From Lachnospiraceae bacterium AC2028 (GTDB lineage Bacteria; Bacillota; Clostridia; Lachnospirales; Lachnospiraceae), in the NCBI GenBank assembly GCA_000702685.1, contig JNJD01000007.1:124001-188000 (forward strand): a DNA stretch of 64,000 bases. The letters run 5' to 3'. Numbering within the stretch: position 1 is the first letter of the stretch; the number at the start of each line of letters is the position of its first letter. The translations under genes were made by a program, and so were the position numbers. Positions 1 through 64,000 of this stretch are shown in pieces. The notes below the pieces were generated by a model. The model worked only from the letters and a program-made list of their open reading frames with translations, was not told where the DNA came from and made no database searches.

Positions 1-296
1 GCTTCGAGAACGGTAAGTCCGGGAAGGATCTCTGAAGCCATAGCTGCGGAATGGGTCATACCTGAGCATCCGATAGTCTCAACAAGAGCTTCCTGGATGA
101 TGCCGTCCTTAACATTGAGGGACAGCTTGCAGCATCCCTGCTGGGGAGCACACCAGCCGATACCGTGAGTGTATCCGGAAATGTCCTTAACCTCTTTTGC
201 CTTTACCCATTTTGCTTCTTCGGGAATGGGAGCAGCGCCGTGATGAACGCCCTGGTGTACAGGACACATCGCTTTTACTTCTGTTGAATAAATCAT
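1..296 (-). CDS. Fe-S cluster scaffold-like (NifU-type) protein, 3' part off the window
   Basis: The first 98 codons of a protein that runs off the left edge. It starts MIYSTEVKAMCPVHQG and has conserved cysteines in the contexts GWCAPQQGCC and TIGCSGMTHS. This resembles the clostridial family annotated as iron-sulfur cluster assembly scaffold (NifU-like), which usually sits beside a GGGtGRT protein. The start is well supported by AAGGAGG at 304-310, placed about 7 bases before the ATG. It lies downstream of flavodoxin on the same strand but with a 220-base gap, so it is probably a separate unit. The role in Fe-S biogenesis is inferred from family resemblance only. Confidence 0.7.
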   Translation of the reverse strand, partial: MIYSTEVKAMCPVHQGVHHGAAPIPEEAKWVKAKEVKDISGYTHGIGWCAPQQGCCKLSLNVKDGIIQEALVETIGCSGMTHSAAMASEILPGLTVLE

Positions 297-423
297 GTAG
301 TTGCCTCCTTAAAGAATTTTGAATGATTTATCATAAATCAGTCATTGCTTACTTTATGAAAAAACACGCATCCAATCAGAAATTATAACGTTTTTCGCTG
401 GGTTTGTACAGAAAAACACGACA

Positions 424-449
424 AGATGCCACCCTTTCGGGCGGCATCT
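424..449 (-). terminator. Possible terminator after flavodoxin
   Basis: Inverted repeat AGATGCC...GGCATCT with CCC/GGG pairing inside the loop, 70 bases past the flavodoxin stop. A T-run follows on the minus strand, but only about 9 bases after the stem, so the fit is imperfect. Confidence 0.4.
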
Positions 450-517
450 CATGTGTAGGGGGTGTTAAAATGTACAGGCTGATTAAGCCTAATGGTGGGC
501 TAAGTTAATTCCGGCCT

Positions 518-940
518 TTATGCCAGCGATCTGCCGAGCGCGCGGCAATCGGAAAGGGCCGTATCATCGGGAGCTTCGTGGGCTGTGACAGGATCGGCAA
601 CGAGCTGAGCACCGTCACCTCTTACCTGATCCTCCCACTGTCTCATCCACTCTCCGTCTCCCCATCCATAAGAACCGAAAAGACCGGTCTTTTTGCCGGA
701 GAGTTTGGATTCGACAGAATCGAACATGGGCTGGAATTCACTTTCTTCCAGAACCTCTGCTCCCATAGCCGGGCATCCGAATGCCACGGCATCATAATTA
801 TCCATATCATCAGCGGTAAACTGAGACGCATTTATCAAAACTGCCTCAGCTCCCGCCACGGTTGCTCCCTCGACTACTGCCTGAGCCATCTGAGCGGTAT
901 TACCGGTTCCGCTCCAAAAAACCACTGCAACTTTACTCAT
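518..940 (-). CDS. Flavodoxin, short chain
   Basis: A 140-residue FMN electron carrier. The N-terminal strand and phosphate loop read VAVVFWSGTGNTAQMA (about residues 4-19), the classic T/S-x-T-G-x-T FMN phosphate motif, and an aromatic FMN-stacking region GSYGWGDGEW lies near residues 89-98. Length is typical of short-chain flavodoxins. In anaerobes flavodoxin commonly replaces ferredoxin when iron is scarce. Consistent with this, a GGTTAG-N6-CTAACT palindrome sits at 983-1000, immediately downstream of a good -35/-10 pair (1036-1041 and 1013-1018), where a repressor would block transcription. The start is supported by AAAGG upstream. It is divergent from xylA. The iron-starvation role is inferred from the operator and the family. 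Confidence 0.93.
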   Translation of the reverse strand: MSKVAVVFWSGTGNTAQMAQAVVEGATVAGAEAVLINASQFTADDMDNYDAVAFGCPAMGAEVLEESEFQPMFDSVESKLSGKKTGLFGSYGWGDGEWMRQWEDQVRGDGAQLVADPVTAHEAPDDTALSDCRALGRSLA

Positions 941-982
941 ATATATAAACCTTTCTATTTTGATAATGTAAAAATCGGAGGC

Positions 983-1000
983 GGTTAGCGCTTGCTAACT
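983..1000. promoter_or_regulatory. GGTTAG-N6-CTAACC operator, flavodoxin promoter
   Basis: GGTTAGCGCTTGCTAACT, one mismatch from the 18-bp consensus shared by ten sites in this window. It lies 43 bases upstream of the flavodoxin start and just downstream of its predicted -10, a repressing position. The probable binder is one of the two DtxR-family regulators encoded at 17.2 and 20.4 kb (inference). Confidence 0.75.
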
Positions 1001-1012
1001 GGATGCTAGATA

Positions 1013-1041
1013 AACATACCATTTTGGTGGGTTTATGTCAA
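1013..1041 (-). promoter_or_regulatory. Promoter of flavodoxin
   Basis: Minus-strand TTGACA (1041-1036), a 17-base spacer, then TATGTT (1018-1013). The predicted transcription start falls beside the operator at 983-1000. Confidence 0.6.
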
Positions 1042-1137
1042 TATGTTTTTTTAGCAAAATTTTTATTTATATATACCCACAAAAATGATATGATTTTATT
1101 CAGTTAAAACCCTTTGCGGGTAATTTTTTTATCATTC

Positions 1138-1155
1138 GGTTAGCAATTGCTAACC
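1138..1155. promoter_or_regulatory. GGTTAG-N6-CTAACC operator, xylA
   Basis: A perfect copy. The full palindrome is CGGTTAGCAATTGCTAACCG at 1137-1156. It ends only 21 bases before the xylA start codon, next to the ribosome site, so a bound protein could block initiation or early elongation. Confidence 0.8.
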
Positions 1156-1176
1156 GTAAAAGAAAGAGGTGTATGT

Positions 1177-2496
1177 ATGAGTGAGTTTTTCCCAAATGTG
1201 CCCGAGATAAAGTTCGAAGGGCCTTCAAGCGAGAATCCTCTTGCATTCAAGTACTATGATGCAAAAAAAGTCATCATGGGCAAGACCATGGAAGATCATC
1301 TGAACTTCGCCATGGCATGGTGGCACAATCTCTGTGCGAACGGTGTTGACATGTTCGGAACAGGTACTGCCGACAAGAGCTTCGGTGCGGTTCCCGGAAC
1401 AATGGAGCACGCCAAGGCAAAGGTTGATGCAGGTATCGAATTCATGAAGAAGCTCGGCATCAAGTACTACTGCTTCCACGATGCGGACATCTGCCCCGAG
1501 GATCCCGATGACATAAACGAAACCAACAGAAGACTCGATGAGATAACCGACTACATCGTTGAAAAGACAAAGGGAACCGATATCAAATGTCTCTGGGCAA
1601 CCTGCAACATGTTCAGCAATCCCCGTTTCATGAACGGTGCCGCAAGCTCCAACTCCGCGGATGTATGGTGCTTCGCAGCGGCACAGGTCAAGAAGGGACT
1701 CGAGAATGCGGTCAAGCTCGGTGCGAAAGGTTATGTATTCTGGGGCGGACGTGAAGGATACGAGACTCTCCTCAATACCGATATGAAGCTTGAGCAGGAG
1801 AACATCGCAACACTCTTTACCCTTGCAAGAGATTACGGACGCAAGATCGGATTCAAAGGTGATTTCTATATTGAGCCCAAGCCGAAGGAGCCCATGAAGC
1901 ATCAGTATGATTTCGATGCCGCAACCGCTATCGGATTCCTCAGAAAGAACGGTCTCGACAAGGACTTCAGAATGAACATCGAAGCAAACCACGCAACTTT
2001 GGCAGGACATACATTCCAGCATGAGCTTCGTGTCTGCGCCGTTGAAGATATGATGGGATCCGTTGATGCGAACATGGGTGATACCCTTCTCGGATGGGAC
2101 ACCGATCAGTTCCCTACCAATGTTTACGATACAACGCTTGCAATGTATGAGATCCTGAAGGCAGGCGGATTAAGAGGCGGACTTAACTTCGACTCCAAGA
2201 ACAGACGTCCTTCCAACACACCCGAGGATATGTTCTATGCATTCATCTCCGGAATGGATGCATTTGCTCTCGGCCTCATCAAGGCAGCAGCCATCATTGA
2301 GGACGGACGAATCGATGAATTCGTAAAAGAGCGTTATTCCAGTTACTCGGACGGAATCGGCAAGAAGATCCGTGACAGAAGCATCACTCTCGAGGAAGCA
2401 GCCGCACATGCCGCAGAACTCAAGAAGCCCGCATCTCCCGGTTCGGGCAGGCAGGAGTATCTCGAGACAGTTATGAACAATATCTTATTCAGCTGA
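1177..2496 (+). CDS. xylA: Xylose isomerase
   Basis: A 439-residue class II xylose isomerase converting D-xylose to D-xylulose with divalent metals (Mn, Mg or Co). Diagnostic stretches are all present: [12 protein letters not shown] (active-site His and Asp), [16 protein letters not shown] (metal Glu and catalytic Lys), [37 protein letters not shown] (metal Asp residues) and [10 protein letters not shown]. Length matches the about 440 of E. coli XylA. I prefer the ATG at 1177 over an in-frame ATG 30 bases earlier, because AGAAAGAGG precedes it and the earlier start would overlap the operator at 1138-1155. No xylulokinase or xylose transporter is adjacent, so the gene stands alone. The operator is unusual: catabolite or XylR control would be expected for xylA. 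Confidence 0.98.
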
Positions 2497-2522
2497 TAAA
2501 CTTTTCTTCCTGTTTTTCTTCG

Positions 2523-2555
2523 AACCCCTCTGCCTGTAATGGGCGGAGGGGTTTT
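2523..2555 (+). terminator. Terminator of xylA
   Basis: Stem AACCCCTC-T-GCC / GGC-G-GAGGGGTT with a six-base loop, followed by a short T-run. It lies 27 bases past the xylA stop. Confidence 0.8.
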
Positions 2556-2597
2556 GTGTTATAATACCCATATCGAATTCTGAAAGGATGCACGGTT

Positions 2598-3353
2598 ATG
2601 AAATTCATCTCTTGGAACGTTAACGGACTCAGGGCATGCTCGGGAAAAGGCTTTGCGGATTCTTTTGCGAAGCTTGATGCGGACATATTCTGCCTTCAGG
2701 AAACAAAGCTTTCCGAAGGACAGTTTGAACTCGATCTTCCCGGATATCATCAGTACTGGAACTATGCGGAAAAGAAAGGATACTCCGGAACCGCACTCTT
2801 TACGAAAAAAGAGCCTTTGAGCGTTTCATACGGAATCGGAATTGAAGAACACGATCACGAAGGCCGTGTCATAACTGCGGAATTTGATGACTTCTACTTC
2901 ATTACGGTATATGTACCCAACTCACAAAGAGAGCTTGCAAGGCTTGATTACAGAATGAAATGGGAAGAAGCATTCCTTGCATATATACTGAAACTGGAAA
3001 AGAAAAAGCCGGTCATCTACTGCGGTGACCTCAATGTTGCGCATAATGAGATTGATCTCAAGAATCCCTCATCCAATCACCACAACGCAGGCTTCTCCGA
3101 TGAAGAAAGAGCTGCATTCGGAAAGGTTCTGGAGAGCGGATATATAGATACTTTCAGATATTTCTATCCCGACAGGAAGGACATCTATTCCTGGTGGTCC
3201 TATATGTTCCATTCAAGAGAGAACAACGCGGGATGGCGCATCGATTATTTTGTTGCGTCGAAGAAACTTGAAGACAGGCTCGTAAGTGCGGACATCCATA
3301 CCGATATAATGGGTTCCGACCACTGCCCCGTAGAGCTTGTGATCAAAGACTGA
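2598..3353 (+). CDS. exoA: Exodeoxyribonuclease III / AP endonuclease
   Basis: A 251-residue member of the ExoIII/APE1 family, which nicks abasic sites in base excision repair. Motifs in order: MKFISWNVNGLRA with Asn7, FCLQETKL with the metal-binding Glu35, CGDLNVAHNEIDL (catalytic Asp and Asn), GWRIDYF and the C-terminal GSDHCPVEL (catalytic Asp-His). Length is normal for the Gram-positive ExoA branch. AAAGGA precedes the ATG. It is a single gene between the xylA terminator and its own strong terminator. Function is secure from motifs; nothing odd was seen. Confidence 0.97.
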   Translation: MKFISWNVNGLRACSGKGFADSFAKLDADIFCLQETKLSEGQFELDLPGYHQYWNYAEKKGYSGTALFTKKEPLSVSYGIGIEEHDHEGRVITAEFDDFYFITVYVPNSQRELARLDYRMKWEEAFLAYILKLEKKKPVIYCGDLNVAHNEIDLKNPSSNHHNAGFSDEERAAFGKVLESGYIDTFRYFYPDRKDIYSWWSYMFHSRENNAGWRIDYFVASKKLEDRLVSADIHTDIMGSDHCPVELVIKD

Positions 3354-3380
3354 ATAATATAATCAGAATAAATTCTATAA

Positions 3381-3418
3381 AACGATTCCCTTACGCAGAA
3401 AGGGAATCGTTTTTTTTC
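3381..3418 (+). terminator. Terminator of exoA
   Basis: Twelve-base-pair stem AACGATTCCCTT / AAGGGAATCGTT with a short loop, then eight T residues. Confidence 0.92.
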
Positions 3419-3563
3419 TTTTCAAATCAAAAATTTATGTTAATATATCTGCGTAAGCAGGTTTTCAAATACTTTAGTTAATCAATAAATTCTAATTCTG
3501 CAGTTTCTGCTTACAAATCACGACATCAATATAAGTAACTTTGACTGTATCATTATACAATAA

Positions 3564-3592
3564 TTGACGCCCTACATTGTAGGGTATATACT
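3564..3592 (+). promoter_or_regulatory. Toxin-antitoxin promoter with palindromic operator in the spacer
   Basis: TTGACG (3564-3569), exactly 17 bases, then TATACT (3587-3592). The spacer begins with the palindrome CCCTACATTGTAGGG (3570-3584). A regulator on this site would exclude RNA polymerase. The expected binder is the helix-turn-helix antitoxin encoded as the second gene, as in other HigBA/RelBE-type autoregulated pairs (inference). Confidence 0.8.
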
Positions 3593-3609
3593 TTGAAAGG
3601 AGAATCTGC

Positions 3610-3969
3610 GTGGACGGATTGATCAGATCATTTATTGAATTACCTATATTCTCTAAACGATGGAATGAAATAGGATTAGGTGAAGAAGAGCTCCTTGCAC
3701 TTCAGATAATGTTATTAAAGGATCCTAAATCAGGTCCGGTTATGGAAGGAACCGGAGGCATACGAAAAGTCCGATTTCCTTTAGAAAACAAAGGAAAAAG
3801 CGGAAGCATACGAGTGTGTTATGCAGATTTCGAAGAATATGAAGTAACTTACCTTTTAACCGCTTTTGCTAAAAACGAAAAAGAAAACTTATCAAAAGAA
3901 GAAAAGAACGTATTAAGGAAATTGGTGAAATCACTAAAAGAAGAAGCAGCAAATAACAGGAGGCATTAA
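3610..3969 (+). CDS. RelE/HigB-type toxin of a type II toxin-antitoxin pair
   Basis: A 119-residue basic protein starting at GTG with GAAAGGAG just upstream. It has the compact RelE/HigB-like pattern: FSKRWNEIGL near the start, GGIRKVRFPL and GSIRVCYADF as central strands with basic residues, then VTYLLTAFAKNEKENLSKEEK (shortened here) with the lysine-rich end typical of COG4737 toxins. Family members are ribosome-dependent mRNA endonucleases. The XRE-type antitoxin follows after two bases, the toxin-first order seen in HigBA and NadS-linked pairs. The pair is more AT-rich than its neighbours, which suggests it was acquired. mRNA cleavage is inferred from family. Confidence 0.82.
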   Translation: MDGLIRSFIELPIFSKRWNEIGLGEEELLALQIMLLKDPKSGPVMEGTGGIRKVRFPLENKGKSGSIRVCYADFEEYEVTYLLTAFAKNEKENLSKEEKNVLRKLVKSLKEEAANNRRH

Positions 3970-3971
3970 GC

Positions 3972-4283
3972 ATGAGCAAGTTATTTGAAGATCTTAGTGA
4001 AGGTTTGCAGGAAGCAATAGAATACGAACGCGGAAACGGAAAAGCCAAAAAGACCGTTTATATAATTACGCCTATAAAAAAATATTCCAATAAAGAAATC
4101 AAAAGCATTCGCAACAAAGCCGGAATGACACAAAATACATTTGCAGATTTTATGGGCGTCTCAAAAAAAACAGTCGAGGCATGGGAATTGGGAAGAACCC
4201 ATCCTACCGGGGCCGCTTATCGCCTTTTAGAAATACTCGAACAGGGAAAAGAAAACGAACTGGATTTCGTCACAAGAATGTAA
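3972..4283 (+). CDS. XRE-family antitoxin / autoregulator
   Basis: A 103-residue protein whose C-terminal half is a helix-turn-helix: KEIKSIRNKAGMTQNTFADFMGVSKKTVEAWE is the XRE/Cro pattern with GMTQ..FA..MGVS..TV..WE (about residues 40-72). The N-terminal segment EDLSEGLQEAIEYERGNGKAKK is the usual toxin-contact region of NadS/HigA-like antitoxins. It is translationally close to the toxin (two-base gap). The palindrome in the upstream promoter (3570-3584) is the expected operator. The call is firm as an XRE antitoxin; the exact subfamily is less sure. Confidence 0.85.
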   Translation: MSKLFEDLSEGLQEAIEYERGNGKAKKTVYIITPIKKYSNKEIKSIRNKAGMTQNTFADFMGVSKKTVEAWELGRTHPTGAAYRLLEILEQGKENELDFVTRM

Positions 4284-4320
4284 AACATACCAACGTCAAT
4301 ATCAACAGGACGCCAATCCA

Positions 4321-5043
4321 TCACTCCGGCCGCCAGGGTCTTACTCCGTCTATCCAGCCGTTCGATTTCCAATATTTAAAATCCGTATACTCCGGATTGT
4401 CTTTGCCAAGGCCTGTCTGAAGCATTCTTACCATATAGAATTTTATCTTTGTAATCATTCCCGTATGCGCAGGTTTGGAATAATCTATCTTAAGCATTTT
4501 CTGTGCCAGGGAAGTCAGTTTCTTAGTCATTGCATCGCGCTTTTTCTCAGGAAGCTTGTCCCAATGAATTTCACTCATCAGTTTAAAACCGCACTTACGT
4601 ATATAGCTTATACCCCACCAGGAAAGGCTGTCCTTTATATCTTTTGCCGCCGATGATCCGCCGGCTCCAAGGCACTGAGTGATGATCACCGCACGCTTTC
4701 CGAACATTTCCTTTGCCGGACGATGCGACATCCATCTGTATCCGAAGTGATCCAGCATCGCTTTCATAGCTCCGGTTGTATGGAAAACATAGGCAGGTGA
4801 GGTAAATACCAGAAGATCTGCTTCCAGAAGGGCCTTTTCAATCTTTTGCACCGTTTCGGCATCCTTACAAAGATTCTGATATGTCAAAAAACACGCCGTG
4901 CATCCCGTGCAAAATCCCGGCCCATCCTTCGGAAGATAGAATTCCGTAATCTCCGCATTGTCCCTGAACTGTTCAAGGAAGATTTCCTTGAGCTTATACG
5001 TAACTCCTTTTTTCTCGGTTCCGTTAACGACTGTGATCTTCAT
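4321..5043 (-). CDS. Iron-sulfur flavoprotein-like NAD(P)H/FMN oxidoreductase
   Basis: A 240-residue flavodoxin-fold protein. It starts MKITVVNGTEKKGVTYKL, the FMN-reductase phosphate loop, and has FTSPAYVFHTTGAMKAMLDHF around residues 95-115 (shown here in part), typical of NADPH-dependent FMN reductases. Cysteines 45, 48, 51 and 59 make CTGCTACFLTYQNLC, which matches the compact C-x2-C-x2-C-x(4-7)-C cluster motif of archaeal and clostridial iron-sulfur flavoproteins. The C-terminal 60 residues are an extension beyond the core. It overlaps the upstream TetR gene by one base, so the two form one operon and the regulator probably senses a substrate of this enzyme. Substrate unknown. Confidence 0.82.
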   Translation of the reverse strand: MKITVVNGTEKKGVTYKLKEIFLEQFRDNAEITEFYLPKDGPGFCTGCTACFLTYQNLCKDAETVQKIEKALLEADLLVFTSPAYVFHTTGAMKAMLDHFGYRWMSHRPAKEMFGKRAVIITQCLGAGGSSAAKDIKDSLSWWGISYIRKCGFKLMSEIHWDKLPEKKRDAMTKKLTSLAQKMLKIDYSKPAHTGMITKIKFYMVRMLQTGLGKDNPEYTDFKYWKSNGWIDGVRPWRPE

Positions 5044-5702
5044 TATACATTCCTCCGGGGCTTTTTCTTAGCGGTCTTGATCGTTTTTTCATCTCTTGCA
5101 TATAACCTGTTGAACTGCCTGATGTGTGCTTCCAGTGTCTTAAGTGCCTTAGCCTCTCGCTTCGGTTCACGATCACATATCGTCAGCAGCATATAGATCG
5201 GAGCATAAAAATGTAATGTCATGATCTCAACATTCTCAGTCTGCAACACTCCGGAAGAAACCATCAGTCCGAGAAGCATCCCCTGGTATGAAAGCGGATC
5301 ATCCACATACTGTTTCATATACGCAGCTGCAAGTTCTTTGTCATGAAATTGTTCAATCGTAAGCATCTTACGAAAACGCCTTGTGTAGTCATCATGCAGG
5401 AAATACAGAAACAGATTTTTTCCGAGAATTATCAGCTGTTCTTCAGATATGTGCTTATAGATTTCCGCATCTGCCACAGCATCAGATCCGTTTATCCGTA
5501 AAGCACCGGCCTCCTCCAAAAAACGCCTGTTCATCTCTTCAATGATCGCATCAAAAATAGCCTGCTTGTTTTTAAAATGCTTGTACAGGGATGGAGCCTT
5601 GATGCCCACTCTCTCCGCAATATCAGCAACAAAAACATTTGCATATCCTTTTTCGGAAAACAATGTCAGCGCTTCATCTATTATTCTGTGCCGGGTATCC
5701 AT
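5043..5702 (-). CDS. TetR-family transcriptional regulator
   Basis: A 219-residue repressor. The N-terminal helix-turn-helix reads IIDEALTLFSEKGYANV, then DIAERVGIKAPSLYKHFKNK, the standard TetR_N signature (residues 6-48). The ligand-binding C-terminal domain is not similar to a family I can name. It is the first gene of a two-gene operon with the iron-sulfur flavoprotein-like gene. Two near-identical 16-bp palindromes lie 47-88 bases upstream, so autoregulation is very likely. The tail is lysine-rich. Confidence 0.93.
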   Translation of the reverse strand: MDTRHRIIDEALTLFSEKGYANVFVADIAERVGIKAPSLYKHFKNKQAIFDAIIEEMNRRFLEEAGALRINGSDAVADAEIYKHISEEQLIILGKNLFLYFLHDDYTRRFRKMLTIEQFHDKELAAAYMKQYVDDPLSYQGMLLGLMVSSGVLQTENVEIMTLHFYAPIYMLLTICDREPKREAKALKTLEAHIRQFNRLYARDEKTIKTAKKKPRRNV

Positions 5703-5748
5703 TTCATTTCCTCTTTATACTGCATGAGCAGTTTTTATATCACATTTG

Positions 5749-5790
5749 GCTAATTTGAATTAGCTATATTGTAAGCTAATTTCAATTAGC
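5749..5790. promoter_or_regulatory. Paired TetR operators
   Basis: GCTAATTTGAATTAGC (5749-5764) and GCTAATTTCAATTAGC (5775-5790), differing only at the centre and 26 bp apart centre to centre. Both are perfect inverted repeats apart from the middle, immediately upstream of the TetR gene. Confidence 0.85.
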
Positions 5791-5800
5791 CGTCAAGGAT

Positions 5801-5837
5801 AAAAAATGACCGGCAAAGCAAAGCCCTGCCGGTCATT
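5801..5837 (-). terminator. Terminator of the membrane protein gene
   Basis: Stem AATGACCGGCA / TGCCGGTCATT around an 11-base loop; on the minus strand it is followed by six T residues. It lies between the 5865 gene and the TetR operators and isolates the two. Confidence 0.85.
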
Positions 5838-5864
5838 GATCATTAGCATCTTTATAATCTCCTT

Positions 5865-6440
5865 TTACAAGCTTCCGATATGATTTCTTTCCCAGCCCTC
5901 CGCCGGCAGGTAATGCCATGTTTTCCGGCTGTTCTCATAGATCTCTATGAATTCGAAGAATCTGAACTGTTGTTTTGCGGCATCACCGCTTGCATTTACT
6001 TTAAATATCACATAAGAGTACTGATCATAAGTTTTCATTGAGAAATCATCAAATCCGTATTCATCCTGAATAAGCTCGATTATGTCTTCGAATTCCTCGT
6101 TAGCGAGCTCAAATGCTTCCTCGGGATCTCCGAAAATGGGTTCGCCGTACTTATTGGCTCCAATCTTCCACTGTTCATCGGACCAGTAAGTCCCCATGGA
6201 AGAAAACTCAGTATACTCTCCGACAACTCTGCCGCTTCCCGCAGGTAATCCGCGGTAAATAACAAAGTAAGGATATGAAGCCACTAACATCACAATTACA
6301 AATATCAGCATCATCGCTATAGCCGCACCTGCGGATATCTTCTTTTTCTTCAGTTTGATGATTGTAGAACCAATACCTATAAGAAGCAAAGTCAGTAGTC
6401 CGTATACCACATACGAAATTATTTGTAATTTTATCATCAT
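5865..6440 (-). CDS. Membrane protein of unknown function
   Basis: 191 residues. Two hydrophobic segments at about residues 5-27 (ISYVVYGLLTLLLIGIGSTI) and 38-62 (AIAMMLIFVIVMLVASYPYF, in part), separated by a KLKKKK cytoplasmic loop. An acidic extracytoplasmic domain of about 125 residues with several aromatic clusters follows. I do not recognise the family. AGGAG precedes the ATGATG start. A terminator follows, and the next gene upstream is over 100 bases away, so it is probably monocistronic. Confidence 0.7.
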   Translation of the reverse strand: MMIKLQIISYVVYGLLTLLLIGIGSTIIKLKKKKISAGAAIAMMLIFVIVMLVASYPYFVIYRGLPAGSGRVVGEYTEFSSMGTYWSDEQWKIGANKYGEPIFGDPEEAFELANEEFEDIIELIQDEYGFDDFSMKTYDQYSYVIFKVNASGDAAKQQFRFFEFIEIYENSRKTWHYLPAEGWERNHIGSL

Positions 6441-6546
6441 GCCGCTCCTTGTTTTCTATATCCGTTTCCTGCTTCCTATATATAGACGGAAAATCATTAA
6501 AGTGGGTCACATTCCTGTCTATAATTAGGAAAACGAATCAGATATC

Positions 6547-6864
6547 TCATTTTGCTTTCTTTGATTTCTTTTCAGGCAGTTCTGCATACATGCCTTCCAA
6601 TAATTCTACAATCAAATCCGTATCTTCAAATTTGTCGAATACGTGCATCAGCGTTTTTGACTCCTCATAAGGATAACGCAATTCCGAGTCTGAAAGAAGT
6701 CTGTCCGATGTCGGTGTTCTCTTTAAAAACACTTCATTATCGCAAATGTCACCGATCAGCTTGCCTTTAAAATACACAAGGTATCCGCCCATCATAGATT
6801 TTATGGTGATATCACCAGCTGTGGAAAAAACCTCATGTACATATTCGTTAAATTCATTCACCAT
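6547..6864 (-). CDS. TfoX N-terminal domain protein
   Basis: 105 residues that align with the TfoX/Sxy N-terminal domain. The hallmarks are a region before position 35 reading ITIKSMMGGYLVYFKGKLIGDI (in part), followed by an FLKRTP strand and a YPYEESKT segment. In gammaproteobacteria TfoX activates competence; in Firmicutes these single-domain proteins have no proven role. It ends in a KKSKKAK tail. A stand-alone accessory gene in a run of minus-strand genes; competence function is not implied. Confidence 0.8.
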   Translation of the reverse strand: MVNEFNEYVHEVFSTAGDITIKSMMGGYLVYFKGKLIGDICDNEVFLKRTPTSDRLLSDSELRYPYEESKTLMHVFDKFEDTDLIVELLEGMYAELPEKKSKKAK

Positions 6865-6937
6865 GATTACACCTTCAACCCCTAGATATATTTACCGTTA
6901 ATCTGTCTTTTCATTTTATAAATATTTAACCCGGAAG

Positions 6938-7315
6938 TTAAAGTTCCTGAAATAATTCTATTTCTTCACCAAGAGGTCCAAAACAAAATGCCATTCTTGC
7001 GTGAAATTCAGGTTCCGATTTTATTACAATATTATTCGGTTCAATGAACACTTCATACCCGGCACTTTTTATCTTATCGATCATCTCATCTACATTATCG
7101 GTTGCAAATGCTATATGCCGCAAAGCTCCTTTGGTTTTGATCCCGGCTCCGTTACAGAAAATCTCCAGCATTCCATTCCCAAAGTCGATCATTATCCCTT
7201 CCGGCCATTCTCTCACTTTTGCAAAGCCTAAAAGATCAATATAAAACGCTTTTGCTTTATCAAACTCCTCAGGCGTTCCGCACTTCAAAGATATATGATG
7301 TAATCCGGTAATCAT
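6938..7315 (-). CDS. Glyoxalase/VOC-fold protein
   Basis: 125 residues with the paired beta-alpha-beta-beta-beta modules of the vicinal oxygen chelate fold. Candidate metal ligands are the early histidines in GLHHISLKC, Glu in GMLEIFCNG, His in ALRHIAFATDN and the C-terminal Glu in GEEIELFQ. This is the glyoxalase I/methylmalonyl-CoA epimerase type of layout. AGGAGG precedes the ATG. Neighbours are unrelated small genes, so the substrate cannot be guessed. Confidence 0.88.
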   Translation of the reverse strand: MITGLHHISLKCGTPEEFDKAKAFYIDLLGFAKVREWPEGIMIDFGNGMLEIFCNGAGIKTKGALRHIAFATDNVDEMIDKIKSAGYEVFIEPNNIVIKSEPEFHARMAFCFGPLGEEIELFQEL

Positions 7316-7368
7316 TATGTTAATACCTCCTGTTTATCGGCACATTATAATGAAAGCTGATCAAAATC

Positions 7369-7866
7369 TTACTTCACGCGTTTACCATGAATTTCACAAT
7401 CCAATATCTGTGTTCCGTCTTCAGGGATCATTACATTTCTCCAGACAAAACTGTTTTCTGTGATATCTGAAAAGATCCAATATGAATTCTCTTCATCCAG
7501 CACTTTTCCGACCAGCTTATCTTTCTCTTTCGTGAATCTGAGCCTCTTCATGCAATGATCGCATGTATAAACAACGTCATAACAGTTTTCAAAATGGTTA
7601 AACATACGTAAAGAAGATCCGTATTCTCCATCAGGCTGAGGGGACGTTTCCTTAGTTGCCCGGGAAGGAAAGATAAAAATATCCTGTATTCCCGCGCCTT
7701 CAAGTACTCTTCTGAATATCCATTCTCCCTTTACATATCTTTTTTGTCCGTTCAGCTCATCAAAATAATCGCAGTCCCAATCTCCGAGAAGCGGAGCAAA
7801 CCAGTCATATTCATCGGGAATCTTATCTGTCTTCTGAGACAGTAATGCATCTATAAAACTATCCAT
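7369..7866 (-). CDS. Conserved hypothetical protein, lipocalin/DUF1579-like pattern
   Basis: 165 soluble residues. FAPLLGDWDCDYFDELNGQ, then KGEWIFRRVLEGAGIQDIF, and near the end YWIFSDITENSFVWRNVM resemble the repeating W-x-W strands of DUF1579 and related lipocalin-like proteins. There is no signal peptide. A central YTCDHCMKRL could bind a ligand, but nothing shows this. AAAGGA supports the start. It lies 45 bases downstream of the methyltransferase gene and may be co-transcribed. Confidence 0.6.
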   Translation of the reverse strand: MDSFIDALLSQKTDKIPDEYDWFAPLLGDWDCDYFDELNGQKRYVKGEWIFRRVLEGAGIQDIFIFPSRATKETSPQPDGEYGSSLRMFNHFENCYDVVYTCDHCMKRLRFTKEKDKLVGKVLDEENSYWIFSDITENSFVWRNVMIPEDGTQILDCEIHGKRVK

Positions 7867-7911
7867 CTTTAATCCTTTCTTCGCAATTAACCCAAAATTA
7901 TATAGTCCGTC

Positions 7912-8709
7912 TCAAAGCTTCTTCCCCTGCAGGATCATTGAAAGCGGATAGCCGCTGTGATCTATTGCGGTAAAACCTCCGCTGATATCATGATCGAATT
8001 CCCGAAGTCCGGTGACAACAATTCCGTTACTGCACATTCCGGATATTATTTCCGACATCGAGTGAGTGAAATCGGTGAAAGTCTTTGAATGATAACTCTT
8101 CAGAGTCATATAGTACATGCCGCCGTTTCCGGTCCATTCATGCTCAAAGTATGAAAAATGACATTCCATCCTGTGTTCGGGATCAAATTCATCATCACCT
8201 TCCGTTGCCAGCATATTCGTGCAAGGATGCTGTTCGTTAAGCACGATCACCGCTCCGGGCTTCATGCATTTTGATACTATCTCAAAAAATCTGTTCAGAT
8301 CTTCAAACCAGCACAGCGCTCCTATGGTAATGATCACAATGTCAAACCGCTCTTTGTATCTGTCATCAATATCATAAATGTTTACTGCTTCGAATTTGCA
8401 GGGCAGGTTTAGCTCCTTGGCTTTTTCATTCGCAAATGCGACCTGGTTTTCCGCAATATCAAAACCCACGCCCTTCAAGGCCTTTCCGTTTTTAACCAAA
8501 GAAAGCAGTTCCCTGCCGTTATTGCAGCAGAATTGTCCGATCGTCTTTCCTTCGGTATCGATATGTTTCAAAACATCGACCATTTCTTTTTCGAAAAACG
8601 GATATTCTTCTTTTTGCATGCGCTCAGTTATATCGGCGCCCCAGGATGCGTCCCTGTTATCAAATGCCTCTTCCCATGCAGCCTTATTACCTTCAATATA
8701 TTTTTCCAT
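7912..8709 (-). CDS. Class I SAM-dependent methyltransferase
   Basis: 265 residues. Motif I is degenerate but readable as TIGQFCCNNGRELLSL (about residues 55-71). The acidic ribose-contacting residue is in GVGFDIAENQVAFA, motif II in FDIVIITIGALCWFED, and motif III in CMKPGAVIVLNEQHP. The overall order fits Methyltransf_11/25 small-molecule methyltransferases. The replacement of the usual glycine-rich loop by FCCNNGRE is seen in a subgroup with the same opening. GAGG precedes the ATG. It follows the MFS gene closely (27 bases), so the pair may handle one compound (inference). Confidence 0.85.
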   Translation of the reverse strand: MEKYIEGNKAAWEEAFDNRDASWGADITERMQKEEYPFFEKEMVDVLKHIDTEGKTIGQFCCNNGRELLSLVKNGKALKGVGFDIAENQVAFANEKAKELNLPCKFEAVNIYDIDDRYKERFDIVIITIGALCWFEDLNRFFEIVSKCMKPGAVIVLNEQHPCTNMLATEGDDEFDPEHRMECHFSYFEHEWTGNGGMYYMTLKSYHSKTFTDFTHSMSEIISGMCSNGIVVTGLREFDHDISGGFTAIDHSGYPLSMILQGKKL

Positions 8710-8736
8710 ATTAAACCTCTTTCTGCGTTTGTATGA

Positions 8737-9909
8737 TCATTTATCCATATTTGCATCTGCCTTGCGGTATGCCATTTCCAGAAGGCCGATATTCATAACA
8801 GCAAATATCAGAAGATATACCGGCATTATCGCTATACCAATTTTTTGCTGCATTATTCCGAATATCATCGGCATGAAAGTGCTTCCCACATAAGCCGAAG
8901 CCATCTGAAGACCGATAGCGGCGGCCGAATATCTTTTTCCGAAATTCACCGGAGTCATATGCTGTATCGCAGGGTATACAGGCCCCATTCCCGTTCCGAC
9001 GATAACGAACCCGACAGCAGCTACCATATAGTGAGTTCCGGGAATAAATACAAGAGCTATTCCGATCAGTTCAACAATAATCCCTATGCGGATCAGGAGA
9101 CGGTCGCCCAGTTTATTGGAAACAAAACCCGAGATCAGCCTTCCGAGCATCAATCCTCCGAATATAAGTGAACCGAAAGAAGCAATCAGCTCATCCGATA
9201 ATCCTGTCCTTGTTCCCGCAAAGTAACTCGGTGTCCACAGAAAGCAAGTCGCCTCTCCGGAACAGTACGCATAAAATGCGATCAATGTGAGAATGACTCC
9301 GGGGACCTTTAGTGTTTCCTTTATCCCGGCACTGTTTTTGATCTCTTCATCATCGGAGTCTGCTTCCGTCTTTTTCCATAAAGGAAGTGAAAGAATGCAG
9401 ATAAGCATTATGCCCGCCTGGACATATGCAGTCCAGCGATATCCCTCATTCCACCTTGCCTTACTAAGTGCAAGCGCCATGATGTACGGACTTATCACAG
9501 CACCGACACCGTAAAAGCAATGCAGGAAATTCATGGCCGAACTCGAATAATGATTTGCGACATAATGATTTACGGACGCATCGATTGCTCCCGCTCCGAG
9601 TCCGTAAGGAACCGCTATCACAAACAGTACCCAGTATTCCTTGGATACCGAGAATCCCAAAAGCCCCAGTATCGTCATTACAATGGAAACTATGACGATC
9701 CATTTTGTATGAAACCTCTTTATCAGTCTCGGACTTAAGAGTGCGGAAATGATCGTCATAAAGGATATTGTCATCGAGATATATCCGGCATAGGATGACG
9801 GAACATTAAAAGCCTCCTGCATCTTGGGCCATCCGGAACCGAGAAGCGAATCCGGAAGTCCGAGGCTTATGAATATCATATATATCACAGCTAAAAGCAA
9901 CGATCCCAT
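8737..9909 (-). CDS. Major facilitator superfamily transporter
   Basis: About 390 residues with twelve predicted membrane helices in the 6+6 MFS layout. A cytoplasmic loop with SDDEEIKNS lies between the halves, and LISPRLIKRFHTK-type basic loops follow TM2 (the sequence has LLSPRLIKRF). I chose the ATG at 9909 because GGAG sits six bases upstream; a TTG four codons earlier has no spacing for it. It resembles sugar/FucP-like or uncharacterised clostridial MFS carriers. The substrate is unknown. The methyltransferase follows 27 bases downstream. Confidence 0.88.
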   Translation of the reverse strand: MGSLLLAVIYMIFISLGLPDSLLGSGWPKMQEAFNVPSSYAGYISMTISFMTIISALLSPRLIKRFHTKWIVIVSIVMTILGLLGFSVSKEYWVLFVIAVPYGLGAGAIDASVNHYVANHYSSSAMNFLHCFYGVGAVISPYIMALALSKARWNEGYRWTAYVQAGIMLICILSLPLWKKTEADSDDEEIKNSAGIKETLKVPGVILTLIAFYAYCSGEATCFLWTPSYFAGTRTGLSDELIASFGSLIFGGLMLGRLISGFVSNKLGDRLLIRIGIIVELIGIALVFIPGTHYMVAAVGFVIVGTGMGPVYPAIQHMTPVNFGKRYSAAAIGLQMASAYVGSTFMPMIFGIMQQKIGIAIMPVYLLIFAVMNIGLLEMAYRKADANMDK

Positions 9910-9976
9910 CAATAACTCCAAATATATTTATTCATTAAATTTATCTATCACAGGTTTAATTACATTATAAATAATA

Positions 9977-10015
9977 ATTCGGCAAAATCAGCATTAAATG
10001 TTGATCTTGCCGAAT
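9977..10015 (-). terminator. Hairpin after the ZIP transporter
   Basis: ATTCGGCAA / TTGCCGAAT with an inner ATCA/TGAT pairing, 60 bases past the ZIP gene stop. There is no clear T-run, so it may be a weak terminator or an RNA 3' stabiliser. Confidence 0.5.
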
Positions 10016-10074
10016 ATACTTCTGTAAATTTATATTTTTTTAATTGTATTCTATTCGTATGTCTAAAATGATCA

Positions 10075-10857
10075 TTATCCAAGTGCCACATCCAGTGCCA
10101 TCATAATGCTGAAACCGACGGCGAACGCAACAACTCCCACATTCGAATGCTTTCCCGCAGACATCTCCGGAACAAGTTCCTCTACAACAACATAAAGCAT
10201 TGCGCCTGCGGCAAAAGAAAGAAGATACGGCATGGCAGGAACAACAAGTCCGACAAGCAGAACGGTCAGTCCGCCAAAAACAGGTTCCACCGCACCTGAC
10301 AGAACGCCTAATACGAATGATTTCGGCTTGCTCTTTCCCTCGGCATAAAGCGGCATTGAGATAATTGCGCCCTCGGGGAAATTCTGTATTGCGATTCCGA
10401 GTGCAAGAGCCAGTGCTCCGCCCGCAGTGATGTTTGCGGATCCGCTAAGAAGTCCGGCATATACAACACCAACAGCCATTCCTTCGGGAATATTATGGAG
10501 AGTTACCGCAAACACAAGCATCGCAACTCTGGTCAGGTGGCTCTTGGGGCCTTCAGCCTGGTTCTCCGCAACATGAAGATGAGGGATCACATGATCAAGC
10601 AGAAGCAGGAAAAGTATTCCAAACCAGAAACCGATGAATGCCGGTAAAAATGCAAGTTTTCCCTTATCGGCACACTGGTCGATCGCAGGTACTATAAGAC
10701 TCCATATGGATGCTGCAACCATCACACCCGCAGCAAACCCTGAAAGTGCCTTCTGTACATTCTCTTTCAGGTCATTTTTTAAAAAGAAAACGCATCCGGC
10801 ACCGGCCGCGGTTCCTATGAACGGTATAAGCAATCCCGATAAAACCGTATTGATCAT
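10075..10857 (-). CDS. ZIP-family divalent metal importer
   Basis: 260 residues, eight predicted membrane helices. The two ZIP metal-site motifs are present: HNIPEGMAVG (121-130) in helix IV and IQNFPEGA (157-164) in helix V. A histidine-bearing loop, HVIPHLHVAE, lies near residue 95. Family members import Zn, Fe or Mn. It is close in sequence to the ZIP half of the fusion protein at 14.6-15.9 kb, so the two are paralogues. A 26-bp palindrome containing GGTTAG-N6-CTAACC lies 44-69 bases upstream, the expected repressor site. Which metal it carries is not shown; the DtxR-like operator favours Fe or Mn. Confidence 0.93.
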   Translation of the reverse strand: MINTVLSGLLIPFIGTAAGAGCVFFLKNDLKENVQKALSGFAAGVMVAASIWSLIVPAIDQCADKGKLAFLPAFIGFWFGILFLLLLDHVIPHLHVAENQAEGPKSHLTRVAMLVFAVTLHNIPEGMAVGVVYAGLLSGSANITAGGALALALGIAIQNFPEGAIISMPLYAEGKSKPKSFVLGVLSGAVEPVFGGLTVLLVGLVVPAMPYLLSFAAGAMLYVVVEELVPEMSAGKHSNVGVVAFAVGFSIMMALDVALG

Positions 10858-10900
10858 TTTTATTTCTTTCCTTTCCGAACATATATATTATAATTCCGTT

Positions 10901-10926
10901 ATTAGGTTAGTTATATCTAACCTAAT
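10901..10926. promoter_or_regulatory. GGTTAG-N6-CTAACC operator, ZIP transporter (longest copy)
   Basis: Arms ATTAGGTTAG (10901-10910) and CTAACCTAAT (10917-10926) are exact complements around TTATAT. The arms extend to the TTAGGTTAG half-site of the corynebacterial DtxR box, but the half-sites are six bases apart rather than one. It lies between the ZIP and ohrR genes. Confidence 0.82.
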
Positions 10927-10987
10927 ATCAAAAATGTGCGGGAAGATAATATGATCTTCCCGCTCATCCCAAAATATTGTGAGAATA

Positions 10988-11419
10988 TCAATCTCCGAGG
11001 TATTTGTATAAAAGTCTGTAGAGTTCCTCTGCCTCTTTCTTTGTAAGTGCCGATCCTTCGGAGGCAAGTTTAAGAGGAATATCCTTACACTTTTTCTTAA
11101 GATCGTTTCCCTTTTTGGTTATGCAGATATTGGTTACCCTTTCATCATCCTTGGAACGGGCTCTGGTTATATATCCGTCTTTCTCAAGGCGCTTTAAGAG
11201 CGGAGTCAGAGTTCCCGCATCAAGATGCAGTGCACTTCCGAGCTGTCCGACATTAACACTTTCTTTCTCCCAGAGAACCATAAAAACAATGTACTGGGTG
11301 TAAGTCAGGCCGAGCGGTTTGAGGTAGGGCGTATATGTTGCCACTATCTTTCTTCCGCAGGCATAAAGAGGGAAACATAACTGATTCTTAAGTAAAAGCT
11401 GTTCGTATTCCTGTGCCAC
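10988..11419 (-). CDS. ohrR: OhrR-type MarR-family peroxide sensor
   Basis: 143 residues starting at GTG, with AGGAGG seven bases upstream (an in-frame GTG 33 bases earlier lacks this). Cys15 in KNQLCFPLYACGRK is at the same position as the redox-sensing cysteine of B. subtilis OhrR, and the winged helix AGTLTPLLKRLEKDGYITR follows. There is a second nearby cysteine (Cys20). OhrR represses peroxidase genes until its cysteine is oxidised by organic peroxides. It lies 11 bases after the glutathione peroxidase gene, in the same operon, which fits that role exactly. Confidence 0.9.
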   Translation of the reverse strand: MAQEYEQLLLKNQLCFPLYACGRKIVATYTPYLKPLGLTYTQYIVFMVLWEKESVNVGQLGSALHLDAGTLTPLLKRLEKDGYITRARSKDDERVTNICITKKGNDLKKKCKDIPLKLASEGSALTKKEAEELYRLLYKYLGD

Positions 11420-11430
11420 TTTTTGTCCTC

Positions 11431-11973
11431 CTAAATAAGTTCTCCAACGCACTTATCGACGTTTTCCATCTTTTCGGTGGGTTCGAATCTTGCGACCACG
11501 TTTCCGGTGCGGTCGATAACAAATTTGGTAAAGTTCCATTTGATATCCGGATTATTCTTATAATCCTTGTCAATCTTGGAGAGCATCACATTCATTGCAA
11601 GAGCTGCCGGTCCCTTTCCAAAGCCCTCGAAACCCTTCTGCTCTTTCAGAAATTTGAAAAGAGGGATGGCATTTTCTCCGTTGATATCGGATTTCTTCAT
11701 CTGGGGAAACTGCGTATTATACTTCAACGTGCAGAATTCATGAATCTCTTCATCCGTACCGGGAGTCTGTCCGGCAAACTGGTTGCAGGGAACGTCAATG
11801 ACCTCAAATCCCCTGTCGTGATACTTCTCGTACATGGCTTCGATATCCTTGTAATGAGGAGTGAAGCCGCATCCGGTCGCAGTATTGACTACCAGGACAA
11901 CCTTTCCTTCATAATCCTTCATTGATATCTCTTCGCCTGTAGCTGATGTTACACTAAGATCATAAAAATTCAT
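11431..11973 (-). CDS. gpx: Glutathione peroxidase family (thiol peroxidase)
   Basis: 180 residues. The peroxidatic Cys35 lies in NTATGCGFTPHY, the Gln in PCNQFAGQ and the Trp in IKWNFTKF, the standard Cys-type GPx catalytic set. Bacterial members usually take electrons from thioredoxin. I chose the second ATG (MNFYDL), because AAGGAGG is seven bases from it but almost abuts the first. TTGACA-N17-TATAAT lies upstream with a 24-base inverted repeat across it, and ohrR follows, so peroxide induction by OhrR derepression is the simple reading. Confidence 0.95.
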   Translation of the reverse strand: MNFYDLSVTSATGEEISMKDYEGKVVLVVNTATGCGFTPHYKDIEAMYEKYHDRGFEVIDVPCNQFAGQTPGTDEEIHEFCTLKYNTQFPQMKKSDINGENAIPLFKFLKEQKGFEGFGKGPAALAMNVMLSKIDKDYKNNPDIKWNFTKFVIDRTGNVVARFEPTEKMENVDKCVGELI

Positions 11974-12007
11974 AGTCATACCTCCTTGACAGTTTTGTGT
12001 TTTTCTT

Positions 12008-12037
12008 AATTATATTTGACGCGATATAATTTGTCAA
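12008..12037 (-). promoter_or_regulatory. gpx-ohrR promoter and candidate OhrR operator
   Basis: Minus-strand TTGACA (12037-12032), 17 bases, TATAAT (12014-12009), a consensus sigma-A promoter. AATTATAT (12008-12015) and ATATAATT (12024-12031) form an inverted repeat with an eight-base centre that covers the -10 and most of the spacer. Confidence 0.8.
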
Positions 12038-12061
12038 TGGGTATTTATGCCTTTCTTTCGA

Positions 12062-12091
12062 AAATGGCGCCGAATAATATCGACGCCATTT
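12062..12091 (-). terminator. Terminator of enolase
   Basis: AAATGGCG / CGCCATTT stem; a short T-run follows on the minus strand. It lies 42 bases past the enolase stop and before the gpx promoter. Confidence 0.7.
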
Positions 12092-12132
12092 CCCCCATAA
12101 TAAGGCCATCTGATAAGCAGAATGTTTTCCGG

Positions 12133-13458
<1,326 letters not shown>

Positions 13459-13535
13459 TTAAATACGGAATTCCTCCTTTCATATCCGTCATAGGTTCGG
13501 ATATGAAGAAGAGGAACCCACATGATTTATTCAAC

Positions 13536-13553
13536 GGTTAGCAGTTGCTAACT
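13536..13553. promoter_or_regulatory. GGTTAG-N6-CTAACC operator, enolase side
   Basis: GGTTAGCAGTTGCTAACT, one mismatch. It lies 102 bases upstream of the enolase start codon in the eno/gpm-like divergent region. Confidence 0.75.
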
Positions 13554-13631
13554 GAAAAGATTATATTATATTGTTATTTTTTAGTCAAGGACGTATTAAT
13601 GGTATAATTATTATTATTTTATAAAATATTC

Positions 13632-13662
13632 TTGACATTTACAGGTGTTTTGGACAGATAAT
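13632..13662 (+). promoter_or_regulatory. Promoter of the gpm-like gene
   Basis: TTGACA (13632-13637) and GATAAT (13657-13662) with a 19-base spacer. The operator at 13666-13683 follows immediately and would cover the transcription start. Confidence 0.55.
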
Positions 13663-13665
13663 TAG

Positions 13666-13683
13666 GGTTAGCAATAGGTAACC
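13666..13683. promoter_or_regulatory. GGTTAG-N6-CTAACC operator, gpm-like gene
   Basis: GGTTAGCAATAGGTAACC; the right arm has one change (GTAACC). It lies directly downstream of the predicted -10 and 37 bases before the start codon. Confidence 0.7.
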
Positions 13684-13720
13684 GAACGCACCGGCGTAAT
13701 GACAAAAGGTGAAATCACTC

Positions 13721-14470
13721 ATGAAGAAATTAGTTCTGTTAAGAGACGGCGAAAGTGAATGGAATAAACTGAATCTGTATACCGGATGGGTGGATGTGGA
13801 TCTCAGCGAAAAGGGATGTAAAGACGCAAAACAGGCGGGACAGACTCTGATGAAAGAGGGGTATGATTTCGATGTCTGTTATACATCAAATCTTAAAAGA
13901 GCAATACACTCGCTGAATATAACATTGGACACCATGGACAGGGCACAGCTTCCCGTTATCAAATCGTGGAAGCTTAACGAAAGACATTACGGAGATCTGC
14001 AGGGATTGAATAAATCCGATACAGCGGTAAAATACGGAGATTACCAGGTCAAAATATGGAGAAGGTTTTATGATGTCAAACCGCCCGAGTTATACTATGT
14101 CGATGATGAAAGCGCACTGAAGCCGGCCGTATACGAAGTTTCGGATAACGCTCAGGTGAATCAATACGAAAGTCTCAAAACCGTGACAAAGAGAGTGATC
14201 CCCTACTATAAAAAAACGATCGTAAAGGATATACTTGCCGGAAAACGAGTACTCATAACAGCTCACAATAATACCCTGAGAGCACTTGTCAAGTATCTGG
14301 ACAGTCTTACCGAAGATGAGATAGTCAGCGTAAACATCCCGAATTGTGTTCCGCTTGTATATGAATTCGATGATGATATGAATGTGATCAAGCATTATTA
14401 CCTTGAGGATAAAAGGATCCTCAGGGCTAAAATGGAAGCTGTCGCAAAAGAAGGAAAAAAGAAACCGTGA
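13721..14470 (+). CDS. Phosphoglycerate mutase paralogue lacking the catalytic histidine
   Basis: 249 residues, similar along its whole length to the intact 2,3-bisphosphoglycerate-dependent mutase at 16465-17211. The RHG motif that gives the family its name reads LVLLRDGESEWN here: the phospho-accepting His is Asp (codon gac, one base from cac). The second catalytic histidine is kept, but its neighbour changes from AHGN to AHNN, and the segment after residue 120 has drifted (YEVSDNAQVNQYESL). The acid/base context NERHYGDLQG and substrate arginines IWRR remain. The ATG start is preceded by AAAGGTG. The frame is intact, so it is expressed protein, not an obvious pseudogene. It is probably catalytically dead as a mutase, or changed in function (inference). 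Confidence 0.9.
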   Translation: MKKLVLLRDGESEWNKLNLYTGWVDVDLSEKGCKDAKQAGQTLMKEGYDFDVCYTSNLKRAIHSLNITLDTMDRAQLPVIKSWKLNERHYGDLQGLNKSDTAVKYGDYQVKIWRRFYDVKPPELYYVDDESALKPAVYEVSDNAQVNQYESLKTVTKRVIPYYKKTIVKDILAGKRVLITAHNNTLRALVKYLDSLTEDEIVSVNIPNCVPLVYEFDDDMNVIKHYYLEDKRILRAKMEAVAKEGKKKP

Positions 14471-14493
14471 TCATATCTTTAACTTTCTTTTGA

Positions 14494-14511
14494 GGTTAGA
14501 TATTGCTAACC
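14494..14511. promoter_or_regulatory. GGTTAG-N6-CTAACC operator between convergent gene ends
   Basis: GGTTAGATATTGCTAACC, both arms perfect. It lies 23 bases after the gpm-like stop and 70 bases before the stop of the converging MntP-ZIP gene, so it cannot control a start of either. It is AT-rich with no T-run, so it is not a convincing terminator. Confidence 0.7.
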
Positions 14512-14580
14512 GCATCTCAATATATTACTCCGCTTTTTGCGAAGTAACAATTGTACCCTATGGGTAATAACAATTGAATC

Positions 14581-15948
14581 TCAGAAAGACTGTCCTGCCG
14601 AAAATGTAAGAATCATCATAAGACAGAAAAACACCGCAAATGCCAAGGTACCTTTATCAGAGTGCTTTTCCGTTGCCATTGACGGAATATTTTCCTCAAT
14701 AACAAGGAAAGCTATAGCCCCGCCCGTAAGTGCCATTAAAAACATGAGAAGCCCCGGGAAAGCCATCACAATAATGATCATGACTATTCCGAGGATCGGC
14801 TCGATAACACCGGAAACAACGCCCATCAAAAATGATTTTCCCTTTTCTTCTCCTCTTACCCTGATAGGATTTGAAACAAAAGCCGCTTCGGGTATGTTCT
14901 GTACCGCTATTCCTACCGTAAGTGCAAAGGCAGCCGTCAAAGTGATGCCATCGGTGCCGTTGAGAGCGCCCGCAAACAAAATACCTATAGCCATTCCCTC
15001 GGGAACATGATGTATCACCTCCGACATCATTATCTTCAGAGAATGCTTCATTTTGCTGGACGGACCCTCTTCCGCATTCAGGAATACATGTGTATGCGGT
15101 ACCGCCTTATCAAGCAGATACTGAAATCCGATTCCTATGATGAATCCCAAAGCCGCAATGTATACTTTTCCCCTGAGGATCGGAGGATAAAGGAGCGTCC
15201 ACATAGAACAGGCCATCATGATACCGCCGGCCATACCATTCATAATAAGCTTCAGATCCTGCTTGATGTCGCTTTCTGTCAAGAATACGAGAGCCGATCC
15301 GAGCACCGTTCCGACAAAAGGGATCAGCAGCCCGAACAGGACATCCCCATTGCCCATAAAATCGAGTACACCGAGATGCTCAAGCAGTATCTTGAGACCG
15401 ATAAAGACAAGAACAAATCCACCGGCCGCCTCAGCTCCGGATTTATATCTTGTTCCGAATACATTTCCTATCTTTACCCCGACAGAGGAAAATGCAAATG
15501 TCGTGACAGCTATTATCACGCATGCAAGAAAAGTATTTGCCAGAGAAGAAGCATCTATGATCACTACGGGAACCGCAACAAATGTTATTCCGACCGCGAG
15601 TGCATCTATGGACGTCGCCACAGCCAGAATGAACATTGATCTTACATCAAATCCGGTCCTTGCTTCCTCTTCTTCCGAAGAAAAAGCTTCCCTGATCATA
15701 TTCACTCCGATGACGGCAAGAAGAATGAATGCGAGCCACGGAGCAATCTTATTAATGATGAATTCGAGTTTCGATCCCAGAAGATATCCTATGAACGGCA
15801 TAAGCCCCTGAAAACAGCCAAACCATATTCCGCACAGCATCAGCTGCTTAAATCCGGCTTTCTTTGTTTCGATGCCTTTACATATTGATACGGCAAATGC
15901 GTCCATAGAAAGGCCGACTGCCAAAAGCAGCAACTCTATAATTCCCAT
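14581..15948 (-). CDS. MntP-type Mn exporter fused to a ZIP-type importer
   Basis: One uninterrupted 455-residue frame with two complete membrane domains. Residues 1-195 match MntP/DUF204 manganese exporters: VGLSMDAFAVSICKG with Asp16 and ATSIDALAVGITF with Asp115, the two conserved acidic motifs, in six helices. Residues 200-455 are a ZIP domain, beginning LLIPFVGTVLGSALVF and carrying HHVPEGMAIG (313-322) and VQNIPEAA (349-356). The ZIP half resembles the free ZIP at 10.1-10.9 kb. AGGAG supports the ATG. Net transport direction is unclear, since the parts normally move metal in opposite directions. It follows the HMA gene on the same strand after 118 bases. No GGTTAG operator was seen directly upstream. 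Confidence 0.9.
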   Translation of the reverse strand: MGIIELLLLAVGLSMDAFAVSICKGIETKKAGFKQLMLCGIWFGCFQGLMPFIGYLLGSKLEFIINKIAPWLAFILLAVIGVNMIREAFSSEEEEARTGFDVRSMFILAVATSIDALAVGITFVAVPVVIIDASSLANTFLACVIIAVTTFAFSSVGVKIGNVFGTRYKSGAEAAGGFVLVFIGLKILLEHLGVLDFMGNGDVLFGLLIPFVGTVLGSALVFLTESDIKQDLKLIMNGMAGGIMMACSMWTLLYPPILRGKVYIAALGFIIGIGFQYLLDKAVPHTHVFLNAEEGPSSKMKHSLKIMMSEVIHHVPEGMAIGILFAGALNGTDGITLTAAFALTVGIAVQNIPEAAFVSNPIRVRGEEKGKSFLMGVVSGVIEPILGIVMIIIVMAFPGLLMFLMALTGGAIAFLVIEENIPSMATEKHSDKGTLAFAVFFCLMMILTFSAGQSF

Positions 15949-16027
15949 TATGATGACTCCTAAATACGTAGTTTTATTACACTATACTACGATTCAAAGC
16001 ATCTTGCGACATTTATGCAGGCAATCT

Positions 16028-16051
16028 TCACTTAGCTTCGCTTAAGCTCAT
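16028..16051 (-). CDS. Seven-codon open frame, FeoA-start remnant or leader peptide
   Basis: ATG-initiated MSLSEAK followed by TGA, with a strong GGAGG six bases upstream. The residues look like the opening of FeoA proteins (compare MTLNDAKLG of feoA in this window). It lies between the HMA gene and the MntP-ZIP fusion. It could be a decayed feoA, a leader peptide, or chance. Confidence 0.25.
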   Translation of the reverse strand: MSLSEAK

Positions 16052-16066
16052 TTTATCCTCCACACA

Positions 16067-16441
16067 CTACACATTTTTTATCGAAACAGCGGTATATCCG
16101 AGATCATCTATCACTTTCATCAGAACGCTGTCATCGATCTCTTTTTCAAGCCTTATAACGGCTTCTCCCTTTTTTCCACGGATCTTCGCACTGACTCCGT
16201 CCATGGAATTAAGGGTATTGTGAACCCTTGCATAACAGTGTTCACAATGCATTCCGTCAATCTTTATTACCTTAGTGGAGACGACGGTTCCGAGTTTTTT
16301 GGTCTTCACCTTTACATCGCGGCTTCCTCCCCCGCAGCACGATCCCTCGCCCCTAAAATGAGAGATCGTGCTCTTTACGGAGAAAAACAAAAGAAAACCC
16401 AATATAAGGATGATTATCAGATTTGATACTATGGGGCTCAT
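16067..16441 (-). CDS. Membrane-anchored heavy-metal-associated (HMA) domain protein
   Basis: 124 residues. One membrane helix at about 6-22 is followed by a Cys-rich stretch, GEGSCCGGGSRD, the pattern of FeoB-associated Cys-rich membrane proteins. A soluble HMA domain (about 55-124) then carries IDGMHCEHCYARV, the M-x-C-x2-C metal site with Cys66 and Cys69. Such domains usually bind Cu(I), Zn or Cd and hand the ion to a transporter. No P-type ATPase is nearby. It is 23 bases after gpmA, within the DtxR-gpmA-HMA run, and precedes the MntP-ZIP gene. The partner is probably one of the transporters here (inference). Confidence 0.85.
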   Translation of the reverse strand: MSPIVSNLIIILILGFLLFFSVKSTISHFRGEGSCCGGGSRDVKVKTKKLGTVVSTKVIKIDGMHCEHCYARVHNTLNSMDGVSAKIRGKKGEAVIRLEKEIDDSVLMKVIDDLGYTAVSIKNV

Positions 16442-16464
16442 TCTTGATTCCTCTATCTATCGGA

Positions 16465-17211
16465 TCAGTTCTTCTTACCCTGATTTGCTACAGCTTCCAT
16501 CTTAGCCTTAAGAGCTTCCTGGTCGCCGAGATAATAATGTCTTATAACCTTCATATCATCATCGAATTCATATACAAGAGGCACTGCGGTGGGGATATTG
16601 ACTCCGATGATATCGTCATTCGACATATTGTCGAAGTACTTAACAAGTGCTCTGAGGGAATTACCGTGAGCTGCGATGATGACTCTCTTGCCGGCCATGA
16701 TATCCTTCTTGATCGTCTCTTCAAAATAGGGAACAACTCTTTCGATAGTTGTCTCAAGGCTCTCATTCTTGGGAAGAAGGCTCTTGTCGACATCCCTGTA
16801 CATAGCCTGCTTGGTAGCGCTTCTGTCATCGTCATCGGAAAGCTCGGGAGGCTTAACGTCGAAGGAACGTCTCCAGATCTTAACCTGGTCCTCACCGTAC
16901 TTTTCCGCAGTTTCGGATTTGTTGAGTCCCTGAAGAGCTCCGTAGTGACGCTCGTTAAGCTTCCATGACTTATTGACCGGAAGCCATGCTCTGTCCATGC
17001 TGTCGAGTGTTATATTAAGCGTATGGATGGCTCTCTTGAGATATGAGGTATAGCAGACATCGAAATCATATCCTTCATCCTTAAGAGTCTTGCCGGCAAG
17101 CTTAGCCTCTTCAACGCCTTTCTCACTGAGATCCACGTCCATCCAGCCTGTGAAAAGATTCAGCTTATTCCATTCGCTCTCGCCATGTCTTAATAAAACT
17201 AACTTTTTCAT
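16465..17211 (-). CDS. gpmA: 2,3-bisphosphoglycerate-dependent phosphoglycerate mutase
   Basis: 248 residues; interconverts 3- and 2-phosphoglycerate. It has the full active site: [17 protein letters not shown] (phospho-accepting His), [26 protein letters not shown] (acid/base Glu), [12 protein letters not shown] and [13 protein letters not shown] (second His). This form needs no metal, unlike the Mn-dependent GpmI. The ATG at 17211 has AAAAGGAG well placed; a TTG one codon before is a less likely start. It is 36 bases behind a DtxR-family regulator and 23 bases ahead of the HMA gene, in one operon under the operator at 17669. A glycolytic enzyme in a metal-regulator operon is unusual. Confidence 0.96.
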
Positions 17212-17247
17212 CAATAATCTCCTTTTTTTATTCCTGTCCGTTAATAC

Positions 17248-17637
17248 TTACAACATGCCAACGTTCTGTGCCTTGGGTTTTGATTGATAATCCATAAGAC
17301 ACCTGTAAGTCTCGTCGCTTATCGCATGCTCGATCATGCAGGCATCCGAGGAAGCGGTCTCCTCGCTGACGCCGATCTTCATAAGGATCTTGGTTATAAG
17401 AATATGCTTGCTGAGTACGTTCTCAGCGGTCTTCCTTCCCTCTTCCGAAAAAGAGATATAACCTTCTTCATCAAAGCTTATAAGACCGTCCTTGCGGAGT
17501 TTTTTCATTGCATTGCTTACGCTGGGCTTTGTTACACCGAGATATTTGGCAATGTCCACAGATCTGACATTTCCCTTTTCACGCTTTAGTATCAATATGC
17601 TTTTGAGATAATCTTCCGATGAATTCCTAAAAGTCAT
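17248..17637 (-). CDS. DtxR-family metal-dependent repressor 1 (mixed ligand set)
   Basis: 129 residues, the short form with no C-terminal SH3 domain. The winged helix reads VDIAKYLGVTKPSVSNAMKKLRKDG (28-51, in part). Metal ligands by alignment with DtxR/MntR: Asp9 (SSEDYL), where MntR has Asp8 and DtxR has Met10; His78; and Cys100, Glu103, His104 in DACMIEH, where DtxR has C102-x2-E-H and MntR has E99-x2-E-H. So it combines an MntR-like Asp with a DtxR-like Cys. An operator lies 32-49 bases upstream, consistent with autoregulation. It is the first gene of the operon that continues into gpmA and the HMA gene. Confidence 0.93.
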   Translation of the reverse strand: MTFRNSSEDYLKSILILKREKGNVRSVDIAKYLGVTKPSVSNAMKKLRKDGLISFDEEGYISFSEEGRKTAENVLSKHILITKILMKIGVSEETASSDACMIEHAISDETYRCLMDYQSKPKAQNVGML

Positions 17638-17668
17638 GTCCCGCTTCTCTCAGAAATAGTACTAACTC

Positions 17669-17686
17669 AGTTAGCAGAAACTAACC
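17669..17686. promoter_or_regulatory. GGTTAG-N6-CTAACC operator, DtxR1-gpmA-HMA operon
   Basis: AGTTAGCAGAAACTAACC, one outer mismatch. An extra CTAAC half-site lies just to the left (17662-17666). It precedes the regulator gene by 32 bases. Confidence 0.75.
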
Positions 17687-17698
17687 TATTTATAAAAC

Positions 17699-17776
17699 AA
17701 AGGGACGATCATTTTTTCAAACTGCAAGCAAATTATGAGTGGTTTAGGAGGTAAGTTTGAATGGGATCGTCCCTTT
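17699..17776. repeat. Long inverted repeat with GGGACGATC arms
   Basis: AAAGGGACGATC (17699-17710) and GATCGTCCCTTT (17765-17776) are exact complements around a 54-base interior. It sits past the end of the feoAB/Cys-rich gene run and before the DtxR1 operator. The GGGACG core recurs at 40051 and 47327. It may end the feo transcript on the minus strand. Confidence 0.65.
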
Positions 17777-17793
17777 ATTTCCGATAGAAATAA

Positions 17794-17967
17794 TTATCTT
17801 TTATCCGGAACGGATCTGCAGATATCCTTCCTCGGGCAGCTTCCGGCCATGGGGCAGCCGATGCAGTGCCTGCCTTTTTTCTTTTCCTTATAGATATAGA
17901 GGCAGGCAGCTGTAAGGCAAACCGCAAGGATGAGAATTATTATGATATTTGCAATCAATGCGTTCAT
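17794..17967 (-). CDS. FeoB-associated Cys-rich membrane protein
   Basis: 57 residues. One N-terminal membrane helix (about 4-25, NIIIILILAVCLTAACLYIY) is followed by a basic KEKKKG and a Cys-rich tail with five cysteines after residue 33: HCIGCPMAGSCPRKDIC. This is the pattern of the small proteins often encoded after feoB and thought to assist iron transfer. Its ATG shares a base with the feoB stop codon (TAATG), so translation is coupled. It is the last gene of feoA-feoB. Confidence 0.88.
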   Translation of the reverse strand: MNALIANIIIILILAVCLTAACLYIYKEKKKGRHCIGCPMAGSCPRKDICRSVPDKR

Positions 17968-19958
17968 TAACCGAGTTTGTACTCCGCAGCGATCTTTTTA
18001 TTATTGCTCTTAATGATAACAGTAATGATGGCTGCAAAGCAAATGACTGCGATAAGTCCGCCAACAAATCCGGCTCCGATCGATCCGGTAACGATGATCG
18101 TTCCGATCTGATATACGAGGAATCCTACGGTAAATCCGGTTGCAAGCTGAAGTCCTATAGCGCCCCAGAGCCACTTTGCGGATTTCATCTCGGAGTTCAT
18201 TGCACCGAGCGCCGCGAAGCAGGGAGGAGTGTAAAGGTTGAACATGAGATATGCGAGTGCTGCAACCTTGGTGATACCCATAGCCGCAGCAACGGCATTT
18301 CCTTCACCGATGAGTTCAAGCTCTTCGGTATCGATGAAATTGGTGATTGCAAAGCAGGTAGCGATTGTTCCGACAACGTTCTCTTTTGCTATAAAGCCGG
18401 TGATAGCTGCTGCGGCAAGCTGCCAGGAAACAATGCCTACGACGGGGACAAGGAGAAGTGCGAAGGGTCCTGCAACACTTGCAAGGATGGAAGTATCTTC
18501 CATTCCCTCTTCGACTACTTCGAAGTGCCAGTTGAAGGACTGCATTATCTGAACAACGGTATTACATACAAGGATGATGGTTCCTGCCTTTACAATATAT
18601 GCCTTACCGCGCTCGAGCATACTCTTGAATGCAAATCCGAGGCTGGGAACCTTATATTCCGGAAGCTCAATGATGAAGAAGCTCTTGCGGTATCTTGCGC
18701 CGGTGATGGCCTTGATAAGAAGTGCTCCCAGAAGAACAAGGATCACTCCGAGTGCGTAGCATACGAAACTTACCCATGTCGACTCGGGGAAAAATGCTCC
18801 GGCAAAGAGTGCGATGACGGGAAGCTTTGCTCCGCAAGGCATAAATGTTGCAAGCATAGCGGTGCTTCTGCGCTCTCTTTCATTCTTGATCGTACGGCAT
18901 GCCATGATCGCAGGGATTCCGCACCCCGTACCGATGATCATGGGGATGACTGATTTTCCGGAAAGACCGACCTTCTTGAATATAGGATCAAGAACAACGG
19001 TAGCTCTTGCCATGTATCCGCAGTCCTCGAGGAGTGCGATGAGAAAATACATTACCATAACGAGGGGAAGGAAACCGATAACGGCTCCTACACCTCCGAT
19101 GATACCATCGATCAGCAGTGCATAGAGCAGAGGATTTGCATCACCAAGCTGCTCTCCCGCCCACTCCTGGAATGTCTCGATCCATCCGACAAGGATATCT
19201 GCAAGCCATGTTCCCACGGTAGTCTGGCTGATATAGAATACAACAAACATTATTGCCGCGAAGATAATGATTCCGATTATGGGATTGGTAACGACCTTAT
19301 CGATCGCATCGCCCTTGGTCTTATCCTTGGTAAGAGTCTTTCTTACTTCAACATCCTTAACTACTCCGTTGACAAAATCAAATCTCTTTCTGTCCGCAGC
19401 TTCTACCGCTTCCTTACTGGAAAGATCAATGTCTCCCTGATGATAAGGAGCTTTCTGTCCCTTGCCCTCAAGGCTTGCAGCAAGAGCTACCGCCTCCTTG
19501 ATTCCCTTTTCGGAAGTGGATACGGTGTTGATGACGGGACATCCGAGCTTTTCGGCGAGAACAACTTCATTGATCTTGTTGCCCTTCTTATCATTAACAT
19601 CGCTCTTATTGAGGGCGACAACAACGGGGATTCCGAGCTCAAGGAGCTGGGTGGTGAAGAAAAGGCTTCTGCTCAGGTTTGTCGCATCGACTATGTTGAT
19701 GATGGCATCGGGATGCTCATTCTTAACATATCCGCTTGTGATGCTCTCCTCCGAAGTGAAGGGAGACATGGAATAAGCTCCGGGAAGGTCAACAGCGATA
19801 AGTTCCTTACCACTGTCGTTGTACTTTTCCTTGATCTTGCTCTCCTTCCTGTCGACGGTAACACCAGCCCAGTTACCGATCTTCTCATTTCTTCCCGTCA
19901 GCGCGTTGTACATTGTCGTCTTACCGCTGTTGGGATTTCCTGTCAGTGCAATCCTCAT
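17967..19958 (-). CDS. feoB: Ferrous iron transporter FeoB
   Basis: 663 residues. The N-terminal G domain has G1 GNPNSGKTT (7-15), the switch region IGNWAGVTVDRKE, G3 VDLPGAYSMSPFTSEE and G4 NKSD. A helical linker follows, then the polytopic transport domain with the two Gate motifs (MARATVVLDP and IPAIMACRTIKNERERR regions). FeoB moves Fe(II) across the membrane using the GTPase as a switch. It is shorter than E. coli FeoB (773), normal for Gram-positive forms. It is 30 bases behind feoA and overlaps the small Cys-rich gene. Control is by three operators upstream of feoA. Confidence 0.98.
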   Translation of the reverse strand: MRIALTGNPNSGKTTMYNALTGRNEKIGNWAGVTVDRKESKIKEKYNDSGKELIAVDLPGAYSMSPFTSEESITSGYVKNEHPDAIINIVDATNLSRSLFFTTQLLELGIPVVVALNKSDVNDKKGNKINEVVLAEKLGCPVINTVSTSEKGIKEAVALAASLEGKGQKAPYHQGDIDLSSKEAVEAADRKRFDFVNGVVKDVEVRKTLTKDKTKGDAIDKVVTNPIIGIIIFAAIMFVVFYISQTTVGTWLADILVGWIETFQEWAGEQLGDANPLLYALLIDGIIGGVGAVIGFLPLVMVMYFLIALLEDCGYMARATVVLDPIFKKVGLSGKSVIPMIIGTGCGIPAIMACRTIKNERERRSTAMLATFMPCGAKLPVIALFAGAFFPESTWVSFVCYALGVILVLLGALLIKAITGARYRKSFFIIELPEYKVPSLGFAFKSMLERGKAYIVKAGTIILVCNTVVQIMQSFNWHFEVVEEGMEDTSILASVAGPFALLLVPVVGIVSWQLAAAAITGFIAKENVVGTIATCFAITNFIDTEELELIGEGNAVAAAMGITKVAALAYLMFNLYTPPCFAALGAMNSEMKSAKWLWGAIGLQLATGFTVGFLVYQIGTIIVTGSIGAGFVGGLIAVICFAAIITVIIKSNNKKIAAEYKLG

Positions 19959-19988
19959 TTTTTAATCCTCTCTTATATAAAAATGATT

Positions 19989-20207
19989 TTAGATCTCTAT
20001 AGCTGCCGCAAGTTCGGGATCGATATTATATCTGGCATCCTTGATGGAAACGACCAGGTTTTTCTTCTTATCGACGACGGTTATGTTCTCACCGCTGTAA
20101 CATCCGAGAGTAAAAAGAAAACTTTCCATTTCCTCATCGCCATCCGTATCGATCTTCTTGATCACGTATTCGGTTCCGAGTTTTGCATCATTAAGAGTCA
20201 TATTCAT
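19989..20207 (-). CDS. feoA: FeoA, SH3-like partner of FeoB
   Basis: 72 residues with the FeoA opening TLNDAKLGTEYVIKKID, a central turn and a C-terminal VVSIKDARYNIDPELAAAIEI (in part) that resembles the ligand segment of FeoA domains. FeoA acts on FeoB in the cytoplasm. GGAGAAGGA precedes two possible ATGs (20207 and 20201); spacing does not decide between them. A consensus promoter with three operators lies upstream, divergent from DtxR2. Confidence 0.95.
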   Translation of the reverse strand: MNMTLNDAKLGTEYVIKKIDTDGDEEMESFLFTLGCYSGENITVVDKKKNLVVSIKDARYNIDPELAAAIEI

Positions 20208-20225
20208 ATCCTTCTCCGTTAAGCG

Positions 20226-20243
20226 GGTTAGCGTAATCTAACC
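20226..20243. promoter_or_regulatory. feoAB operator 1
   Basis: GGTTAGCGTAATCTAACC, perfect arms, in the feoA leader 19 bases upstream of the first ATG. Confidence 0.8.
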
Positions 20244-20259
20244 CATTGTCAAAAAGAAT

Positions 20260-20277
20260 GGTTAGCACAATCTAACC
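20260..20277. promoter_or_regulatory. feoAB operator 2
   Basis: GGTTAGCACAATCTAACC, perfect arms, beside the predicted transcription start. It begins 34 bp from operator 1 and 30 bp from operator 3, near whole numbers of helix turns. Confidence 0.8.
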
Positions 20278-20284
20278 GTCAATC

Positions 20285-20313
20285 ATTATAGTTAGCGCCA
20301 TCTAACTTGTCAA
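20285..20313 (-). promoter_or_regulatory. feoAB promoter with operator 3 filling the spacer
   Basis: Minus-strand TTGACA (20313-20308), exactly 17 bases, TATAAT (20290-20285): full consensus. The spacer holds AGTTAGCGCCATCTAACT (20290-20307), a copy of the shared palindrome, so repressor and polymerase must compete. Confidence 0.9.
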
Positions 20314-20429
20314 CGCTTTTTCCGCAGATTTTTTCTTTTTATGGAGATTAGCCGTACAAAATGGTATACTGACATAAACGATCCGTTTCTGTTCTTTCTA
20401 TAATATGATTATGAAAACAGGGGGCTTTT

Positions 20430-20807
20430 ATGGCACTTCAGGAATCAGGAGAAATGTATCTCGAGACAATACTCGTTCTTTCGGAGAAGATGGCTAATGT
20501 CCGTGCCATTGACATCGGTGAATATATGGGATTTTCCAAGCCCTCCGTAAGCCGTGCAATGGGGCTTCTGATAAATGACGGATATATCACAAGGGATGAA
20601 GAAGGATATATAAAGCTGACGAAAGCCGGCGAAAAGATCGCAAAGCGCATCTATGAACGCCACACCGTACTGACCGAGCTTTTGATGGGGCTCGGAGTAG
20701 ATGCAAAAACTGCCACCGAGGATGCATGCAGGGTCGAGCATTATATCAGTGACAAAACCTTCAATGCTATCAAAGCACACAGCAAAAAATACGGAAAGAA
20801 GAAATAA
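20430..20807 (+). CDS. DtxR-family metal-dependent repressor 2 (iron-type ligand set)
   Basis: 125 residues, also without an SH3 domain. The winged helix reads IDIGEYMGFSKPSVSRAMGLL (27-47, in part). Ligands by alignment: Met9 (SGEMYL, as DtxR Met10), His78, and Cys100, Glu103, His104 in DACRVEH (as DtxR C102/E105/H106). This is the classic iron-type set, unlike repressor 1. It is divergent from feoA and shares the three-operator region, so it is the best candidate for the iron-responsive binder. The lost SH3 domain may be supplied in trans by FeoA (speculative). GGGGG precedes the ATG. Confidence 0.93.
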   Translation: MALQESGEMYLETILVLSEKMANVRAIDIGEYMGFSKPSVSRAMGLLINDGYITRDEEGYIKLTKAGEKIAKRIYERHTVLTELLMGLGVDAKTATEDACRVEHYISDKTFNAIKAHSKKYGKKK

Positions 20808-20822
20808 TGATACTGACCATCG

Positions 20823-20847
20823 GGGCAGCCGGCAGGCTGCCCTTTTT
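20823..20847 (+). terminator. Terminator of DtxR2
   Basis: GGGCAGCC / GGCTGCCC with a four-base loop, then five T residues. Confidence 0.93.
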
Positions 20848-21025
20848 CATATCGGGAAAAATCTGCCGAAATCACCTGTTGACTTTTTGTTTAATATTAT
20901 TGTGAAAACGTATTTCTTCTTAAATAATGCAAATATTCACAAAAATATGTCCGAATGTGATAAAATATAGGGGTTGAAATGCCGATATATCATTTGAATA
21001 ATACGGCTTTCCGACAGGGGAACTT

Positions 21026-21487
21026 ATGAGGATGAATTCATCACTTCTAAAATCTAACAGAGGTGCTTCTTTAGTATTGGTGTCTGCATTCAGCGTTATC
21101 ATAATCGGTATCGCTGTAACCCTGACTATCATCAGCTCTCTCCTTTTATCCAAAGCCAATGCGGTCAAAAGCCAGGGACAGGCATATGAGCTTGCCACAT
21201 CTCTATCTTCGCGTCTCGAAGAACTAATCCTTAACGAATCGGCCGGAGGCAATAAATCATGTATAGATCTTGAAACCTTCATTCCCATGGGATCCAAAGA
21301 AGGCGACATCATTCCCACCACAAACGGTTTTGACGGCATCCCGGATTCTTCCGTGACCGCTCATATTTCCAGAGATGATAATGACGGCCATTACACACTG
21401 ACCGTCACAGCTACCGCTGCGCGGGAGACATATATCAGAGTTACGGAATATACAGGTAATGTCACAGCCGGTTATGAAAGAAGATGA
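21026..21487 (+). CDS. PilX/GspK-like minor prepilin
   Basis: 153 residues. After a short leader ending SNRG comes ASLVLVSAFSVIIIGIAVTL, a prepilin-like hydrophobic helix (13-35). Cleavage after Gly13 would leave Leu, not Glu, at position +5. Absence of Glu5 is the known feature of GspK/PilX-type tip subunits. The rest is a small soluble domain ending in beta strands. It is the first gene of the pilus operon, seven bases before the next, and likely helps start pilus assembly. Family assignment is by topology and position, not by strong sequence identity. Confidence 0.75.
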   Translation: MRMNSSLLKSNRGASLVLVSAFSVIIIGIAVTLTIISSLLLSKANAVKSQGQAYELATSLSSRLEELILNESAGGNKSCIDLETFIPMGSKEGDIIPTTNGFDGIPDSSVTAHISRDDNDGHYTLTVTATAARETYIRVTEYTGNVTAGYERR

Positions 21488-21494
21488 TCATTGT

Positions 21495-21845
21495 ATGAAG
21501 AGATCAGTTATCCGTAATTTCATACAGGAAAACCGCGGCGAAACGCTCGTGGAAGTAATGGTCGCATTCATCGTACTGATGATAGTGATCGCTACTTTCA
21601 CCGCTTCGATCAACAGTGCAAGTGCAGCGGTAAACAATTCGAAGGACATAAGGCAGAGGTCCGACAGCGACTATGTCACGCTTCACGAATCGCTGAACAC
21701 GGAGAACCTTACGCATTCGATCGGTACGAAGAGTTCGGATCCATCTTCTCCCACAACGATCACCATAACGGGAACCGACGGAAACATTACATTAAGCGCT
21801 TATAAATACAGAGCGGGTGAAACCGATTACTGGGTATTCAGATGA
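21495..21845 (+). CDS. PilV/GspI-like minor prepilin
   Basis: 116 residues from MKRSVIRNF. The class III signal NRG is followed by ETLVEVMVAFIVLMIVIATF (16-35), with Glu at mature +5. The soluble part is short (about 75 residues) and rich in Ser/Thr. I chose ATG 21495 because the longer in-frame start would overlap the previous gene by 29 bases and lengthen the leader beyond the usual size. Its stop overlaps the next start (ATGA), so translation is coupled. Confidence 0.8.
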   Translation: MKRSVIRNFIQENRGETLVEVMVAFIVLMIVIATFTASINSASAAVNNSKDIRQRSDSDYVTLHESLNTENLTHSIGTKSSDPSSPTTITITGTDGNITLSAYKYRAGETDYWVFR

Positions 21846-22741
21846 TAGAAAGACTGTTTTCAAAACAGCATAACCGTGGGAATGCCGGCTTTACTCTCGT
21901 AGAGCTTCTGGTATCCATGACCCTGACCGCGATCTTTGCGACCGCAGTCATTGCTATCATGCCCTCCGCCACCAAGATCTACATGCAGATCCAGGATACG
22001 AGCAGAGCACAGATCGTAGCTGACATGATCGTAGATGCACTCAGGGAAGAATGTGCGGATTCATATATAGAAGACTACGCATCCGTAAAGATAATACAGG
22101 CGGGTGATTCTGCGGACGGAGACAAGGATTTCCTGAAGATATTCGAAACGGCTCCTCTTCAATGCGATACTTCCGGCAATGTACTCGTGGTAAGAAAGTC
22201 ATCAGGATACTGTGAAGCAATCTATACTTGCATGAACATTTCACAGAGCAATTACCAGAGCGTATATGACATTGACAGAATGAACGGAACTTTCAGGAAC
22301 GAAAACGGAATTTCCTCCAGGGCTGTTTACAGATTCTTCCGTTCACAAAACGGCGGCATCACACCGTCCGATGAAACACTTCAGGGATACGTTCATTACG
22401 GATTCTATCAATGTGGAAAGACTCCGAAGACATTCAGCGATTCCGACTCTCCCGCATACGGACCTGTAACCGTAAGCTGCATCTTCCCTGCATCCAGATA
22501 CGATTACACCAATCCGTTTACCAACGATTCATATAACGGGTATACCGTTAAACTGTTATTCTCCGATCTCAGTTACACCGTCGCTTCGGATGAGACCGAA
22601 GTGAGCGGATATACACAGAGACCCGCAAGCGTTAAGGTTACCGTGGAAGTATACAAATCGTCATACAGTGAACAGTCACCGCATACTCTTGTCTATACAC
22701 GTACCGCACTCCTTCTTTTTGCAGAGGATACAACAAGATGA
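21842..22741 (+). CDS. PilW/GspJ-like minor prepilin
   Basis: 299 residues. Leader MIERLFSKQHNRGNAG, then FTLVELLVSMTLTAIFATAV, the standard N-methylation and assembly segment with Glu +5. The long soluble domain has a few cysteines (DREEC-like region near 60 and YTCMN near 130). Size and place fit the PilW/GspJ subunit of the tip complex. ATGA overlaps at both ends join it to its neighbours. Confidence 0.85.
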   Translation: MIERLFSKQHNRGNAGFTLVELLVSMTLTAIFATAVIAIMPSATKIYMQIQDTSRAQIVADMIVDALREECADSYIEDYASVKIIQAGDSADGDKDFLKIFETAPLQCDTSGNVLVVRKSSGYCEAIYTCMNISQSNYQSVYDIDRMNGTFRNENGISSRAVYRFFRSQNGGITPSDETLQGYVHYGFYQCGKTPKTFSDSDSPAYGPVTVSCIFPASRYDYTNPFTNDSYNGYTVKLLFSDLSYTVASDETEVSGYTQRPASVKVTVEVYKSSYSEQSPHTLVYTRTALLLFAEDTTR

Positions 22742-25700
22742 TCCTTTCCGGAAAAAGAAAACAGAATAATGCCGGCTTTACGCTGGTGGAAATGATAGTA
22801 GTCCTGATCGTATTGGGAATACTTGCTTCGGCTGCGGTTTACGGCATCATTTCATACATTAACCTGACCCGTTACAACACCAACCAGGAAAATGCGGAAT
22901 CCGTTTATCAGTCCGTCCAGGCTTCGCTGAATCACATGTCCGAAAACGGAACGCTTGAAAGCTGGGCGAAGAACCTGTCTGAAACGATTGGAACCGCGGA
23001 TGAATACGACAGCAACAATCCTGCGGCTTCGGAGACTTCGGATAATATCTACAATGAAGGTTACTTCAATTTCTTCGGAAGCGATCTCGATACCAATTCT
23101 CTTCCCGGCCAGTCGGCCCATATGAGATATACGGTAACATATCATCCTTCATATACTCCGGGAAATACCGATTCTCAGAGCAAATGTATATATGACCTTA
23201 TCTATCAGGAATTCAAATCCACCGATATCCTGAAAGGCCTTATCACCGTTGAATTCGATGTCGAAAAGGCTCTTGATGCGACCGGAACGCTTCGTTACAG
23301 TGCAAGCGTTTATTCTGTCTTCTATGACAGCACAAGAACCGTCTGGGATGCGGTTGCCAAGAATAATATAGATACACTGAAGGTACCGTTCAGGGATGAA
23401 AGCTACAGAAGCAGCACAAGTCTTGTCGGATATATCGCCGGCAGGAACGGACAGATGGTGGTTGACTCCGTATTTGTACCTGCGGAAGCCGAAGTCAATG
23501 ACTTTACGATCAGGAACGGCGAAACACTGGATATAACCTGGTCGGTAAATTCGGACGGTCAGCCGGTCACGGGTAAGCCCGATCATATTCACTACACCTT
23601 CGCACTGTATGATGACGATAAGAGAAATGTCCTGAACCAGAAACCGTTCAGCTACCTTGTAGTGAACGAAAATTCGCTATTTGAAGGCAAGCCTTACGAA
23701 ACCCTTTATTCCAAGGGCTTTTATGAGGTGCTTAAATTCTCGGATGACACCAATCCTCTTTATATGGCCAAGGATACATTCCAGGACGGACTGACCAGGT
23801 CTCTGGATTTTGCGACACATACCGGAACCGAACACTTCACGGTCGTCTATACGAAGGAAAGCGTCACCGACAAACGCGGAATCCCCCTGACTGTTTACAG
23901 GGCATCCGTCCATACTACCGGTAAAGTTTTCGTCCATAACGTTACAAGTAACACAGACAATTTCAACTACAACAATGACTGGAACAACGTAAAAGAATCC
24001 GATAAATACTACGAGTTCCCTCTCACGATCTCCTATGAGATATATGACGCATACGGAACTACCATATCCGAAAAGCTTTCCTATACTCTTTCACTGGATT
24101 CAATGATGTCGAGAAATGTCCTGGACATTGCCACGACAGGCAATTGGACCACCACCAGGCTCTACAATTTCAGCATCAACAGACTCATCAACGGGAACAA
24201 GAATTTTCTCACATCCAATTCCCTTCCCGTTAATATATTCGTATCGATGGCAGCCGAAAGCGATGATTTCGGTTCCACGCATCAGACCTTTAACAGAGCT
24301 ACAGCTTATGCTTCGGATATCCTCTATGCGGACCGTGCACTGGACGATCCCATATATTACGTATCCGAAGGAAAATACAGCTATGTCAGAAATGCGGCAT
24401 ACCGTGAATCCGGCCGCGGATATGCGGTAGTCAATTCTTATTTCGGCGATCTCGGTAAGGGCAGTGACGGAACCAAACCGTCGGAAAACAGTAACGGCGG
24501 TGTCACAACTTTCGACCAGGATTCCGTCATCACTTGCTACCGCCATCTCTACAACATAAGAATGCTTGATTCGCACACCGGATACGACCATTATTACTAC
24601 CGGATCCAAAGGGATCTCAACTGGTACACGATAGATAAGCATCTCGGAACGGAAAAATACTACAGCGATGTAGTAGTCTATTCCGCTGTTTCCGGCGGTA
24701 CATCATTGTCAAGATACTCGCCCGTACCGATCCCGGCACCGTCGAACGATCCCGCAAGCAGAAAACTTTACGGTGACCAGCTTGCGGTCGTATCCTTCCC
24801 TTCAATTTACAATCTGAAGGCCAAATCGGTCCTCATCGCGGAAGAGAATTCTCTCACGGGAGAAACTTCCGTCATCAACAACGTGCAGATGAGACTGTCA
24901 TCCTTCTTTAACAAGAATAACATTGCTACCAATCTGAACGGATTCGGACTTATCAATATCAACAGGGGAACAATCATCAATATCCGTGCAAACGGAATGA
25001 CTCTCACTCTCGACAACAAGCCGGAAGGCTCACCCGATGACAGGGCAGCCATTGCCCAGGCAGTCGCGTTAATGCTTTCCGGTGAAATATACTCGTTCGA
25101 GCCTGTCACTTTTCAGCCAAGTTCACCCATAGGAGGCCTGGTCGGGACCAATGTCGGTAAAGTAGGATCGGATGAAGATCTTCCCGTGGAAGAAAACACG
25201 ATCCGTTTCAGCAACTGCATAACAACATCACTCTTCCGGGATGCATCCGATAACTGGCATCTTTACCGCGTTTCGGCCTGCGGCGGAATCGTCGGGGACA
25301 ACGGATCATCGGCCGTGGGCGGCAACCATACAGGTTATATGCATGGTCATCTCGAAGCGACCGGGCATTTCGTATCCGCAGGCATGTATGATGTAGCCAG
25401 TGTCCTCGGTTATTCCATGTCGAACATAGACGCATTCATCCGTGTCGACAACAGGGAAAGCGATCAGGACAAGATCATCGTCGATACAGGTTCGGTTTCA
25501 TCCATGCTCTATTGCACATGCGACGCAGTCGGCGGTGCGATCGGAAGCATTTCGAGCAGCAACCTCTGTCAGAACACCAACATCGCACGACTTGCCGCGT
25601 CCGCTGATGACCGGGGAGTACTTTCCGTGGCGGAGGATCCGCTTTACAACTCTCCCAATCCGCTGAACAGACATGAGTATGCGGTTGATGTATACCTTGA

Positions 25701-28653
25701 TGCCAATTCCTATATCCTTTGCAAGACGGACGATGGATCCGACAAGACAGAAGCCCGTGAGGCCGGTATAGGCGGAGTCATCGGACGTATCAATCTGTAT
25801 AAAGGCGGCGACATAAGCATGCGTGTTGTCAACCACGGTGTCATCGCTGCGTCAAACAGTACAAGATACATAAAGAATCTCGGCGGCGCCGTAGGGATCA
25901 TCACGGGAGGATCCGTAAAGGAAGCACATATCTTCGTCATGAACGAAAGTGACAGCCGGATCGGAACTATCGACAGAACTTCCGCATACGGATACACCCA
26001 TACCACGGGGGGCGCCGTTGGAAAGATCACAGGTATTGCAAGAGTCGATGAAAACAGCAATATCATCATATCCTCGATCAACAACGGAGCCATATTCGGT
26101 GACTGCACTCATAACGGACCTCAGCACAATACCTCAGGTGATAAGATCACCGGAGGAATAGGCGGTGCGGTAGGTGCGATCACCAGTGCACAGTATACCA
26201 TACCTAAATGCAACATCAGAGCATTCAATAACGGCACGCTTATCGGATCGACGAACTCGCTTCCGATCACAAATGCTGCGTACAATAATACGGGATTGGG
26301 CGGAGCCGCCGGCTATATTCAGTACATGCCCAAAGAAAGCAATATTTACAGCATTCTGAAGGAAGGCAAAGTGATCCGTGCCAACGGCAATAATGCGGGC
26401 GGATGCATAGGAACCCAGACCGGTGTCCTGCAGAGTCCCGGAAATTCGTATACACATATCACCGCAGATCTTATGGACGGATCCTCCGTCGCAGCAACAG
26501 CATCAAATGCGGGAGGCGCGATCGGAAATGCCCGCTATGTAACCTCGCGTATGCAGATAAGGGCCATCATATCCGGATCCGTAACAGTCAAAGCATCTGC
26601 CGATGCAGGCGGAACCTGCGGCCTGTACAGATCAGGTTCCAATTCGGACAATTCGGAGATCGTCCTTCAGCAGGGAAGCGGAAGTTCATATCTGTATGTA
26701 AGGGCGAATAACGTATCCACCGGAGTATGTGATATAGGCAATGAAAACGCCGGCGGACTGATCGGATTTGTCACGAGCGGAGACAGTGAATTGAAATCGC
26801 AGCTGAGCATTCCGACACAGCTGAACGGCGATCAGATCATAATAAATGTAGAAAGTTACAATAACGCCGGCGGAATGATCGGACATCTCTACAATGAACG
26901 GTCAACCAATCCCGATATGATCATGAACATACATCCGATGATGCAGGTTCATGCGATCAATGAAAATGCCGGCGGAATGATAGGCTTCCTTGAGCAAAGG
27001 AATAACTTCAGGTCAAACGTTACCGTAAAGGATGCGTCAAACATCAATTCAGACTATACTCCGGTAATAAAAGCCGACGTTTCGAATGCCGGAGGACTGA
27101 TTGGAGGATGCATTTACTATAACTCCTTCACAGGAAATCTTCTGCTTGATTCCGCAAACATCGCAATAAACGGCGGAAACAATGTCGGGGGATGTATCGG
27201 ATACGCTGCCAGGGAAGCAGGAATAAGCACAAGAGCGTCGATCACCGGCAGTGTCACGGTAAAAGGAACCACCAAACAGAGAACGGCAGGGCCTTCCTGC
27301 ATAGTGATATCCGGTTCAGAATGTATCGGCGGAGTCGTAGGACGTACCGATAATGTCGATATCCAGGCTCCCATATTGTGTGATGTCGAGATGATCGTCA
27401 TCTCAGGTACTTCATCGAATGTAGGCGGATGCTTCGGCAGACTTGAGAAGGGTAATTTCAATACAAACAGCGGACACATAGGAAGCATCACTTTCACCGG
27501 AACTTCCGCAACGATCTTAGGCGTAGACAATATCGGAGGATGCGTGGGTCTTGCGCTGGATATCGGTAATATTTCCGGTAATATCACCTTCAGCGGAGAA
27601 AGCAGTACGATCAAGGGAACAGGCAGCTGCGTCGGCGGATGCATAGGAATCGTGAGCGGAAACTGTAAGATACAGAGCACATCCCTAACCGGGTTCAACG
27701 GCAAGAGCACAGCCATAGAAGGCGATGACAATGTCGGAGGCGTAATCGGTCTGATCTCTGCCGGCTCAACCGACAACAATACAAAGATCACCTATGCAGG
27801 AGAATCCTGTACGATAAAGGGCGACGAAAATGTCGGAGGTGTTATCGGAATGACCGACAACCACTCAGGCAAAGCAACCGTCACTTTCTCTCCCGTCACA
27901 GATTGTACTGTGAGCGGCAACAATAACCTTGGCGGATGCATAGGAACAATCTCCGAAACAAGTTACGATCCGTTCAATAAGAAATTAGTCGTCACTCTTA
28001 CAGACTGCACCGCTTATATAAACGGTTCGGGATGCGCAGGCGGAGTTGTGGGAAGATTGAAGGGAGCCAAGACCTTCGCAGGATCAACCGTAACCTTAAA
28101 TGATTCGACCTACGGCGTAACTTCCGCAGACAGCGCCTGCGGAGGACATATAGGCTTCATGGACGGTATGGTCATCGGCGACGGAGGCGAACTTACCACC
28201 ACCTGTAACAACGGATCGGAATTCAACATCAGCGGCAAAACGGCTGCCGGCGGAATCATCGGACTGGCAGATTCAAATGTATCGGCCAAGAAGATGCTCA
28301 TGACGCTTAACGGCTCTTCAACCGTCAGCGTGCAGGCTACGGGAAGCAATTCGGGTGCCGGCGCACTTATCGGTATCAATGATGCAACATTCAGCGGACC
28401 GAACGAAAACTCTTCCGTAGCAAACGCCTCGGGACTCAGCATCTCGGCACCTAACGGAGGTTATGCAGGCTTCCTCATCGGAATCAACAACGATACATTC
28501 CAGGGAAGAGGCAAAACATATACCCTGAACGCATCGATCGGTAACTGTGAAAATTCAGCCGAAGCTCCGGAGAACCAGGTCATCGGAAGCAATAATGGCA
28601 CGCATAAGAATTACTATTACAAGATAAGCGGAGTAACTTATCATATTACGTAA
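22738..28653 (+). CDS. Giant prepilin with a GLUG-like repeat solenoid, candidate pilus-tip adhesin
   Basis: 1971 residues. MILSGKRKQNNAG is a class III leader; FTLVEMIVVLIVLGILASAA follows with Glu at mature +5, so PilD should process it and it should assemble like a pilin. Residues about 60-780 are a large non-repeated region. Residues about 798-1915 contain roughly 26 GG-x-x-G motifs (GGLVG, GGAIG, GGCIG, GGVIG and so on), usually after Asn-x, spaced about 40 residues, as in GLUG-motif surface proteins and beta-solenoids. Many repeats carry Cys. No cell-wall anchor is seen. It is coupled to the PilW-like gene by ATGA. I infer that the minor pilins carry it at the pilus tip, a role PilY1 has elsewhere. 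Confidence 0.88.
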   Translation: MILSGKRKQNNAGFTLVEMIVVLIVLGILASAAVYGIISYINLTRYNTNQENAESVYQSVQASLNHMSENGTLESWAKNLSETIGTADEYDSNNPAASETSDNIYNEGYFNFFGSDLDTNSLPGQSAHMRYTVTYHPSYTPGNTDSQSKCIYDLIYQEFKSTDILKGLITVEFDVEKALDATGTLRYSASVYSVFYDSTRTVWDAVAKNNIDTLKVPFRDESYRSSTSLVGYIAGRNGQMVVDSVFVPAEAEVNDFTIRNGETLDITWSVNSDGQPVTGKPDHIHYTFALYDDDKRNVLNQKPFSYLVVNENSLFEGKPYETLYSKGFYEVLKFSDDTNPLYMAKDTFQDGLTRSLDFATHTGTEHFTVVYTKESVTDKRGIPLTVYRASVHTTGKVFVHNVTSNTDNFNYNNDWNNVKESDKYYEFPLTISYEIYDAYGTTISEKLSYTLSLDSMMSRNVLDIATTGNWTTTRLYNFSINRLINGNKNFLTSNSLPVNIFVSMAAESDDFGSTHQTFNRATAYASDILYADRALDDPIYYVSEGKYSYVRNAAYRESGRGYAVVNSYFGDLGKGSDGTKPSENSNGGVTTFDQDSVITCYRHLYNIRMLDSHTGYDHYYYRIQRDLNWYTIDKHLGTEKYYSDVVVYSAVSGGTSLSRYSPVPIPAPSNDPASRKLYGDQLAVVSFPSIYNLKAKSVLIAEENSLTGETSVINNVQMRLSSFFNKNNIATNLNGFGLININRGTIINIRANGMTLTLDNKPEGSPDDRAAIAQAVALMLSGEIYSFEPVTFQPSSPIGGLVGTNVGKVGSDEDLPVEENTIRFSNCITTSLFRDASDNWHLYRVSACGGIVGDNGSSAVGGNHTGYMHGHLEATGHFVSAGMYDVASVLGYSMSNIDAFIRVDNRESDQDKIIVDTGSVSSMLYCTCDAVGGAIGSISSSNLCQNTNIARLAASADDRGVLSVAEDPLYNSPNPLNRHEYAVDVYLDANSYILCKTDDGSDKTEAREAGIGGVIGRINLYKGGDISMRVVNHGVIAASNSTRYIKNLGGAVGIITGGSVKEAHIFVMNESDSRIGTIDRTSAYGYTHTTGGAVGKITGIARVDENSNIIISSINNGAIFGDCTHNGPQHNTSGDKITGGIGGAVGAITSAQYTIPKCNIRAFNNGTLIGSTNSLPITNAAYNNTGLGGAAGYIQYMPKESNIYSILKEGKVIRANGNNAGGCIGTQTGVLQSPGNSYTHITADLMDGSSVAATASNAGGAIGNARYVTSRMQIRAIISGSVTVKASADAGGTCGLYRSGSNSDNSEIVLQQGSGSSYLYVRANNVSTGVCDIGNENAGGLIGFVTSGDSELKSQLSIPTQLNGDQIIINVESYNNAGGMIGHLYNERSTNPDMIMNIHPMMQVHAINENAGGMIGFLEQRNNFRSNVTVKDASNINSDYTPVIKADVSNAGGLIGGCIYYNSFTGNLLLDSANIAINGGNNVGGCIGYAAREAGISTRASITGSVTVKGTTKQRTAGPSCIVISGSECIGGVVGRTDNVDIQAPILCDVEMIVISGTSSNVGGCFGRLEKGNFNTNSGHIGSITFTGTSATILGVDNIGGCVGLALDIGNISGNITFSGESSTIKGTGSCVGGCIGIVSGNCKIQSTSLTGFNGKSTAIEGDDNVGGVIGLISAGSTDNNTKITYAGESCTIKGDENVGGVIGMTDNHSGKATVTFSPVTDCTVSGNNNLGGCIGTISETSYDPFNKKLVVTLTDCTAYINGSGCAGGVVGRLKGAKTFAGSTVTLNDSTYGVTSADSACGGHIGFMDGMVIGDGGELTTTCNNGSEFNISGKTAAGGIIGLADSNVSAKKMLMTLNGSSTVSVQATGSNSGAGALIGINDATFSGPNENSSVANASGLSISAPNGGYAGFLIGINNDTFQGRGKTYTLNASIGNCENSAEAPENQVIGSNNGTHKNYYYKISGVTYHIT

Positions 28654-28682
28654 CCATACGTCAACCAAAGGGATGAATAAAT

Positions 28683-29165
28683 ATGGATGATCTGACAGGC
28701 AGTTCCAAAACCACATTTTATGTCGAATCCTTTCCGAACAAGATCAGGCGCTTCGCATGGCTCATTGTACTGATAGCACTCATCATCGGAGGCATAGTGA
28801 TCTGGTCCGGGATCGTTTCCGGTGCACGCGATGCACTCGGTCACGCCAAGGATATCCGGGTCGCGCTGAAAATGGTATCCGTCGAATACTACGGAGAAAA
28901 ACGATCCCTATACGATCCGTCTGCGGAAAGCGGAATGAGCAGCGAAGCTATGGTCAAGATCAGTTCGCTTGTTCCCATAAAGGGAGAGTTCACTCTCACC
29001 GGATGGGACAGCGAAAATAACATTCCTCTTTCTTTTTCATACAGGGAAGGCCGATATCTGGTCGAATACAGAGATACGGGATCGGGCGACGGAACTTACG
29101 GTATGAACGGTGACTGGAACGTTTACTACGATTTCAAAGTTATGGAATATAAAGCGGGAGAATAA
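28683..29165 (+). CDS. Single-helix membrane protein of the pilus operon
   Basis: 160 residues. One membrane helix at about 24-46 (RFAWLIVLIALIIGGIVIWS, in part), preceded by a short basic cytoplasmic segment KIRR, and an extracytoplasmic domain of about 110 residues. There is no Gly-Phe prepilin cleavage motif, so it should stay membrane-anchored. I do not recognise the family. Position between the giant prepilin and PilC suggests an assembly or stability role for the tip complex. Confidence 0.65.
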   Translation: MDDLTGSSKTTFYVESFPNKIRRFAWLIVLIALIIGGIVIWSGIVSGARDALGHAKDIRVALKMVSVEYYGEKRSLYDPSAESGMSSEAMVKISSLVPIKGEFTLTGWDSENNIPLSFSYREGRYLVEYRDTGSGDGTYGMNGDWNVYYDFKVMEYKAGE

Positions 29166-29175
29166 CCGAAAAACT

Positions 29176-30372
29176 ATGGCTGAATACAGATACACGGCAC
29201 AAAACGAAAAAGGAAAACAGGTCAGGGGAAGGATCGCAGCTTCCGACGAAAGAGAGATCAGCAGAAAGCTCCGGGATAAGAACCTGTCTCTTCTGCATTA
29301 TGAAGAGATTGCTAAGCAGGTTGCTCTCAAGCCTCTCAAAAAATCACAGCTGTCAGATTTCTGCAGACAGATGGGTGAGCTTATCAGATCCGGAATCTCC
29401 ATACTCAGGGCTCTTGAGATAGAAGGCTCGGATGAATCCATAACTCCTTATGAGAAAGAACTCTATATGAGACTCCGTGACAGAGTCGTACAAGGTGTCG
29501 CTCTTTCCAAAGCAATGGAGGAGCTGTATCCGGCATTTCCTCCTCTTCTCGTCTATATGTTCCGTGCTGCGGAAAGTTCCGGTAATCTCGATTCCACGGC
29601 ACTCAGGCTTGCCGATCAGTATCAGAAAGAAAACGAGCTCGAAGCCGAAGCCAAGAATGCCCTTACCTATCCCAAGATACTCGCGGGACTTATAGTTCTG
29701 GTAGTCGGTGTCATATTTGGATTCATCATGCCGCAGTTTGAAGAACTCTTCAGCGAAATGCCCGTGCTTCCCGGACCCACAAGATTTCTTCTGGGAATAA
29801 GTGATGTGGTCAAAAACTACTGGTATCTGCTGATCATATTTGCGGTACTCATCTGGATCTTCGGCGGCATAATCATGAGGATCCCGGCAATAAGATTACA
29901 GGTGGATAAATTCAAAGTAAAAGGTCCCCTGGGAAAACTTCAAAAGGTCATCTATTCCGCAAGATTTGCGCGAACCTTGAGCTCACTGTATTCGGCGGGA
30001 ATCCCGATCGACCAGTGTCTCGCGATAGGACGCCAGACCATCGGCAATTCATATATCGAAATGCAGTTTACCGAAGTCATCAAAAAAGTTCAGGCGGGAG
30101 GACTGCTCTCGGATGCGCTTGATGAAGTCGACGGATTTGTATCCAAACTTTCGTCCGTAGTCAGAGTCGGTGAAGAAACGGGCGCTCTTGATTCGATGCT
30201 CGTCAGCGTTGCGGACAATCTCGACTTTGCCTCCGAACAGGCTCTGAAGCGAATGGTCAAGTACGTAGAGCCCGTGATGATAGTCATCATGGCTGTGATT
30301 GTAGGTTTTATCATAATAGGTGTCATACTTCCTATCTATCAGTCCTATTCAACAATCGGTGCAGGTCAGTAA
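29176..30372 (+). CDS. pilC: Type IV pilus inner-membrane platform protein PilC
   Basis: 398 residues. MAEYRYTAQNEKGKQVRGRI is the usual PilC/GspF opening. Two T2SSF domains follow: the first with FCRQMGELIRSGISILRAL, then two membrane helices, the second with FARTLSSLYSAGIPIDQCL, and a final helix VIMAVIVGFIIIGVILPIY. PilC couples the PilB motor to pilin insertion. I chose the ATG at 29176; longer in-frame starts run into the preceding gene and lack the family pattern. It lies 10 bases after that gene. Confidence 0.95.
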   Translation: MAEYRYTAQNEKGKQVRGRIAASDEREISRKLRDKNLSLLHYEEIAKQVALKPLKKSQLSDFCRQMGELIRSGISILRALEIEGSDESITPYEKELYMRLRDRVVQGVALSKAMEELYPAFPPLLVYMFRAAESSGNLDSTALRLADQYQKENELEAEAKNALTYPKILAGLIVLVVGVIFGFIMPQFEELFSEMPVLPGPTRFLLGISDVVKNYWYLLIIFAVLIWIFGGIIMRIPAIRLQVDKFKVKGPLGKLQKVIYSARFARTLSSLYSAGIPIDQCLAIGRQTIGNSYIEMQFTEVIKKVQAGGLLSDALDEVDGFVSKLSSVVRVGEETGALDSMLVSVADNLDFASEQALKRMVKYVEPVMIVIMAVIVGFIIIGVILPIYQSYSTIGAGQ

Positions 30373-30408
30373 TAAGATTTGAAATAATATTTTTGTGGGA
30401 GAGCGAAC

Positions 30409-31890
30409 ATGTCCATATCGGTATTTTTTTCAAACAGAAATATCCAGATCGTGGTGGGAAAATCAAGCGGGAAGTCTATCTACATAGACCGTCTCATTGA
30501 ATCGCCCATGCCGGAAAATGCCATCTTAAACGGTGTCATCATCAACGAAGGCGGAGAAGCGATCACCAGAAAACTCAAGGAGATCTGGGAGGTTAATAAA
30601 CTCAAGGGAAGTGTTGATCTGATAATCAACAGCCCTCAGTTTATCTCCAACCGTGTTACCATGCCGGTCATTTCCAAAGCCGCCAAAGCTACGGAATATC
30701 TGGAGAAGCAGGCAAACTCGGATGAATTCGTAAGATTCGAATCTCCTCTCAAGGGGTGGTATCTCCTCGGTGTCGATGGTAAGGAAAAGACTCAGCAGGT
30801 CGTTACCGAAGTTGCGGAGCGTACCTTCATAGAAAACTACATCAAGATCTTTGCGGATGCGGGCATCACCCTCGGATCGGTACATGACGGTGTAAGCCTG
30901 GCCATCGAAATGCTTTCGGCATGTGTCAAGGATCAGACCGCCATATATATGATCCGCGATGCGCAGATGCTGGTGACCATCCTTTATGAAAACGGAAAGT
31001 ACTACTACAATTCCACCAAGCGTCTCTTTCAGGAATCGGGAACTCCCGAATACGCAGCGGAGATCAGAGGCAGCATCTCCGGTATCAGACAGTTCGCATC
31101 CTCCAAGCATCTCGCTTCCGCGATCACCGATGTATACTTCGCGGGAATGACACCCGATGAAGTCGGTGAACTTCAGTCATACCTGGTTGAAGCCGAGCCC
31201 GATATCACGGTTCACGGAACCGTAGCTCCTTCCCACATTCATTTCAAAAAATGGAGCGACCGTCTCTCATCCTTTATATACCCCATTGCGGGACTGGTTG
31301 TTCCCAAGACCGGATTTTCCGTACTCAAAGCAGTAAAGAATAACGACAAAGCTTATGCCCAGAAAAAAGAATTTACCAAGAAGGCAATCCCCGTTGTGAT
31401 CCTTCTCGGTGTGCTTGTACTGTTCACAGGCTTCATGCTTGCCGTAAGACTGAATACAGCTTCCAGACTCCGTAAGATCGAGGAGTACAACCAGCGCCCG
31501 GATATAATGCAGTCTTCGATGGAATATGATGCCGGGATCATACAGGCAACATCACTCGGAGCACAGCAGGGAGGAAATCAACTCCTTCGCGAATACATTG
31601 ATTCGTATCCGATTCCCGATTCATCGATCAATGACAAGATCAAAAGTGCCGCATCAAAATACAATGTGACCGTTGATTTCAATTCATACGATTCGGGCAG
31701 CGGAGTCTTTTCCATTACCGCTTCGTCACCGATAGTCGAGAATATCAACCGTTTCATCGCCGACCTTATGGATATGGATATATTCGAAGATGTGGATTAT
31801 ACCGGATATTCATGGAACGATTCCGATGAAACATGGTCGATCAAAGTAATCTGCACTCTCAGCAGTCAGACAGCCGGGGAGGAGGAATAA
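30409..31890 (+). CDS. PilM-PilN fusion of the alignment complex
   Basis: 493 residues. Residues 1-240 look like the actin-like PilM fold (SISVFFSNRNIQIVVGKSSG as phosphate-1 strand, LNGVIINEGG, and later ITDVYFAGMTPD), though the nucleotide motifs are weak. A basic run KKEFTKK leads into one membrane helix at about 325-345 (IPVVILLGVLVLFTGFMLAV). A periplasmic-type C-terminal domain then resembles PilN, with PILDYL-like helix then a ferredoxin-like strand pattern SGVFSITASSPIVENINRFI. PilM and PilN are usually separate and interact tightly. PilO follows three bases later. The fusion is my inference from topology and order. Confidence 0.72.
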   Translation: MSISVFFSNRNIQIVVGKSSGKSIYIDRLIESPMPENAILNGVIINEGGEAITRKLKEIWEVNKLKGSVDLIINSPQFISNRVTMPVISKAAKATEYLEKQANSDEFVRFESPLKGWYLLGVDGKEKTQQVVTEVAERTFIENYIKIFADAGITLGSVHDGVSLAIEMLSACVKDQTAIYMIRDAQMLVTILYENGKYYYNSTKRLFQESGTPEYAAEIRGSISGIRQFASSKHLASAITDVYFAGMTPDEVGELQSYLVEAEPDITVHGTVAPSHIHFKKWSDRLSSFIYPIAGLVVPKTGFSVLKAVKNNDKAYAQKKEFTKKAIPVVILLGVLVLFTGFMLAVRLNTASRLRKIEEYNQRPDIMQSSMEYDAGIIQATSLGAQQGGNQLLREYIDSYPIPDSSINDKIKSAASKYNVTVDFNSYDSGSGVFSITASSPIVENINRFIADLMDMDIFEDVDYTGYSWNDSDETWSIKVICTLSSQTAGEEE

Positions 31891-31893
31891 GCA

Positions 31894-32748
31894 ATGAATC
31901 TTAATTCAACACTTACCGCAAGAGACAAAAAACTTCTCTATATGCTGGTCTTCATAGTCATCATCTTTTTATTCGGATGGTACCTGATCAGACCGCTGTA
32001 CAAAAAAACCGTCGAGGATCAGGAAAAGATCATCGTAGCTTCATCACTTCAGGCTGCCAATGAGACCAAGGTTATCGGCCTGTCTTCTCTTAAGAACCTG
32101 AATGATAAATTTGCTGCCGATCTGTCCGAAAGCACCTCCGATTACTATGATTATATGGACAGTTCGGAGATCGACAAGCTCGTAACGTCCTACATCTTAA
32201 AGCAGGGACTGCTTGCCAGGGACCTTACGATCGCAATGCCGAATGAGTATGTATCCGAAAGTCCTTATATCTATTCCGGTATCACCGTAAATAATTCTGC
32301 TGTTTCCGATTCTTCATACGATGAGATCACTGCCGTAGAAGTTAAGGACGAAAAGAAAGACACAGACGAAGATAAGATCAAGAGCTCTTCGTATTACAAA
32401 GATGCGGTTCTCGGTTTTCTTACCGGATACCACCCCGAAGAAATATCCATCGTTGCATCACCCATGGAAAGTTATGCTTCCGGACAAAGATCCGCGGACT
32501 CCACACAAAACTCCGGGATACTTTGCGTGCAGCTCAGCATTGTAGTCGAGGGAGATCCCAAGATCGAACAGGCCGTAATAGACGATCTTACCCACAATCC
32601 TTCGCTACGTGTTACCGGTTTCAATTGGATCGATCTCGATCCGGTAACATTCATCCTTGAAGACGGATCTATCGCCGTAGTGGAAAGTGAACTCAGCCAG
32701 CTTCAGATATCCGTCAATCTTTACATGAAAGACAAGACCGAACAGTAA
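31894..32748 (+). CDS. PilO-like alignment complex protein
   Basis: 284 residues. Short cytoplasmic N-terminus ARDKKLLYM, one membrane helix (15-35, LVFIVIIFLFGWYLIRPLY), then a coiled segment and an extracytoplasmic domain with an inserted acidic, Lys/Asp-rich loop (KDEKKDTDEDKIKS). Order after the PilM-PilN gene and before PilB, and topology, fit PilO. Sequence similarity to Gram-negative PilO is weak, as usual. GGAGGAGG precedes the ATG. Confidence 0.72.
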   Translation: MNLNSTLTARDKKLLYMLVFIVIIFLFGWYLIRPLYKKTVEDQEKIIVASSLQAANETKVIGLSSLKNLNDKFAADLSESTSDYYDYMDSSEIDKLVTSYILKQGLLARDLTIAMPNEYVSESPYIYSGITVNNSAVSDSSYDEITAVEVKDEKKDTDEDKIKSSSYYKDAVLGFLTGYHPEEISIVASPMESYASGQRSADSTQNSGILCVQLSIVVEGDPKIEQAVIDDLTHNPSLRVTGFNWIDLDPVTFILEDGSIAVVESELSQLQISVNLYMKDKTEQ

Positions 32749-32784
32749 AGTACCCTATCAAAAAGCAGCAAGGGAGAATAGAAA

Positions 32785-34467
32785 ATGGAAACCTCTTCAA
32801 CAAAAATCAGAATAGGTGATCTTATGGTCGCCGCCGGATACATCGATGAAGCACAGCTCGCCGATGCACTCCAGACGCAGAAGGAATCCAAGAAAAGACT
32901 CGGTGAGATCCTCGTTGAAAAAGGGTATGTTACCGAAACCCAGATGCTCTACACTCTCGGAAGCCGTATGGGCCTCGAAGTTGTCGATCTCTCAACATAT
33001 CCCGTGGACAGCAACGCTGTCAAGACCATACCCAGCCAGATGGCATCGAGCTATCTGATGCTTCCCGTAGGATTCAGGGATGGCACATTGATCGTAGCCG
33101 TAAACGACCCTCTTGATTTCATCAATATAGAAGACGTAAGACAGACCAGCGGTATGAACGTAGAGACAGTTCTTGCCGAGCGTGCTTCCATAGAAAACGC
33201 GATCAACTACTACTATGCTGAGGTGCAGACCAAAAAAGCCGCACAGTCAGCTAACGAATCCGCGATATCATCCGAGATCCGTGAAATGGTCATCGATGCC
33301 GGTGCAGGTGCCGATGATGCTCCCATCATCAACCTTGTCAACTCACTTTTGGATAAGGCTTACCAGGACAATGCATCCGACGTTCACATCGAGCCCTTCG
33401 AAAAAGAGCTTCATGTACGTCTTCGTATGGACGGTGCTCTTATCGATTACATGACTCTCCAGAAGAATGTACAGGGATCTCTCATCGCGCGTATCAAGAT
33501 CATGTCGGAACTTGATATCGCAGAGAAAAGGATACCTCAGGACGGTCACTTCCGTATCAAGATAAGGGATCAGATCGTCAACGTCCGTGTATCCGTCATC
33601 CCTACCGTTTTCGGTGAGAAGGTCGTTATGAGAATCCTTGCCGGCAATTCAAGGATAGACAATGCTGAAACCTTCGGCATGGAACAGGATAATTATGAGA
33701 AGGTCGCGCGCATGCTGAAATCACCCAACGGTCTCATCTACATCACGGGACCCACAGGTTCAGGTAAGACCACCACTCTGTACATGCTCCTCGCTTCTCT
33801 TGCGGACAGACAGGTCAACATCGCAACGATCGAAGACCCCGTCGAGAAAAACCTCAACCGTCTCAACCAGGTTCAGGTACATCCTACCGCAGGTCTTACA
33901 TTCGATGTAGGACTCAGGGCACTCTTAAGACAGGATCCCGATATCATAATGGTGGGAGAAACACGTGACTCCGAGACCGCATCCATCTCGCTCAGAGCGG
34001 CTATAACCGGTCACCTGGTTCTTTCAACGCTCCATACCAATGATGCGGTCTCCACTATAATAAGACTCATAGATATGGGTGCGGAGCCCTATCTCCTTTC
34101 ATCCGCTCTTGTAGGCTCCGTTGCTCAGCGTCTTATGAGAAAGGTATGCCCCTACTGCAGCCGTGTAACGGGACTTGATGAATACCAGAAAGCATTTGCG
34201 GGCAAGGATATGCCGGGTGCCAGAAGTGCCGTCGGATGCGCTAAATGCCACGGAACGGGCTACAGCGGACGAATTGCCGTACACGAAGTCCTGTATGTAG
34301 ACAGAGGTATCAGAAAGCTCATATCCGAGGGTGCAAATGCCGATGACATTAAGAAATATGCCATTGAAAATCAGGGAATGAAGACGCTGAAGCAGGCAGG
34401 CCTCGAATTGGTTGAAAAAGGCATAACAACAATGGACGAACTCGAAAAGATAGCATATAATGAATAA
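32785..34467 (+). CDS. pilB: Type IV pilus assembly ATPase PilB
   Basis: 560 residues. The N-terminal MshEN/GspE_N domain reads GDLMVAAGYIDEAQLADAL and GEILVEKGYVTETQ, a form that in some PilB proteins binds cyclic di-GMP. The motor core has Walker A TGPTGSGKTTT (about residue 322), Asp box IEDPVE, Walker B LRQDPDIIMVGE and the His box HLVLSTLHTNDA. A zinc site is formed by CPYC (about 455) and CAKC (about 485). It powers pilin extension. No PilT homologue follows, so retraction would need a gene elsewhere. Confidence 0.97.
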   Translation: METSSTKIRIGDLMVAAGYIDEAQLADALQTQKESKKRLGEILVEKGYVTETQMLYTLGSRMGLEVVDLSTYPVDSNAVKTIPSQMASSYLMLPVGFRDGTLIVAVNDPLDFINIEDVRQTSGMNVETVLAERASIENAINYYYAEVQTKKAAQSANESAISSEIREMVIDAGAGADDAPIINLVNSLLDKAYQDNASDVHIEPFEKELHVRLRMDGALIDYMTLQKNVQGSLIARIKIMSELDIAEKRIPQDGHFRIKIRDQIVNVRVSVIPTVFGEKVVMRILAGNSRIDNAETFGMEQDNYEKVARMLKSPNGLIYITGPTGSGKTTTLYMLLASLADRQVNIATIEDPVEKNLNRLNQVQVHPTAGLTFDVGLRALLRQDPDIIMVGETRDSETASISLRAAITGHLVLSTLHTNDAVSTIIRLIDMGAEPYLLSSALVGSVAQRLMRKVCPYCSRVTGLDEYQKAFAGKDMPGARSAVGCAKCHGTGYSGRIAVHEVLYVDRGIRKLISEGANADDIKKYAIENQGMKTLKQAGLELVEKGITTMDELEKIAYNE

Positions 34468-34489
34468 CGGGCGATTTCCTATAAGGGGT

Positions 34490-34516
34490 TAAGTATTTGA
34501 CATCCCGGGCCGATAT
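34490..34516 (+). promoter_or_regulatory. Sigma-28-like promoter of the major pilin gene
   Basis: GCCGATAT (34509-34516) is a perfect match to the -10 of flagellar sigma-28 (SigD) promoters. Fifteen bases upstream is TAAG (34490-34493), three of four bases of the TAAA -35. It lies 49 bases before the pilin start. A TATAAT (34514) overlaps the element but has no -35 at 17 bases. Confidence 0.5.
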
Positions 34517-34564
34517 AATAATCAGCTAAAGGAATAAACCGTGTTTCTCAAGGAGGGAATAAAC

Positions 34565-35014
34565 ATGAAAAAGAATAACAAAGGCTTTACACTCGTTGAA
34601 CTTATCGTCGTTCTCGTAATTCTTGCAATACTCGCTGCAATCCTTGTACCCACTCTTCTCGGATACATCGACAGAGCAAGATCGGAGAAGGACTTCTCTA
34701 CTGCACAGACCGTAAGAGTCGCAGCACAGGCAGCTATCGACCAGGCATACGGCGAAGGAAAGATTCCCGGAAACGCAAGCGGTTCCGCATCAAAGATCGA
34801 AGATATGAAGAATACTTCCGGCTGGACTGCAGCATCAAGCGTTACCGAAGCAACCGATAAGTATGGCTACTTAGCTTACAGACTTGCAGGTGTAGATAAG
34901 AACAAGGTAACCACTTTTACTTTCAAGTTCGAAAACGGAATCATCACCGAAGGTTCGGTAACCATCAACGGACACGAGTACAAGCTCGGAACCGACGGCA
35001 ACTGGTCTGTATAA
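34565..35014 (+). CDS. pilA: Major type IV pilin
   Basis: 149 residues. Leader MKKNNKG, then FTLVELIVVLVILAILAAIL with Glu +5, continuing to YIDRARSEKDFSTAQTVRVA (in part), the canonical pilin helix. The C-terminal domain is small, Thr/Gly-rich and without cysteines, so no disulfide D-loop. AAGGAGG sits seven bases before the ATG, the best ribosome site in the operon, as expected for an abundant subunit. It has its own predicted promoter and strong terminator. Confidence 0.96.
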   Translation: MKKNNKGFTLVELIVVLVILAILAAILVPTLLGYIDRARSEKDFSTAQTVRVAAQAAIDQAYGEGKIPGNASGSASKIEDMKNTSGWTAASSVTEATDKYGYLAYRLAGVDKNKVTTFTFKFENGIITEGSVTINGHEYKLGTDGNWSV

Positions 35015-35036
35015 AAACAAATCTCATAATACAACT

Positions 35037-35067
35037 CACCGCAGGTCATAAGACCTGCGGTGTTTTT
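35037..35067 (+). terminator. Terminator of the pilus operon
   Basis: CACCGCAGGTC / GACCTGCGGTG with a four-base ATAA loop, then five T residues. Confidence 0.95.
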
Positions 35068-35101
35068 ATTTACATCAATATACGATAAGTGTTCAGATCA
35101 A

Positions 35102-35133
35102 AAGAGCTGTCCGATGTAAATCGGACAGCTCTT
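35102..35133 (-). terminator. Terminator of the sdpR-sdpI-protease operon
   Basis: AAGAGCTGTCCGAT / ATCGGACAGCTCTT with a four-base loop; on the minus strand it runs into TTTT. It starts 4 bases past the stop of the 35138 gene. Confidence 0.85.
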
Positions 35134-35137
35134 ACAT

Positions 35138-36016
35138 TTACTGCGGATCCTGAGCAGCCGGCTCTGCGGAAGCTCCACGGTCCTTATCTTTTTTATAAAG
35201 CAGGAAGTACGGCACGAAGAATATGAACGCTCCAATCACGGTAACAACTGCCTCAATCTGTACATCCGACATCATGATGACGTTTACCATGGTAAGTCCG
35301 AGCACTCCGTCCATAGCCGTGTGGAGCAGGATGGCAAGAGGATAAAGCCAGAATTTCTTTTTATCCTTGCAGGCATAAAAGACAAGGAGCGAAGCTCCGG
35401 TATGGAACAGGACCGCAAATATTCTTTCCCATATAGTAATAAAGATTGAAAAAGCTGTGATTGCCGCAAGCTGTGCGGGAAGAGCGGCGTAGGCTTCCGC
35501 CTGGTCCGGTGCTACTGCCTCAACCTGTTCGATAATGGTACCGAATGTTCCCGAATTGATCATCATTGCATAAATGATATAGTTAAGATAATTGATTCCA
35601 AGAATGAATATGACTTCAAATCCACCGTGTCCGAGTCCGTAAGAGATCGATGTTTCCCTGTTCTTTCTCTTTTTCAGGACGGTCTTAAAAGCGACAAATC
35701 TTCCGGTCTCTTCAAACAGTCCCGGGAAAAATCCCACCAGGAATGCCCACAGAACAGGTCTCGCATTTATGAACTGCGAAGCAGCATGCTCTTTAAGTCC
35801 CATTGCGGTCGGAAAGATCAGCACATTCTGGATGGGCTTTTCAAGGACAATAGCAAAAAGAAGAAATGTCACGGCACCGACTATTATGGTTGTGAACTTC
35901 TCTTTCTTTTTGACCGTCCATACGATCCAGATCACTATGGGAGCAATGACGAAAAGAGCCATAGCGATAACCATCATAGCGATCACGCCTGTTCCTATCT
36001 TAGGAAAATCATACAT
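35138..36016 (-). CDS. YhfC-family intramembrane protease
   Basis: 292 residues, about eight membrane helices. Active-site-like motifs are GLFEETGRFVAFK (double Glu), GLGHGGFEVIF, VLFHTGASLLVF and LLHTAMDGVLGL, the Glu/His pattern shared by YhfC, PrsW and CAAX-protease relatives. The C-terminus is a charged tail. It overlaps the sdpI gene by eight bases and so belongs to the SdpR/SdpI operon. In B. subtilis a related module handles self-produced SdpC toxin; here no toxin gene is adjacent. Confidence 0.85.
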   Translation of the reverse strand: MYDFPKIGTGVIAMMVIAMALFVIAPIVIWIVWTVKKKEKFTTIIVGAVTFLLFAIVLEKPIQNVLIFPTAMGLKEHAASQFINARPVLWAFLVGFFPGLFEETGRFVAFKTVLKKRKNRETSISYGLGHGGFEVIFILGINYLNYIIYAMMINSGTFGTIIEQVEAVAPDQAEAYAALPAQLAAITAFSIFITIWERIFAVLFHTGASLLVFYACKDKKKFWLYPLAILLHTAMDGVLGLTMVNVIMMSDVQIEAVVTVIGAFIFFVPYFLLYKKDKDRGASAEPAAQDPQ

Positions 36017-36728
36017 CTTGGTTTTCTCCTTTCTGTTTCTCTTCTTTATAAACCCTGTATGCGTAAATAAGTGAAACGATCGTGATTAAAAACAAAGCTC
36101 CCATCATGACGGATATCACTATCATTGCCGGCATTATCATAGCCATACCTATGGTGAAAGCTCCAAGTGCGATGATGAGCAGAGCCGCGAAACGGTTGGA
36201 CTTCTGCCATGTGACATCATTGTAGTAAGTCCAGCTGCATCTCAGTCCTACGACGGAGTTCCTGCGTGTCTTCGGAAGAATGTTGCCCAGCACCATGAAC
36301 AGGATGCCCAGCATGATCAATATGGGCTTTATCGGATCAAAGGAAAGATCGGAGCCTGTATTTGAGATCGTTTTGAACATTAATATCAGGATACAGATAT
36401 AAGTAACGGTCAGGATCAGCGAAGTGATGATACCTATGATCGTGACGACCTTGATGTTGGACATGTATCCCGCTTTGGCTTTTTCATCATCGGTGCCGGC
36501 TGCTTTCCGCTCAAAATTCCTTATGAATACAGAAAACATTAAAGGCATCAGCAGGAATGCCGCACATGCATATATGAGTTCCGATCTGTGCCCGTAGCGG
36601 TCGACATTCCAGTTTATGTCAAATTGCATCGGTACCTTCTCCGGAAGGCTTCCGTACAGGATCACGGTGATGATGAGAGGTATGAATGCCATGATCCACA
36701 TGATTATCATTGCGGCTTTTTTCTTCAT
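36009..36728 (-). CDS. sdpI: SdpI-family immunity-like membrane protein
   Basis: 239 residues, about six helices. The N-terminal DUF1648-type part reads LYGSLPEKVPMQFDINWNVDRYG (in part), and the SdpI part has GNILPKTRRNSVVGLRCSWTYYNDVTWQKSNRFA (in part), a diagnostic stretch of the family. SdpI protects against the SdpC toxin and also sequesters SdpR in B. subtilis. The ATG at 36728 overlaps the sdpR stop (ATGA). The in-frame start nine codons upstream lies inside sdpR and is unlikely. Confidence 0.9.
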   Translation of the reverse strand: MKKKAAMIIMWIMAFIPLIITVILYGSLPEKVPMQFDINWNVDRYGHRSELIYACAAFLLMPLMFSVFIRNFERKAAGTDDEKAKAGYMSNIKVVTIIGIITSLILTVTYICILILMFKTISNTGSDLSFDPIKPILIMLGILFMVLGNILPKTRRNSVVGLRCSWTYYNDVTWQKSNRFAALLIIALGAFTIGMAMIMPAMIVISVMMGALFLITIVSLIYAYRVYKEEKQKGENQDV

Positions 36729-36991
36729 TTTTTTCCTCCAAATTGTGCGACCCATGTCAGCAGGTCTTCGAAGACGGTAGTGTTGATTTCGTAATAGATA
36801 TAATTCTTCTGCTTGTACTCCATTATCAGATCGGCATCCTTGAGAAGCTTCAGATGATAGGACAAAGCGGCCGGTGTTACTCCGAGCCTGTCTGCAATCT
36901 CTCCGGCGTTCATCCTCCCTTCCTTCAGCATGACGAGGATGTCTCTGCGCTGGGCGTCCGACAATACTTTAAAAATATTTGTATCGCTCAA
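36725..36991 (-). CDS. sdpR: SdpR-type ArsR-family autorepressor
   Basis: 88 residues, a single winged helix: KVLSDAQRRDILVMLKEG, then IADRLGVTPAALSYHLKLLKDADLI (in part). There are no ArsR metal-binding cysteines, as in SdpR. It is the first gene of sdpR-sdpI-yhfC. Two identical 24-bp sequences containing a 20-bp perfect palindrome lie 20-108 bases upstream, the probable operators. Confidence 0.9.
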   Translation of the reverse strand: MSDTNIFKVLSDAQRRDILVMLKEGRMNAGEIADRLGVTPAALSYHLKLLKDADLIMEYKQKNYIYYEINTTVFEDLLTWVAQFGGKK

Positions 36992-37010
36992 TTTTATCCC
37001 CCCGGATATA

Positions 37011-37034
37011 AACTATTTAAAAATATTTTTAAAT
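37011..37034. promoter_or_regulatory. SdpR operator copy 1
   Basis: AACT followed by the 20-bp perfect palindrome ATTTAAAAATATTTTTAAAT. A partial third copy (TTTAAAAATATTTGT) lies at about 36968 inside the start of sdpR. Confidence 0.7.
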
Positions 37035-37075
37035 TCCTGACATCATATTATCTCCGGCGCGGCAGGGGTGTCAAG

Positions 37076-37099
37076 AACTATTTAAAAATATTTTTAAAT
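37076..37099. promoter_or_regulatory. SdpR operator copy 2
   Basis: Identical 24 bases to copy 1, 65 bp away, so on roughly the same helix face. Confidence 0.7.
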
Positions 37100-37110
37100 A
37101 TTTAAAAAAA

Positions 37111-37134
37111 GCTGCCCGCACGCAGGCGGACAGC
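37111..37134 (-). terminator. Terminator of the TIKI/ChaN-like gene
   Basis: GCTG-C-CCGC / GCGG-A-CAGC stem; on the minus strand seven T residues follow. Confidence 0.85.
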
Positions 37135-37161
37135 CTATCTTTGATCACTATTGACACTGTG

Positions 37162-38418
37162 TCAATTTGCTTCGATCGCTTTTTTATGCATCAGATGAAT
37201 GCCTATATGCCCTATTCCGAGGATGATTGAGACTGCGATCATTATCAGATTTCCGGAGTACAGTCCGAGAAGGAATGCTGCGATCACGGGAAGGGATGCG
37301 CCCGCTACGGGGAATCCGGCGAAGGATGAATACATATCCTTTAGGGTACGCTTACTCCTGAAATACCTGATCCAGTAGCATTCGTAGAATATCATGAGCA
37401 CGATCGCTGCGATCCATATCATGATTGTCCACTTGAAGTATAATCCTTCCGGCAGCATCCTCACATGGGGATTGAACGCCGGAAAGATGACCAGTATGAC
37501 CGTCATAAGAGTTTCCCCGATCCTCTCTAAGATCAGGAGCACCTTGTTTTCTTTTGCGGCTTCGGCCGCGTAACCTTCGGGCTGCTTCTTCGCCCAGATC
37601 AGATTCGGAGCGATCAGCATAATAAGGAAGATAAGTCCGGTAAGGCAGAATCCGAGATCATATGGCTTATGTCCGTTTTCGTCGAATGCCAGGCTGCTCA
37701 GCTTCACAGAACTGAAAATATCGCCGTATTGTTCACGGAGCCTGTTTATCATGACCCAGGGATCACTGAGCTCGGTATGGAAGCTTCCGTATATTCCCAT
37801 GATCTTACCTCCGCCGCATCTTTCATAGGCGTCGATGAAGTTGGATGTCATGCAGGATTCCCTGTACTCGCTAATACCGGTCTGTGAATTTTCTTCGGAA
37901 AAAATCTCGCCCTGGCGGATGTTCTCTTCTGTGAGACTGTAAACTTCGGAATCCTTCATGCCGTGATCTTCAAGATACTGCAGAAGCCTCGGTCCGGTCG
38001 TATCATACTGATGCCCGACATCCGTTCCGTAGAAGACGGTCTCGGGGCATTCTTCTTTAATCCTTTTGAAGAATTCCCTGTAATACTCATTGCCCGACTG
38101 GGTACCACGTATCTCATCGAAAAAGAGATTCAGGAACTCATCATCGGACTCGTGCATCCAGATATTCAGAAACTCCGCGCTGAAATAAGGAAGTTCCACG
38201 AACAGGTTCCTGTAACCCTTATCATAGCAATCCCTCCAGAGTTCGAATTCGATATCGTAATAGACCTTGGATCCGTGGGCCTCTCCGTACAGTCTGATCT
38301 CGGTATCTTCATCCGGATACACATCCGTGCTCTTGTCCCCGGCGTTCAGGATCAGACTCACCGCCGTGATTATTCCAAGAACAGCGAACGCAACTATGGT
38401 TTTGATCTTCTCTTTCAT
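37162..38418 (-). CDS. TIKI/ChaN-like domain fused to a membrane domain
   Basis: 418 residues. A signal-anchor helix (8-25) leads into an extracytoplasmic domain with EIRLYGEAHGSKVYYD (Glu46, His48) and, near residue 212, GIYGSFHTELSD. The paired G-E-x-H and G-x-x-H motifs are those of the EreA/ChaN/TraB/TIKI superfamily, whose members include heme-binding and metalloprotease proteins. The C-terminal 170 residues hold about six helices with no family I can name. Neighbours do not hint at a substrate. The superfamily call rests on the two motifs. Confidence 0.68.
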   Translation of the reverse strand: MKEKIKTIVAFAVLGIITAVSLILNAGDKSTDVYPDEDTEIRLYGEAHGSKVYYDIEFELWRDCYDKGYRNLFVELPYFSAEFLNIWMHESDDEFLNLFFDEIRGTQSGNEYYREFFKRIKEECPETVFYGTDVGHQYDTTGPRLLQYLEDHGMKDSEVYSLTEENIRQGEIFSEENSQTGISEYRESCMTSNFIDAYERCGGGKIMGIYGSFHTELSDPWVMINRLREQYGDIFSSVKLSSLAFDENGHKPYDLGFCLTGLIFLIMLIAPNLIWAKKQPEGYAAEAAKENKVLLILERIGETLMTVILVIFPAFNPHVRMLPEGLYFKWTIMIWIAAIVLMIFYECYWIRYFRSKRTLKDMYSSFAGFPVAGASLPVIAAFLLGLYSGNLIMIAVSIILGIGHIGIHLMHKKAIEAN

Positions 38419-38500
38419 CCTATTAACCTTCCGTAAACAGTATTCCCGTATAGTTTATTGCCGCCTGAGAAAAAAATCAAATAATAACATTTGCTTTGCG

Positions 38501-38529
38501 TTGACGGCACATTTAGACAAATGTATTAT
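38501..38529 (+). promoter_or_regulatory. Promoter of the uracil permease
   Basis: TTGACG (38501-38506), 17 bases, TATTAT (38524-38529). I saw no purine or PyrR-type leader structure between it and the gene. Confidence 0.65.
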
Positions 38530-38581
38530 TATTACGGTGTTTAAAACACAATATATAGTATTTCGCTTACAGGAGGAGTTT

Positions 38582-40006
38582 ATGGCAGATTCTAAGAAAG
38601 AAGTCCTCGGCGAACAGGGCATCTATGATGCAAAAACCCTGGGTACACCGAAAATGCTGGTGCTCGGACTTCAGCACATGTTCGCAATGTTCGGTTCCAC
38701 AGTTCTCGTTCCTCTCATCACCGGCCTCAGCGTTTCCGCTACTCTTTTATTCGCCGGTGTCGGTACTCTTTTATTCCACCTCATAACAAAGAGAAAGGTT
38801 CCCGCTTTCCTCGGTTCATCATTTGCATTCCTTGCAGGTTACGGCACTATCGCAGGCCTTGCGATCGCTAAATCCAACGGCGAGCTGATGACCCAGGCAG
38901 AACTTCTTCCCTACGCATGCTTCGGAGTTGCACTCGCAGGTCTGCTCTATCTCGTACTTGCGATCCTTTTCAAGGTCTTCGGTGCAAACCATGTTATGAA
39001 ATTCTTCCCTCCCATAGTTACGGGCCCCATCATCATAGCTATCGGACTTAACCTTTCCCAGTCGGCTATCAACAGCTGCTCAAGCAACTGGCCCATCGCA
39101 CTCGTAGCAATCGTTGCGATCATCATCTGCAACATCTGGGGAAAAGGAATGATCAAGATCCTTCCCATCCTCATCGGCGTAGTGGCTTCCTATCTTGTAG
39201 CCGCAGTTACCGGCAACGTTGATTTCTCGGGCGTAGCCGAAGCCGCATGGATCGGACTTCCCGTTAAATATTCGAACACCGTATTCTCCATCTTCACAAA
39301 CGGAGCTGACGGAGCACTTCTTGCAACCGCAGCGATCACGATCATGCCCATCGCCATCGCAACCATGATGGAGCATATCGGAGATATTTCCGCTATCTCA
39401 TCTACCGTTAACCGCAACTTCATCAAGGATCCCGGACTTCACAGAACACTCACCGGTGACGGACTTGCAACCACCATCGCTTCACTCTTCGGCGCTCCCG
39501 CAAACACCACCTACGGTGAAAATACCGGTGTCCTTACTCTCACCAGAGTATTCGATCCCTTTGTCATCAGACTTGCTGCAGGATTTGCGATCATCATGTC
39601 CTTCTGCCCCAAGTTCTCCGCTATCATCGAAGCAATGCCTTCAGCAACCGTCGGCGGCATCTCACTTGTCCTCTACGGTATGATCTCCGCAGTCGGAGTT
39701 CGTAACATAGTTGAGACCCAGGTTGACTTCACCAAGAGCCGTAACGTCATCGTTGCAGCACTCATCCTTGTCCTTTCGATCGGAATCAACTTCTCCTCAG
39801 CAGGAGCTATCTCCTTCGCAGTAGGAGGTGCAAACATCTCTCTTTCCGGTCTTGCTGTAGGTTCCCTCGTAGGTATCATCCTCAATGCGATCCTTCCCGG
39901 CAAAGACTTCAACTTCAATGAAGATACCGGATCCGAAACAGGCGCCGATCTTTCGGGAATAAGCGAAAAAGAAATAAAGGACGAACCCAAAGAAGAAAAG
40001 AAATGA
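38582..40006 (+). CDS. uraA: Uracil/xanthine permease (NCS2 family)
   Basis: 474 residues, 14 predicted helices. Signature segments are LGLQHMFAMFGSTVLVPLITGL (in part) near the start, MPIAIATMMEHIGD with the substrate-binding Glu, and GAPANTTYGENTGVL, nearly the UraA GGPPNTTYGEN motif. It is a nucleobase:proton symporter; uracil is the likeliest substrate. The ATG has AGGAGGAG seven bases upstream; longer in-frame extensions lack support. The C-terminus is charged. Single gene. Confidence 0.93.
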   Translation: MADSKKEVLGEQGIYDAKTLGTPKMLVLGLQHMFAMFGSTVLVPLITGLSVSATLLFAGVGTLLFHLITKRKVPAFLGSSFAFLAGYGTIAGLAIAKSNGELMTQAELLPYACFGVALAGLLYLVLAILFKVFGANHVMKFFPPIVTGPIIIAIGLNLSQSAINSCSSNWPIALVAIVAIIICNIWGKGMIKILPILIGVVASYLVAAVTGNVDFSGVAEAAWIGLPVKYSNTVFSIFTNGADGALLATAAITIMPIAIATMMEHIGDISAISSTVNRNFIKDPGLHRTLTGDGLATTIASLFGAPANTTYGENTGVLTLTRVFDPFVIRLAAGFAIIMSFCPKFSAIIEAMPSATVGGISLVLYGMISAVGVRNIVETQVDFTKSRNVIVAALILVLSIGINFSSAGAISFAVGGANISLSGLAVGSLVGIILNAILPGKDFNFNEDTGSETGADLSGISEKEIKDEPKEEKK

Positions 40007-40052
40007 TCTTAAGATAAAAGATCAGGCCAAGCGTAAAAGATCAAAAAAGAAG

Positions 40053-40074
40053 GGACGGTGCCGCGGCACCGTCC
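40053..40074. terminator. Bidirectional terminator between uraA and the MCP-like gene
   Basis: Perfect palindrome GGACGGTGCC-GC-GGCACCGTCC. T-rich on both sides: TTTCGATTTATT on plus, CTTTTTTGATC on minus. It shares the GGGACGGT core with the repeat at 47327. Confidence 0.88.
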
Positions 40075-40103
40075 TTTCGATTTATTCATATATTATTTTG
40101 TCC

Positions 40104-42152
40104 TTATCCTTCAAGCAGTTCGTCGATATTGGACTTGTCCGCAACGGATGATCTGCATCCTATTGTCTCGGCAACGAACGGTGTTCCGTCCACAACATGA
40201 TTGTACATAAGAACGATCGGGTCGTGGCCCTGGCCGAAGGAATCCTGGCTTATGATGGTTCCGATGACACCGTTTCTTATGTAAGGGAACAGTGCGGGGT
40301 TAAGGTCAAATCCGACAACCTTGGTCTTACCCGAACGTCCTGCATCAACAACAGCCTTTGCAGCGTCTTCGGGGAATCCGTTTGTAAGGAACAGAGCCTG
40401 GATGGAACTGTCTTTCTGAAGAAGAGCCTTGGTCTTCTTGTAGACATCATCACCCATATCCTCGACACTGACTTCCGCAGCGATCTTTATGGATTTATAT
40501 CCGGCCATCGCATCGACGAAGCCTTTTCTTCTCTCGACATTACCTATTACGGTCTTGCTTCCCATAAGGATCGCAACATTACCGGCCTTGCCTATCAGCT
40601 CAGCAGCGGCCTTTGCAGCCTGCTCACCCTGTGCTACGCCGTCGGATTTAAGGCATGCAAGCCTGAGCTTCGGATTGGCGCAATCGCAGTTGAAGGTCAT
40701 GAGCTTTACGCCTTTTTGTCTTGCCTGCTCAAGTGCATCCGCTATACCACCCAGGAATCCGGGATAGATGATCGCATCGTACTTATCTTCGGCAAGAGCC
40801 TTGATGGTCTGTCTGTTCTTCTCATCATCATCGCCCTCGGCAGGGATGATGGGAATGAACTTTACCTTGGCGTTGTATCCCGCAAGCTCTGTGGCAGCAT
40901 ATCCGGCACCGCGCTTTACACCGTACCAGAAATCATTGTCGTACATACTGAGCATTGCAATCTTGACCTGTCTGCCGGTCTTATTTCTTACAGGAATGAC
41001 ACCTGTGTCAAATTTTCTGAGAAGCTTCTGGATGCCTGAAAGCATTCCGTTAAGAGCTGTGGTATTCTCACCGATCTGGATTGCCTGAGCGGTAACCTCC
41101 TGTGATACACCCGCGATCTCGGTGGTCTTGTCATTGATATCCCTTGCGGTCTCGAAGAGATCATTGGCGATATCCTTGGAGTGATTGAAGTTATCTTCCA
41201 TTACGGAGAACTTATCATTGATATCGGTGATCTTCGTCTGGATCGATGTGGAATTCGAATTGATCGTTCTGAAGGAAGAATTGACCACTTCAAATGCGGT
41301 CTTACTGTTGTTATATGTATCGGTACATTTCGCGATACTGTCGACAACGCCCGTGCTGCTCTCCATGATCTCGCTCAAGATGGAGCTGATCCTGTCCATG
41401 CCTTCCTTGGTCTGTTCGGACATATCGGTCATCTCTCCTGCAACTACCGCAAAGCCTCTTCCGGAATCACCGGCTCTGGCTGCCTCTATGGAGGCGTTGA
41501 ATGACAGAAGCTTAAGCTGTGTACTTATATCGATGATGAAATCACCGACTTCATATACCTTCTGGAGCTGTTCATTGAACTTGGTAAGAGTATCGTTGAT
41601 CGCATTGAGATCTGCCGATACGACATCCATCTCCTTGTTATATCCTTCGAGACTCTCGATACCCTCGTCACTGATCCTGGCAGTCTCTTTGAGCATATTG
41701 GTTATCTCGTCCATTGAAGTCGCGATTGCATCGAGCTGAACGGAATTGGACTCGGTAACGGAGATATTGTCCTGAACCATCTCCAGCTGCTGTCCGGTCC
41801 TCTCCTCGACCTCGATCGTATTCTCGGCGATGTGCTCCGTTCCCGCCTTGTTGGCTTCCATATTGCCGGTAAGCTTTTCGATCGCATCCGCGAGGACGAC
41901 GGTATTCTGCTTGGTCGATTCGACAAATGTAAGAAGGTTGGATTTGATCAGATTAAGTCCGCCGGCAATCACATCATTTTTACTTGATGTTCCGCTCACG
42001 GGAATATCATCAAGATTGATCTTGCCCTTTGACATCTGTCTGGCGCTCTCTGCGATCTTCTCCTGCTTCTTCGCATTAAGTACGAAGATCACCACGCCTG
42101 CTGCTATGAGCAGAAACTCTATAACCGCTATAACGATCCAAAATGTTGTCAT
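40104..42152 (-). CDS. Chemoreceptor-like protein with a C-terminal sugar-binding domain
   Basis: 682 residues. One membrane helix (4-26) is followed by a long coiled coil with the conserved MCP hairpin region DISTQLKLLSFNASIEAARAG, then SGRGFAVVAGEM (about 207-240). From about residue 395 a periplasmic-binding-protein domain (Peripla_BP_4 type) runs to the end: VKIAMLSMYDNDFWYGVKRG at its start, YDAIIYPGFLGG and KVVGFDLNPALFPYIRNG later. With one helix and no second crossing, the binding domain should lie in the cytoplasm beside the signalling tip, the reverse of normal receptors. It follows the xylanase gene by 38 bases on the same strand, so an intracellular sugar signal is plausible. Confidence 0.85.
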   Translation of the reverse strand: MTTFWIVIAVIEFLLIAAGVVIFVLNAKKQEKIAESARQMSKGKINLDDIPVSGTSSKNDVIAGGLNLIKSNLLTFVESTKQNTVVLADAIEKLTGNMEANKAGTEHIAENTIEVEERTGQQLEMVQDNISVTESNSVQLDAIATSMDEITNMLKETARISDEGIESLEGYNKEMDVVSADLNAINDTLTKFNEQLQKVYEVGDFIIDISTQLKLLSFNASIEAARAGDSGRGFAVVAGEMTDMSEQTKEGMDRISSILSEIMESSTGVVDSIAKCTDTYNNSKTAFEVVNSSFRTINSNSTSIQTKITDINDKFSVMEDNFNHSKDIANDLFETARDINDKTTEIAGVSQEVTAQAIQIGENTTALNGMLSGIQKLLRKFDTGVIPVRNKTGRQVKIAMLSMYDNDFWYGVKRGAGYAATELAGYNAKVKFIPIIPAEGDDDEKNRQTIKALAEDKYDAIIYPGFLGGIADALEQARQKGVKLMTFNCDCANPKLRLACLKSDGVAQGEQAAKAAAELIGKAGNVAILMGSKTVIGNVERRKGFVDAMAGYKSIKIAAEVSVEDMGDDVYKKTKALLQKDSSIQALFLTNGFPEDAAKAVVDAGRSGKTKVVGFDLNPALFPYIRNGVIGTIISQDSFGQGHDPIVLMYNHVVDGTPFVAETIGCRSSVADKSNIDELLEG

Positions 42153-42190
42153 AAAAGATTCCTCCGTTTTGTGGGTAGTTTTTTATGATC

Positions 42191-44257
42191 TCAGATCCTG
42201 TTCATCCATGCCGATGCTAGGTCTGTCCATTTTCCTACATCTTCTCTGAGGCTCGTGTCGACATCTATCAAAGGCATCTCATGGCCTCCGAAGAACTGAT
42301 CCATAAGTTCTTCTTTTCTCTTATCGGGAACGTTGATGCCTTTGCCGTCCTTCACGCTGAAAACGGCTCTCATGCACTGTTCCATGGTGTAGTCCCCGCC
42401 CGAGAAGCCCCTGAGCTGTTCATCGTTGCATACGGACAGCCCGTGGAATCCCGAAGGAAATACGTAGTGGGCAAAGGGGATATTCTTTTTCCTGAGAGCC
42501 ATGGCCATAAGATAGCTGTTCTCTACGGGAACCGCACCGTCCTCTGCGGTCTGCCAGATAAAGCAGGGAGGAGTGTTTTCTTTTACCTGCTTTTCAAGTG
42601 AGAAATACTCAAGTTCTTCCTCGGAGGGATCGTTTCCTAGAAGCGCCCTCATCGAATCCTTGTGAGTGTATTCCCCGCTTGTTATTACGGGATATGAAAG
42701 TATTACTCCGTCGGGTCTGTTTGAGAACTTTGCATATTCGGGGTTATCATCCTTCACGTCATCGAAGTGTACCGCAAGGCTTCCGCATACATGAGCACCT
42801 GCCGAAAAACCGACTATGAAAAGCTTCTTGCCGTCGACCCTGTACTGCTCCGCATTCTTTCTTATGAACCTCACGGCTCTTGATATATCGTTGAGCGGCT
42901 GTTTCTTCAGAGGCACGCACATCGTGATATCAGTGGTATAGCTGAGAACAAAAACGTTCATTCCGCGTCTGAAGAATTCGTTGGCCACAAGCTCTCCTTC
43001 ATGGGGAGCAAGCATACAGTATCCGCCGCCGGGAACAACGAGCATGCAGTCGCGCTTCTCATCATCGGGATGGAGATACGCGAATACATTGGGTGTGAAT
43101 CCGTATGCGGCTTCATAAGTGTATTCGCCGTCTTCCCAGATACTCTTACGGAATATTTCCTTCTCTCCCTTGGGCATATCCTTGATCTGATATTCTTCGT
43201 CGGGATAGGCGGGCTCCCACTTATCGATCTCTCTCTCGGGAACCGCAGCCTTTAACACTTCGTAATATGCTTCCTTGGCTTCGCATTTTCCCTTAAAGAG
43301 CAGAGGATAGCTCGTCTCTCTCCTGAAGCCCGACAGCCAGCTGTTCTCATCAAGGAGGTTCCAGAAGGTCACGCTCGTGATGTTCGCTTTGCCGGACTTT
43401 TTCGCATCCAGATAGATCTCGAAGAACTTACGGTATCTGACGGCCAGATCATGCATGGATTCTTCCGAAGGATCCGCATTATGCATGTCAAGCTCGGTAA
43501 TCTGTATCTGAAGGCCCAGCTCTCCGTACATCTCAAGCGCCGTCTTATAATCCTCGAATTTGGGATGATCCATCAAAAGGTGTGACTGGAGTCCCATTCC
43601 GTCCACAAGTCCCTTTTCCATTAGAGGCTTAAGGACATTCGCTATAATGAAATCCCTCTTCCATTCCTGGGATGTTTCATAATCATTATAGAAAAGAGAG
43701 ACTCCCGGAGCGGCGTATTTTCTCGCAAATTCAAACGCCTTAATGAAGAAATCCTCTCCGACTGTCTTTGTCCAGATAGACTTTCTGAAACCGCCGTCAT
43801 CGACGCATTCGTTAACGACATCCCACGCATAGATCACTCCGGGATACTCGGTCTGTACAAATTCAAGAACTCCCTTTATATAGCTTTCAAGCCTTGCCAG
43901 AATGGTTTCCCTGTCGGCAAAGGGCTTTGTTTCATTGTAATTTTCGCAGAAGAACCACTTGGGCGTCTGGTTATGCCAGACGAGAGTATGCCCGCGCATA
44001 GCGATACCGTTTGCCTTGGCGAATTCAAGATAAGGCTTCGCATTTTCGAATGTAAGAGCCGGACAAAGGTTATACTTTTCGGGATCACATTTATTCGCAT
44101 CCTTGTCCAGATAGTACATGGGCTTCATATCGTTTTCACAGGTAAAAGAACTGAACTGTGAGGTAAGAAGCTTCATGTGGGCCGGTGTATAGAGATTCCA
44201 CTTATTGATAGCGGTCCCGACCTTGAAATACGGTTCGTAGGCGGTTTTAAGGTTCAT
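42191..44257 (-). CDS. Intracellular GH10 xylanase fused to an acetyl-esterase-like domain
   Basis: 688 residues with no signal peptide. Residues 1-345 are GH10: RGHTLVWHNQTPKWF, YAWDVVNE with acid/base Glu150, and LQIQITELDMH with nucleophile Glu255. Residues 385-640 are an alpha/beta-hydrolase: CMLVVPGGGYCMLAPHEGE (oxyanion loop), IVGFSAGAHVCG with Ser485, EDGAVPVENS with Asp573, and FPSGFHGLS with His605. The pair would cut and deacetylate imported xylo-oligosaccharides. AGGAGG precedes the ATG. The following gene encodes a receptor with a sugar-binding domain. Esterase substrate is inferred. Confidence 0.93.
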   Translation of the reverse strand: MNLKTAYEPYFKVGTAINKWNLYTPAHMKLLTSQFSSFTCENDMKPMYYLDKDANKCDPEKYNLCPALTFENAKPYLEFAKANGIAMRGHTLVWHNQTPKWFFCENYNETKPFADRETILARLESYIKGVLEFVQTEYPGVIYAWDVVNECVDDGGFRKSIWTKTVGEDFFIKAFEFARKYAAPGVSLFYNDYETSQEWKRDFIIANVLKPLMEKGLVDGMGLQSHLLMDHPKFEDYKTALEMYGELGLQIQITELDMHNADPSEESMHDLAVRYRKFFEIYLDAKKSGKANITSVTFWNLLDENSWLSGFRRETSYPLLFKGKCEAKEAYYEVLKAAVPEREIDKWEPAYPDEEYQIKDMPKGEKEIFRKSIWEDGEYTYEAAYGFTPNVFAYLHPDDEKRDCMLVVPGGGYCMLAPHEGELVANEFFRRGMNVFVLSYTTDITMCVPLKKQPLNDISRAVRFIRKNAEQYRVDGKKLFIVGFSAGAHVCGSLAVHFDDVKDDNPEYAKFSNRPDGVILSYPVITSGEYTHKDSMRALLGNDPSEEELEYFSLEKQVKENTPPCFIWQTAEDGAVPVENSYLMAMALRKKNIPFAHYVFPSGFHGLSVCNDEQLRGFSGGDYTMEQCMRAVFSVKDGKGINVPDKRKEELMDQFFGGHEMPLIDVDTSLREDVGKWTDLASAWMNRI

Positions 44258-44328
44258 GAGCCCTCCTGTAAGGGTAGAATTGTGATAAACCTGGAATTCC
44301 CTTATATTATAATACGTTTTCCGCCATT

Positions 44329-44352
44329 ATTTAATTAAATATTTAATTAAAT
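44329..44352. repeat. Tandem copies of a 12-bp palindrome
   Basis: ATTTAATTAAAT (44329-44340) repeated exactly at 44341-44352, in the divergent region between the xylanase gene and the response regulator. The 12-bp period would suit a regulator binding direct repeats. The target is unknown. Confidence 0.6.
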
Positions 44353-44435
44353 CTTAATGAAATACCGCATAGATTCTTAAATTTTTATATGTCAAAATAT
44401 GCTTGTGATCACAAAAAAGGAGAATGACCGGACCT

Positions 44436-45170
44436 ATGAATGAAAAAGACAATTCCAAGCTTAACGTACTTGTATGTGATGATGAAAAAGACATCGCCAA
44501 TGCCATCTCGATCTTCCTCAGATCGGAAGGGTATAACGTATTAACGGCATCAAACGGCAAGGAAGCTCTCGAACTCATCGAAAAGGAAGATATCCATCTC
44601 GTACTCCTGGATATCATGATGCCCGTCATGGACGGTGTGACGGCTCTTTCCGGGATCAGAGAGATCAGCAATGTTCCGGTCATAATGCTCACCGCGAAGA
44701 GCGAAGATACCGACAAGATACTCGGTCTCAATCTGGGCGCGGATGACTATGTCACCAAACCCTTTAATCCGATTGAACTCATGGCAAGAGTCAGATCCGG
44801 ACTGCGCAGATATATGCTGCTTGGCGGAAATACCGCCTCCGAAACAGGTGAAGATGAAATGATATGCGGTCGGATAAAGCTTGTCGACCGCACCAAGGAA
44901 GTCTGGCTCGACGGAGATCCCGTCAAGCTCACACGGACAGAGTATGATATTCTCAGATTCCTTATGATGAATCCCGGCAAGGTTTTCTCCCCCATGGAGA
45001 TCTACAAGACCGTATGGCAGGATGACACCATGGGATCTGAAAGCATCGTAGCGGTCCATATAAGACATCTTCGCGAGAAAATAGAGATTGAACCCTCGGA
45101 ACCCAGATACATAAAAATGATCTGGGGAAGAGGTTATTTCCTGGAAAACAAACAGGAACGGAAAGGATAA
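44436..45170 (+). CDS. OmpR/PhoB-family response regulator
   Basis: About 244 residues. Receiver domain: VLVCDDEKDIANAI (acidic pocket), LVLLDIMMPVMDG with the phospho-Asp, MLTAKSE and DDYVTKPFNP with the Lys. The effector domain is a winged helix: LTRTEYDILRFLMMNPGKVFS (in part) and IVAVHIRHLREKIE. AAGGAG at 44417-44422 is one base from an ATG at 44424 and 13 from the ATG at 44436; I prefer the latter, but the start is uncertain by four codons. The kinase gene follows after three bases. Confidence 0.95.
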   Translation: MNEKDNSKLNVLVCDDEKDIANAISIFLRSEGYNVLTASNGKEALELIEKEDIHLVLLDIMMPVMDGVTALSGIREISNVPVIMLTAKSEDTDKILGLNLGADDYVTKPFNPIELMARVRSGLRRYMLLGGNTASETGEDEMICGRIKLVDRTKEVWLDGDPVKLTRTEYDILRFLMMNPGKVFSPMEIYKTVWQDDTMGSESIVAVHIRHLREKIEIEPSEPRYIKMIWGRGYFLENKQERKG

Positions 45171-45173
45171 AAA

Positions 45174-47306
45174 ATGATCAAACGGGATAAAGAACCGAAG
45201 GAACGTCGTAAGCACGGTGCCCTGTTCTGGTTCATAATTTCAGTCATAAGCATAACGATCACAGGCGGACTGTGCGCGGTCCTCTATACCTACGCCGAAA
45301 TGGGAATGTATGATTCTCCCAAGGCATTCAGAAAAAGCGTGAACGATTGGTACCTCAGGGACTATGCGGTCTACGCGCTGTCGGATTTTACCGATGATTT
45401 CGGAATGTCCGAACTTAAAGATACCAATTTCAGATATGCCGTTTATTCGACAAACGACCCTTCAAATGTCGATCTTACGCAGCGCTCAACATACGAAGTA
45501 TGCAACTTTTCGGAGAATGCCCTTCTCGGGGATAAGTCGAAGCTTTTCAGATACAGCGCTACTTTGGGAGATTATTCCGTATTTGTATATAATACCGATT
45601 CCATATTCGACTCCTACAGTTACATCACCAATTACATGTCATACAGTAACGAAGAACTGCAGGAAGTGGATCGTGCCATCTCCGAAGTGATCTATGTATG
45701 GAACACAAATTCCGCATATGTGATAACGGAAGACGGTTATTATTTCCCCGTCGATCTTACGATCAACTATCCCGACGGAACCCAGGAGTGGGATATCCGT
45801 AATGCGATCGAGGATATTGATTCCGGCTGGAAGGATGAGATACGGAATAATGCCGACATAATTGTTCATTCAACGAACGGTGATACGTATTATATAAAAC
45901 CCTGGAATGTAATGGTCTGCAATGCGGATTATCTGGGAAATTATAAATCCGGTGAAAAATATAATTTTGTAAGCTACGAATATGCTTTCAGCACCTGGAG
46001 TATCATAACAAAGGCAGAACCTGCCATAAAGCCCGTCAAGGGAAAAAATTACTACCTGATCGCATATGTCGAAGATCCCCTCAATACGGATTGTGACGAT
46101 CTTTTTGCAAGAATCGCACCCTGGATAGATCTTGCGGTGGGCACCAGATATCTCGTCATAGTATTGACCGGAATATTCGGCCTCATTGCCTGCATAAGCT
46201 GCATTCTTTTCCTGATAAGGTTTTTCGCCTTTTTCATTAATCTGTTCAAAAAGTTTACCTATCAGTGCAGGGAAAACATCGGACTCGCATGGAGGCTGAT
46301 CGGACTGGCTTCTCTCTGCACGCTTGCCGAATTCATAGTCCTCGTATCAGCTTATGAAGGTTCTGCGGAGGAACTCATAGTTTTAGGATGGGTGGTTCAG
46401 ACTCTTATCCTCTTCCCTCTGTTTGTTGTAGCTGTTCTCCAGCTTAACCGTCTTGCAAAGGGTGCGAAGAGACTGGCCGAAGGAAATCTTAACCGGCCCG
46501 TAGACACAAAGCATATGTTCTTCGATTTCAAGACGATAGGTGACAGCATCAATTCCACAGGCGCGGGACTTGAGCTTGCGGTAAACGAACGCATGAAGAG
46601 CGAGAGGTTCAAGACAGAGCTCATCTCCAACGTCTCACATGATATCAAGACACCTCTCACATCCATCATCAGCTACGTTGAGCTTCTGAAGGAACAGCCT
46701 GCGGAAGAACCCGCCAATCCCGAATACCTCGAGACATTGGAGCGTCAGTCCGTAAAGCTGAAGAAATTACTTGAGGATCTGATCGAAGCATCAAAAGCTT
46801 CAACGGGAAATCTGAAGGCGGAACTGGAACCCTGCAATCTGAACACGGTACTTCACCAGGTCATAGGTGAATACGAAGAGAAGCTCTCGGCATCACAGCT
46901 CGATCTTCGTGTCAGCGTTCCCGAAGAGCCGGTAAGCATTCTGGCAGATACAAAGCATCTCCAGAGAGTTCTCGATAATCTCTTTGTCAATGTTTCGAAA
47001 TACGCACAGCCCGGAACGAGAGTATATGTAAATCTCAGTGCCGGATCCGATGAAACGGCGATCGAGATCAAGAACACTTCCAAAGAGCCCCTGAACATGA
47101 CGTCCGACGAACTGCTTGAGCGTTTTGCAAGAGGCGACAGCTCCAGAGGTTCGGAAGGAAACGGTCTGGGTCTCAACATCGCACAGAGCCTGATGGAACT
47201 TATGAACGGAAAACTCAAGCTCACGGTGGACGGCGACCTGTTCAAGGTGATACTTCTTTTCCCGAGAGTAACAGAGCAAACAGCAGGGGAATCAGGAAAT
47301 AAATAA
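45174..47306 (+). CDS. Sensor histidine kinase
   Basis: 710 residues. N-terminal membrane helix (about 18-40), a 270-residue extracytoplasmic sensor domain, then three to four further helices (about 315-430) and a HAMP-like LKGAKRLAEGNLNRPVD segment. HisKA: LISNVSHDIKTPLTSIISYV with the phospho-His near residue 488. HATPase: DNLFVNVSKYAQPGTRVYV (N box), GDSSRGSEGNGLGLNIAQSL (G boxes, in part). It pairs with the response regulator three bases upstream. The sensor domain is not one I recognise; the xylanase gene is divergent, but a link is not shown. Confidence 0.94.
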   Translation: MIKRDKEPKERRKHGALFWFIISVISITITGGLCAVLYTYAEMGMYDSPKAFRKSVNDWYLRDYAVYALSDFTDDFGMSELKDTNFRYAVYSTNDPSNVDLTQRSTYEVCNFSENALLGDKSKLFRYSATLGDYSVFVYNTDSIFDSYSYITNYMSYSNEELQEVDRAISEVIYVWNTNSAYVITEDGYYFPVDLTINYPDGTQEWDIRNAIEDIDSGWKDEIRNNADIIVHSTNGDTYYIKPWNVMVCNADYLGNYKSGEKYNFVSYEYAFSTWSIITKAEPAIKPVKGKNYYLIAYVEDPLNTDCDDLFARIAPWIDLAVGTRYLVIVLTGIFGLIACISCILFLIRFFAFFINLFKKFTYQCRENIGLAWRLIGLASLCTLAEFIVLVSAYEGSAEELIVLGWVVQTLILFPLFVVAVLQLNRLAKGAKRLAEGNLNRPVDTKHMFFDFKTIGDSINSTGAGLELAVNERMKSERFKTELISNVSHDIKTPLTSIISYVELLKEQPAEEPANPEYLETLERQSVKLKKLLEDLIEASKASTGNLKAELEPCNLNTVLHQVIGEYEEKLSASQLDLRVSVPEEPVSILADTKHLQRVLDNLFVNVSKYAQPGTRVYVNLSAGSDETAIEIKNTSKEPLNMTSDELLERFARGDSSRGSEGNGLGLNIAQSLMELMNGKLKLTVDGDLFKVILLFPRVTEQTAGESGNK

Positions 47307-47326
47307 ACGAAACACGAATGAGCTAT

Positions 47327-47371
47327 GGGGACGGTTACGACTTTCACAAGGTGAACAGAGGAACCGTCCCC
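47327..47371 (+). terminator. Terminator / GGGACGG repeat after the histidine kinase
   Basis: GGGGACGGTT / AACCGTCCCC outer arms, with an inner TTCAC/GTGAA stem, then TCGTTTTA. The branching interior is larger than a simple terminator and shares its core with elements at 17699 and 40051. Confidence 0.7.
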
Positions 47372-47396
47372 TCGTTTTATGTGATAGAATAATGAT

Positions 47397-48254
47397 ATGG
47401 AAATAAATCTTAAGAAGCGCCCCGGCGCAGAAACAACTGTAATACGTGAAGATAACGGTGTTCCCCGGATCAGTTATCTGTCCCTGGAAAAATACCCCTG
47501 GCTTTTCAACGGATTCTCAACCCGCATCGGCGGAGTAAGCACCGGATACTACGGAAGCATGAATCTTGCCTTTACCGTAGGTGACGACAGGGAGAACGTT
47601 CTTGAAAACTACAGGCTGTTCGGTGATTCTGTCGGAATAAGCCGTGAGCAGATGGTCTTTTCCGACCAGCAGCATACCACCAATGTCATGGAGGTTTCAA
47701 AAGAGCAGCTCGGTGAAGGCATTCTCAGACCAAGGTCCTTCAAGGACATCGACGGGATCATGACGAACGAACCGGGAGTATGCCTTGTCACATCATACGC
47801 GGATTGCGTTCCTCTCTACTTTGTCGATCCGGTTCATAAGGCCATCGCTCTTTCCCATTCCGGATGGAGAGGCACAATAGGAAACATCTGCCAAAAAACG
47901 GTTGATGAGATGAAGCGTTTATACAATAGCAGCCCTTCGGAACTGATAACCTGCATAGGTCCTTCCATCTGTGCGGATTGCTATGAAGTCGGAAGCGATG
48001 TTGCGGATGTATTTCTTGAAAGCTACGGCCCGGATTCCGGCGTGGTTCTTCCCCATAATGCGGGAGTTCCCGGAAAATACCGGCTCGATCTTACCGCCGC
48101 CAATTTCCTGAACATGCAAAAAGCAGGCATCCCGGACGAAAACATTTCCGTTCCCGACCTGTGTACCTGCTGTAACGGTGAATTCCTTCATTCACACCGT
48201 GCTTCACACGGAAAGCGCGGAGGCCTGTGTGCATTTATGATGATAAGAGATTGA
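47397..48254 (+). CDS. pgeF: Peptidoglycan editing factor PgeF (YfiH/laccase-domain family)
   Basis: 285 residues. Metal-site motifs of the multicopper-oxidase-like DUF152 family are FSDQQHTTNVM, TSYADCVPLYFVDP, ALSHSGWRGTIGNICQKTV (in part) and IGPSICADCYEVG, with the terminal LCTCC and SHRASHGKRGG. Family members remove misincorporated amino acids from peptidoglycan precursors, and some oxidise polyphenols or deaminate purine nucleosides. The start ATG has only a weak ribosome site. It is convergent with the next gene, two bases between stops. Confidence 0.93.
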   Translation: MEINLKKRPGAETTVIREDNGVPRISYLSLEKYPWLFNGFSTRIGGVSTGYYGSMNLAFTVGDDRENVLENYRLFGDSVGISREQMVFSDQQHTTNVMEVSKEQLGEGILRPRSFKDIDGIMTNEPGVCLVTSYADCVPLYFVDPVHKAIALSHSGWRGTIGNICQKTVDEMKRLYNSSPSELITCIGPSICADCYEVGSDVADVFLESYGPDSGVVLPHNAGVPGKYRLDLTAANFLNMQKAGIPDENISVPDLCTCCNGEFLHSHRASHGKRGGLCAFMMIRD

Positions 48255-48255
48255 T

Positions 48256-48708
48256 CTACTGTCTGTCGAAATATGCTTTTCCGGCATCCGGAAGAAAATA
48301 TGTCCTGATATAACCATCCGTAGAGACCACGACGAACTCGTTGGTCTCTTCTATATAGTAGACATCATCCCCGTCTTCCTCTTCCGTCTTGTGAAGAGCT
48401 CTGGGATCCGTGACAACCGCCGATGCCGCAAGCTCATATTCCTGAGCCGAAGCAAATCCCATTTCAACGCCGTGTTTTTCGTAATGCTGCTCGAGAAGAT
48501 CCTGTGTTCTGAAGCAATACATCGGAGCATCGGGAATCTTATCCTCATAATACTGTGCCGTATGTATAGCGACAGTCTGCTGGTCCTGTGCGGCTTCCGC
48601 AGACGATGCCATTTCTTTTTCGGACATTCTCACAACCGCGCTGGATACAACCGCTATCAAAAGGATCATCAGCGTAAGTGTGATATATACTCTAAACCTT
48701 CTCTCCAT
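48256..48708 (-). CDS. Secreted or membrane-anchored protein with a toxin-like C-terminal domain
   Basis: 150 residues. One N-terminal helix (8-27) is followed by LLEQHYEKHGVEMGFASAQEYELAAS (in part) and the end VYYIEETNEFVVVSTDGYIRTYF, then DRQ. This H-x2-KHG... FVV...DGYIRT pattern resembles C-terminal domains of polymorphic toxins of the barnase/EndoU/colicin (BECR) type, as I remember them; I cannot confirm it here. No immunity-like gene is adjacent. It might instead be a housekeeping secreted protein. The start has a weak GAGGA site. Confidence 0.5.
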   Translation of the reverse strand: MERRFRVYITLTLMILLIAVVSSAVVRMSEKEMASSAEAAQDQQTVAIHTAQYYEDKIPDAPMYCFRTQDLLEQHYEKHGVEMGFASAQEYELAASAVVTDPRALHKTEEEDGDDVYYIEETNEFVVVSTDGYIRTYFLPDAGKAYFDRQ

Positions 48709-48745
48709 TAACGAAAATCCTCAAAATATTATTACCGCCTGAAGA

Positions 48746-49036
48746 TCAGCCGATCTCCTCGTCGGTCGGCTTTCTGACATTGCCTTTGAATCTCTCCTCG
48801 CAGCATCCGAAAGCCTTGTAATTCTCTCTGGCCTGTCTGAGGCTCACGCTGTTGGCGCCGCCCTCAAGATCCTCATCGTCAAACTGCTTCCAGTCATCTT
48901 CCCAGAAACATACGGGACAAATATCAAAATCTCCCGAAGGCTTCTTCTTGAAAGTATAGCAACCGCAGCAAGGGCATTTATATCTGATCTCACCTGAACC
49001 CATCATTTTGGCATCTTCAAATACATTTTTGTCCAT
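48746..49036 (-). CDS. Cysteine-rich CPCC-family protein
   Basis: 96 residues from MDKNVFED. A rubredoxin/zinc-ribbon-like core reads YKCPCCGCYTFKKKPSGDF, then ICPVCFWEDDW, the CPCC family pattern with C-P-C-C and C-P-V-C pairs, followed by NSVSLRQARENYKAFG and CCEERF. Function of the family is unknown; metal binding is likely. The internal ATG is preferred because AAGGA lies eight bases before it, while the earlier in-frame ATG has none. Confidence 0.85.
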   Translation of the reverse strand: MDKNVFEDAKMMGSGEIRYKCPCCGCYTFKKKPSGDFDICPVCFWEDDWKQFDDEDLEGGANSVSLRQARENYKAFGCCEERFKGNVRKPTDEEIG

Positions 49037-49201
49037 AACCGGATCCTTCCTTTCCACATAGCTGTCTTTTCAGAGATAAACTATATTTTATCACGTTTAT
49101 CCCATATTTATCAAAAAAAGCCCCCTAAAAACGTCCGAACCGGCATATTTTTCGTAAAATCGGCCGTATTTGCGTATTTTTCGGCCTTATCGGCAAAAAG
49201 A

Positions 49202-49227
49202 AGGCGGTGACCCGTAAGTCACCGCCT
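49202..49227 (-). terminator. Terminator of the LytTR operon
   Basis: AGGCGGTGAC / GTCACCGCCT with a six-base loop; CTTTTTGC follows on the minus strand. Confidence 0.88.
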
Positions 49228-49264
49228 GCAATCCGTATTACGCTCCCATATCCGCGGGAACCGG

Positions 49265-50254
49265 TCAAAACAGATATTCGTAGACCATGTTTCCGGCACT
49301 GTCATAAACTCTCTCATATTCGGTTCCGACAGGGTATTCCTTCGCCTGAAATATCATGAATTTCAGTTCCTCATATCTGTAACCGTCCTTGGTCAGGATC
49401 TCAAACCTGAACATGAGCTCATTTTCAATATCAAGCCCTTCTTCCAGGGTTATTGTTTCATGGTTAAATGTCTCTTCCGTGATATCCTTGGTAAGAAGCT
49501 CTTTTCCCTGTGAGATATATGTAACGGTTATCGACTCGAGATTGCTCAGGCGATCCATCTGCATGGTGTATTCACCTGTGTATTTATCCTTACCGGGTCT
49601 TTCGGTAAGATCGAATCTGCAATCGAGACAGGGATACGGTATATAATCCCAGAACAATTCCTGGGGAAAATCAAAATCCTCTCCGGTGGTCCTTCCGTCC
49701 TGTGTGATATAGATATGAGGATATGAGCAATCCTCAAACAGTCCGACACTTACGGTTCCCTTATAATGTCCGTCACTTGCTTTTTCCAGATTAGCATCAT
49801 GTCCCGCAACGCTTAAGCTTACCGTTGTATCTTCGGTAAACTCCCTGAGATACACATCCATACTCACATCCACGATCCCGTCTTTGGGATCCGATATCTC
49901 ATATTCAAAAGAACTTACAAGTTTGTCCCTGTTTTCGAGTTCGGTCTTCAGGTTTTCGATCTGATAATTCAGCCCGTTCACTTCGGCATCCAGCTGTCCT
50001 ATCCTTGTCTGCATGCTGCCGATCATTCCGTTCAGCGTACTTATACCCAAATAGGACAGAACAACGACCACCATGAGGATGATCTTATATATCACGCTTG
50101 CCGTGCTCCTGGGTTCCGGTATCGAACTGTGAGTATCATGTACTTCACCCTTTGTAACCTTATCAAGATGCTTATTATATGTGATTATGCTGACCGCAAT
50201 GATGATAACCGCAATGATCAGCATCAGTATTATTATCCACAATATACCTGCCAT
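49265..50254 (-). CDS. Two-helix membrane protein with coiled coil and beta-rich domain
   Basis: 329 residues from MAGILWIII, with AAGGAGG well placed; an earlier in-frame ATG lies within the LytTR gene. Helices at about 4-26 and 54-76 are followed by a coiled coil IGQLDAEVNGLNYQIENLKTE (in part), then two Ig- or beta-sandwich-like repeats with EYEISDPKDGIVDVSMDVYL and SNLESITVTYISQGKELL (in part). Family unknown. It directly follows a LytTR regulator, a pairing in which LytTR proteins often control or are held by a membrane partner (inference). Confidence 0.72.
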   Translation of the reverse strand: MAGILWIIILMLIIAVIIIAVSIITYNKHLDKVTKGEVHDTHSSIPEPRSTASVIYKIILMVVVVLSYLGISTLNGMIGSMQTRIGQLDAEVNGLNYQIENLKTELENRDKLVSSFEYEISDPKDGIVDVSMDVYLREFTEDTTVSLSVAGHDANLEKASDGHYKGTVSVGLFEDCSYPHIYITQDGRTTGEDFDFPQELFWDYIPYPCLDCRFDLTERPGKDKYTGEYTMQMDRLSNLESITVTYISQGKELLTKDITEETFNHETITLEEGLDIENELMFRFEILTKDGYRYEELKFMIFQAKEYPVGTEYERVYDSAGNMVYEYLF

Positions 50255-50267
50255 GTCTTCCTCCTTA

Positions 50268-50717
50268 CTATATTCCGAAAAATCTTCTGAAATCGCTGTA
50301 GTAGCTTCTCGTAACATCCACCAGCGTTCCGTCAGACATTGTGAGTATGTATTTCATTGAAAGCGACGGTCGTATCTTTTTCACATGCTTTCTCGATACG
50401 ATGACCGATTTGCTGACTCTTAAGAATTCCTTCGGATCGAGCAATGTCTCCAGTTCATACATACGGTCCTGCGAGTGATATATATCCGTCATTGTATGGA
50501 TCTCTATATCCTTGCCGTAACTTTCTATATAAACTATTTCTTCGGCTGCCAGATTAACACGGTCTTTCTTTTCGTCTTTGACGGAAACGAATGATGAACG
50601 GCCTGCAGATTCCGTTATCATGAATTCCGCATCATCGCTTATTTCTATTCCGTGATCCGACAGATATTCTTTTACGGAGACATATTTTTCGTCCGAAACC
50701 GATATCCGGATCTTCAT
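50268..50717 (-). CDS. LytTR-type DNA-binding regulator
   Basis: 149 residues. C-terminal LytTR domain: IVYIESYGKDIEIHT, YELETLLDPKEFLRVSKSVIVS (in part), HVKKIRPSLSMKYILTMSDG, ending YYSDFRRFFGI. The N-terminal 50 residues are a small alpha/beta piece, not a receiver domain, so control is not by a phosphorylated Asp. AAGGAGG precedes the ATG. The gene ends 13 bases before the membrane protein start. Confidence 0.92.
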   Translation of the reverse strand: MKIRISVSDEKYVSVKEYLSDHGIEISDDAEFMITESAGRSSFVSVKDEKKDRVNLAAEEIVYIESYGKDIEIHTMTDIYHSQDRMYELETLLDPKEFLRVSKSVIVSRKHVKKIRPSLSMKYILTMSDGTLVDVTRSYYSDFRRFFGI

Positions 50718-50797
50718 ATATCTGTCTTCCTCCTTACGGGGTTATCATAACAGACAAAATAAGAAAGAAAATACTTTTGAAACAAGTTACACTGAAA

Positions 50798-52162
50798 TCA
50801 GGTACAAGATGCACCGGGAAGATAGACTTCGAATTCCATCTCTGACTTTTCCGAATCACTGCGTGCATAGATATCACCGTTTAATCTGTGTGTGATCTCA
50901 TAGCATTCAAATAAGCCAATGCCGCTTCCGGGCACGCCTTCGGAATTCGAGCCTCTGTAGAAACTGTTGAACAGAAAAGGAAGTTCCTTGTTCGGAACAA
51001 CGCTTCCTTTGTTTTTCACCGAGAAAAGATAGCCTTCCTCATCTTTGCTTATACGTACATTTATGCCTTCACCGTTTCCGTATTTTATCGCGTTTTCCAT
51101 CAGCTGTGAAAGGATGCGGCATATGCCGTCCCTGTCACTCTTTATCATTGCATTTCCTTCAAGTTCAAATGTGTGAGGAACTTTCAGAACATTAAGTCTG
51201 TTCTCATATTCTTCTTTTAGGAAATCAATAAGCTCACTGAGATAAAAACTTTTTATGTCAGGTACGAAATCAACTACTCCGCCCTGTGCCTTATCTATGA
51301 GTTCCTTAACTATCGTTGCGATATCGTCGGCATTCTTGCTTATCTTGGATGCGACCTCGGCATCGCTTTCGTTCACTTTGCCGTCAGGCTGATACAAACC
51401 CGTTGATATGGCATCGGCATACAGCTTTATATTCGATACGGGTGTCTTTATCCCATGTGCGATCGTCGTGAGCATCGTAAGATGTTCACGGCTCAGTTCA
51501 CCTATCCTTCTGCGATCACTTGCAAGGCGGTCACCGAGCATATTGATCCCCCAGGTGAATTTTCCGAACAGACGGTTCTTCGTCTCCGGAAGTTTTTCGG
51601 TGAGCTGGTTTTTGGAAAGTTTTTCGGGATATGACGAAAGTTTATCGAACGGTCCGAGAATATAAACACTGATATAGATGCATATGCCGAGAGCGATGAT
51701 AAATGCTGCGGCAATGCACAGATTAATGAGCATCAGAAGATTTGAATAGTTTGTCTGTGCAAATTCGAACACAACAAACCCGCATACCCTTCCGTCCGAC
51801 CGGAGTGTCCAGATCTTCTCATAATCCTTATCCGGATTTATCAGATTTACTTCGCTTTCATCCGAGTTTACAGGAATGAAATATACTCTCTCGGGAATAC
51901 AGTTTTTCCCGAATTCTTTTTTCAGTTCGCTGATCTGAGCATAGTAGACATCATCTATCACGGAAGAAACCGCATCGGGATCGATTGCATCTACGTTGCC
52001 TTCCGAAACTCCGGTCCTGATCTCTTCAAATACACGGTTCATCAATACATATGAATTGTTTTCTTCGACCCGGATGATCCTTGCGAAAACAAGGTTTGCG
52101 GAAAAAAACAGAATTGCAAAAAGAAACACCGTGAGAATATAGAGTTTCGCTGTTTTCTTCAT
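50798..52162 (-). CDS. Sensor histidine kinase of the ABC/C45 operon
   Basis: 454 residues from MKKTAKLYI; ATGA overlap with the response regulator stop fixes the start. Helices at about 6-27 and 142-168, a sensor domain between, and a HAMP-like linker. H box: MLTTIAHGIKTPVSNIKLYA with His236. The residue after His is Gly where most kinases have Asp or Glu. HATPase: MENAIKYGNGEGINVRIS and GVPGSGIGLFECYEI. It is the last gene of the run ABC ATPase, FtsX permease, C45-like lipoprotein, regulator, kinase, so the signal probably relates to the lipoprotein or transporter. Confidence 0.92.
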   Translation of the reverse strand: MKKTAKLYILTVFLFAILFFSANLVFARIIRVEENNSYVLMNRVFEEIRTGVSEGNVDAIDPDAVSSVIDDVYYAQISELKKEFGKNCIPERVYFIPVNSDESEVNLINPDKDYEKIWTLRSDGRVCGFVVFEFAQTNYSNLLMLINLCIAAAFIIALGICIYISVYILGPFDKLSSYPEKLSKNQLTEKLPETKNRLFGKFTWGINMLGDRLASDRRRIGELSREHLTMLTTIAHGIKTPVSNIKLYADAISTGLYQPDGKVNESDAEVASKISKNADDIATIVKELIDKAQGGVVDFVPDIKSFYLSELIDFLKEEYENRLNVLKVPHTFELEGNAMIKSDRDGICRILSQLMENAIKYGNGEGINVRISKDEEGYLFSVKNKGSVVPNKELPFLFNSFYRGSNSEGVPGSGIGLFECYEITHRLNGDIYARSDSEKSEMEFEVYLPGASCT

Positions 52163-52845
52163 GTATCGGTGCCTCCGAACTGATATCCGACACGCCATAC
52201 GGTACGGATAAGCACGGGATTTTTGGGATCGTCCTCAAGCTTTTCCCTAAGCCATCTGATATGCACGTTAAGGCTTCCGAGATCACTGAAGCAGTCCACT
52301 CCCCAGATCTCATCAAACAGTTTTTCCTTTTTGAGTACGGTTTCGGGATGGCGCATCATATATTCGAGAAGCTCGAATTCTTTTCCCGTGATCTGCACAG
52401 GTTCGTCATTCTTATATACCGTCTTGGAAGAAACATCCAGGGTAATATTCCCATATGTAAGGAGCTGTCTGTCCTCCGCCAGATCATATGAACGCTTCAT
52501 AAGCGCCTTTATCTTAAGACCGAGCACCTGGAATGAAAACGGCTTGTCGATGTAATCATCCGCACCCACTTCAAATCCCAGTACCTTGCTCTGCTCATCG
52601 GTTTTGGCACTCATCATCATTACGGGAAGCTTATATTCCCTCCGGATCTCCTGAAGTGCTTCATATCCGTCCATTCCCGGGAGCATAACGTCAAGAAGCA
52701 GCATCTTGAATGCTGCTTTCCTGATCATTTCCAAACCCTTCTCCGCACTCTGTTCCCAGACAACCGAATAGCCTTCGCGTTTCAGAAAATCCGAGATGAG
52801 CTTTCCGAGTTCTTCATTATCTTCAATTATGAGAATATCGGTCAA
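52159..52845 (-). CDS. OmpR-family response regulator of the ABC/C45 operon
   Basis: 228 residues. Receiver: ILIIEDNEELGKLIS, MLLLDVMLPGMDGYEA, MMSAKTDE, DDYIDKPFSF. Winged helix: ITGKEFELLEYMMRHPETVL and LNVHIRWLREKLEDD. The start is TTG: a stop codon lies immediately upstream in frame, and TTG overlaps the previous gene's TGA (TTGA), with GGGGAA upstream. So translation is coupled to the lipoprotein gene. Confidence 0.93.
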   Translation of the reverse strand: MTDILIIEDNEELGKLISDFLKREGYSVVWEQSAEKGLEMIRKAAFKMLLLDVMLPGMDGYEALQEIRREYKLPVMMMSAKTDEQSKVLGFEVGADDYIDKPFSFQVLGLKIKALMKRSYDLAEDRQLLTYGNITLDVSSKTVYKNDEPVQITGKEFELLEYMMRHPETVLKKEKLFDEIWGVDCFSDLGSLNVHIRWLREKLEDDPKNPVLIRTVWRVGYQFGGTDT

Positions 52846-54254
52846 TTATTGTAATTCCCCACAAGCAGATATTCCGGTATATCATCCGCACAGTCTCCGA
52901 GCGTGAATGCAACGTGGATATCTCCCGTGGCATAATCGACTATGATCGTCTGGACCGTGCCGCTGTTGTGGACATTGGTAACTTCGTACTGATCCACAAC
53001 CTCTCTTGCCATTATACCCTTCATATCGGCAACTGAAAACTCATCAATTTCACTTACCCATTTATTATACTTCACAAAACGTATCATGTCTCCGGGCATG
53101 CCCGTAAAGCCGTCCTGATTTCCCGCCGTCGCAAAAGAATTCACTATGCAAAGAACGTCCGGTGAATCCCACTCAAGTCCTTCCATGAGCTCGGTTTCCG
53201 ATGTTCTGATGACCGGAAACGCTCTTCCTTCCGCAACCACCTCACTTGTCGGATCTTCACAGCAGAAAGCGTCTTTTGCGTCAGTCACAAGAAGATTGTG
53301 ACACCAGGTGAAATCTCCGCTCTCAGCATTTAAATACTGTGCCGCATCCTTCGCATTATCGAATTTCTCCAGTGCATATCTTATCTCGAAGGTGTAGCAC
53401 TTTTTTCCTTCATACACATAGGGCATTCCGTTAACGGTACCGACATCAAGGATTCCTATCATCACACCGTCATCATTTACCGCGGTTATCATATCAAGAA
53501 GTCCCAGCACGCTTATCGCGGTAATGCTGTTTTCTTTCTTTTTCATATGCACGACTGAGTGAATATGTGTCATCTGCGATGAGCTGCCAAGATTCCATTC
53601 AAGATTTCTGAGAGATATCCTGGATCCGCTCACCGTCCTGCTTCCGTCCACGGAAAGTGCACTGCATGCACAGGGTCTGAGAGCATCCGGAATAAGCTGC
53701 ATGGTCAGAGCTTCGATATAACTGAGTTTTCCGTTTTCACTGTAACCTTCCTCACCGTCAGCTATCGTAAGCGCATAGCTTTCGATCTCTTCCCTGTATT
53801 CGTCAGGCAATGATGAAACCAGAGTCTCTATCCTGTTTTCCAGGGAATCATATCTGATCTCCCTTCCGGAGAAAGCACTTCTGATATTTTCAAAAAGATA
53901 CGGTTCGAACGACTCTTCAAAATCCGGAACGGCTCTAACGATCGTCCTTGCGTAGGAAGCACCGACCTCCGCAGGAGTACCTTTCTCGTAATCCAGCGTT
54001 ACATCGTAATATGATGGATATTTTACGATCACACATAATCCGTCATCCGATGTGAACTTTTCTGACATCTCTTCTACGGGGCTTTCGTCTGTATAAGCTG
54101 CCGTCGCTTCGACATTCACCGAGCCGACCCTGATCATTCCGTCCGAAGTGACCTGCGCCTGCCTGCCGCATCCGGTCACGGACAGCAGGATCATCACAGT
54201 GCTGAACATGCCGAAGAATTTATATATATTTGATCTTATAATCCGATTATTCAT
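52842..54254 (-). CDS. C45-like NTN-hydrolase lipoprotein
   Basis: 470 residues. Signal peptide with lipobox LLSVTGC, so Cys29 is lipidated and the protein sits outside the membrane. The core RPCACSALSVDGSRTVSGSR, then ISLRNLEW (Cys197, Arg216-Asn217) resembles the C45/acyl-CoA:isopenicillin-like and bile-salt-hydrolase-type NTN hydrolases, which cleave linear amides with an N-terminal Cys freed by self-processing. Here the Cys is 168 residues from the lipid anchor. The overlap with the permease stop is eight bases. Substrate unknown; the operon suggests an extracellular amide or peptide signal. Confidence 0.72.
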   Translation of the reverse strand: MNNRIIRSNIYKFFGMFSTVMILLSVTGCGRQAQVTSDGMIRVGSVNVEATAAYTDESPVEEMSEKFTSDDGLCVIVKYPSYYDVTLDYEKGTPAEVGASYARTIVRAVPDFEESFEPYLFENIRSAFSGREIRYDSLENRIETLVSSLPDEYREEIESYALTIADGEEGYSENGKLSYIEALTMQLIPDALRPCACSALSVDGSRTVSGSRISLRNLEWNLGSSSQMTHIHSVVHMKKKENSITAISVLGLLDMITAVNDDGVMIGILDVGTVNGMPYVYEGKKCYTFEIRYALEKFDNAKDAAQYLNAESGDFTWCHNLLVTDAKDAFCCEDPTSEVVAEGRAFPVIRTSETELMEGLEWDSPDVLCIVNSFATAGNQDGFTGMPGDMIRFVKYNKWVSEIDEFSVADMKGIMAREVVDQYEVTNVHNSGTVQTIIVDYATGDIHVAFTLGDCADDIPEYLLVGNYNN

Positions 54255-56712
54255 TACGGATCCTCCATATCCTTATCTGATCCATGGATCTGAATGATAC
54301 GGCCATCACAGCCGAAATGATCGCAAGAAGTGCTGCAGGCAAAAGTATGAGTGTCTCGGCCGGCGGCGATGCGATCTTAAATGAGACCAGTCCGAGTGCG
54401 GCACATCCGATCCTTCCGAACAGCCACTTATTGAGTGTGAATGCAAGCAGCACGGCCAATACAGTTGAAATGATGATAAGGATTACCAGACGGTAATAAT
54501 GCCATTTCCTGACCGACCATTTATCAAATCCCATGCTCCCCAGCATTGCAATATCGGAAGTTTCCTCCTCAATAAATATCTGCTGATAGAGAAATGTCAT
54601 GGCAAAAAGAGTGATCGTCATTATCAGTCCGGTAGCTGCAGCCAGGAGATTAAAAAGTCTGCCGAATGAATTTCCGAGATCAAAATCCATTACCTGATCA
54701 TAATCCCACACGAGTATCCGCTCATCCGCCGCACGCATCTTTTCAATGTATGAGTCATATTCCGAATCGGGACAATCGATGGATTCGTTAAAAACATCAA
54801 AGTCTTCGCCGACAATATCTTCATCTGCCTGTGTAAAATAGAATTCAGGGCTTCTTCCTCCACCCATGGTCTCGACAAATGCCGTGATCATAAAATCCTT
54901 CTGTCTTGTCTCTATCGTAAAACCGTCTTCTCCGTAGACTTTATATTCAAGCGTGACGATGTCTCCGAGCTTTAATCCCTCTGTCTCTTTAAGGAAGTGG
55001 GATGCGGCAGCCTCATTGGGCAGGGAAGGAACTTTTCCTCCCTCCACATACGTCATTTTACTCATGTCATAGTCGCCGAAATTCAGTCCCGCTCCGATCC
55101 TCTCTCCGTTAATGATCGCATACGAAACCTGCATGTCCATGATCTGAATATCAAGCGGAATTCCCTGTTCGTTATAAAACTTTTCGAAATACAGAAAAAC
55201 ATTTCTGTAGCTTCCGTTCATTTCGATCAGCTTATCCATTAGACTGTCTTCGGGTCTGATCATTGCATCCCTGTCGGCAACCGCCCAATAAGTCTTTCTG
55301 TATTCATCGCTTATAAGCGTCGCCTTTATCTGGAACACCATGAACAGGATCAGCATTCCCATCATATAACTGACAACGAGGAATACGTATCTTTTCATTT
55401 TTCGGATCATGTCCTGAATCGCAAGGAAAAGCGGAACGGACATCTTCTTTCTCTTAGTGAGGGACACTCCGGGAATCCTGCTGAATCTCTCTCCCTTTCC
55501 TTCTCCATGGATCGCATCCATTACCGAGATCCTGTCAATTCTCTTTAAAGATATGAATGAGAACAGGATCATCAGGAGCACAAATACGATACAGGATATC
55601 ACGCCAAGCGATATGACAATCATTTTGTCGGGATTAAGTGTATTGACCACGAACTTGCTCACCATGAATTTTCCGAGAGGAATACCGGAAAGCATTCCGA
55701 TGATGCCGCCTAATATCGCAAAGGCTATGTATTTCACCACGAACAGCGATTTGTATGACAGTGAATCCACACCGATCGCTTTCATCGTACCAATCTCTCT
55801 TTCCTCACGCTTCACGGTTGCCTGAAGGCTGAAAGAGATGGACATGAAGATCAGGATGATGAGTGCGATTCCCATAAGTCCCATGAAGATGCTCACTATA
55901 AGTGCGATCATGGCTTCATCGGTAAAAGTATTACTCTTTCCGGTGGTGACGAAATAAATGCTTCCTTTTATCCTGCCGTCTTCAGCCATTTTGTGCAGTT
56001 CGTCATTTATATCCCATCCCCATTTCTGGAGTCCCGCGAGATCGGAAAACGGATGGGCAAGCTTGATATCATACTGATCGACGAACGTAGTGAACTCCCC
56101 GGACAAAGTCTTGTAATCCTCATCCGAAAAAAGGATCTTGTTCATCATGGAAGTGCTGGGATCCTTATAGATCACCGACACCGTAAATCTGTAGATATTT
56201 CCCATATCCGTGGTGATCGTCAGAGTATCCCCTATGCCCGTGTGTGCATCATTCGACATCACCTGGGATATTGCAACGCATCCGTTCTCAAGGGTAAAGA
56301 GATGATCGTTCAGATCATATGCCAGGTTCTGTTCAGTGCCTACAGTAGAGATAAGGAAATTCCGTTCGTAAAGGTTTGATACCGTTCTTCTGTCTACATT
56401 TGTAAACTCAAGCCTGTTGGTCCTTGCAAGTATCTTTTCCGATATCGAAATATCGTTCATATCGGGATACCGGCTTAAGAATTCTCCGATAACTTCCTTC
56501 TGCTCTTCATCGGAAGATACGCTTCTGTCAACTACAAAGATTATGTCCGAGGTGTTGCACTTTTCGTATGTGTCATTGATACCGGCAAGGAATGTATAGA
56601 CAAAGCCTGCGCTCATAACAAGAAGAGTGGCAGACAGTATCATGAATATGCATAAGATAATATTTAATCCGACCTTGTCCGTAAGGTCTTTTTTCAGCAT
56701 TCTTAAATACAC
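54247..56712 (-). CDS. FtsX-like ABC transporter permease
   Basis: About 821 residues. VYLRMLKKDLTDKVGLNII is a typical opening of MacB/FtsX-type permeases. A large extracytoplasmic domain follows the first helix, then an FtsX core near 300-440 (SFSLQATVKREEREIGTMKAIG, in part), a second extracytoplasmic region and a final FtsX core near 700-800 (IEEETSDIAMLGSMGFDKWS). I chose the GTG at 56712, one base after the ATPase stop, because of the family pattern; an ATG four codons later is the alternative. It works with the ATPase upstream. Confidence 0.9.
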   Translation of the reverse strand: MYLRMLKKDLTDKVGLNIILCIFMILSATLLVMSAGFVYTFLAGINDTYEKCNTSDIIFVVDRSVSSDEEQKEVIGEFLSRYPDMNDISISEKILARTNRLEFTNVDRRTVSNLYERNFLISTVGTEQNLAYDLNDHLFTLENGCVAISQVMSNDAHTGIGDTLTITTDMGNIYRFTVSVIYKDPSTSMMNKILFSDEDYKTLSGEFTTFVDQYDIKLAHPFSDLAGLQKWGWDINDELHKMAEDGRIKGSIYFVTTGKSNTFTDEAMIALIVSIFMGLMGIALIILIFMSISFSLQATVKREEREIGTMKAIGVDSLSYKSLFVVKYIAFAILGGIIGMLSGIPLGKFMVSKFVVNTLNPDKMIVISLGVISCIVFVLLMILFSFISLKRIDRISVMDAIHGEGKGERFSRIPGVSLTKRKKMSVPLFLAIQDMIRKMKRYVFLVVSYMMGMLILFMVFQIKATLISDEYRKTYWAVADRDAMIRPEDSLMDKLIEMNGSYRNVFLYFEKFYNEQGIPLDIQIMDMQVSYAIINGERIGAGLNFGDYDMSKMTYVEGGKVPSLPNEAAASHFLKETEGLKLGDIVTLEYKVYGEDGFTIETRQKDFMITAFVETMGGGRSPEFYFTQADEDIVGEDFDVFNESIDCPDSEYDSYIEKMRAADERILVWDYDQVMDFDLGNSFGRLFNLLAAATGLIMTITLFAMTFLYQQIFIEEETSDIAMLGSMGFDKWSVRKWHYYRLVILIIISTVLAVLLAFTLNKWLFGRIGCAALGLVSFKIASPPAETLILLPAALLAIISAVMAVSFRSMDQIRIWRIRNE

Positions 56713-56713
56713 T

Positions 56714-57505
56714 TTACCACCCCATCTCCTCAAGCCATTTTCTGAGTTTTCTTTCCCTGAGTGAAAGCTTCTCCGATGCACTGATCGTCTCATTTCTCTC
56801 AGCACGGTTGATCTTGCCCAGTACAAGTTCGCCTTGTATATCTCCGTCCATCAGATAAATGATCCTGTCGGAACTTGCTGCAACCTTTTCGCTGTGTGTT
56901 ACCATCAGAACGGTAGTGCCCGATTCATTTGCCTTGACCATCTCACTTAAGACTTCCATGGATGCTTTCGAATTGAGCGCACCTGTGGGTTCATCCGCGA
57001 AAAGCACCTTGGGGCTGTTGATGAGAGCCCTCGCAAGGCAGGCCCTCTGAAGCTGTCCGCCGGAAACTTCGGTGATCTCACGATCTGCCGTTTCAATGAT
57101 CCCGAGTCTTCTCATAAGATCCTCAGCCTTCTTGTTGACCTCATCCCTGCTCATTACTCCGGCCTGATATCCGGGAAGGACAATGTTATCCATGATGCAG
57201 AGTTTTTTCATCATATACATCTGCTGGAATATGAATCCCATCTTAAGAAGCCTGAGCTTTGTAAGCTGCTTATCATTCAGTTTCGAGATATCTTCACCAT
57301 CGAACATGACCTGTCCGGCAGTCATATCGTCCATCCCGCTTATCGTATATAAAAGCGTGGACTTTCCGGAACCGCTCGGTCCCATGATGGATACGAATTC
57401 TCCCTCTTCGATCTTCAGATTTATATTCTGCAGGACATTATTGCTGTATCCGTCAACAATATATGTCTTGCAAAGATCTCTTGCTTCCAAACAAATATCC
57501 GCCAT
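56714..57505 (-). CDS. MacB/LolD-type ABC transporter ATPase
   Basis: 263 residues. Walker A MGPSGSGKSTLL, Q-loop FIFQQMYMM, signature EVSGGQLQRACLARAL, Walker B VLFADEPTGALNS and switch His VTHSEKVA. The C-terminus has a basic tail (RNETISASEKLSLRERKLRK). These ATPases drive mechanotransmission or export rather than bulk import. It is the first gene of the five-gene operon. Its stop is one base from the permease start. Confidence 0.95.
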   Translation of the reverse strand: MADICLEARDLCKTYIVDGYSNNVLQNINLKIEEGEFVSIMGPSGSGKSTLLYTISGMDDMTAGQVMFDGEDISKLNDKQLTKLRLLKMGFIFQQMYMMKKLCIMDNIVLPGYQAGVMSRDEVNKKAEDLMRRLGIIETADREITEVSGGQLQRACLARALINSPKVLFADEPTGALNSKASMEVLSEMVKANESGTTVLMVTHSEKVAASSDRIIYLMDGDIQGELVLGKINRAERNETISASEKLSLRERKLRKWLEEMGW

Positions 57506-57615
57506 TTTTAATACCTCAGTTGTTTTTTTGATAACAGTTTTTCCGTTTACATTGCTATGCTAACATTTCAATTCTTAAAAAATCTTTAAACGGCAAAAAA
57601 TCTTTTGAACAACAA

Positions 57616-57653
57616 AAAAAATCCCTCCTCACCGGTTATCCGGCAAAGAGGGG
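57616..57653 (-). terminator. Terminator of the GT32 gene
   Basis: CCCTC...CCGG / CCGG...GAGGGG stem with TTAT at the tip; on the minus strand eight T residues follow. It also separates the ABC operon. Confidence 0.75.
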
Positions 57654-57738
57654 TCATAAAAACAGACGGATTTATTAAATTATTTTTCCTGTTTTATCAG
57701 AAATTATGCCAGTCTTTGATGCACAGATCCTCATGGTT

Positions 57739-58845
57739 TCAGCAAAAGATATCCTTCGATCTCAAAAACGACTCAATATTCCTGTATCTGTCATTCATAG
57801 CATCATGCGCCTTGTTCGGAACCCAGCTTCCGTTGTGATGATGCAGAGTATAGCTTAATTCGGTTCTGTAGACGATCCCCGTATCAAAGCTTTTTCCGGT
57901 CAGCACTTCAAACGGATAGACCGTAATATCATCCACGAACTGGAATCCTCCGTTTTTGATCAGCCCATGCTTTTCTATGACCTGAGTATAACGTACGGGG
58001 CATGTGGAATTGTCCCAGCTTCCGTCAGGTTTCAGATACGGTCTGTTTTCATAACTATCACAGATTTCCTGTATTATCGGATGTCCGGGTTTTGCGCCCA
58101 TACCTGAACCGCATTCTATACGGTCAAGGGACTCGAAGCTCATATATGCATCATTATACAACAGATCATCTATGGGCCGGAGTACCTCCACATCAAGATC
58201 CATATAAATGCCGCCGTATCTTCGAAGCAGATCCGCCCTGGCATAATCCGATGCAAAAGCCCAGTTCTTATATTCGACGGCCTGCTCAAAAAACAGGCAA
58301 TGATCCGGTTTGTACGTATCAAGATCCCATATCCTGATCTCGTAATCCGGACAATACTTTCTCCAGGATTCAAGACATCTTTGATACAGCTCAGGCATAG
58401 GGTTATCCGAAAACCATATTCCGTGGATGGTACGTGGTATCACAGGCACATCGTGCTTTCGATAATTCAACGGCGGTTTGTCAGCCGACAAAAGAAGAAT
58501 ATCCTCGTAAACAGATTCAATAAAGATCGACGGGACAGCATCGATGTTTTTAAGTTCCGGATCCGATCGTACCTGAGTGAGAATTTCCTCGTAACCTGTA
58601 ACCGAAATAAGGATCAATGCATTTTTATACTTATTTCCGGCCAGCTCATCCTTTCCGATCCTGTCGTATGCGCGGCCTCCGATCTCAACACCGGAAGAAC
58701 CGGGAACATCCACGAATCCGCGCAGATTTTCGATCAACCCGCTTTTAAGCAAAAAGGGGTATGTGGTATTACGAAAATGCTTACCACTACCCCAGCATAT
58801 GATGTCTTTGATTTTCAGCGTCTCAAAATATCCGGTGATCGTCAT
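57739..58845 (-). CDS. GT32-type glycosyltransferase with N-terminal Rossmann-like domain
   Basis: 368 residues. Residues 13-110 start IICWGSGKHFRNTTYPFLLK and resemble the small nucleotide-binding domain found in front of some glycosyl- and methyltransferases. Residues 130-368 are GT32 (Gly_transf_sug): IPRTIHGIWFSDNPMP, FASDYARADLLRRYGGIYMDLDVE with the DxD at 216-218, and a C-terminal HHHNGSW. The donor and acceptor are unknown. ATGA overlap with the methyltransferase stop shows they are co-translated. Confidence 0.85.
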   Translation of the reverse strand: MTITGYFETLKIKDIICWGSGKHFRNTTYPFLLKSGLIENLRGFVDVPGSSGVEIGGRAYDRIGKDELAGNKYKNALILISVTGYEEILTQVRSDPELKNIDAVPSIFIESVYEDILLLSADKPPLNYRKHDVPVIPRTIHGIWFSDNPMPELYQRCLESWRKYCPDYEIRIWDLDTYKPDHCLFFEQAVEYKNWAFASDYARADLLRRYGGIYMDLDVEVLRPIDDLLYNDAYMSFESLDRIECGSGMGAKPGHPIIQEICDSYENRPYLKPDGSWDNSTCPVRYTQVIEKHGLIKNGGFQFVDDITVYPFEVLTGKSFDTGIVYRTELSYTLHHHNGSWVPNKAHDAMNDRYRNIESFLRSKDIFC

Positions 58846-59564
58846 CTTTTTTCGAAGATCAGATGATTAAAGAAAGCCACTTTTTTGAACTCATCCATCG
58901 TACTTGCTTTTGTCTCGAGTTCCAGCATAGGCTCATACCACTCTTCGCTGTACTTGATCTCATTGTTGGATGACAGACCGAAGAATGCTCTGATTCCGAA
59001 CACCGCGGCGACCTCCATCCTGTCTTTAAGATAATCCGTCAGCATCGAATTGTCGTAAACATTTCTGTTTCCGAACATGCTGTCTTCGGTATTATCATCA
59101 CTCAGAAGTGCCAGAGCAGCTTTGGGATCGTCTGCCAGAACAGCACTTCCCATTACTCTTCCGTACAGGTTGTGCTTTACGATCGAAAGCTTTCCGCCGG
59201 GCTTAAGTACCCTTACCAGCCTGTCGAGTATTTCGCTCTTATCATCCGTATATTCAAATACATTGTGGCAGATGACAAGATCATATTCATTATCGGGAAC
59301 GGTATCCAGATGATCCATTCCCTCAGTGATCAGAGTGTATCCGCCGTTTACCCTGAGATCATACATTTCTTTGTTAGGCTCCACTGCGGTTACATCGTGA
59401 TGCTCCGCATAATGACCTGCAGTGATGCAAAAGCCCGCTCCGAAATCAAGGATCTTAAGTCTTTTATCATCCGATATATCCAGCTGTCTGAAGATCTGTT
59501 CATAGAACATCTTTCCCCAGGGCTGCTCTACCATTTTTCTGTAATTTTCTATTGAACCTGACAT
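58842..59564 (-). CDS. Class I SAM methyltransferase of the GT32 pair
   Basis: 240 residues. Motif I LKILDFGAGFCITAGHYAE, then VTAVEPNKEMY, motif II YDLVICHNVFEYTD and motif III VLKPGGKLSIVKHN, the Methyltransf_11 order. AGGAG-like GGAG precedes the ATG. Coupling to the glycosyltransferase suggests O-methylation of a glycan or small molecule; substrate unknown. Confidence 0.88.
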   Translation of the reverse strand: MSGSIENYRKMVEQPWGKMFYEQIFRQLDISDDKRLKILDFGAGFCITAGHYAEHHDVTAVEPNKEMYDLRVNGGYTLITEGMDHLDTVPDNEYDLVICHNVFEYTDDKSEILDRLVRVLKPGGKLSIVKHNLYGRVMGSAVLADDPKAALALLSDDNTEDSMFGNRNVYDNSMLTDYLKDRMEVAAVFGIRAFFGLSSNNEIKYSEEWYEPMLELETKASTMDEFKKVAFFNHLIFEKR

Positions 59565-59580
59565 TTTTTCTCCGTTTGGA

Positions 59581-60051
59581 TCAAAGGATCTTTTCCATTC
59601 CGATCTTCTGTGGTTTTAATCCCATTGCTTCGTAGAATTTCATTGCGTTAGGATTACACGACCATACATTCAGTGTGATGTTATAGAAGCCGTTTGATCT
59701 TGCGTATTGTACGACATACTCATACAGTGATTTCCCGATATGTTTTCCCCTGGCTTCTTCATCCACACAGATATCATCAATGTACAACGTCCTGATGTCG
59801 GTAAGGACCGAATTGTTCTCCTCACACTTTGACACACAGAATGCATGTCCGAGAACCTTGCCTTCTTCATCGACGCAGACAAAGACAGGTGTAAGCGGAT
59901 CATCGATGATAGAGCTGAGTTCTTCCGCATTATATTTTGTAGCGGGACCTTTGAATATATCCGGCCTTCCGTTATGATGGACCATATCCACCTGGACAAG
60001 AAGTTTCAAAAGTCCGTCAATATCGGCTGTTGTTGCTTTTCTGATTTCCAT
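59581..60051 (-). CDS. GNAT-family acetyltransferase
   Basis: 156 residues. Strand-loop motif IDDICVDEEARGKHIGKSLYEYV (in part) holds the acetyl-CoA pyrophosphate loop R-G-K-H-I-G, followed by ITLNVWSCNPNAMKFYEAMGL, the classic RimI-like end. It lies 16 bases before the methyltransferase on the same strand. Acceptor unknown. Confidence 0.92.
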   Translation of the reverse strand: MEIRKATTADIDGLLKLLVQVDMVHHNGRPDIFKGPATKYNAEELSSIIDDPLTPVFVCVDEEGKVLGHAFCVSKCEENNSVLTDIRTLYIDDICVDEEARGKHIGKSLYEYVVQYARSNGFYNITLNVWSCNPNAMKFYEAMGLKPQKIGMEKIL

Positions 60052-60070
60052 TTACTTCCGGCGTTCCTTA

Positions 60071-61267
60071 TCACATCATATTATTCTTATCGTTCTGAGT
60101 AGGATTCAGTGGCGCATTCTGAGAATTTATCTGTGGATTTACCTTAGGTGCCGCCTGAGGATACGACTGTGGGTTCATCTGAGGCTGCATCTGGGGATAA
60201 GCCTGCGGATTCATCTGAGGCTGCATCTGGGGATAAGCCTGCGGATTCATCTGAGGCTGCATCTGGGGATATGCCTGTGGATTCATCTGTGGCTGCATCT
60301 GAGGATACGGCTGTGGGTTCATCTGAGGTGCCTGCTGCTGAGGCATCATCGGAGGAACCTGAGGTTTCGGACACCCGCATCTTCCGCAGAAATTAAACAC
60401 TGAGACTGCTCCGCATGAAGGACAGGTCCAGTTTTCAACATAAGGTCTTTGGCTTCCGCATCTCGCACAGAAATTAAGCTGGTTGACGGTTCCGCATCCG
60501 CATGTCCAATTTCCTAAATATGCAGGTCTGTAAACGGTCTGGAATGCACCCGGCAGAGTAACGATGCAGAAATCGTTCTTGGATGCCTTTATGACCATGA
60601 TGAACGAAACAACGAAAAGCGCGATGACATAGACCACCCAGAGAAGGAAAGCAAGTCCGAGCACCAGGTCTTCCTCTGCCGCAAGTCCGCCCATGACTAT
60701 CGCATCATACAAGCCGTGAACGATGATCGGCATGATCATTGACAGTGCATTATATTTCTTGTAATCACTCTTATTGCCTGTAACGGAAGCGTATTTAGCC
60801 TTGCTGTAGAAGAATCCCATAAAGACCGCAAAGCTCGTATGTCCGGGAATTGCGGTGAACATACGCGTAAGCGCCACGGACAATCCTCCGCTGAAGACAT
60901 AACCGATATTTTCGATCGCGGCGAATCCGAGTGAAGTAAATACAGCGTAAACGATCGCGTCATAGCTGTAATCGAAGTGTTTGTTTTTCCAGGTGATGAG
61001 TCTGAGGACGGTATACTTGCCCATTTCCTCGGCAGGTCCCACAACGATCATTGCGAGAAGCACCGCTTTTATGGCTGATTCATATGGGATTGCCGCCTCA
61101 AGTATCAGTTCACCTATCGCTTCAAGGATAATGGCAGGAATCGCTGTTCCAACGCCTGCGAAAAACAGCCCGATGAGCAGCCCCATGGGTTCTTTTTCTC
61201 TTTTGTCCCTGACATAAATGAAGATCAGCAGTCCTATTACCGGTATCAAAGCTAAAGCAAATAACAT
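60071..61267 (-). CDS. PrsW-family protease with zinc ribbons and a repeat tail
   Basis: 398 residues. The N-terminal 240 residues are an eight-helix PrsW domain: VGPAEEMGKYTVLR (double Glu), IPGHTSFAVFMG and MPIIVHGLYDAIV carry the expected Glu and His residues. Two zinc ribbons follow: WTCGCGTVNQLNFCARCG and WTCPSCGAVSVFNFCGRCG. The tail is a 12-residue repeat, NPQAYPQMQPQM, in about five copies encoded by 36-bp DNA repeats. PrsW-type proteases cut anti-sigma factors in some bacteria. The substrate here is unknown. Confidence 0.9.
   Translation of the reverse strand: MLFALALIPVIGLLIFIYVRDKREKEPMGLLIGLFFAGVGTAIPAIILEAIGELILEAAIPYESAIKAVLLAMIVVGPAEEMGKYTVLRLITWKNKHFDYSYDAIVYAVFTSLGFAAIENIGYVFSGGLSVALTRMFTAIPGHTSFAVFMGFFYSKAKYASVTGNKSDYKKYNALSMIMPIIVHGLYDAIVMGGLAAEEDLVLGLAFLLWVVYVIALFVVSFIMVIKASKNDFCIVTLPGAFQTVYRPAYLGNWTCGCGTVNQLNFCARCGSQRPYVENWTCPSCGAVSVFNFCGRCGCPKPQVPPMMPQQQAPQMNPQPYPQMQPQMNPQAYPQMQPQMNPQAYPQMQPQMNPQAYPQMQPQMNPQSYPQAAPKVNPQINSQNAPLNPTQNDKNNMM
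60161..60328. repeat. 36-bp tandem repeat inside the PrsW-like gene
   Basis: Four full 36-bp units (starts at 60161, 60197, 60233 and 60269) and a 24-base partial fifth. Units two and three are identical. The repeat keeps the frame and codes for the Q/P/M-rich tail, so copy number can change without breaking the gene. Confidence 0.92.
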
Positions 61268-61281
61268 TTTATTCTCCCTCT

Positions 61282-62382
61282 CTATTCTACGCCTACCAAT
61301 CTGTATCCGAATTCATTGTCGGCTTTCTCTATTGTGATCCTGACCGGCCAGCTTTCAGATTTCGGATTGTAATACTGCGCATAAACTTCATATGTTATGA
61401 CGTATATATCTCCATCTTTACAAACATCACTCACTTCGGCAAAGCTCGAATCATACATGGTATATTTATAATCCATATATATGCAGTCATCGTCGGATGA
61501 ATAATATACCGTAGCATCATCTCTTGAGTACTCATCCAGCTTCTCCAGCAGGATTGCCGGATCTTCTTCCATATAAACGTCCCGGACAATATTTTCCCAG
61601 TCATCATAGGGGATCTTTTCAAGCATGCTATCATATTCGTCTCCGTCAACCGCATGCACCAGTTCGGTCTTCTCCCTGTCTATCCCGATCATGAGCAGCA
61701 GCAGATCATCCGGTTCCATGGAACTGAGATAATTACCGGATGCTGCATAGCCGGACTCGGAATGTCTGGCAAGTATATTGAACATCTTAAGCACCTTATA
61801 AGGAACTCCCATTCTGTCCAGACCGGCATCAAAGAATAATTCACCGTCCTCAAATGCCGCAGTACCCGTAATTGAATTTTCCTGTTCCCCGTAAAGACCA
61901 TAACGGGAACGTTTCACTATAAGCTTTCCGCCTGTGACGTCCTCGATCGTATAATCATACATCTCTCTGTCATCAAGCCTATATCCCTGCTTTACCTGCG
62001 GATCATATACGATGACACCGGAAGTGACGATACCGCTTCCGGTAAAGTATGATGCACAGATATCATCATATCCGTCGCCGGTGACATCCAACTGACAGAC
62101 ATTGAAGACCATCGTTCCCATAAGGGTAAGATTCTTATGAACGTATTCGGCAAATTCCGCCTTCGCATCATCGGGAACGGAATTGAATGCATACGGATAA
62201 TAAACCAGCGGATCGTCCGATACGGCACCGGATGCATCATCCGAATTATGGAGCTCGGAGTCGAATCCGTAATCCAGCACCGTCGGGTCCGTATTCTCAT
62301 CGCGGCCATCACCCGTGATGCCGCCGCATCCTGCCAGCAATAATACCGATGATAAAACAACAGCCCAAAATCTTTTCTTCAT
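61282..62382 (-). CDS. Lipoprotein of unknown function
   Basis: 366 residues. Signal peptide VVLSSVLLLAGC with the lipobox, then an acidic low-complexity linker (GDGRDENTDPTV). A folded part includes CQLDVTGDGYDDICASYFTGS, a Ca-binding FG-GAP/EF-like D-x-D-G-x-D-D loop seen in secreted proteins. I do not recognise the full family. Strong GGAGG precedes the ATG. It lies 14 bases before the PrsW-like gene, so it may share the operon. Confidence 0.72.
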   Translation of the reverse strand: MKKRFWAVVLSSVLLLAGCGGITGDGRDENTDPTVLDYGFDSELHNSDDASGAVSDDPLVYYPYAFNSVPDDAKAEFAEYVHKNLTLMGTMVFNVCQLDVTGDGYDDICASYFTGSGIVTSGVIVYDPQVKQGYRLDDREMYDYTIEDVTGGKLIVKRSRYGLYGEQENSITGTAAFEDGELFFDAGLDRMGVPYKVLKMFNILARHSESGYAASGNYLSSMEPDDLLLLMIGIDREKTELVHAVDGDEYDSMLEKIPYDDWENIVRDVYMEEDPAILLEKLDEYSRDDATVYYSSDDDCIYMDYKYTMYDSSFAEVSDVCKDGDIYVITYEVYAQYYNPKSESWPVRITIEKADNEFGYRLVGVE

Positions 62383-62419
62383 AAATCCCTCCTCACTTCC
62401 GAATCCGGTTCGGAACGAT

Positions 62420-63160
62420 TCAGCGTTTCCCTGCCTTTACCAGCAGGAAATCCGGCTTGTGGAACAGATCCTTATGATCGGGATACTTAGCCAGGATCTC
62501 GTCATCGGGTATCGGCTCAATCATTCTTTCTATCTCAAAGCCTGCATCTATCAGATCATTCACTATGGTGGAAAACATTCTGTGATATCTTTTTACGTTG
62601 TCGACAAACCATACGCTTTCGGTCTCTTTTTCAACACCGTAATTCTTCAGGTTCAGATGGAGCTTATTTCCGTTTTCATCCCTTGTCCATCTGTCGCCTC
62701 CGGAATGGCATGTGCTGAAGGGATGTTCCTGTGAAAAGACAAATATACCGCCGTCATTCAGGAGGTTATGGATCTTAGCGAGCACTCCCTTAAAGTCTTC
62801 AACATAATGTATCGCAAGGGAGCTTATGACTATATCGAACTTTTCATCTATCGAATCGATATCCTCCATGGGCATCAGGAGATAAGTTATCTTCGGATCG
62901 CTGTTTTCAGTTTTTGCAATTTCCAGCATCTTTTCGGATATATCGATGCCGACGATCCTTTCAGCGCCTTTTTTGATATAATCCATGCAATGCTCTCCGA
63001 AACCGCATCCGAGATCCAGGATATGCTTTCCGCTAAGATCCGGAAGGAGTGAATAAAGAGCCGGCATTTCAAATACTATATTTGCGCTTGCCTGATTTTC
63101 CCTGATCTTCTTGTATCCGTCAAAAAAAATCTGATTGTCAAATATGTTCTGTTTAGCCAC
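62420..63160 (-). CDS. Class I SAM methyltransferase
   Basis: 246 residues starting at GTG, with GGGAG well placed. Motif I HILDLGCGFGEHCMDYIKKG, then IVGIDISEKMLEIA, motif II FDIVISSLAIHYVED and motif III LLNDGGIFVFSQEHPF. It resembles UbiE/MenG-like or biotin-type Methyltransf_11 enzymes of clostridia, with no clear substrate. It is followed by the lipoprotein gene after 37 bases. Confidence 0.9.
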   Translation of the reverse strand: MAKQNIFDNQIFFDGYKKIRENQASANIVFEMPALYSLLPDLSGKHILDLGCGFGEHCMDYIKKGAERIVGIDISEKMLEIAKTENSDPKITYLLMPMEDIDSIDEKFDIVISSLAIHYVEDFKGVLAKIHNLLNDGGIFVFSQEHPFSTCHSGGDRWTRDENGNKLHLNLKNYGVEKETESVWFVDNVKRYHRMFSTIVNDLIDAGFEIERMIEPIPDDEILAKYPDHKDLFHKPDFLLVKAGKR

Positions 63161-63176
63161 CGTTCTCTCCCTGTAT

Positions 63177-63437
63177 TCAATATTCGGTCCTGATCGTCTC
63201 TACACCGTAAGTCTCTTTAAAGATTTTTTCATCCTCCGGAGACCGGATCAGCATGACTTCCGTAAAATGACCGTCCTTTTTATTCTTGAATCCCGCGACC
63301 TTTTCACCGGTACATATGGAGCTTCTGATCACAGCCGTCTGGGTTTCCGGGTCAAAACGAATAACGGTGTCTTCAGAAAAGCCTGCCGGCACCTGTTTTC
63401 TTCCGGATAATAATGAGCCTATCTTAGGAAACTTCAT
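63177..63437 (-). CDS. Small hypothetical protein
   Basis: 86 residues from MKFPKIGSLLSGRKQV. No membrane segment. It has VIRFDPETQTAVIRSSIC and EVMLIRSPEDEKIFKETYG. An in-frame ATG 45 bases upstream would add 15 residues; neither has a good ribosome site, so the start is uncertain. I do not recognise the family. Stop is 16 bases before the methyltransferase. Confidence 0.5.
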   Translation of the reverse strand: MKFPKIGSLLSGRKQVPAGFSEDTVIRFDPETQTAVIRSSICTGEKVAGFKNKKDGHFTEVMLIRSPEDEKIFKETYGVETIRTEY

Positions 63438-63562
63438 ACCATATAAATGTACCACCAATCGGCCTTTTTGCCTATTATTCATTAATATATTCAAGAAATC
63501 TTAAGCTTCCGCAGCAGGCCGGTCACGCGTCCCCGGCCCTGATATCGGCTGTCAAATAAGAA

Positions 63563-63588
63563 AAGGAGGCGTAAGATTACGCCTCCTT
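63563..63588 (-). terminator. Terminator of the last membrane protein gene
   Basis: AAGGAGGCGTAA / TTACGCCTCCTT with a two-base loop; TTTTCTTATTTG follows on the minus strand. Confidence 0.85.
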
Positions 63589-63613
63589 GTTAAACCACAA
63601 GTATAAATCCTTA

Positions 63614-64000
63614 TCACAGGCTGCTTTTGTATTTCTCGAGCTTTTCCGTGTAGCTTACAGCCTGCTTTTTCATGATCAGCACATCAATGAGAAGTGCAAG
63701 GATATAAAGCAACGCGATTATCACGAAGAATATGATCCAGGAGATCATATTGCCGGCTCCGTTGAACAATCCCATGCTGTAGAAGAAAATGATCTCCGCC
63801 GGGACAAACAGCACATAGAAAACCGTAAGCTGAACAATGAATCCTTTTTTCTTCATAAACGAACTTTGGAATGCAGCGACAAATGATGCCGAGCTCCATA
63901 AGCAAAAGCCCAAAAGCTTTATAAGAAAAGTGACTTTGATATTTTCACTCCCGTTAATAAGTGATAGCACAAGGATGCAGATCATCAGCCACGAAAATAC
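63614..64000 (-). CDS. Membrane protein, 5' end off the window
   Basis: At least 128 residues of open frame, continuing past the right edge (reads VFSWL before the first internal Met). Three to four helices: VLSLINGS-region, FLIKLLGFCLWSSASFVAAF, LTVFYVLFVPAEIIFFYSMG and ISWIIFFVIIALLYILALLI. The C-terminus is charged. Family not recognised; true start not visible. Confidence 0.65.
   Translation of the reverse strand, partial: VFSWLMICILVLSLINGSENIKVTFLIKLLGFCLWSSASFVAAFQSSFMKKKGFIVQLTVFYVLFVPAEIIFFYSMGLFNGAGNMISWIIFFVIIALLYILALLIDVLIMKKQAVSYTEKLEKYKSSL

Follow-up and report, generated by a model that had tools for sequence, protein, structure and literature searches.

The window, a 64,000-nucleotide stretch of contig JNJD01000007.1 from Lachnospiraceae bacterium AC2028, carries a 20-kb island of genes for metal transporters, DtxR-family proteins, flavodoxin and enzymes of sugar metabolism (Table 1). 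Among these, feoAB and the flavodoxin gene are iron-starvation genes. The initial annotation had called one mutase of the island defective. Indeed, gpm' encodes a paralogue whose catalytic residue is altered, and the same H-to-D change is found in G000 (the window genome), G006 and G010. The window genome also encodes a GpmI-family mutase.

Table 1. Genes, operator sites and further elements of the island (strand in brackets; a dot marks the strandless operator sites).
Feature	Position	Description	Basis
fld	518..940 (-)	flavodoxin	TIGR01753 above cut-off
operator	983..1000 (.)	1 mismatch; 43 bp 5' of fld	scan
operator	1138..1155 (.)	exact; ~21 bp 5' of xylA ATG, immediately ahead of SD	scan
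xylA	1177..2496 (+)	xylose isomerase; sole copy found in genome	TIGR02630 above cut-off
ZIP	10075..10857 (-)	ZIP-family metal transporter	PF02535 above cut-off
operator	10905..10922 (.)	exact; 48 bp 5' of ZIP	scan
eno	12133..13434 (-)	enolase; sole copy found in genome	TIGR01060 above cut-off
eno 5' leader	13435..13535 (-)	conserved box GAATAAATCATGT and long hairpin	leader comparison, folding
operator	13536..13553 (.)	1 mismatch; 102 bp 5' of eno, covering expected +1	scan, promoter layout
eno promoter	13560..13588 (-)	TTGACT-N17-TATAAT, ending 6 bp ahead of operator	sequence, layout
operator	13666..13683 (.)	1 mismatch; 38 bp 5' of gpm'	scan
gpm'	13721..14470 (+)	dPGM paralogue	catalytic His to Asp (LLRDGESEWN)
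operator	14494..14511 (.)	exact; between convergent 3' ends of gpm' and mntP-ZIP	scan
mntP-ZIP	14581..15948 (-)	MntP-ZIP fusion membrane protein	PF02659 above cut-off; second half ZupT-like, under ZupT model's cut-off
HMA	16067..16441 (-)	HMA-domain membrane protein	PF00403 above cut-off
gpmA	16465..17211 (-)	cofactor-dependent phosphoglycerate mutase	catalytic His intact
dtxR1	17248..17637 (-)	DtxR family; ligands Asp/Lys/His/Cys/Glu/His	PF01325 and PF02742 above cut-off
operator	17669..17686 (.)	1 mismatch; 32 bp 5' of dtxR1	scan
feoB	17967..19958 (-)	ORF	sequence and clustering of relatives, without family scan
feoA	19989..20207 (-)	72 aa	sequence and position, without family scan
operator	20226..20243 (.)	exact; feoA-dtxR2 intergenic region	scan
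operator	20260..20277 (.)	exact; feoA-dtxR2 intergenic region	scan
operator	20290..20307 (.)	2 mismatches; occupies whole spacer between TTGACA and TATAAT of feoA promoter	scan, layout
dtxR2	20430..20807 (+)	DtxR family, candidate repressor; Met9, Cys100, Glu103, His104	PF01325 and PF02742 above cut-off

The initial annotation had described ten copies of an 18-bp palindrome, GGTTAG-N6-CTAACC, within 20 kb, and our scan of the window recovered all ten at exactly the same coordinates, five without mismatch, four with one and one with two. The following 43 kb, said to hold none, indeed lack a near-exact site but contain two matches with three mismatches. The sites were also said to flank flavodoxin, xylA, ZIP, enolase, mutase, DtxR-gpmA-HMA and feoAB, which is correct except for the exact site at 14494, where no promoter is evident between the two convergent 3' ends. 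At no more than one mismatch, nine sites were observed against a mean of 0.08 and a maximum of 1 in 60 simulations under a first-order Markov model of the window. With three mismatches allowed the window showed no excess over shuffles, which averaged 15 matches to its 12, and the case therefore stands on the near-exact sites. Scanning the whole 2.77-Mb genome with up to one mismatch returned only the nine sites of the island, and the reversed pattern used as a control gave 2 matches genome-wide. Part of the genome-wide two-mismatch matches were coding sequence for GKTTLT in EF-Tu, EF-G and RF3 (proteins named by eye). Codons for the same peptide accounted for the two-mismatch matches of GGTAAGA-N4-TCTTACC, a paralogue-specific second motif that we rejected.

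The half-sites show hardly any variation from copy to copy, unlike the six bases between them. The corynebacterial DtxR box is GGTTAG-N-CTAACC, and the initial annotation was right that the half-sites have the same letters but lie six bases apart instead of one: at up to one mismatch, all nine window sites have the N6 spacing, with none at N0-N5, N1 included, or at N7-N15. The E. coli-type MntR box, AACATAGC-N4-GCTATGTT, has its half-sites as far apart as those of the window operator and contains an inner TAGC-N4-GCTA core, but it differs in the outer half-site bases; the targets found here also reach beyond Mn transport. Ahead of the operator, TATAAT-like hexamers peak at 13 bp and TTGACA-like hexamers at 36 bp; the operator overlaps -35/-10/+1, a placement fitting a repressor site. 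Metal-uptake genes have the operator over the promoter or +1, as expected of a DtxR-type repressor regulon, and fld has a promoter (TTGACA-N17-TATGTT, - strand) upstream of the operator at 983..1000.

Comparison of orthologous upstream regions across the Lachnospiraceae showed that the operator is conserved between species. It is present in 29 of the 31 genomes of the window's genus, where its targets are feoA, dtxR, ABC transporters, flavodoxin and ZIP, and also eno, xylA and gpmA. In relatives the sites are spread over several contigs and again lie at orthologous promoters. Sites are non-random in clustering and spacing, and only 6 of the 166 genus sites lie inside long ORFs. For 36 of the 166 our crude gene caller placed no gene start within 250 bp, and these include the 6 inside ORFs. 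The two motif-free genomes are G019 (81% complete), in which no DtxR was found, and G018, whose DtxR has a changed recognition helix; G002 has the same changed helix, yet one exact site, and G024 (72% complete) has 3 sites and no DtxR that we could find. Across Lachnospiraceae and other Clostridia, dtxR2 orthologues had a site with the core GTTAG-N6-CTAAC within 400 bp upstream at 49 of 80 loci, and no nearby core site at the other 31; core-site density 5' of dtxR2 was 51-fold that of the remainder of the same loci. The base outside the core is G in most sites here, and T, A or G in Butyrivibrio.

Sugar enzymes are recurrent targets. In the genus, 7 of 9 xylA genes have an operator (up to one mismatch) 19-21 bp ahead of the start. 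Seven genomes have a gpm gene as a target. In two of them, G000 and G010, this is the defective gpm' alone, which leaves 5 in which a true gpmA has its own site; the gpmA of G000 sits behind the dtxR1 operator. As a control, gpmI had no operator at any of 28 loci (30 loci, less 2 with short ORFs). Enolase is usually regarded as constitutive. An operator with up to two mismatches precedes 12 of the 14 eno genes of the genus, those of G003 and G004 being the two without. In Butyrivibrio it was found at 26 of 40 eno genes, compared with 0.94% of shuffled regions; we regard 25 as credible and 15 as lacking the operator, counting as chance a two-mismatch site without dyad (L374). Among the named genomes, 7 of 16 eno genes had no operator, including two whose start our script missed and which have no core site. 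The genome of Butyrivibrio sp. CB08 does carry the operator at eno. The eno leader hairpin of the G000 copy (L252) had an MFE of -27.2 and a z of -4.9 in a single fold; single folds were used because the hairpin arms came out misaligned when 18 leaders were aligned together, giving a consensus of only 4 pairs. Rfam had no match in positions 1-24000 of the window.

Both window DtxR proteins belong to the DtxR/MntR family, with Fe_dep_repress HTH and Fe_dep_repr_C domains above the Pfam cut-offs. At 125 and 129 aa they have no third domain, and without a C-terminal SH3 domain they are not classed as IdeR/DtxR proper. Their closest NCBIfam model is MntR PRK11050, below cut-off, and they scored 90.9 and 91.5 bits against the curated cut-off of 153 for the E. 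coli-type MntR equivalog NF008273. The nearest solved protein to DtxR2 is 2h09, labelled mntR, which we take to be the MntR of E. coli. DtxR2 has the iron-type primary site (Met, Cys, Glu, His) of corynebacterial DtxR, where Bacillus subtilis MntR has Asp and Glu in place of Met and Cys (reference residues from PMC4805248). This site occurs in 88 of 112 distinct anchored DtxR sequences, a set enriched for DtxR2 by the 80 loci fetched with it. DtxR1 and a third, unlinked type, DtxR3 (Asp, Glu, His, Cys, Glu, His), have Asp at the Met position. In G001 (98% complete) DtxR3 was the only DtxR found, with operators still at eno, xylA and gpmA; DtxR2 is therefore not the sole binder. In three genomes, G007, G012 and G020, the gene for DtxR3 itself has a one-mismatch site ahead of it.

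Together, this 18-bp element seems to govern iron uptake in Lachnospiraceae of the rumen and gut, among them Butyrivibrio, and is also found on promoters of central sugar enzymes such as enolase. From the sites, their conservation, the target set, the promoter geometry and the ligand residues we infer with fair confidence that GTTAG-N6-CTAAC is the operator of small metal-loaded repressors of the DtxR/MntR family, probably Fe2+-dependent, which would shut metal-uptake genes, flavodoxin, eno, gpmA and xylA until metal is scarce. A metal-loaded dimer, most likely DtxR2 with Fe2+, would bind over -35/-10/+1 and block feoAB, dtxR, the ZIP and ABC transporters and flavodoxin and, in this lineage, also eno, gpmA and xylA; the metal sensed by the paralogues may be Fe, Mn or both. 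With falling metal the repressor would leave the DNA and metal uptake would rise, flavodoxin could replace ferredoxin, Mn-free GpmA could replace Mn-dependent GpmI, and more enolase and xylose isomerase might sustain carbon flow. The initial proposal of a DtxR-type metal regulon that switches carbon enzymes is thus supported in part: comparative genomics upholds a conserved regulon including eno, xylA and gpmA, whose expression would be expected to follow metal, be it Fe or Mn, through one or more of the DtxR paralogues.

The same operator might answer chiefly to manganese, as for an MntR- or TroR-like protein, so that low Mn would derepress Mn-free GpmA, together with additional enolase and XylA, enzymes with divalent-metal sites that would then be less occupied. 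We consider this possible, if clearly the less likely choice of metal: PRK11050 is the best model for both window proteins, DtxR1 and DtxR3 carry Asp where MntR does, a GpmI-family mutase is encoded in the genome and an MntP-ZIP protein in the island, but feoAB and flavodoxin point to iron, and DtxR2 carries the iron-type Met/Cys pair. The manganese reading has a precedent in the tro operon (troABCDR-gpm) of Treponema pallidum. PMC2628430 describes the TroR of this operon as Mn-dependent, but the precedent is weakened by that paper's reference list, which also has TroR as zinc-dependent and gpm as semi-autonomously expressed. According to the same paper, TroR is a DtxR-family repressor that lacks an SH3-like domain; its operator is an 18-bp dyad over the promoter, and the operon includes a gene for phosphoglycerate mutase, an arrangement that the dtxR1-gpmA adjacency of the window resembles. 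The tro system differs from the regulon proposed here in being a single operon without enolase, xylose isomerase or flavodoxin, and in having another palindrome (probe sequences with TTTGATGCATCAAA-like dyads). The corynebacterial regulon differs in operator spacing and in its SH3 domain.

That another regulator (Fur, TetR or MarR) owns the operator and dtxR is merely nearby seems improbable. A palindrome this long would equally fit a TetR or MarR protein, the site precedes a Fur-like gene in 3 genomes, and the only DtxR gene found in G001 does not adjoin an operator. Against this stand the enrichment 5' of dtxR2 and the site ahead of the DtxR3 gene in three genomes. We rejected Fur as the binder, as no Fur-family gene was found in two motif-bearing genomes, G006 (91% complete, 11 sites) and G011 (80% complete, 5 sites). 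Confinement of the near-exact sites of this genome to one 20-kb stretch could suggest a spreading repeat or a functionless chance palindrome, which we find scarcely credible; it is already contradicted by the nearly fixed half-sites around a variable centre, the preferred positions relative to promoters and the orthologous promoter sites on several contigs of relatives.

In Staphylococcus aureus, Mn starvation leads to reliance on the Mn-independent mutase GpmA (abstract of PMC6684088), in agreement with the initial suggestion that the cofactor-dependent mutase, unlike GpmI, needs no Mn; that abstract names neither a DtxR operator nor enolase. No report of a regulon such as ours was found in titles and abstract openings among the matches listed on Butyrivibrio or Lachnospiraceae enolase, DtxR, iron and TroR, a search with subscription papers outside its scope. 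About half of the sequenced Butyrivibrio strains lack enolase, which passages of PMC6118326, PMC6912079 and PMC11026938 describe as unexplained since 2010. B. proteoclasticus B316 is an eno-minus strain. What appears new is that eno bears a putative metal-regulon operator in the very genus of this puzzle, a regulatory clue, shared with the window's genus, that those passages do not mention. Speculatively, and we think it rather doubtful, the Mg-enolase of Butyrivibrio and its kin could be a back-up for metal starvation: with replete metal, eno would be repressed and 2-PG would pass to PEP by a non-homologous, probably iron-dependent enzyme. Loss of eno could then be tolerable in the Fe2+-rich rumen with growth kept, which would explain the puzzle. 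GpmI, which makes 2-PG, is kept in 16 of 17 genus genomes without detected eno, a hint consistent with a back-up role; sorting the gpmI types by whether eno is present revealed no pattern on visual inspection.

Metal-sparing in glycolysis, in which GpmA takes the place of GpmI, would through this operator also take in enolase and xylose isomerase. For enolase, the operator hints at the circumstances in which the enzyme may be needed, predicts that strains with and without eno should differ under some metal condition, and indicates where to seek a replacement enzyme. A role for enolase in metal starvation, perhaps backing up another 2-PG-to-PEP step, thereby becomes testable.

The ten palindromes reported by the initial annotation were all confirmed at their coordinates: five match GGTTAG-N6-CTAACC exactly, four carry one mismatch and the one at 20290 carries two. 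The nine with ≤1 mismatch compare with 0.08 expected in the window under a first-order Markov model (maximum 1, 60 simulations), and a genome-wide scan showed them to be the only such sites in the genome (2,772,364 bases, 14 contigs), where a reversed control pattern gave 2 matches at the same threshold. Positions 2-5 of the half-site (GTTA) are invariant in 20/20 window half-sites, position 6 is G in 19/20 and position 1 is G in 15/20 and A in 5/20; the dyad centre is variable. Among spacings 0 to 15 (≤1 mismatch), N6 alone is populated in the window (9 vs 0), and in 80 loci fetched by protein it accounts for 103 sites vs 11 for the other spacings summed. Because the counts beat the Markov and control expectations, the half-sites are conserved and N6 is the strongly favoured spacing, we concluded that the palindrome is a real, selected dyad, here called the operator for its predicted binding.

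Family scans assigned flavodoxin, xylA, a ZIP transporter, MarR, glutathione peroxidase, eno, the mutase paralogue gpm', an MntP-ZIP fusion, an HMA protein, gpmA and two DtxR proteins; feoA and feoB were assigned from sequence and clustering. The sites had been said to flank the named genes, and nine of the ten do precede a gene start, the nearest being 19 to 102 bp away. Site 14494 lies between convergent 3' ends and may be a rearrangement relic or an antisense promoter site. Both eno and xylA are single-copy in a genome search, and a gpmI lies ~5 kb before the window start. The suspected mutase defect proved real, the catalytic histidine of gpm' being replaced by aspartate. The gene is full length in two genomes and shorter in a third (G010), and a dN/dS of ~0.09 between the window's genome and G006, with dS near saturation, suggests some constraint.

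Features of the operator-bearing loci (L numbers are fetched loci; L252 is the window's own eno locus)
Feature	Location	Description
Operators, start positions	window 983, 1138, 10905, 13536, 13666, 14494, 17669, 20226, 20260, 20290	
Operator 14494	window 14494-14511	perfect match amid two convergent gene ends; no evident promoter
gpm' with His-to-Asp change	window 13721-14470; L091:5024-5773; L108:6407-6898	three genomes
MntP-ZIP fusion	window 14581-15948	single ORF; MntP efflux domain joined to ZupT/ZIP-like importer half
Structured eno leader	window 13435-13535 (- strand)	box like GA(A/G)TAAATCATGTG right after operator
Similar eno leaders	L248-L256, L349, L351, L391, L405, L406	
xylA leader	window ~1100-1137; L074, L107, L152	common short CCC...GGGTA hairpin-like stretch, then T-rich run shortly before operator
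Divergent gene pair	L099, L105, L133, L151	single operator between NrdG-like Fer4_12 and SEC-C methionine-aminopeptidase-like genes
Fur N-terminal-like gene	L099, L133	near the divergent pair, with separate operator

At the window eno, TTGACT-N17-TATAAT is followed after a 6 bp gap by the operator, and at feoA operator 20290 occupies the 17-bp spacer between TTGACA and TATAAT. The genus and named loci together gave 294 oriented site-gene pairs, with a site between divergent genes counted twice. In this set TATAAT-like hexamers peak at -13 relative to the operator (29 pairs) and TTGACA-like hexamers at -36 (33 pairs); additional TATAAT peaks at +27 (30 pairs) and -47 (17 pairs) fit divergent genes and tandem operators. 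The xylA operators lie 19 to 21 bp upstream of the ATG. Relative to these predicted promoters, the operator is in a repressor-type position. The stretch and T-rich run in the xylA leader are perhaps a small attenuator.

Sites are present in 29/31 genus genomes. We surveyed the flanks of all 166 listed genus sites (≤1 mismatch, plus the window's two-mismatch site) with a crude home-made gene-calling script, counting genes with a site within 250 bp and taking families from cluster representatives. Targets were eno and ABC transporters (11 genomes each), dtxR and feoA (8 each), Gpm genes (7, the window's genome and G010 through gpm' only), xylA and an NrdG-like Fer4_12 protein (6 each), flavodoxin, ZIP, Trep_Strep membrane proteins and SEC-C methionine aminopeptidase-like proteins (5 each) and HMA (4); in G001 (98% complete) the recognised targets are xylA, eno, gpmA and feoA. 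With this caller, 36/166 sites had no called start ≤250 bp away, 6 of them within long ORFs. The proposed place of eno in a conserved regulon is supported by 12/14 genus eno genes with an upstream site (≤2 mismatches; nearest 87 to 168 bp), those of G003 and G004 having none, and that of xylA by 7/9 genes (8 full-length plus a G017 fragment) at ≤1 mismatch; the G028 xylA has a 2-mismatch site, found in one unoriented locus scan only, and that of G021 has none. The control gpmI had a site in 0/28 cases, even at ≤3 mismatches. No previous description of a DtxR-type operator at eno or xylA turned up in the portions of the literature searched. A DtxR-family repressor and a phosphoglycerate mutase are coupled in the tro operon of T. 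pallidum (PMC2628430, in part), and starved S. aureus depends on Mn-free GpmA (PMC6684088, in part).

Beyond the genus, we collected DtxR2 orthologue loci from 80 GTDB genomes that carry names. Judged by title, most are Lachnospiraceae MAGs; other Clostridia make up a smaller part, and the label of three is Treponema or Spirochaetales. Two are apparently shared with the genus set (L166 ~ G006, L220 ~ G030). A core site lies ≤400 bp upstream of dtxR2 in 49/80 loci, at 51-fold the density elsewhere in the same loci, and is absent there in 31/80. Fifty of these genomes were searched for eno, and 18 have one above the family cut-off; 9/14 with a located start have a site (≤2 mismatches, within 200 bp), one of the nine (G047) being the same genome as G006, and two further eno whose starts the script missed lack a core site. 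Butyrivibrio sp. CB08 has similar dyads before its dtxR2, and eno was above cut-off in 44/79 genomes of its genus. Of 40 full-length genes, one with just 64 bp upstream and several in near-identical species pairs (hence <40 independent events), 26 have a site (≤2 mismatches, within 400 bp; shuffled regions 0.94%), and 25 of these 26 are proper dyads, often TGTTAG-N6-CTAACA.

Metal-ligand residues, counted after excluding 25/159 DtxR-like matches without the anchor, distinguish three DtxR types: DtxR1 (Asp/Lys/His/Cys/Glu/His), adjoining gpmA or HMA; DtxR2 (Met/Glu/His/Cys/Glu/His); and DtxR3 (Asp/Glu/His/Cys/Glu/His), whose own-genome copy adjoins ATP-synthase genes by eye. We think that these types recognise one common operator, because operators persist where DtxR3 is the sole DtxR found and because the gene for DtxR3 has a one-mismatch operator upstream of it in G007, G012 and G020. 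Of the genomes without the motif, G019 had no DtxR found and G018 has an altered recognition helix; G002 shares that alteration yet retains one site, and G024 (72% complete) has three sites with no DtxR found. Iron is our first choice of regulon metal because of feoAB, flavodoxin and DtxR2, whose Met-Cys-Glu-His set matches the iron site of DtxR (PMC4805248, in part). According to part of the same source, the MntR of P. gingivalis, which shares its Asp-Cys-Glu-His set with DtxR3, binds both Mn and Fe. The chief alternative to iron is manganese.

The eno leaders may hold a second layer. A box, GA..AARTCAT, occurs in 27/66 eno 5' regions, nearly always 3' of the operator core, and in 26/43 regions with a perfect core vs 1/23 without. 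A hairpin mostly follows it (26 distinct leaders, median z -5.3, 22 below -3; box-less leaders, median -1.2, 7/39 below -3), ~20 bp long and keeping its folding while the stem sequence varies by species. Rfam gave no match for the leader (window 1-24000). As related sequences are not independent, this putative layer is a lead, short of proof.

Eno itself was found in 14/31 genus genomes and 6/10 of the high-quality ones, and about half of Butyrivibrio strains are without enolase, a loss published without explanation in the portions seen of PMC6118326 (section 10), PMC6912079 (section 9) and PMC11026938. The 17 eno-less genus genomes are 68 to 93% complete, so any single absence is weak; 16/17 keep gpmI above cut-off, which suggests that they still produce 2-phosphoglycerate. 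On the plainer reading, low iron tilts energy supply to glycolysis and enolase dosage rises along with it. Taking the loss together with the operator, a bolder reading is that classical enolase would be a metal-starvation enzyme in these bacteria, for which a hypothetical metal-dependent step otherwise substitutes.
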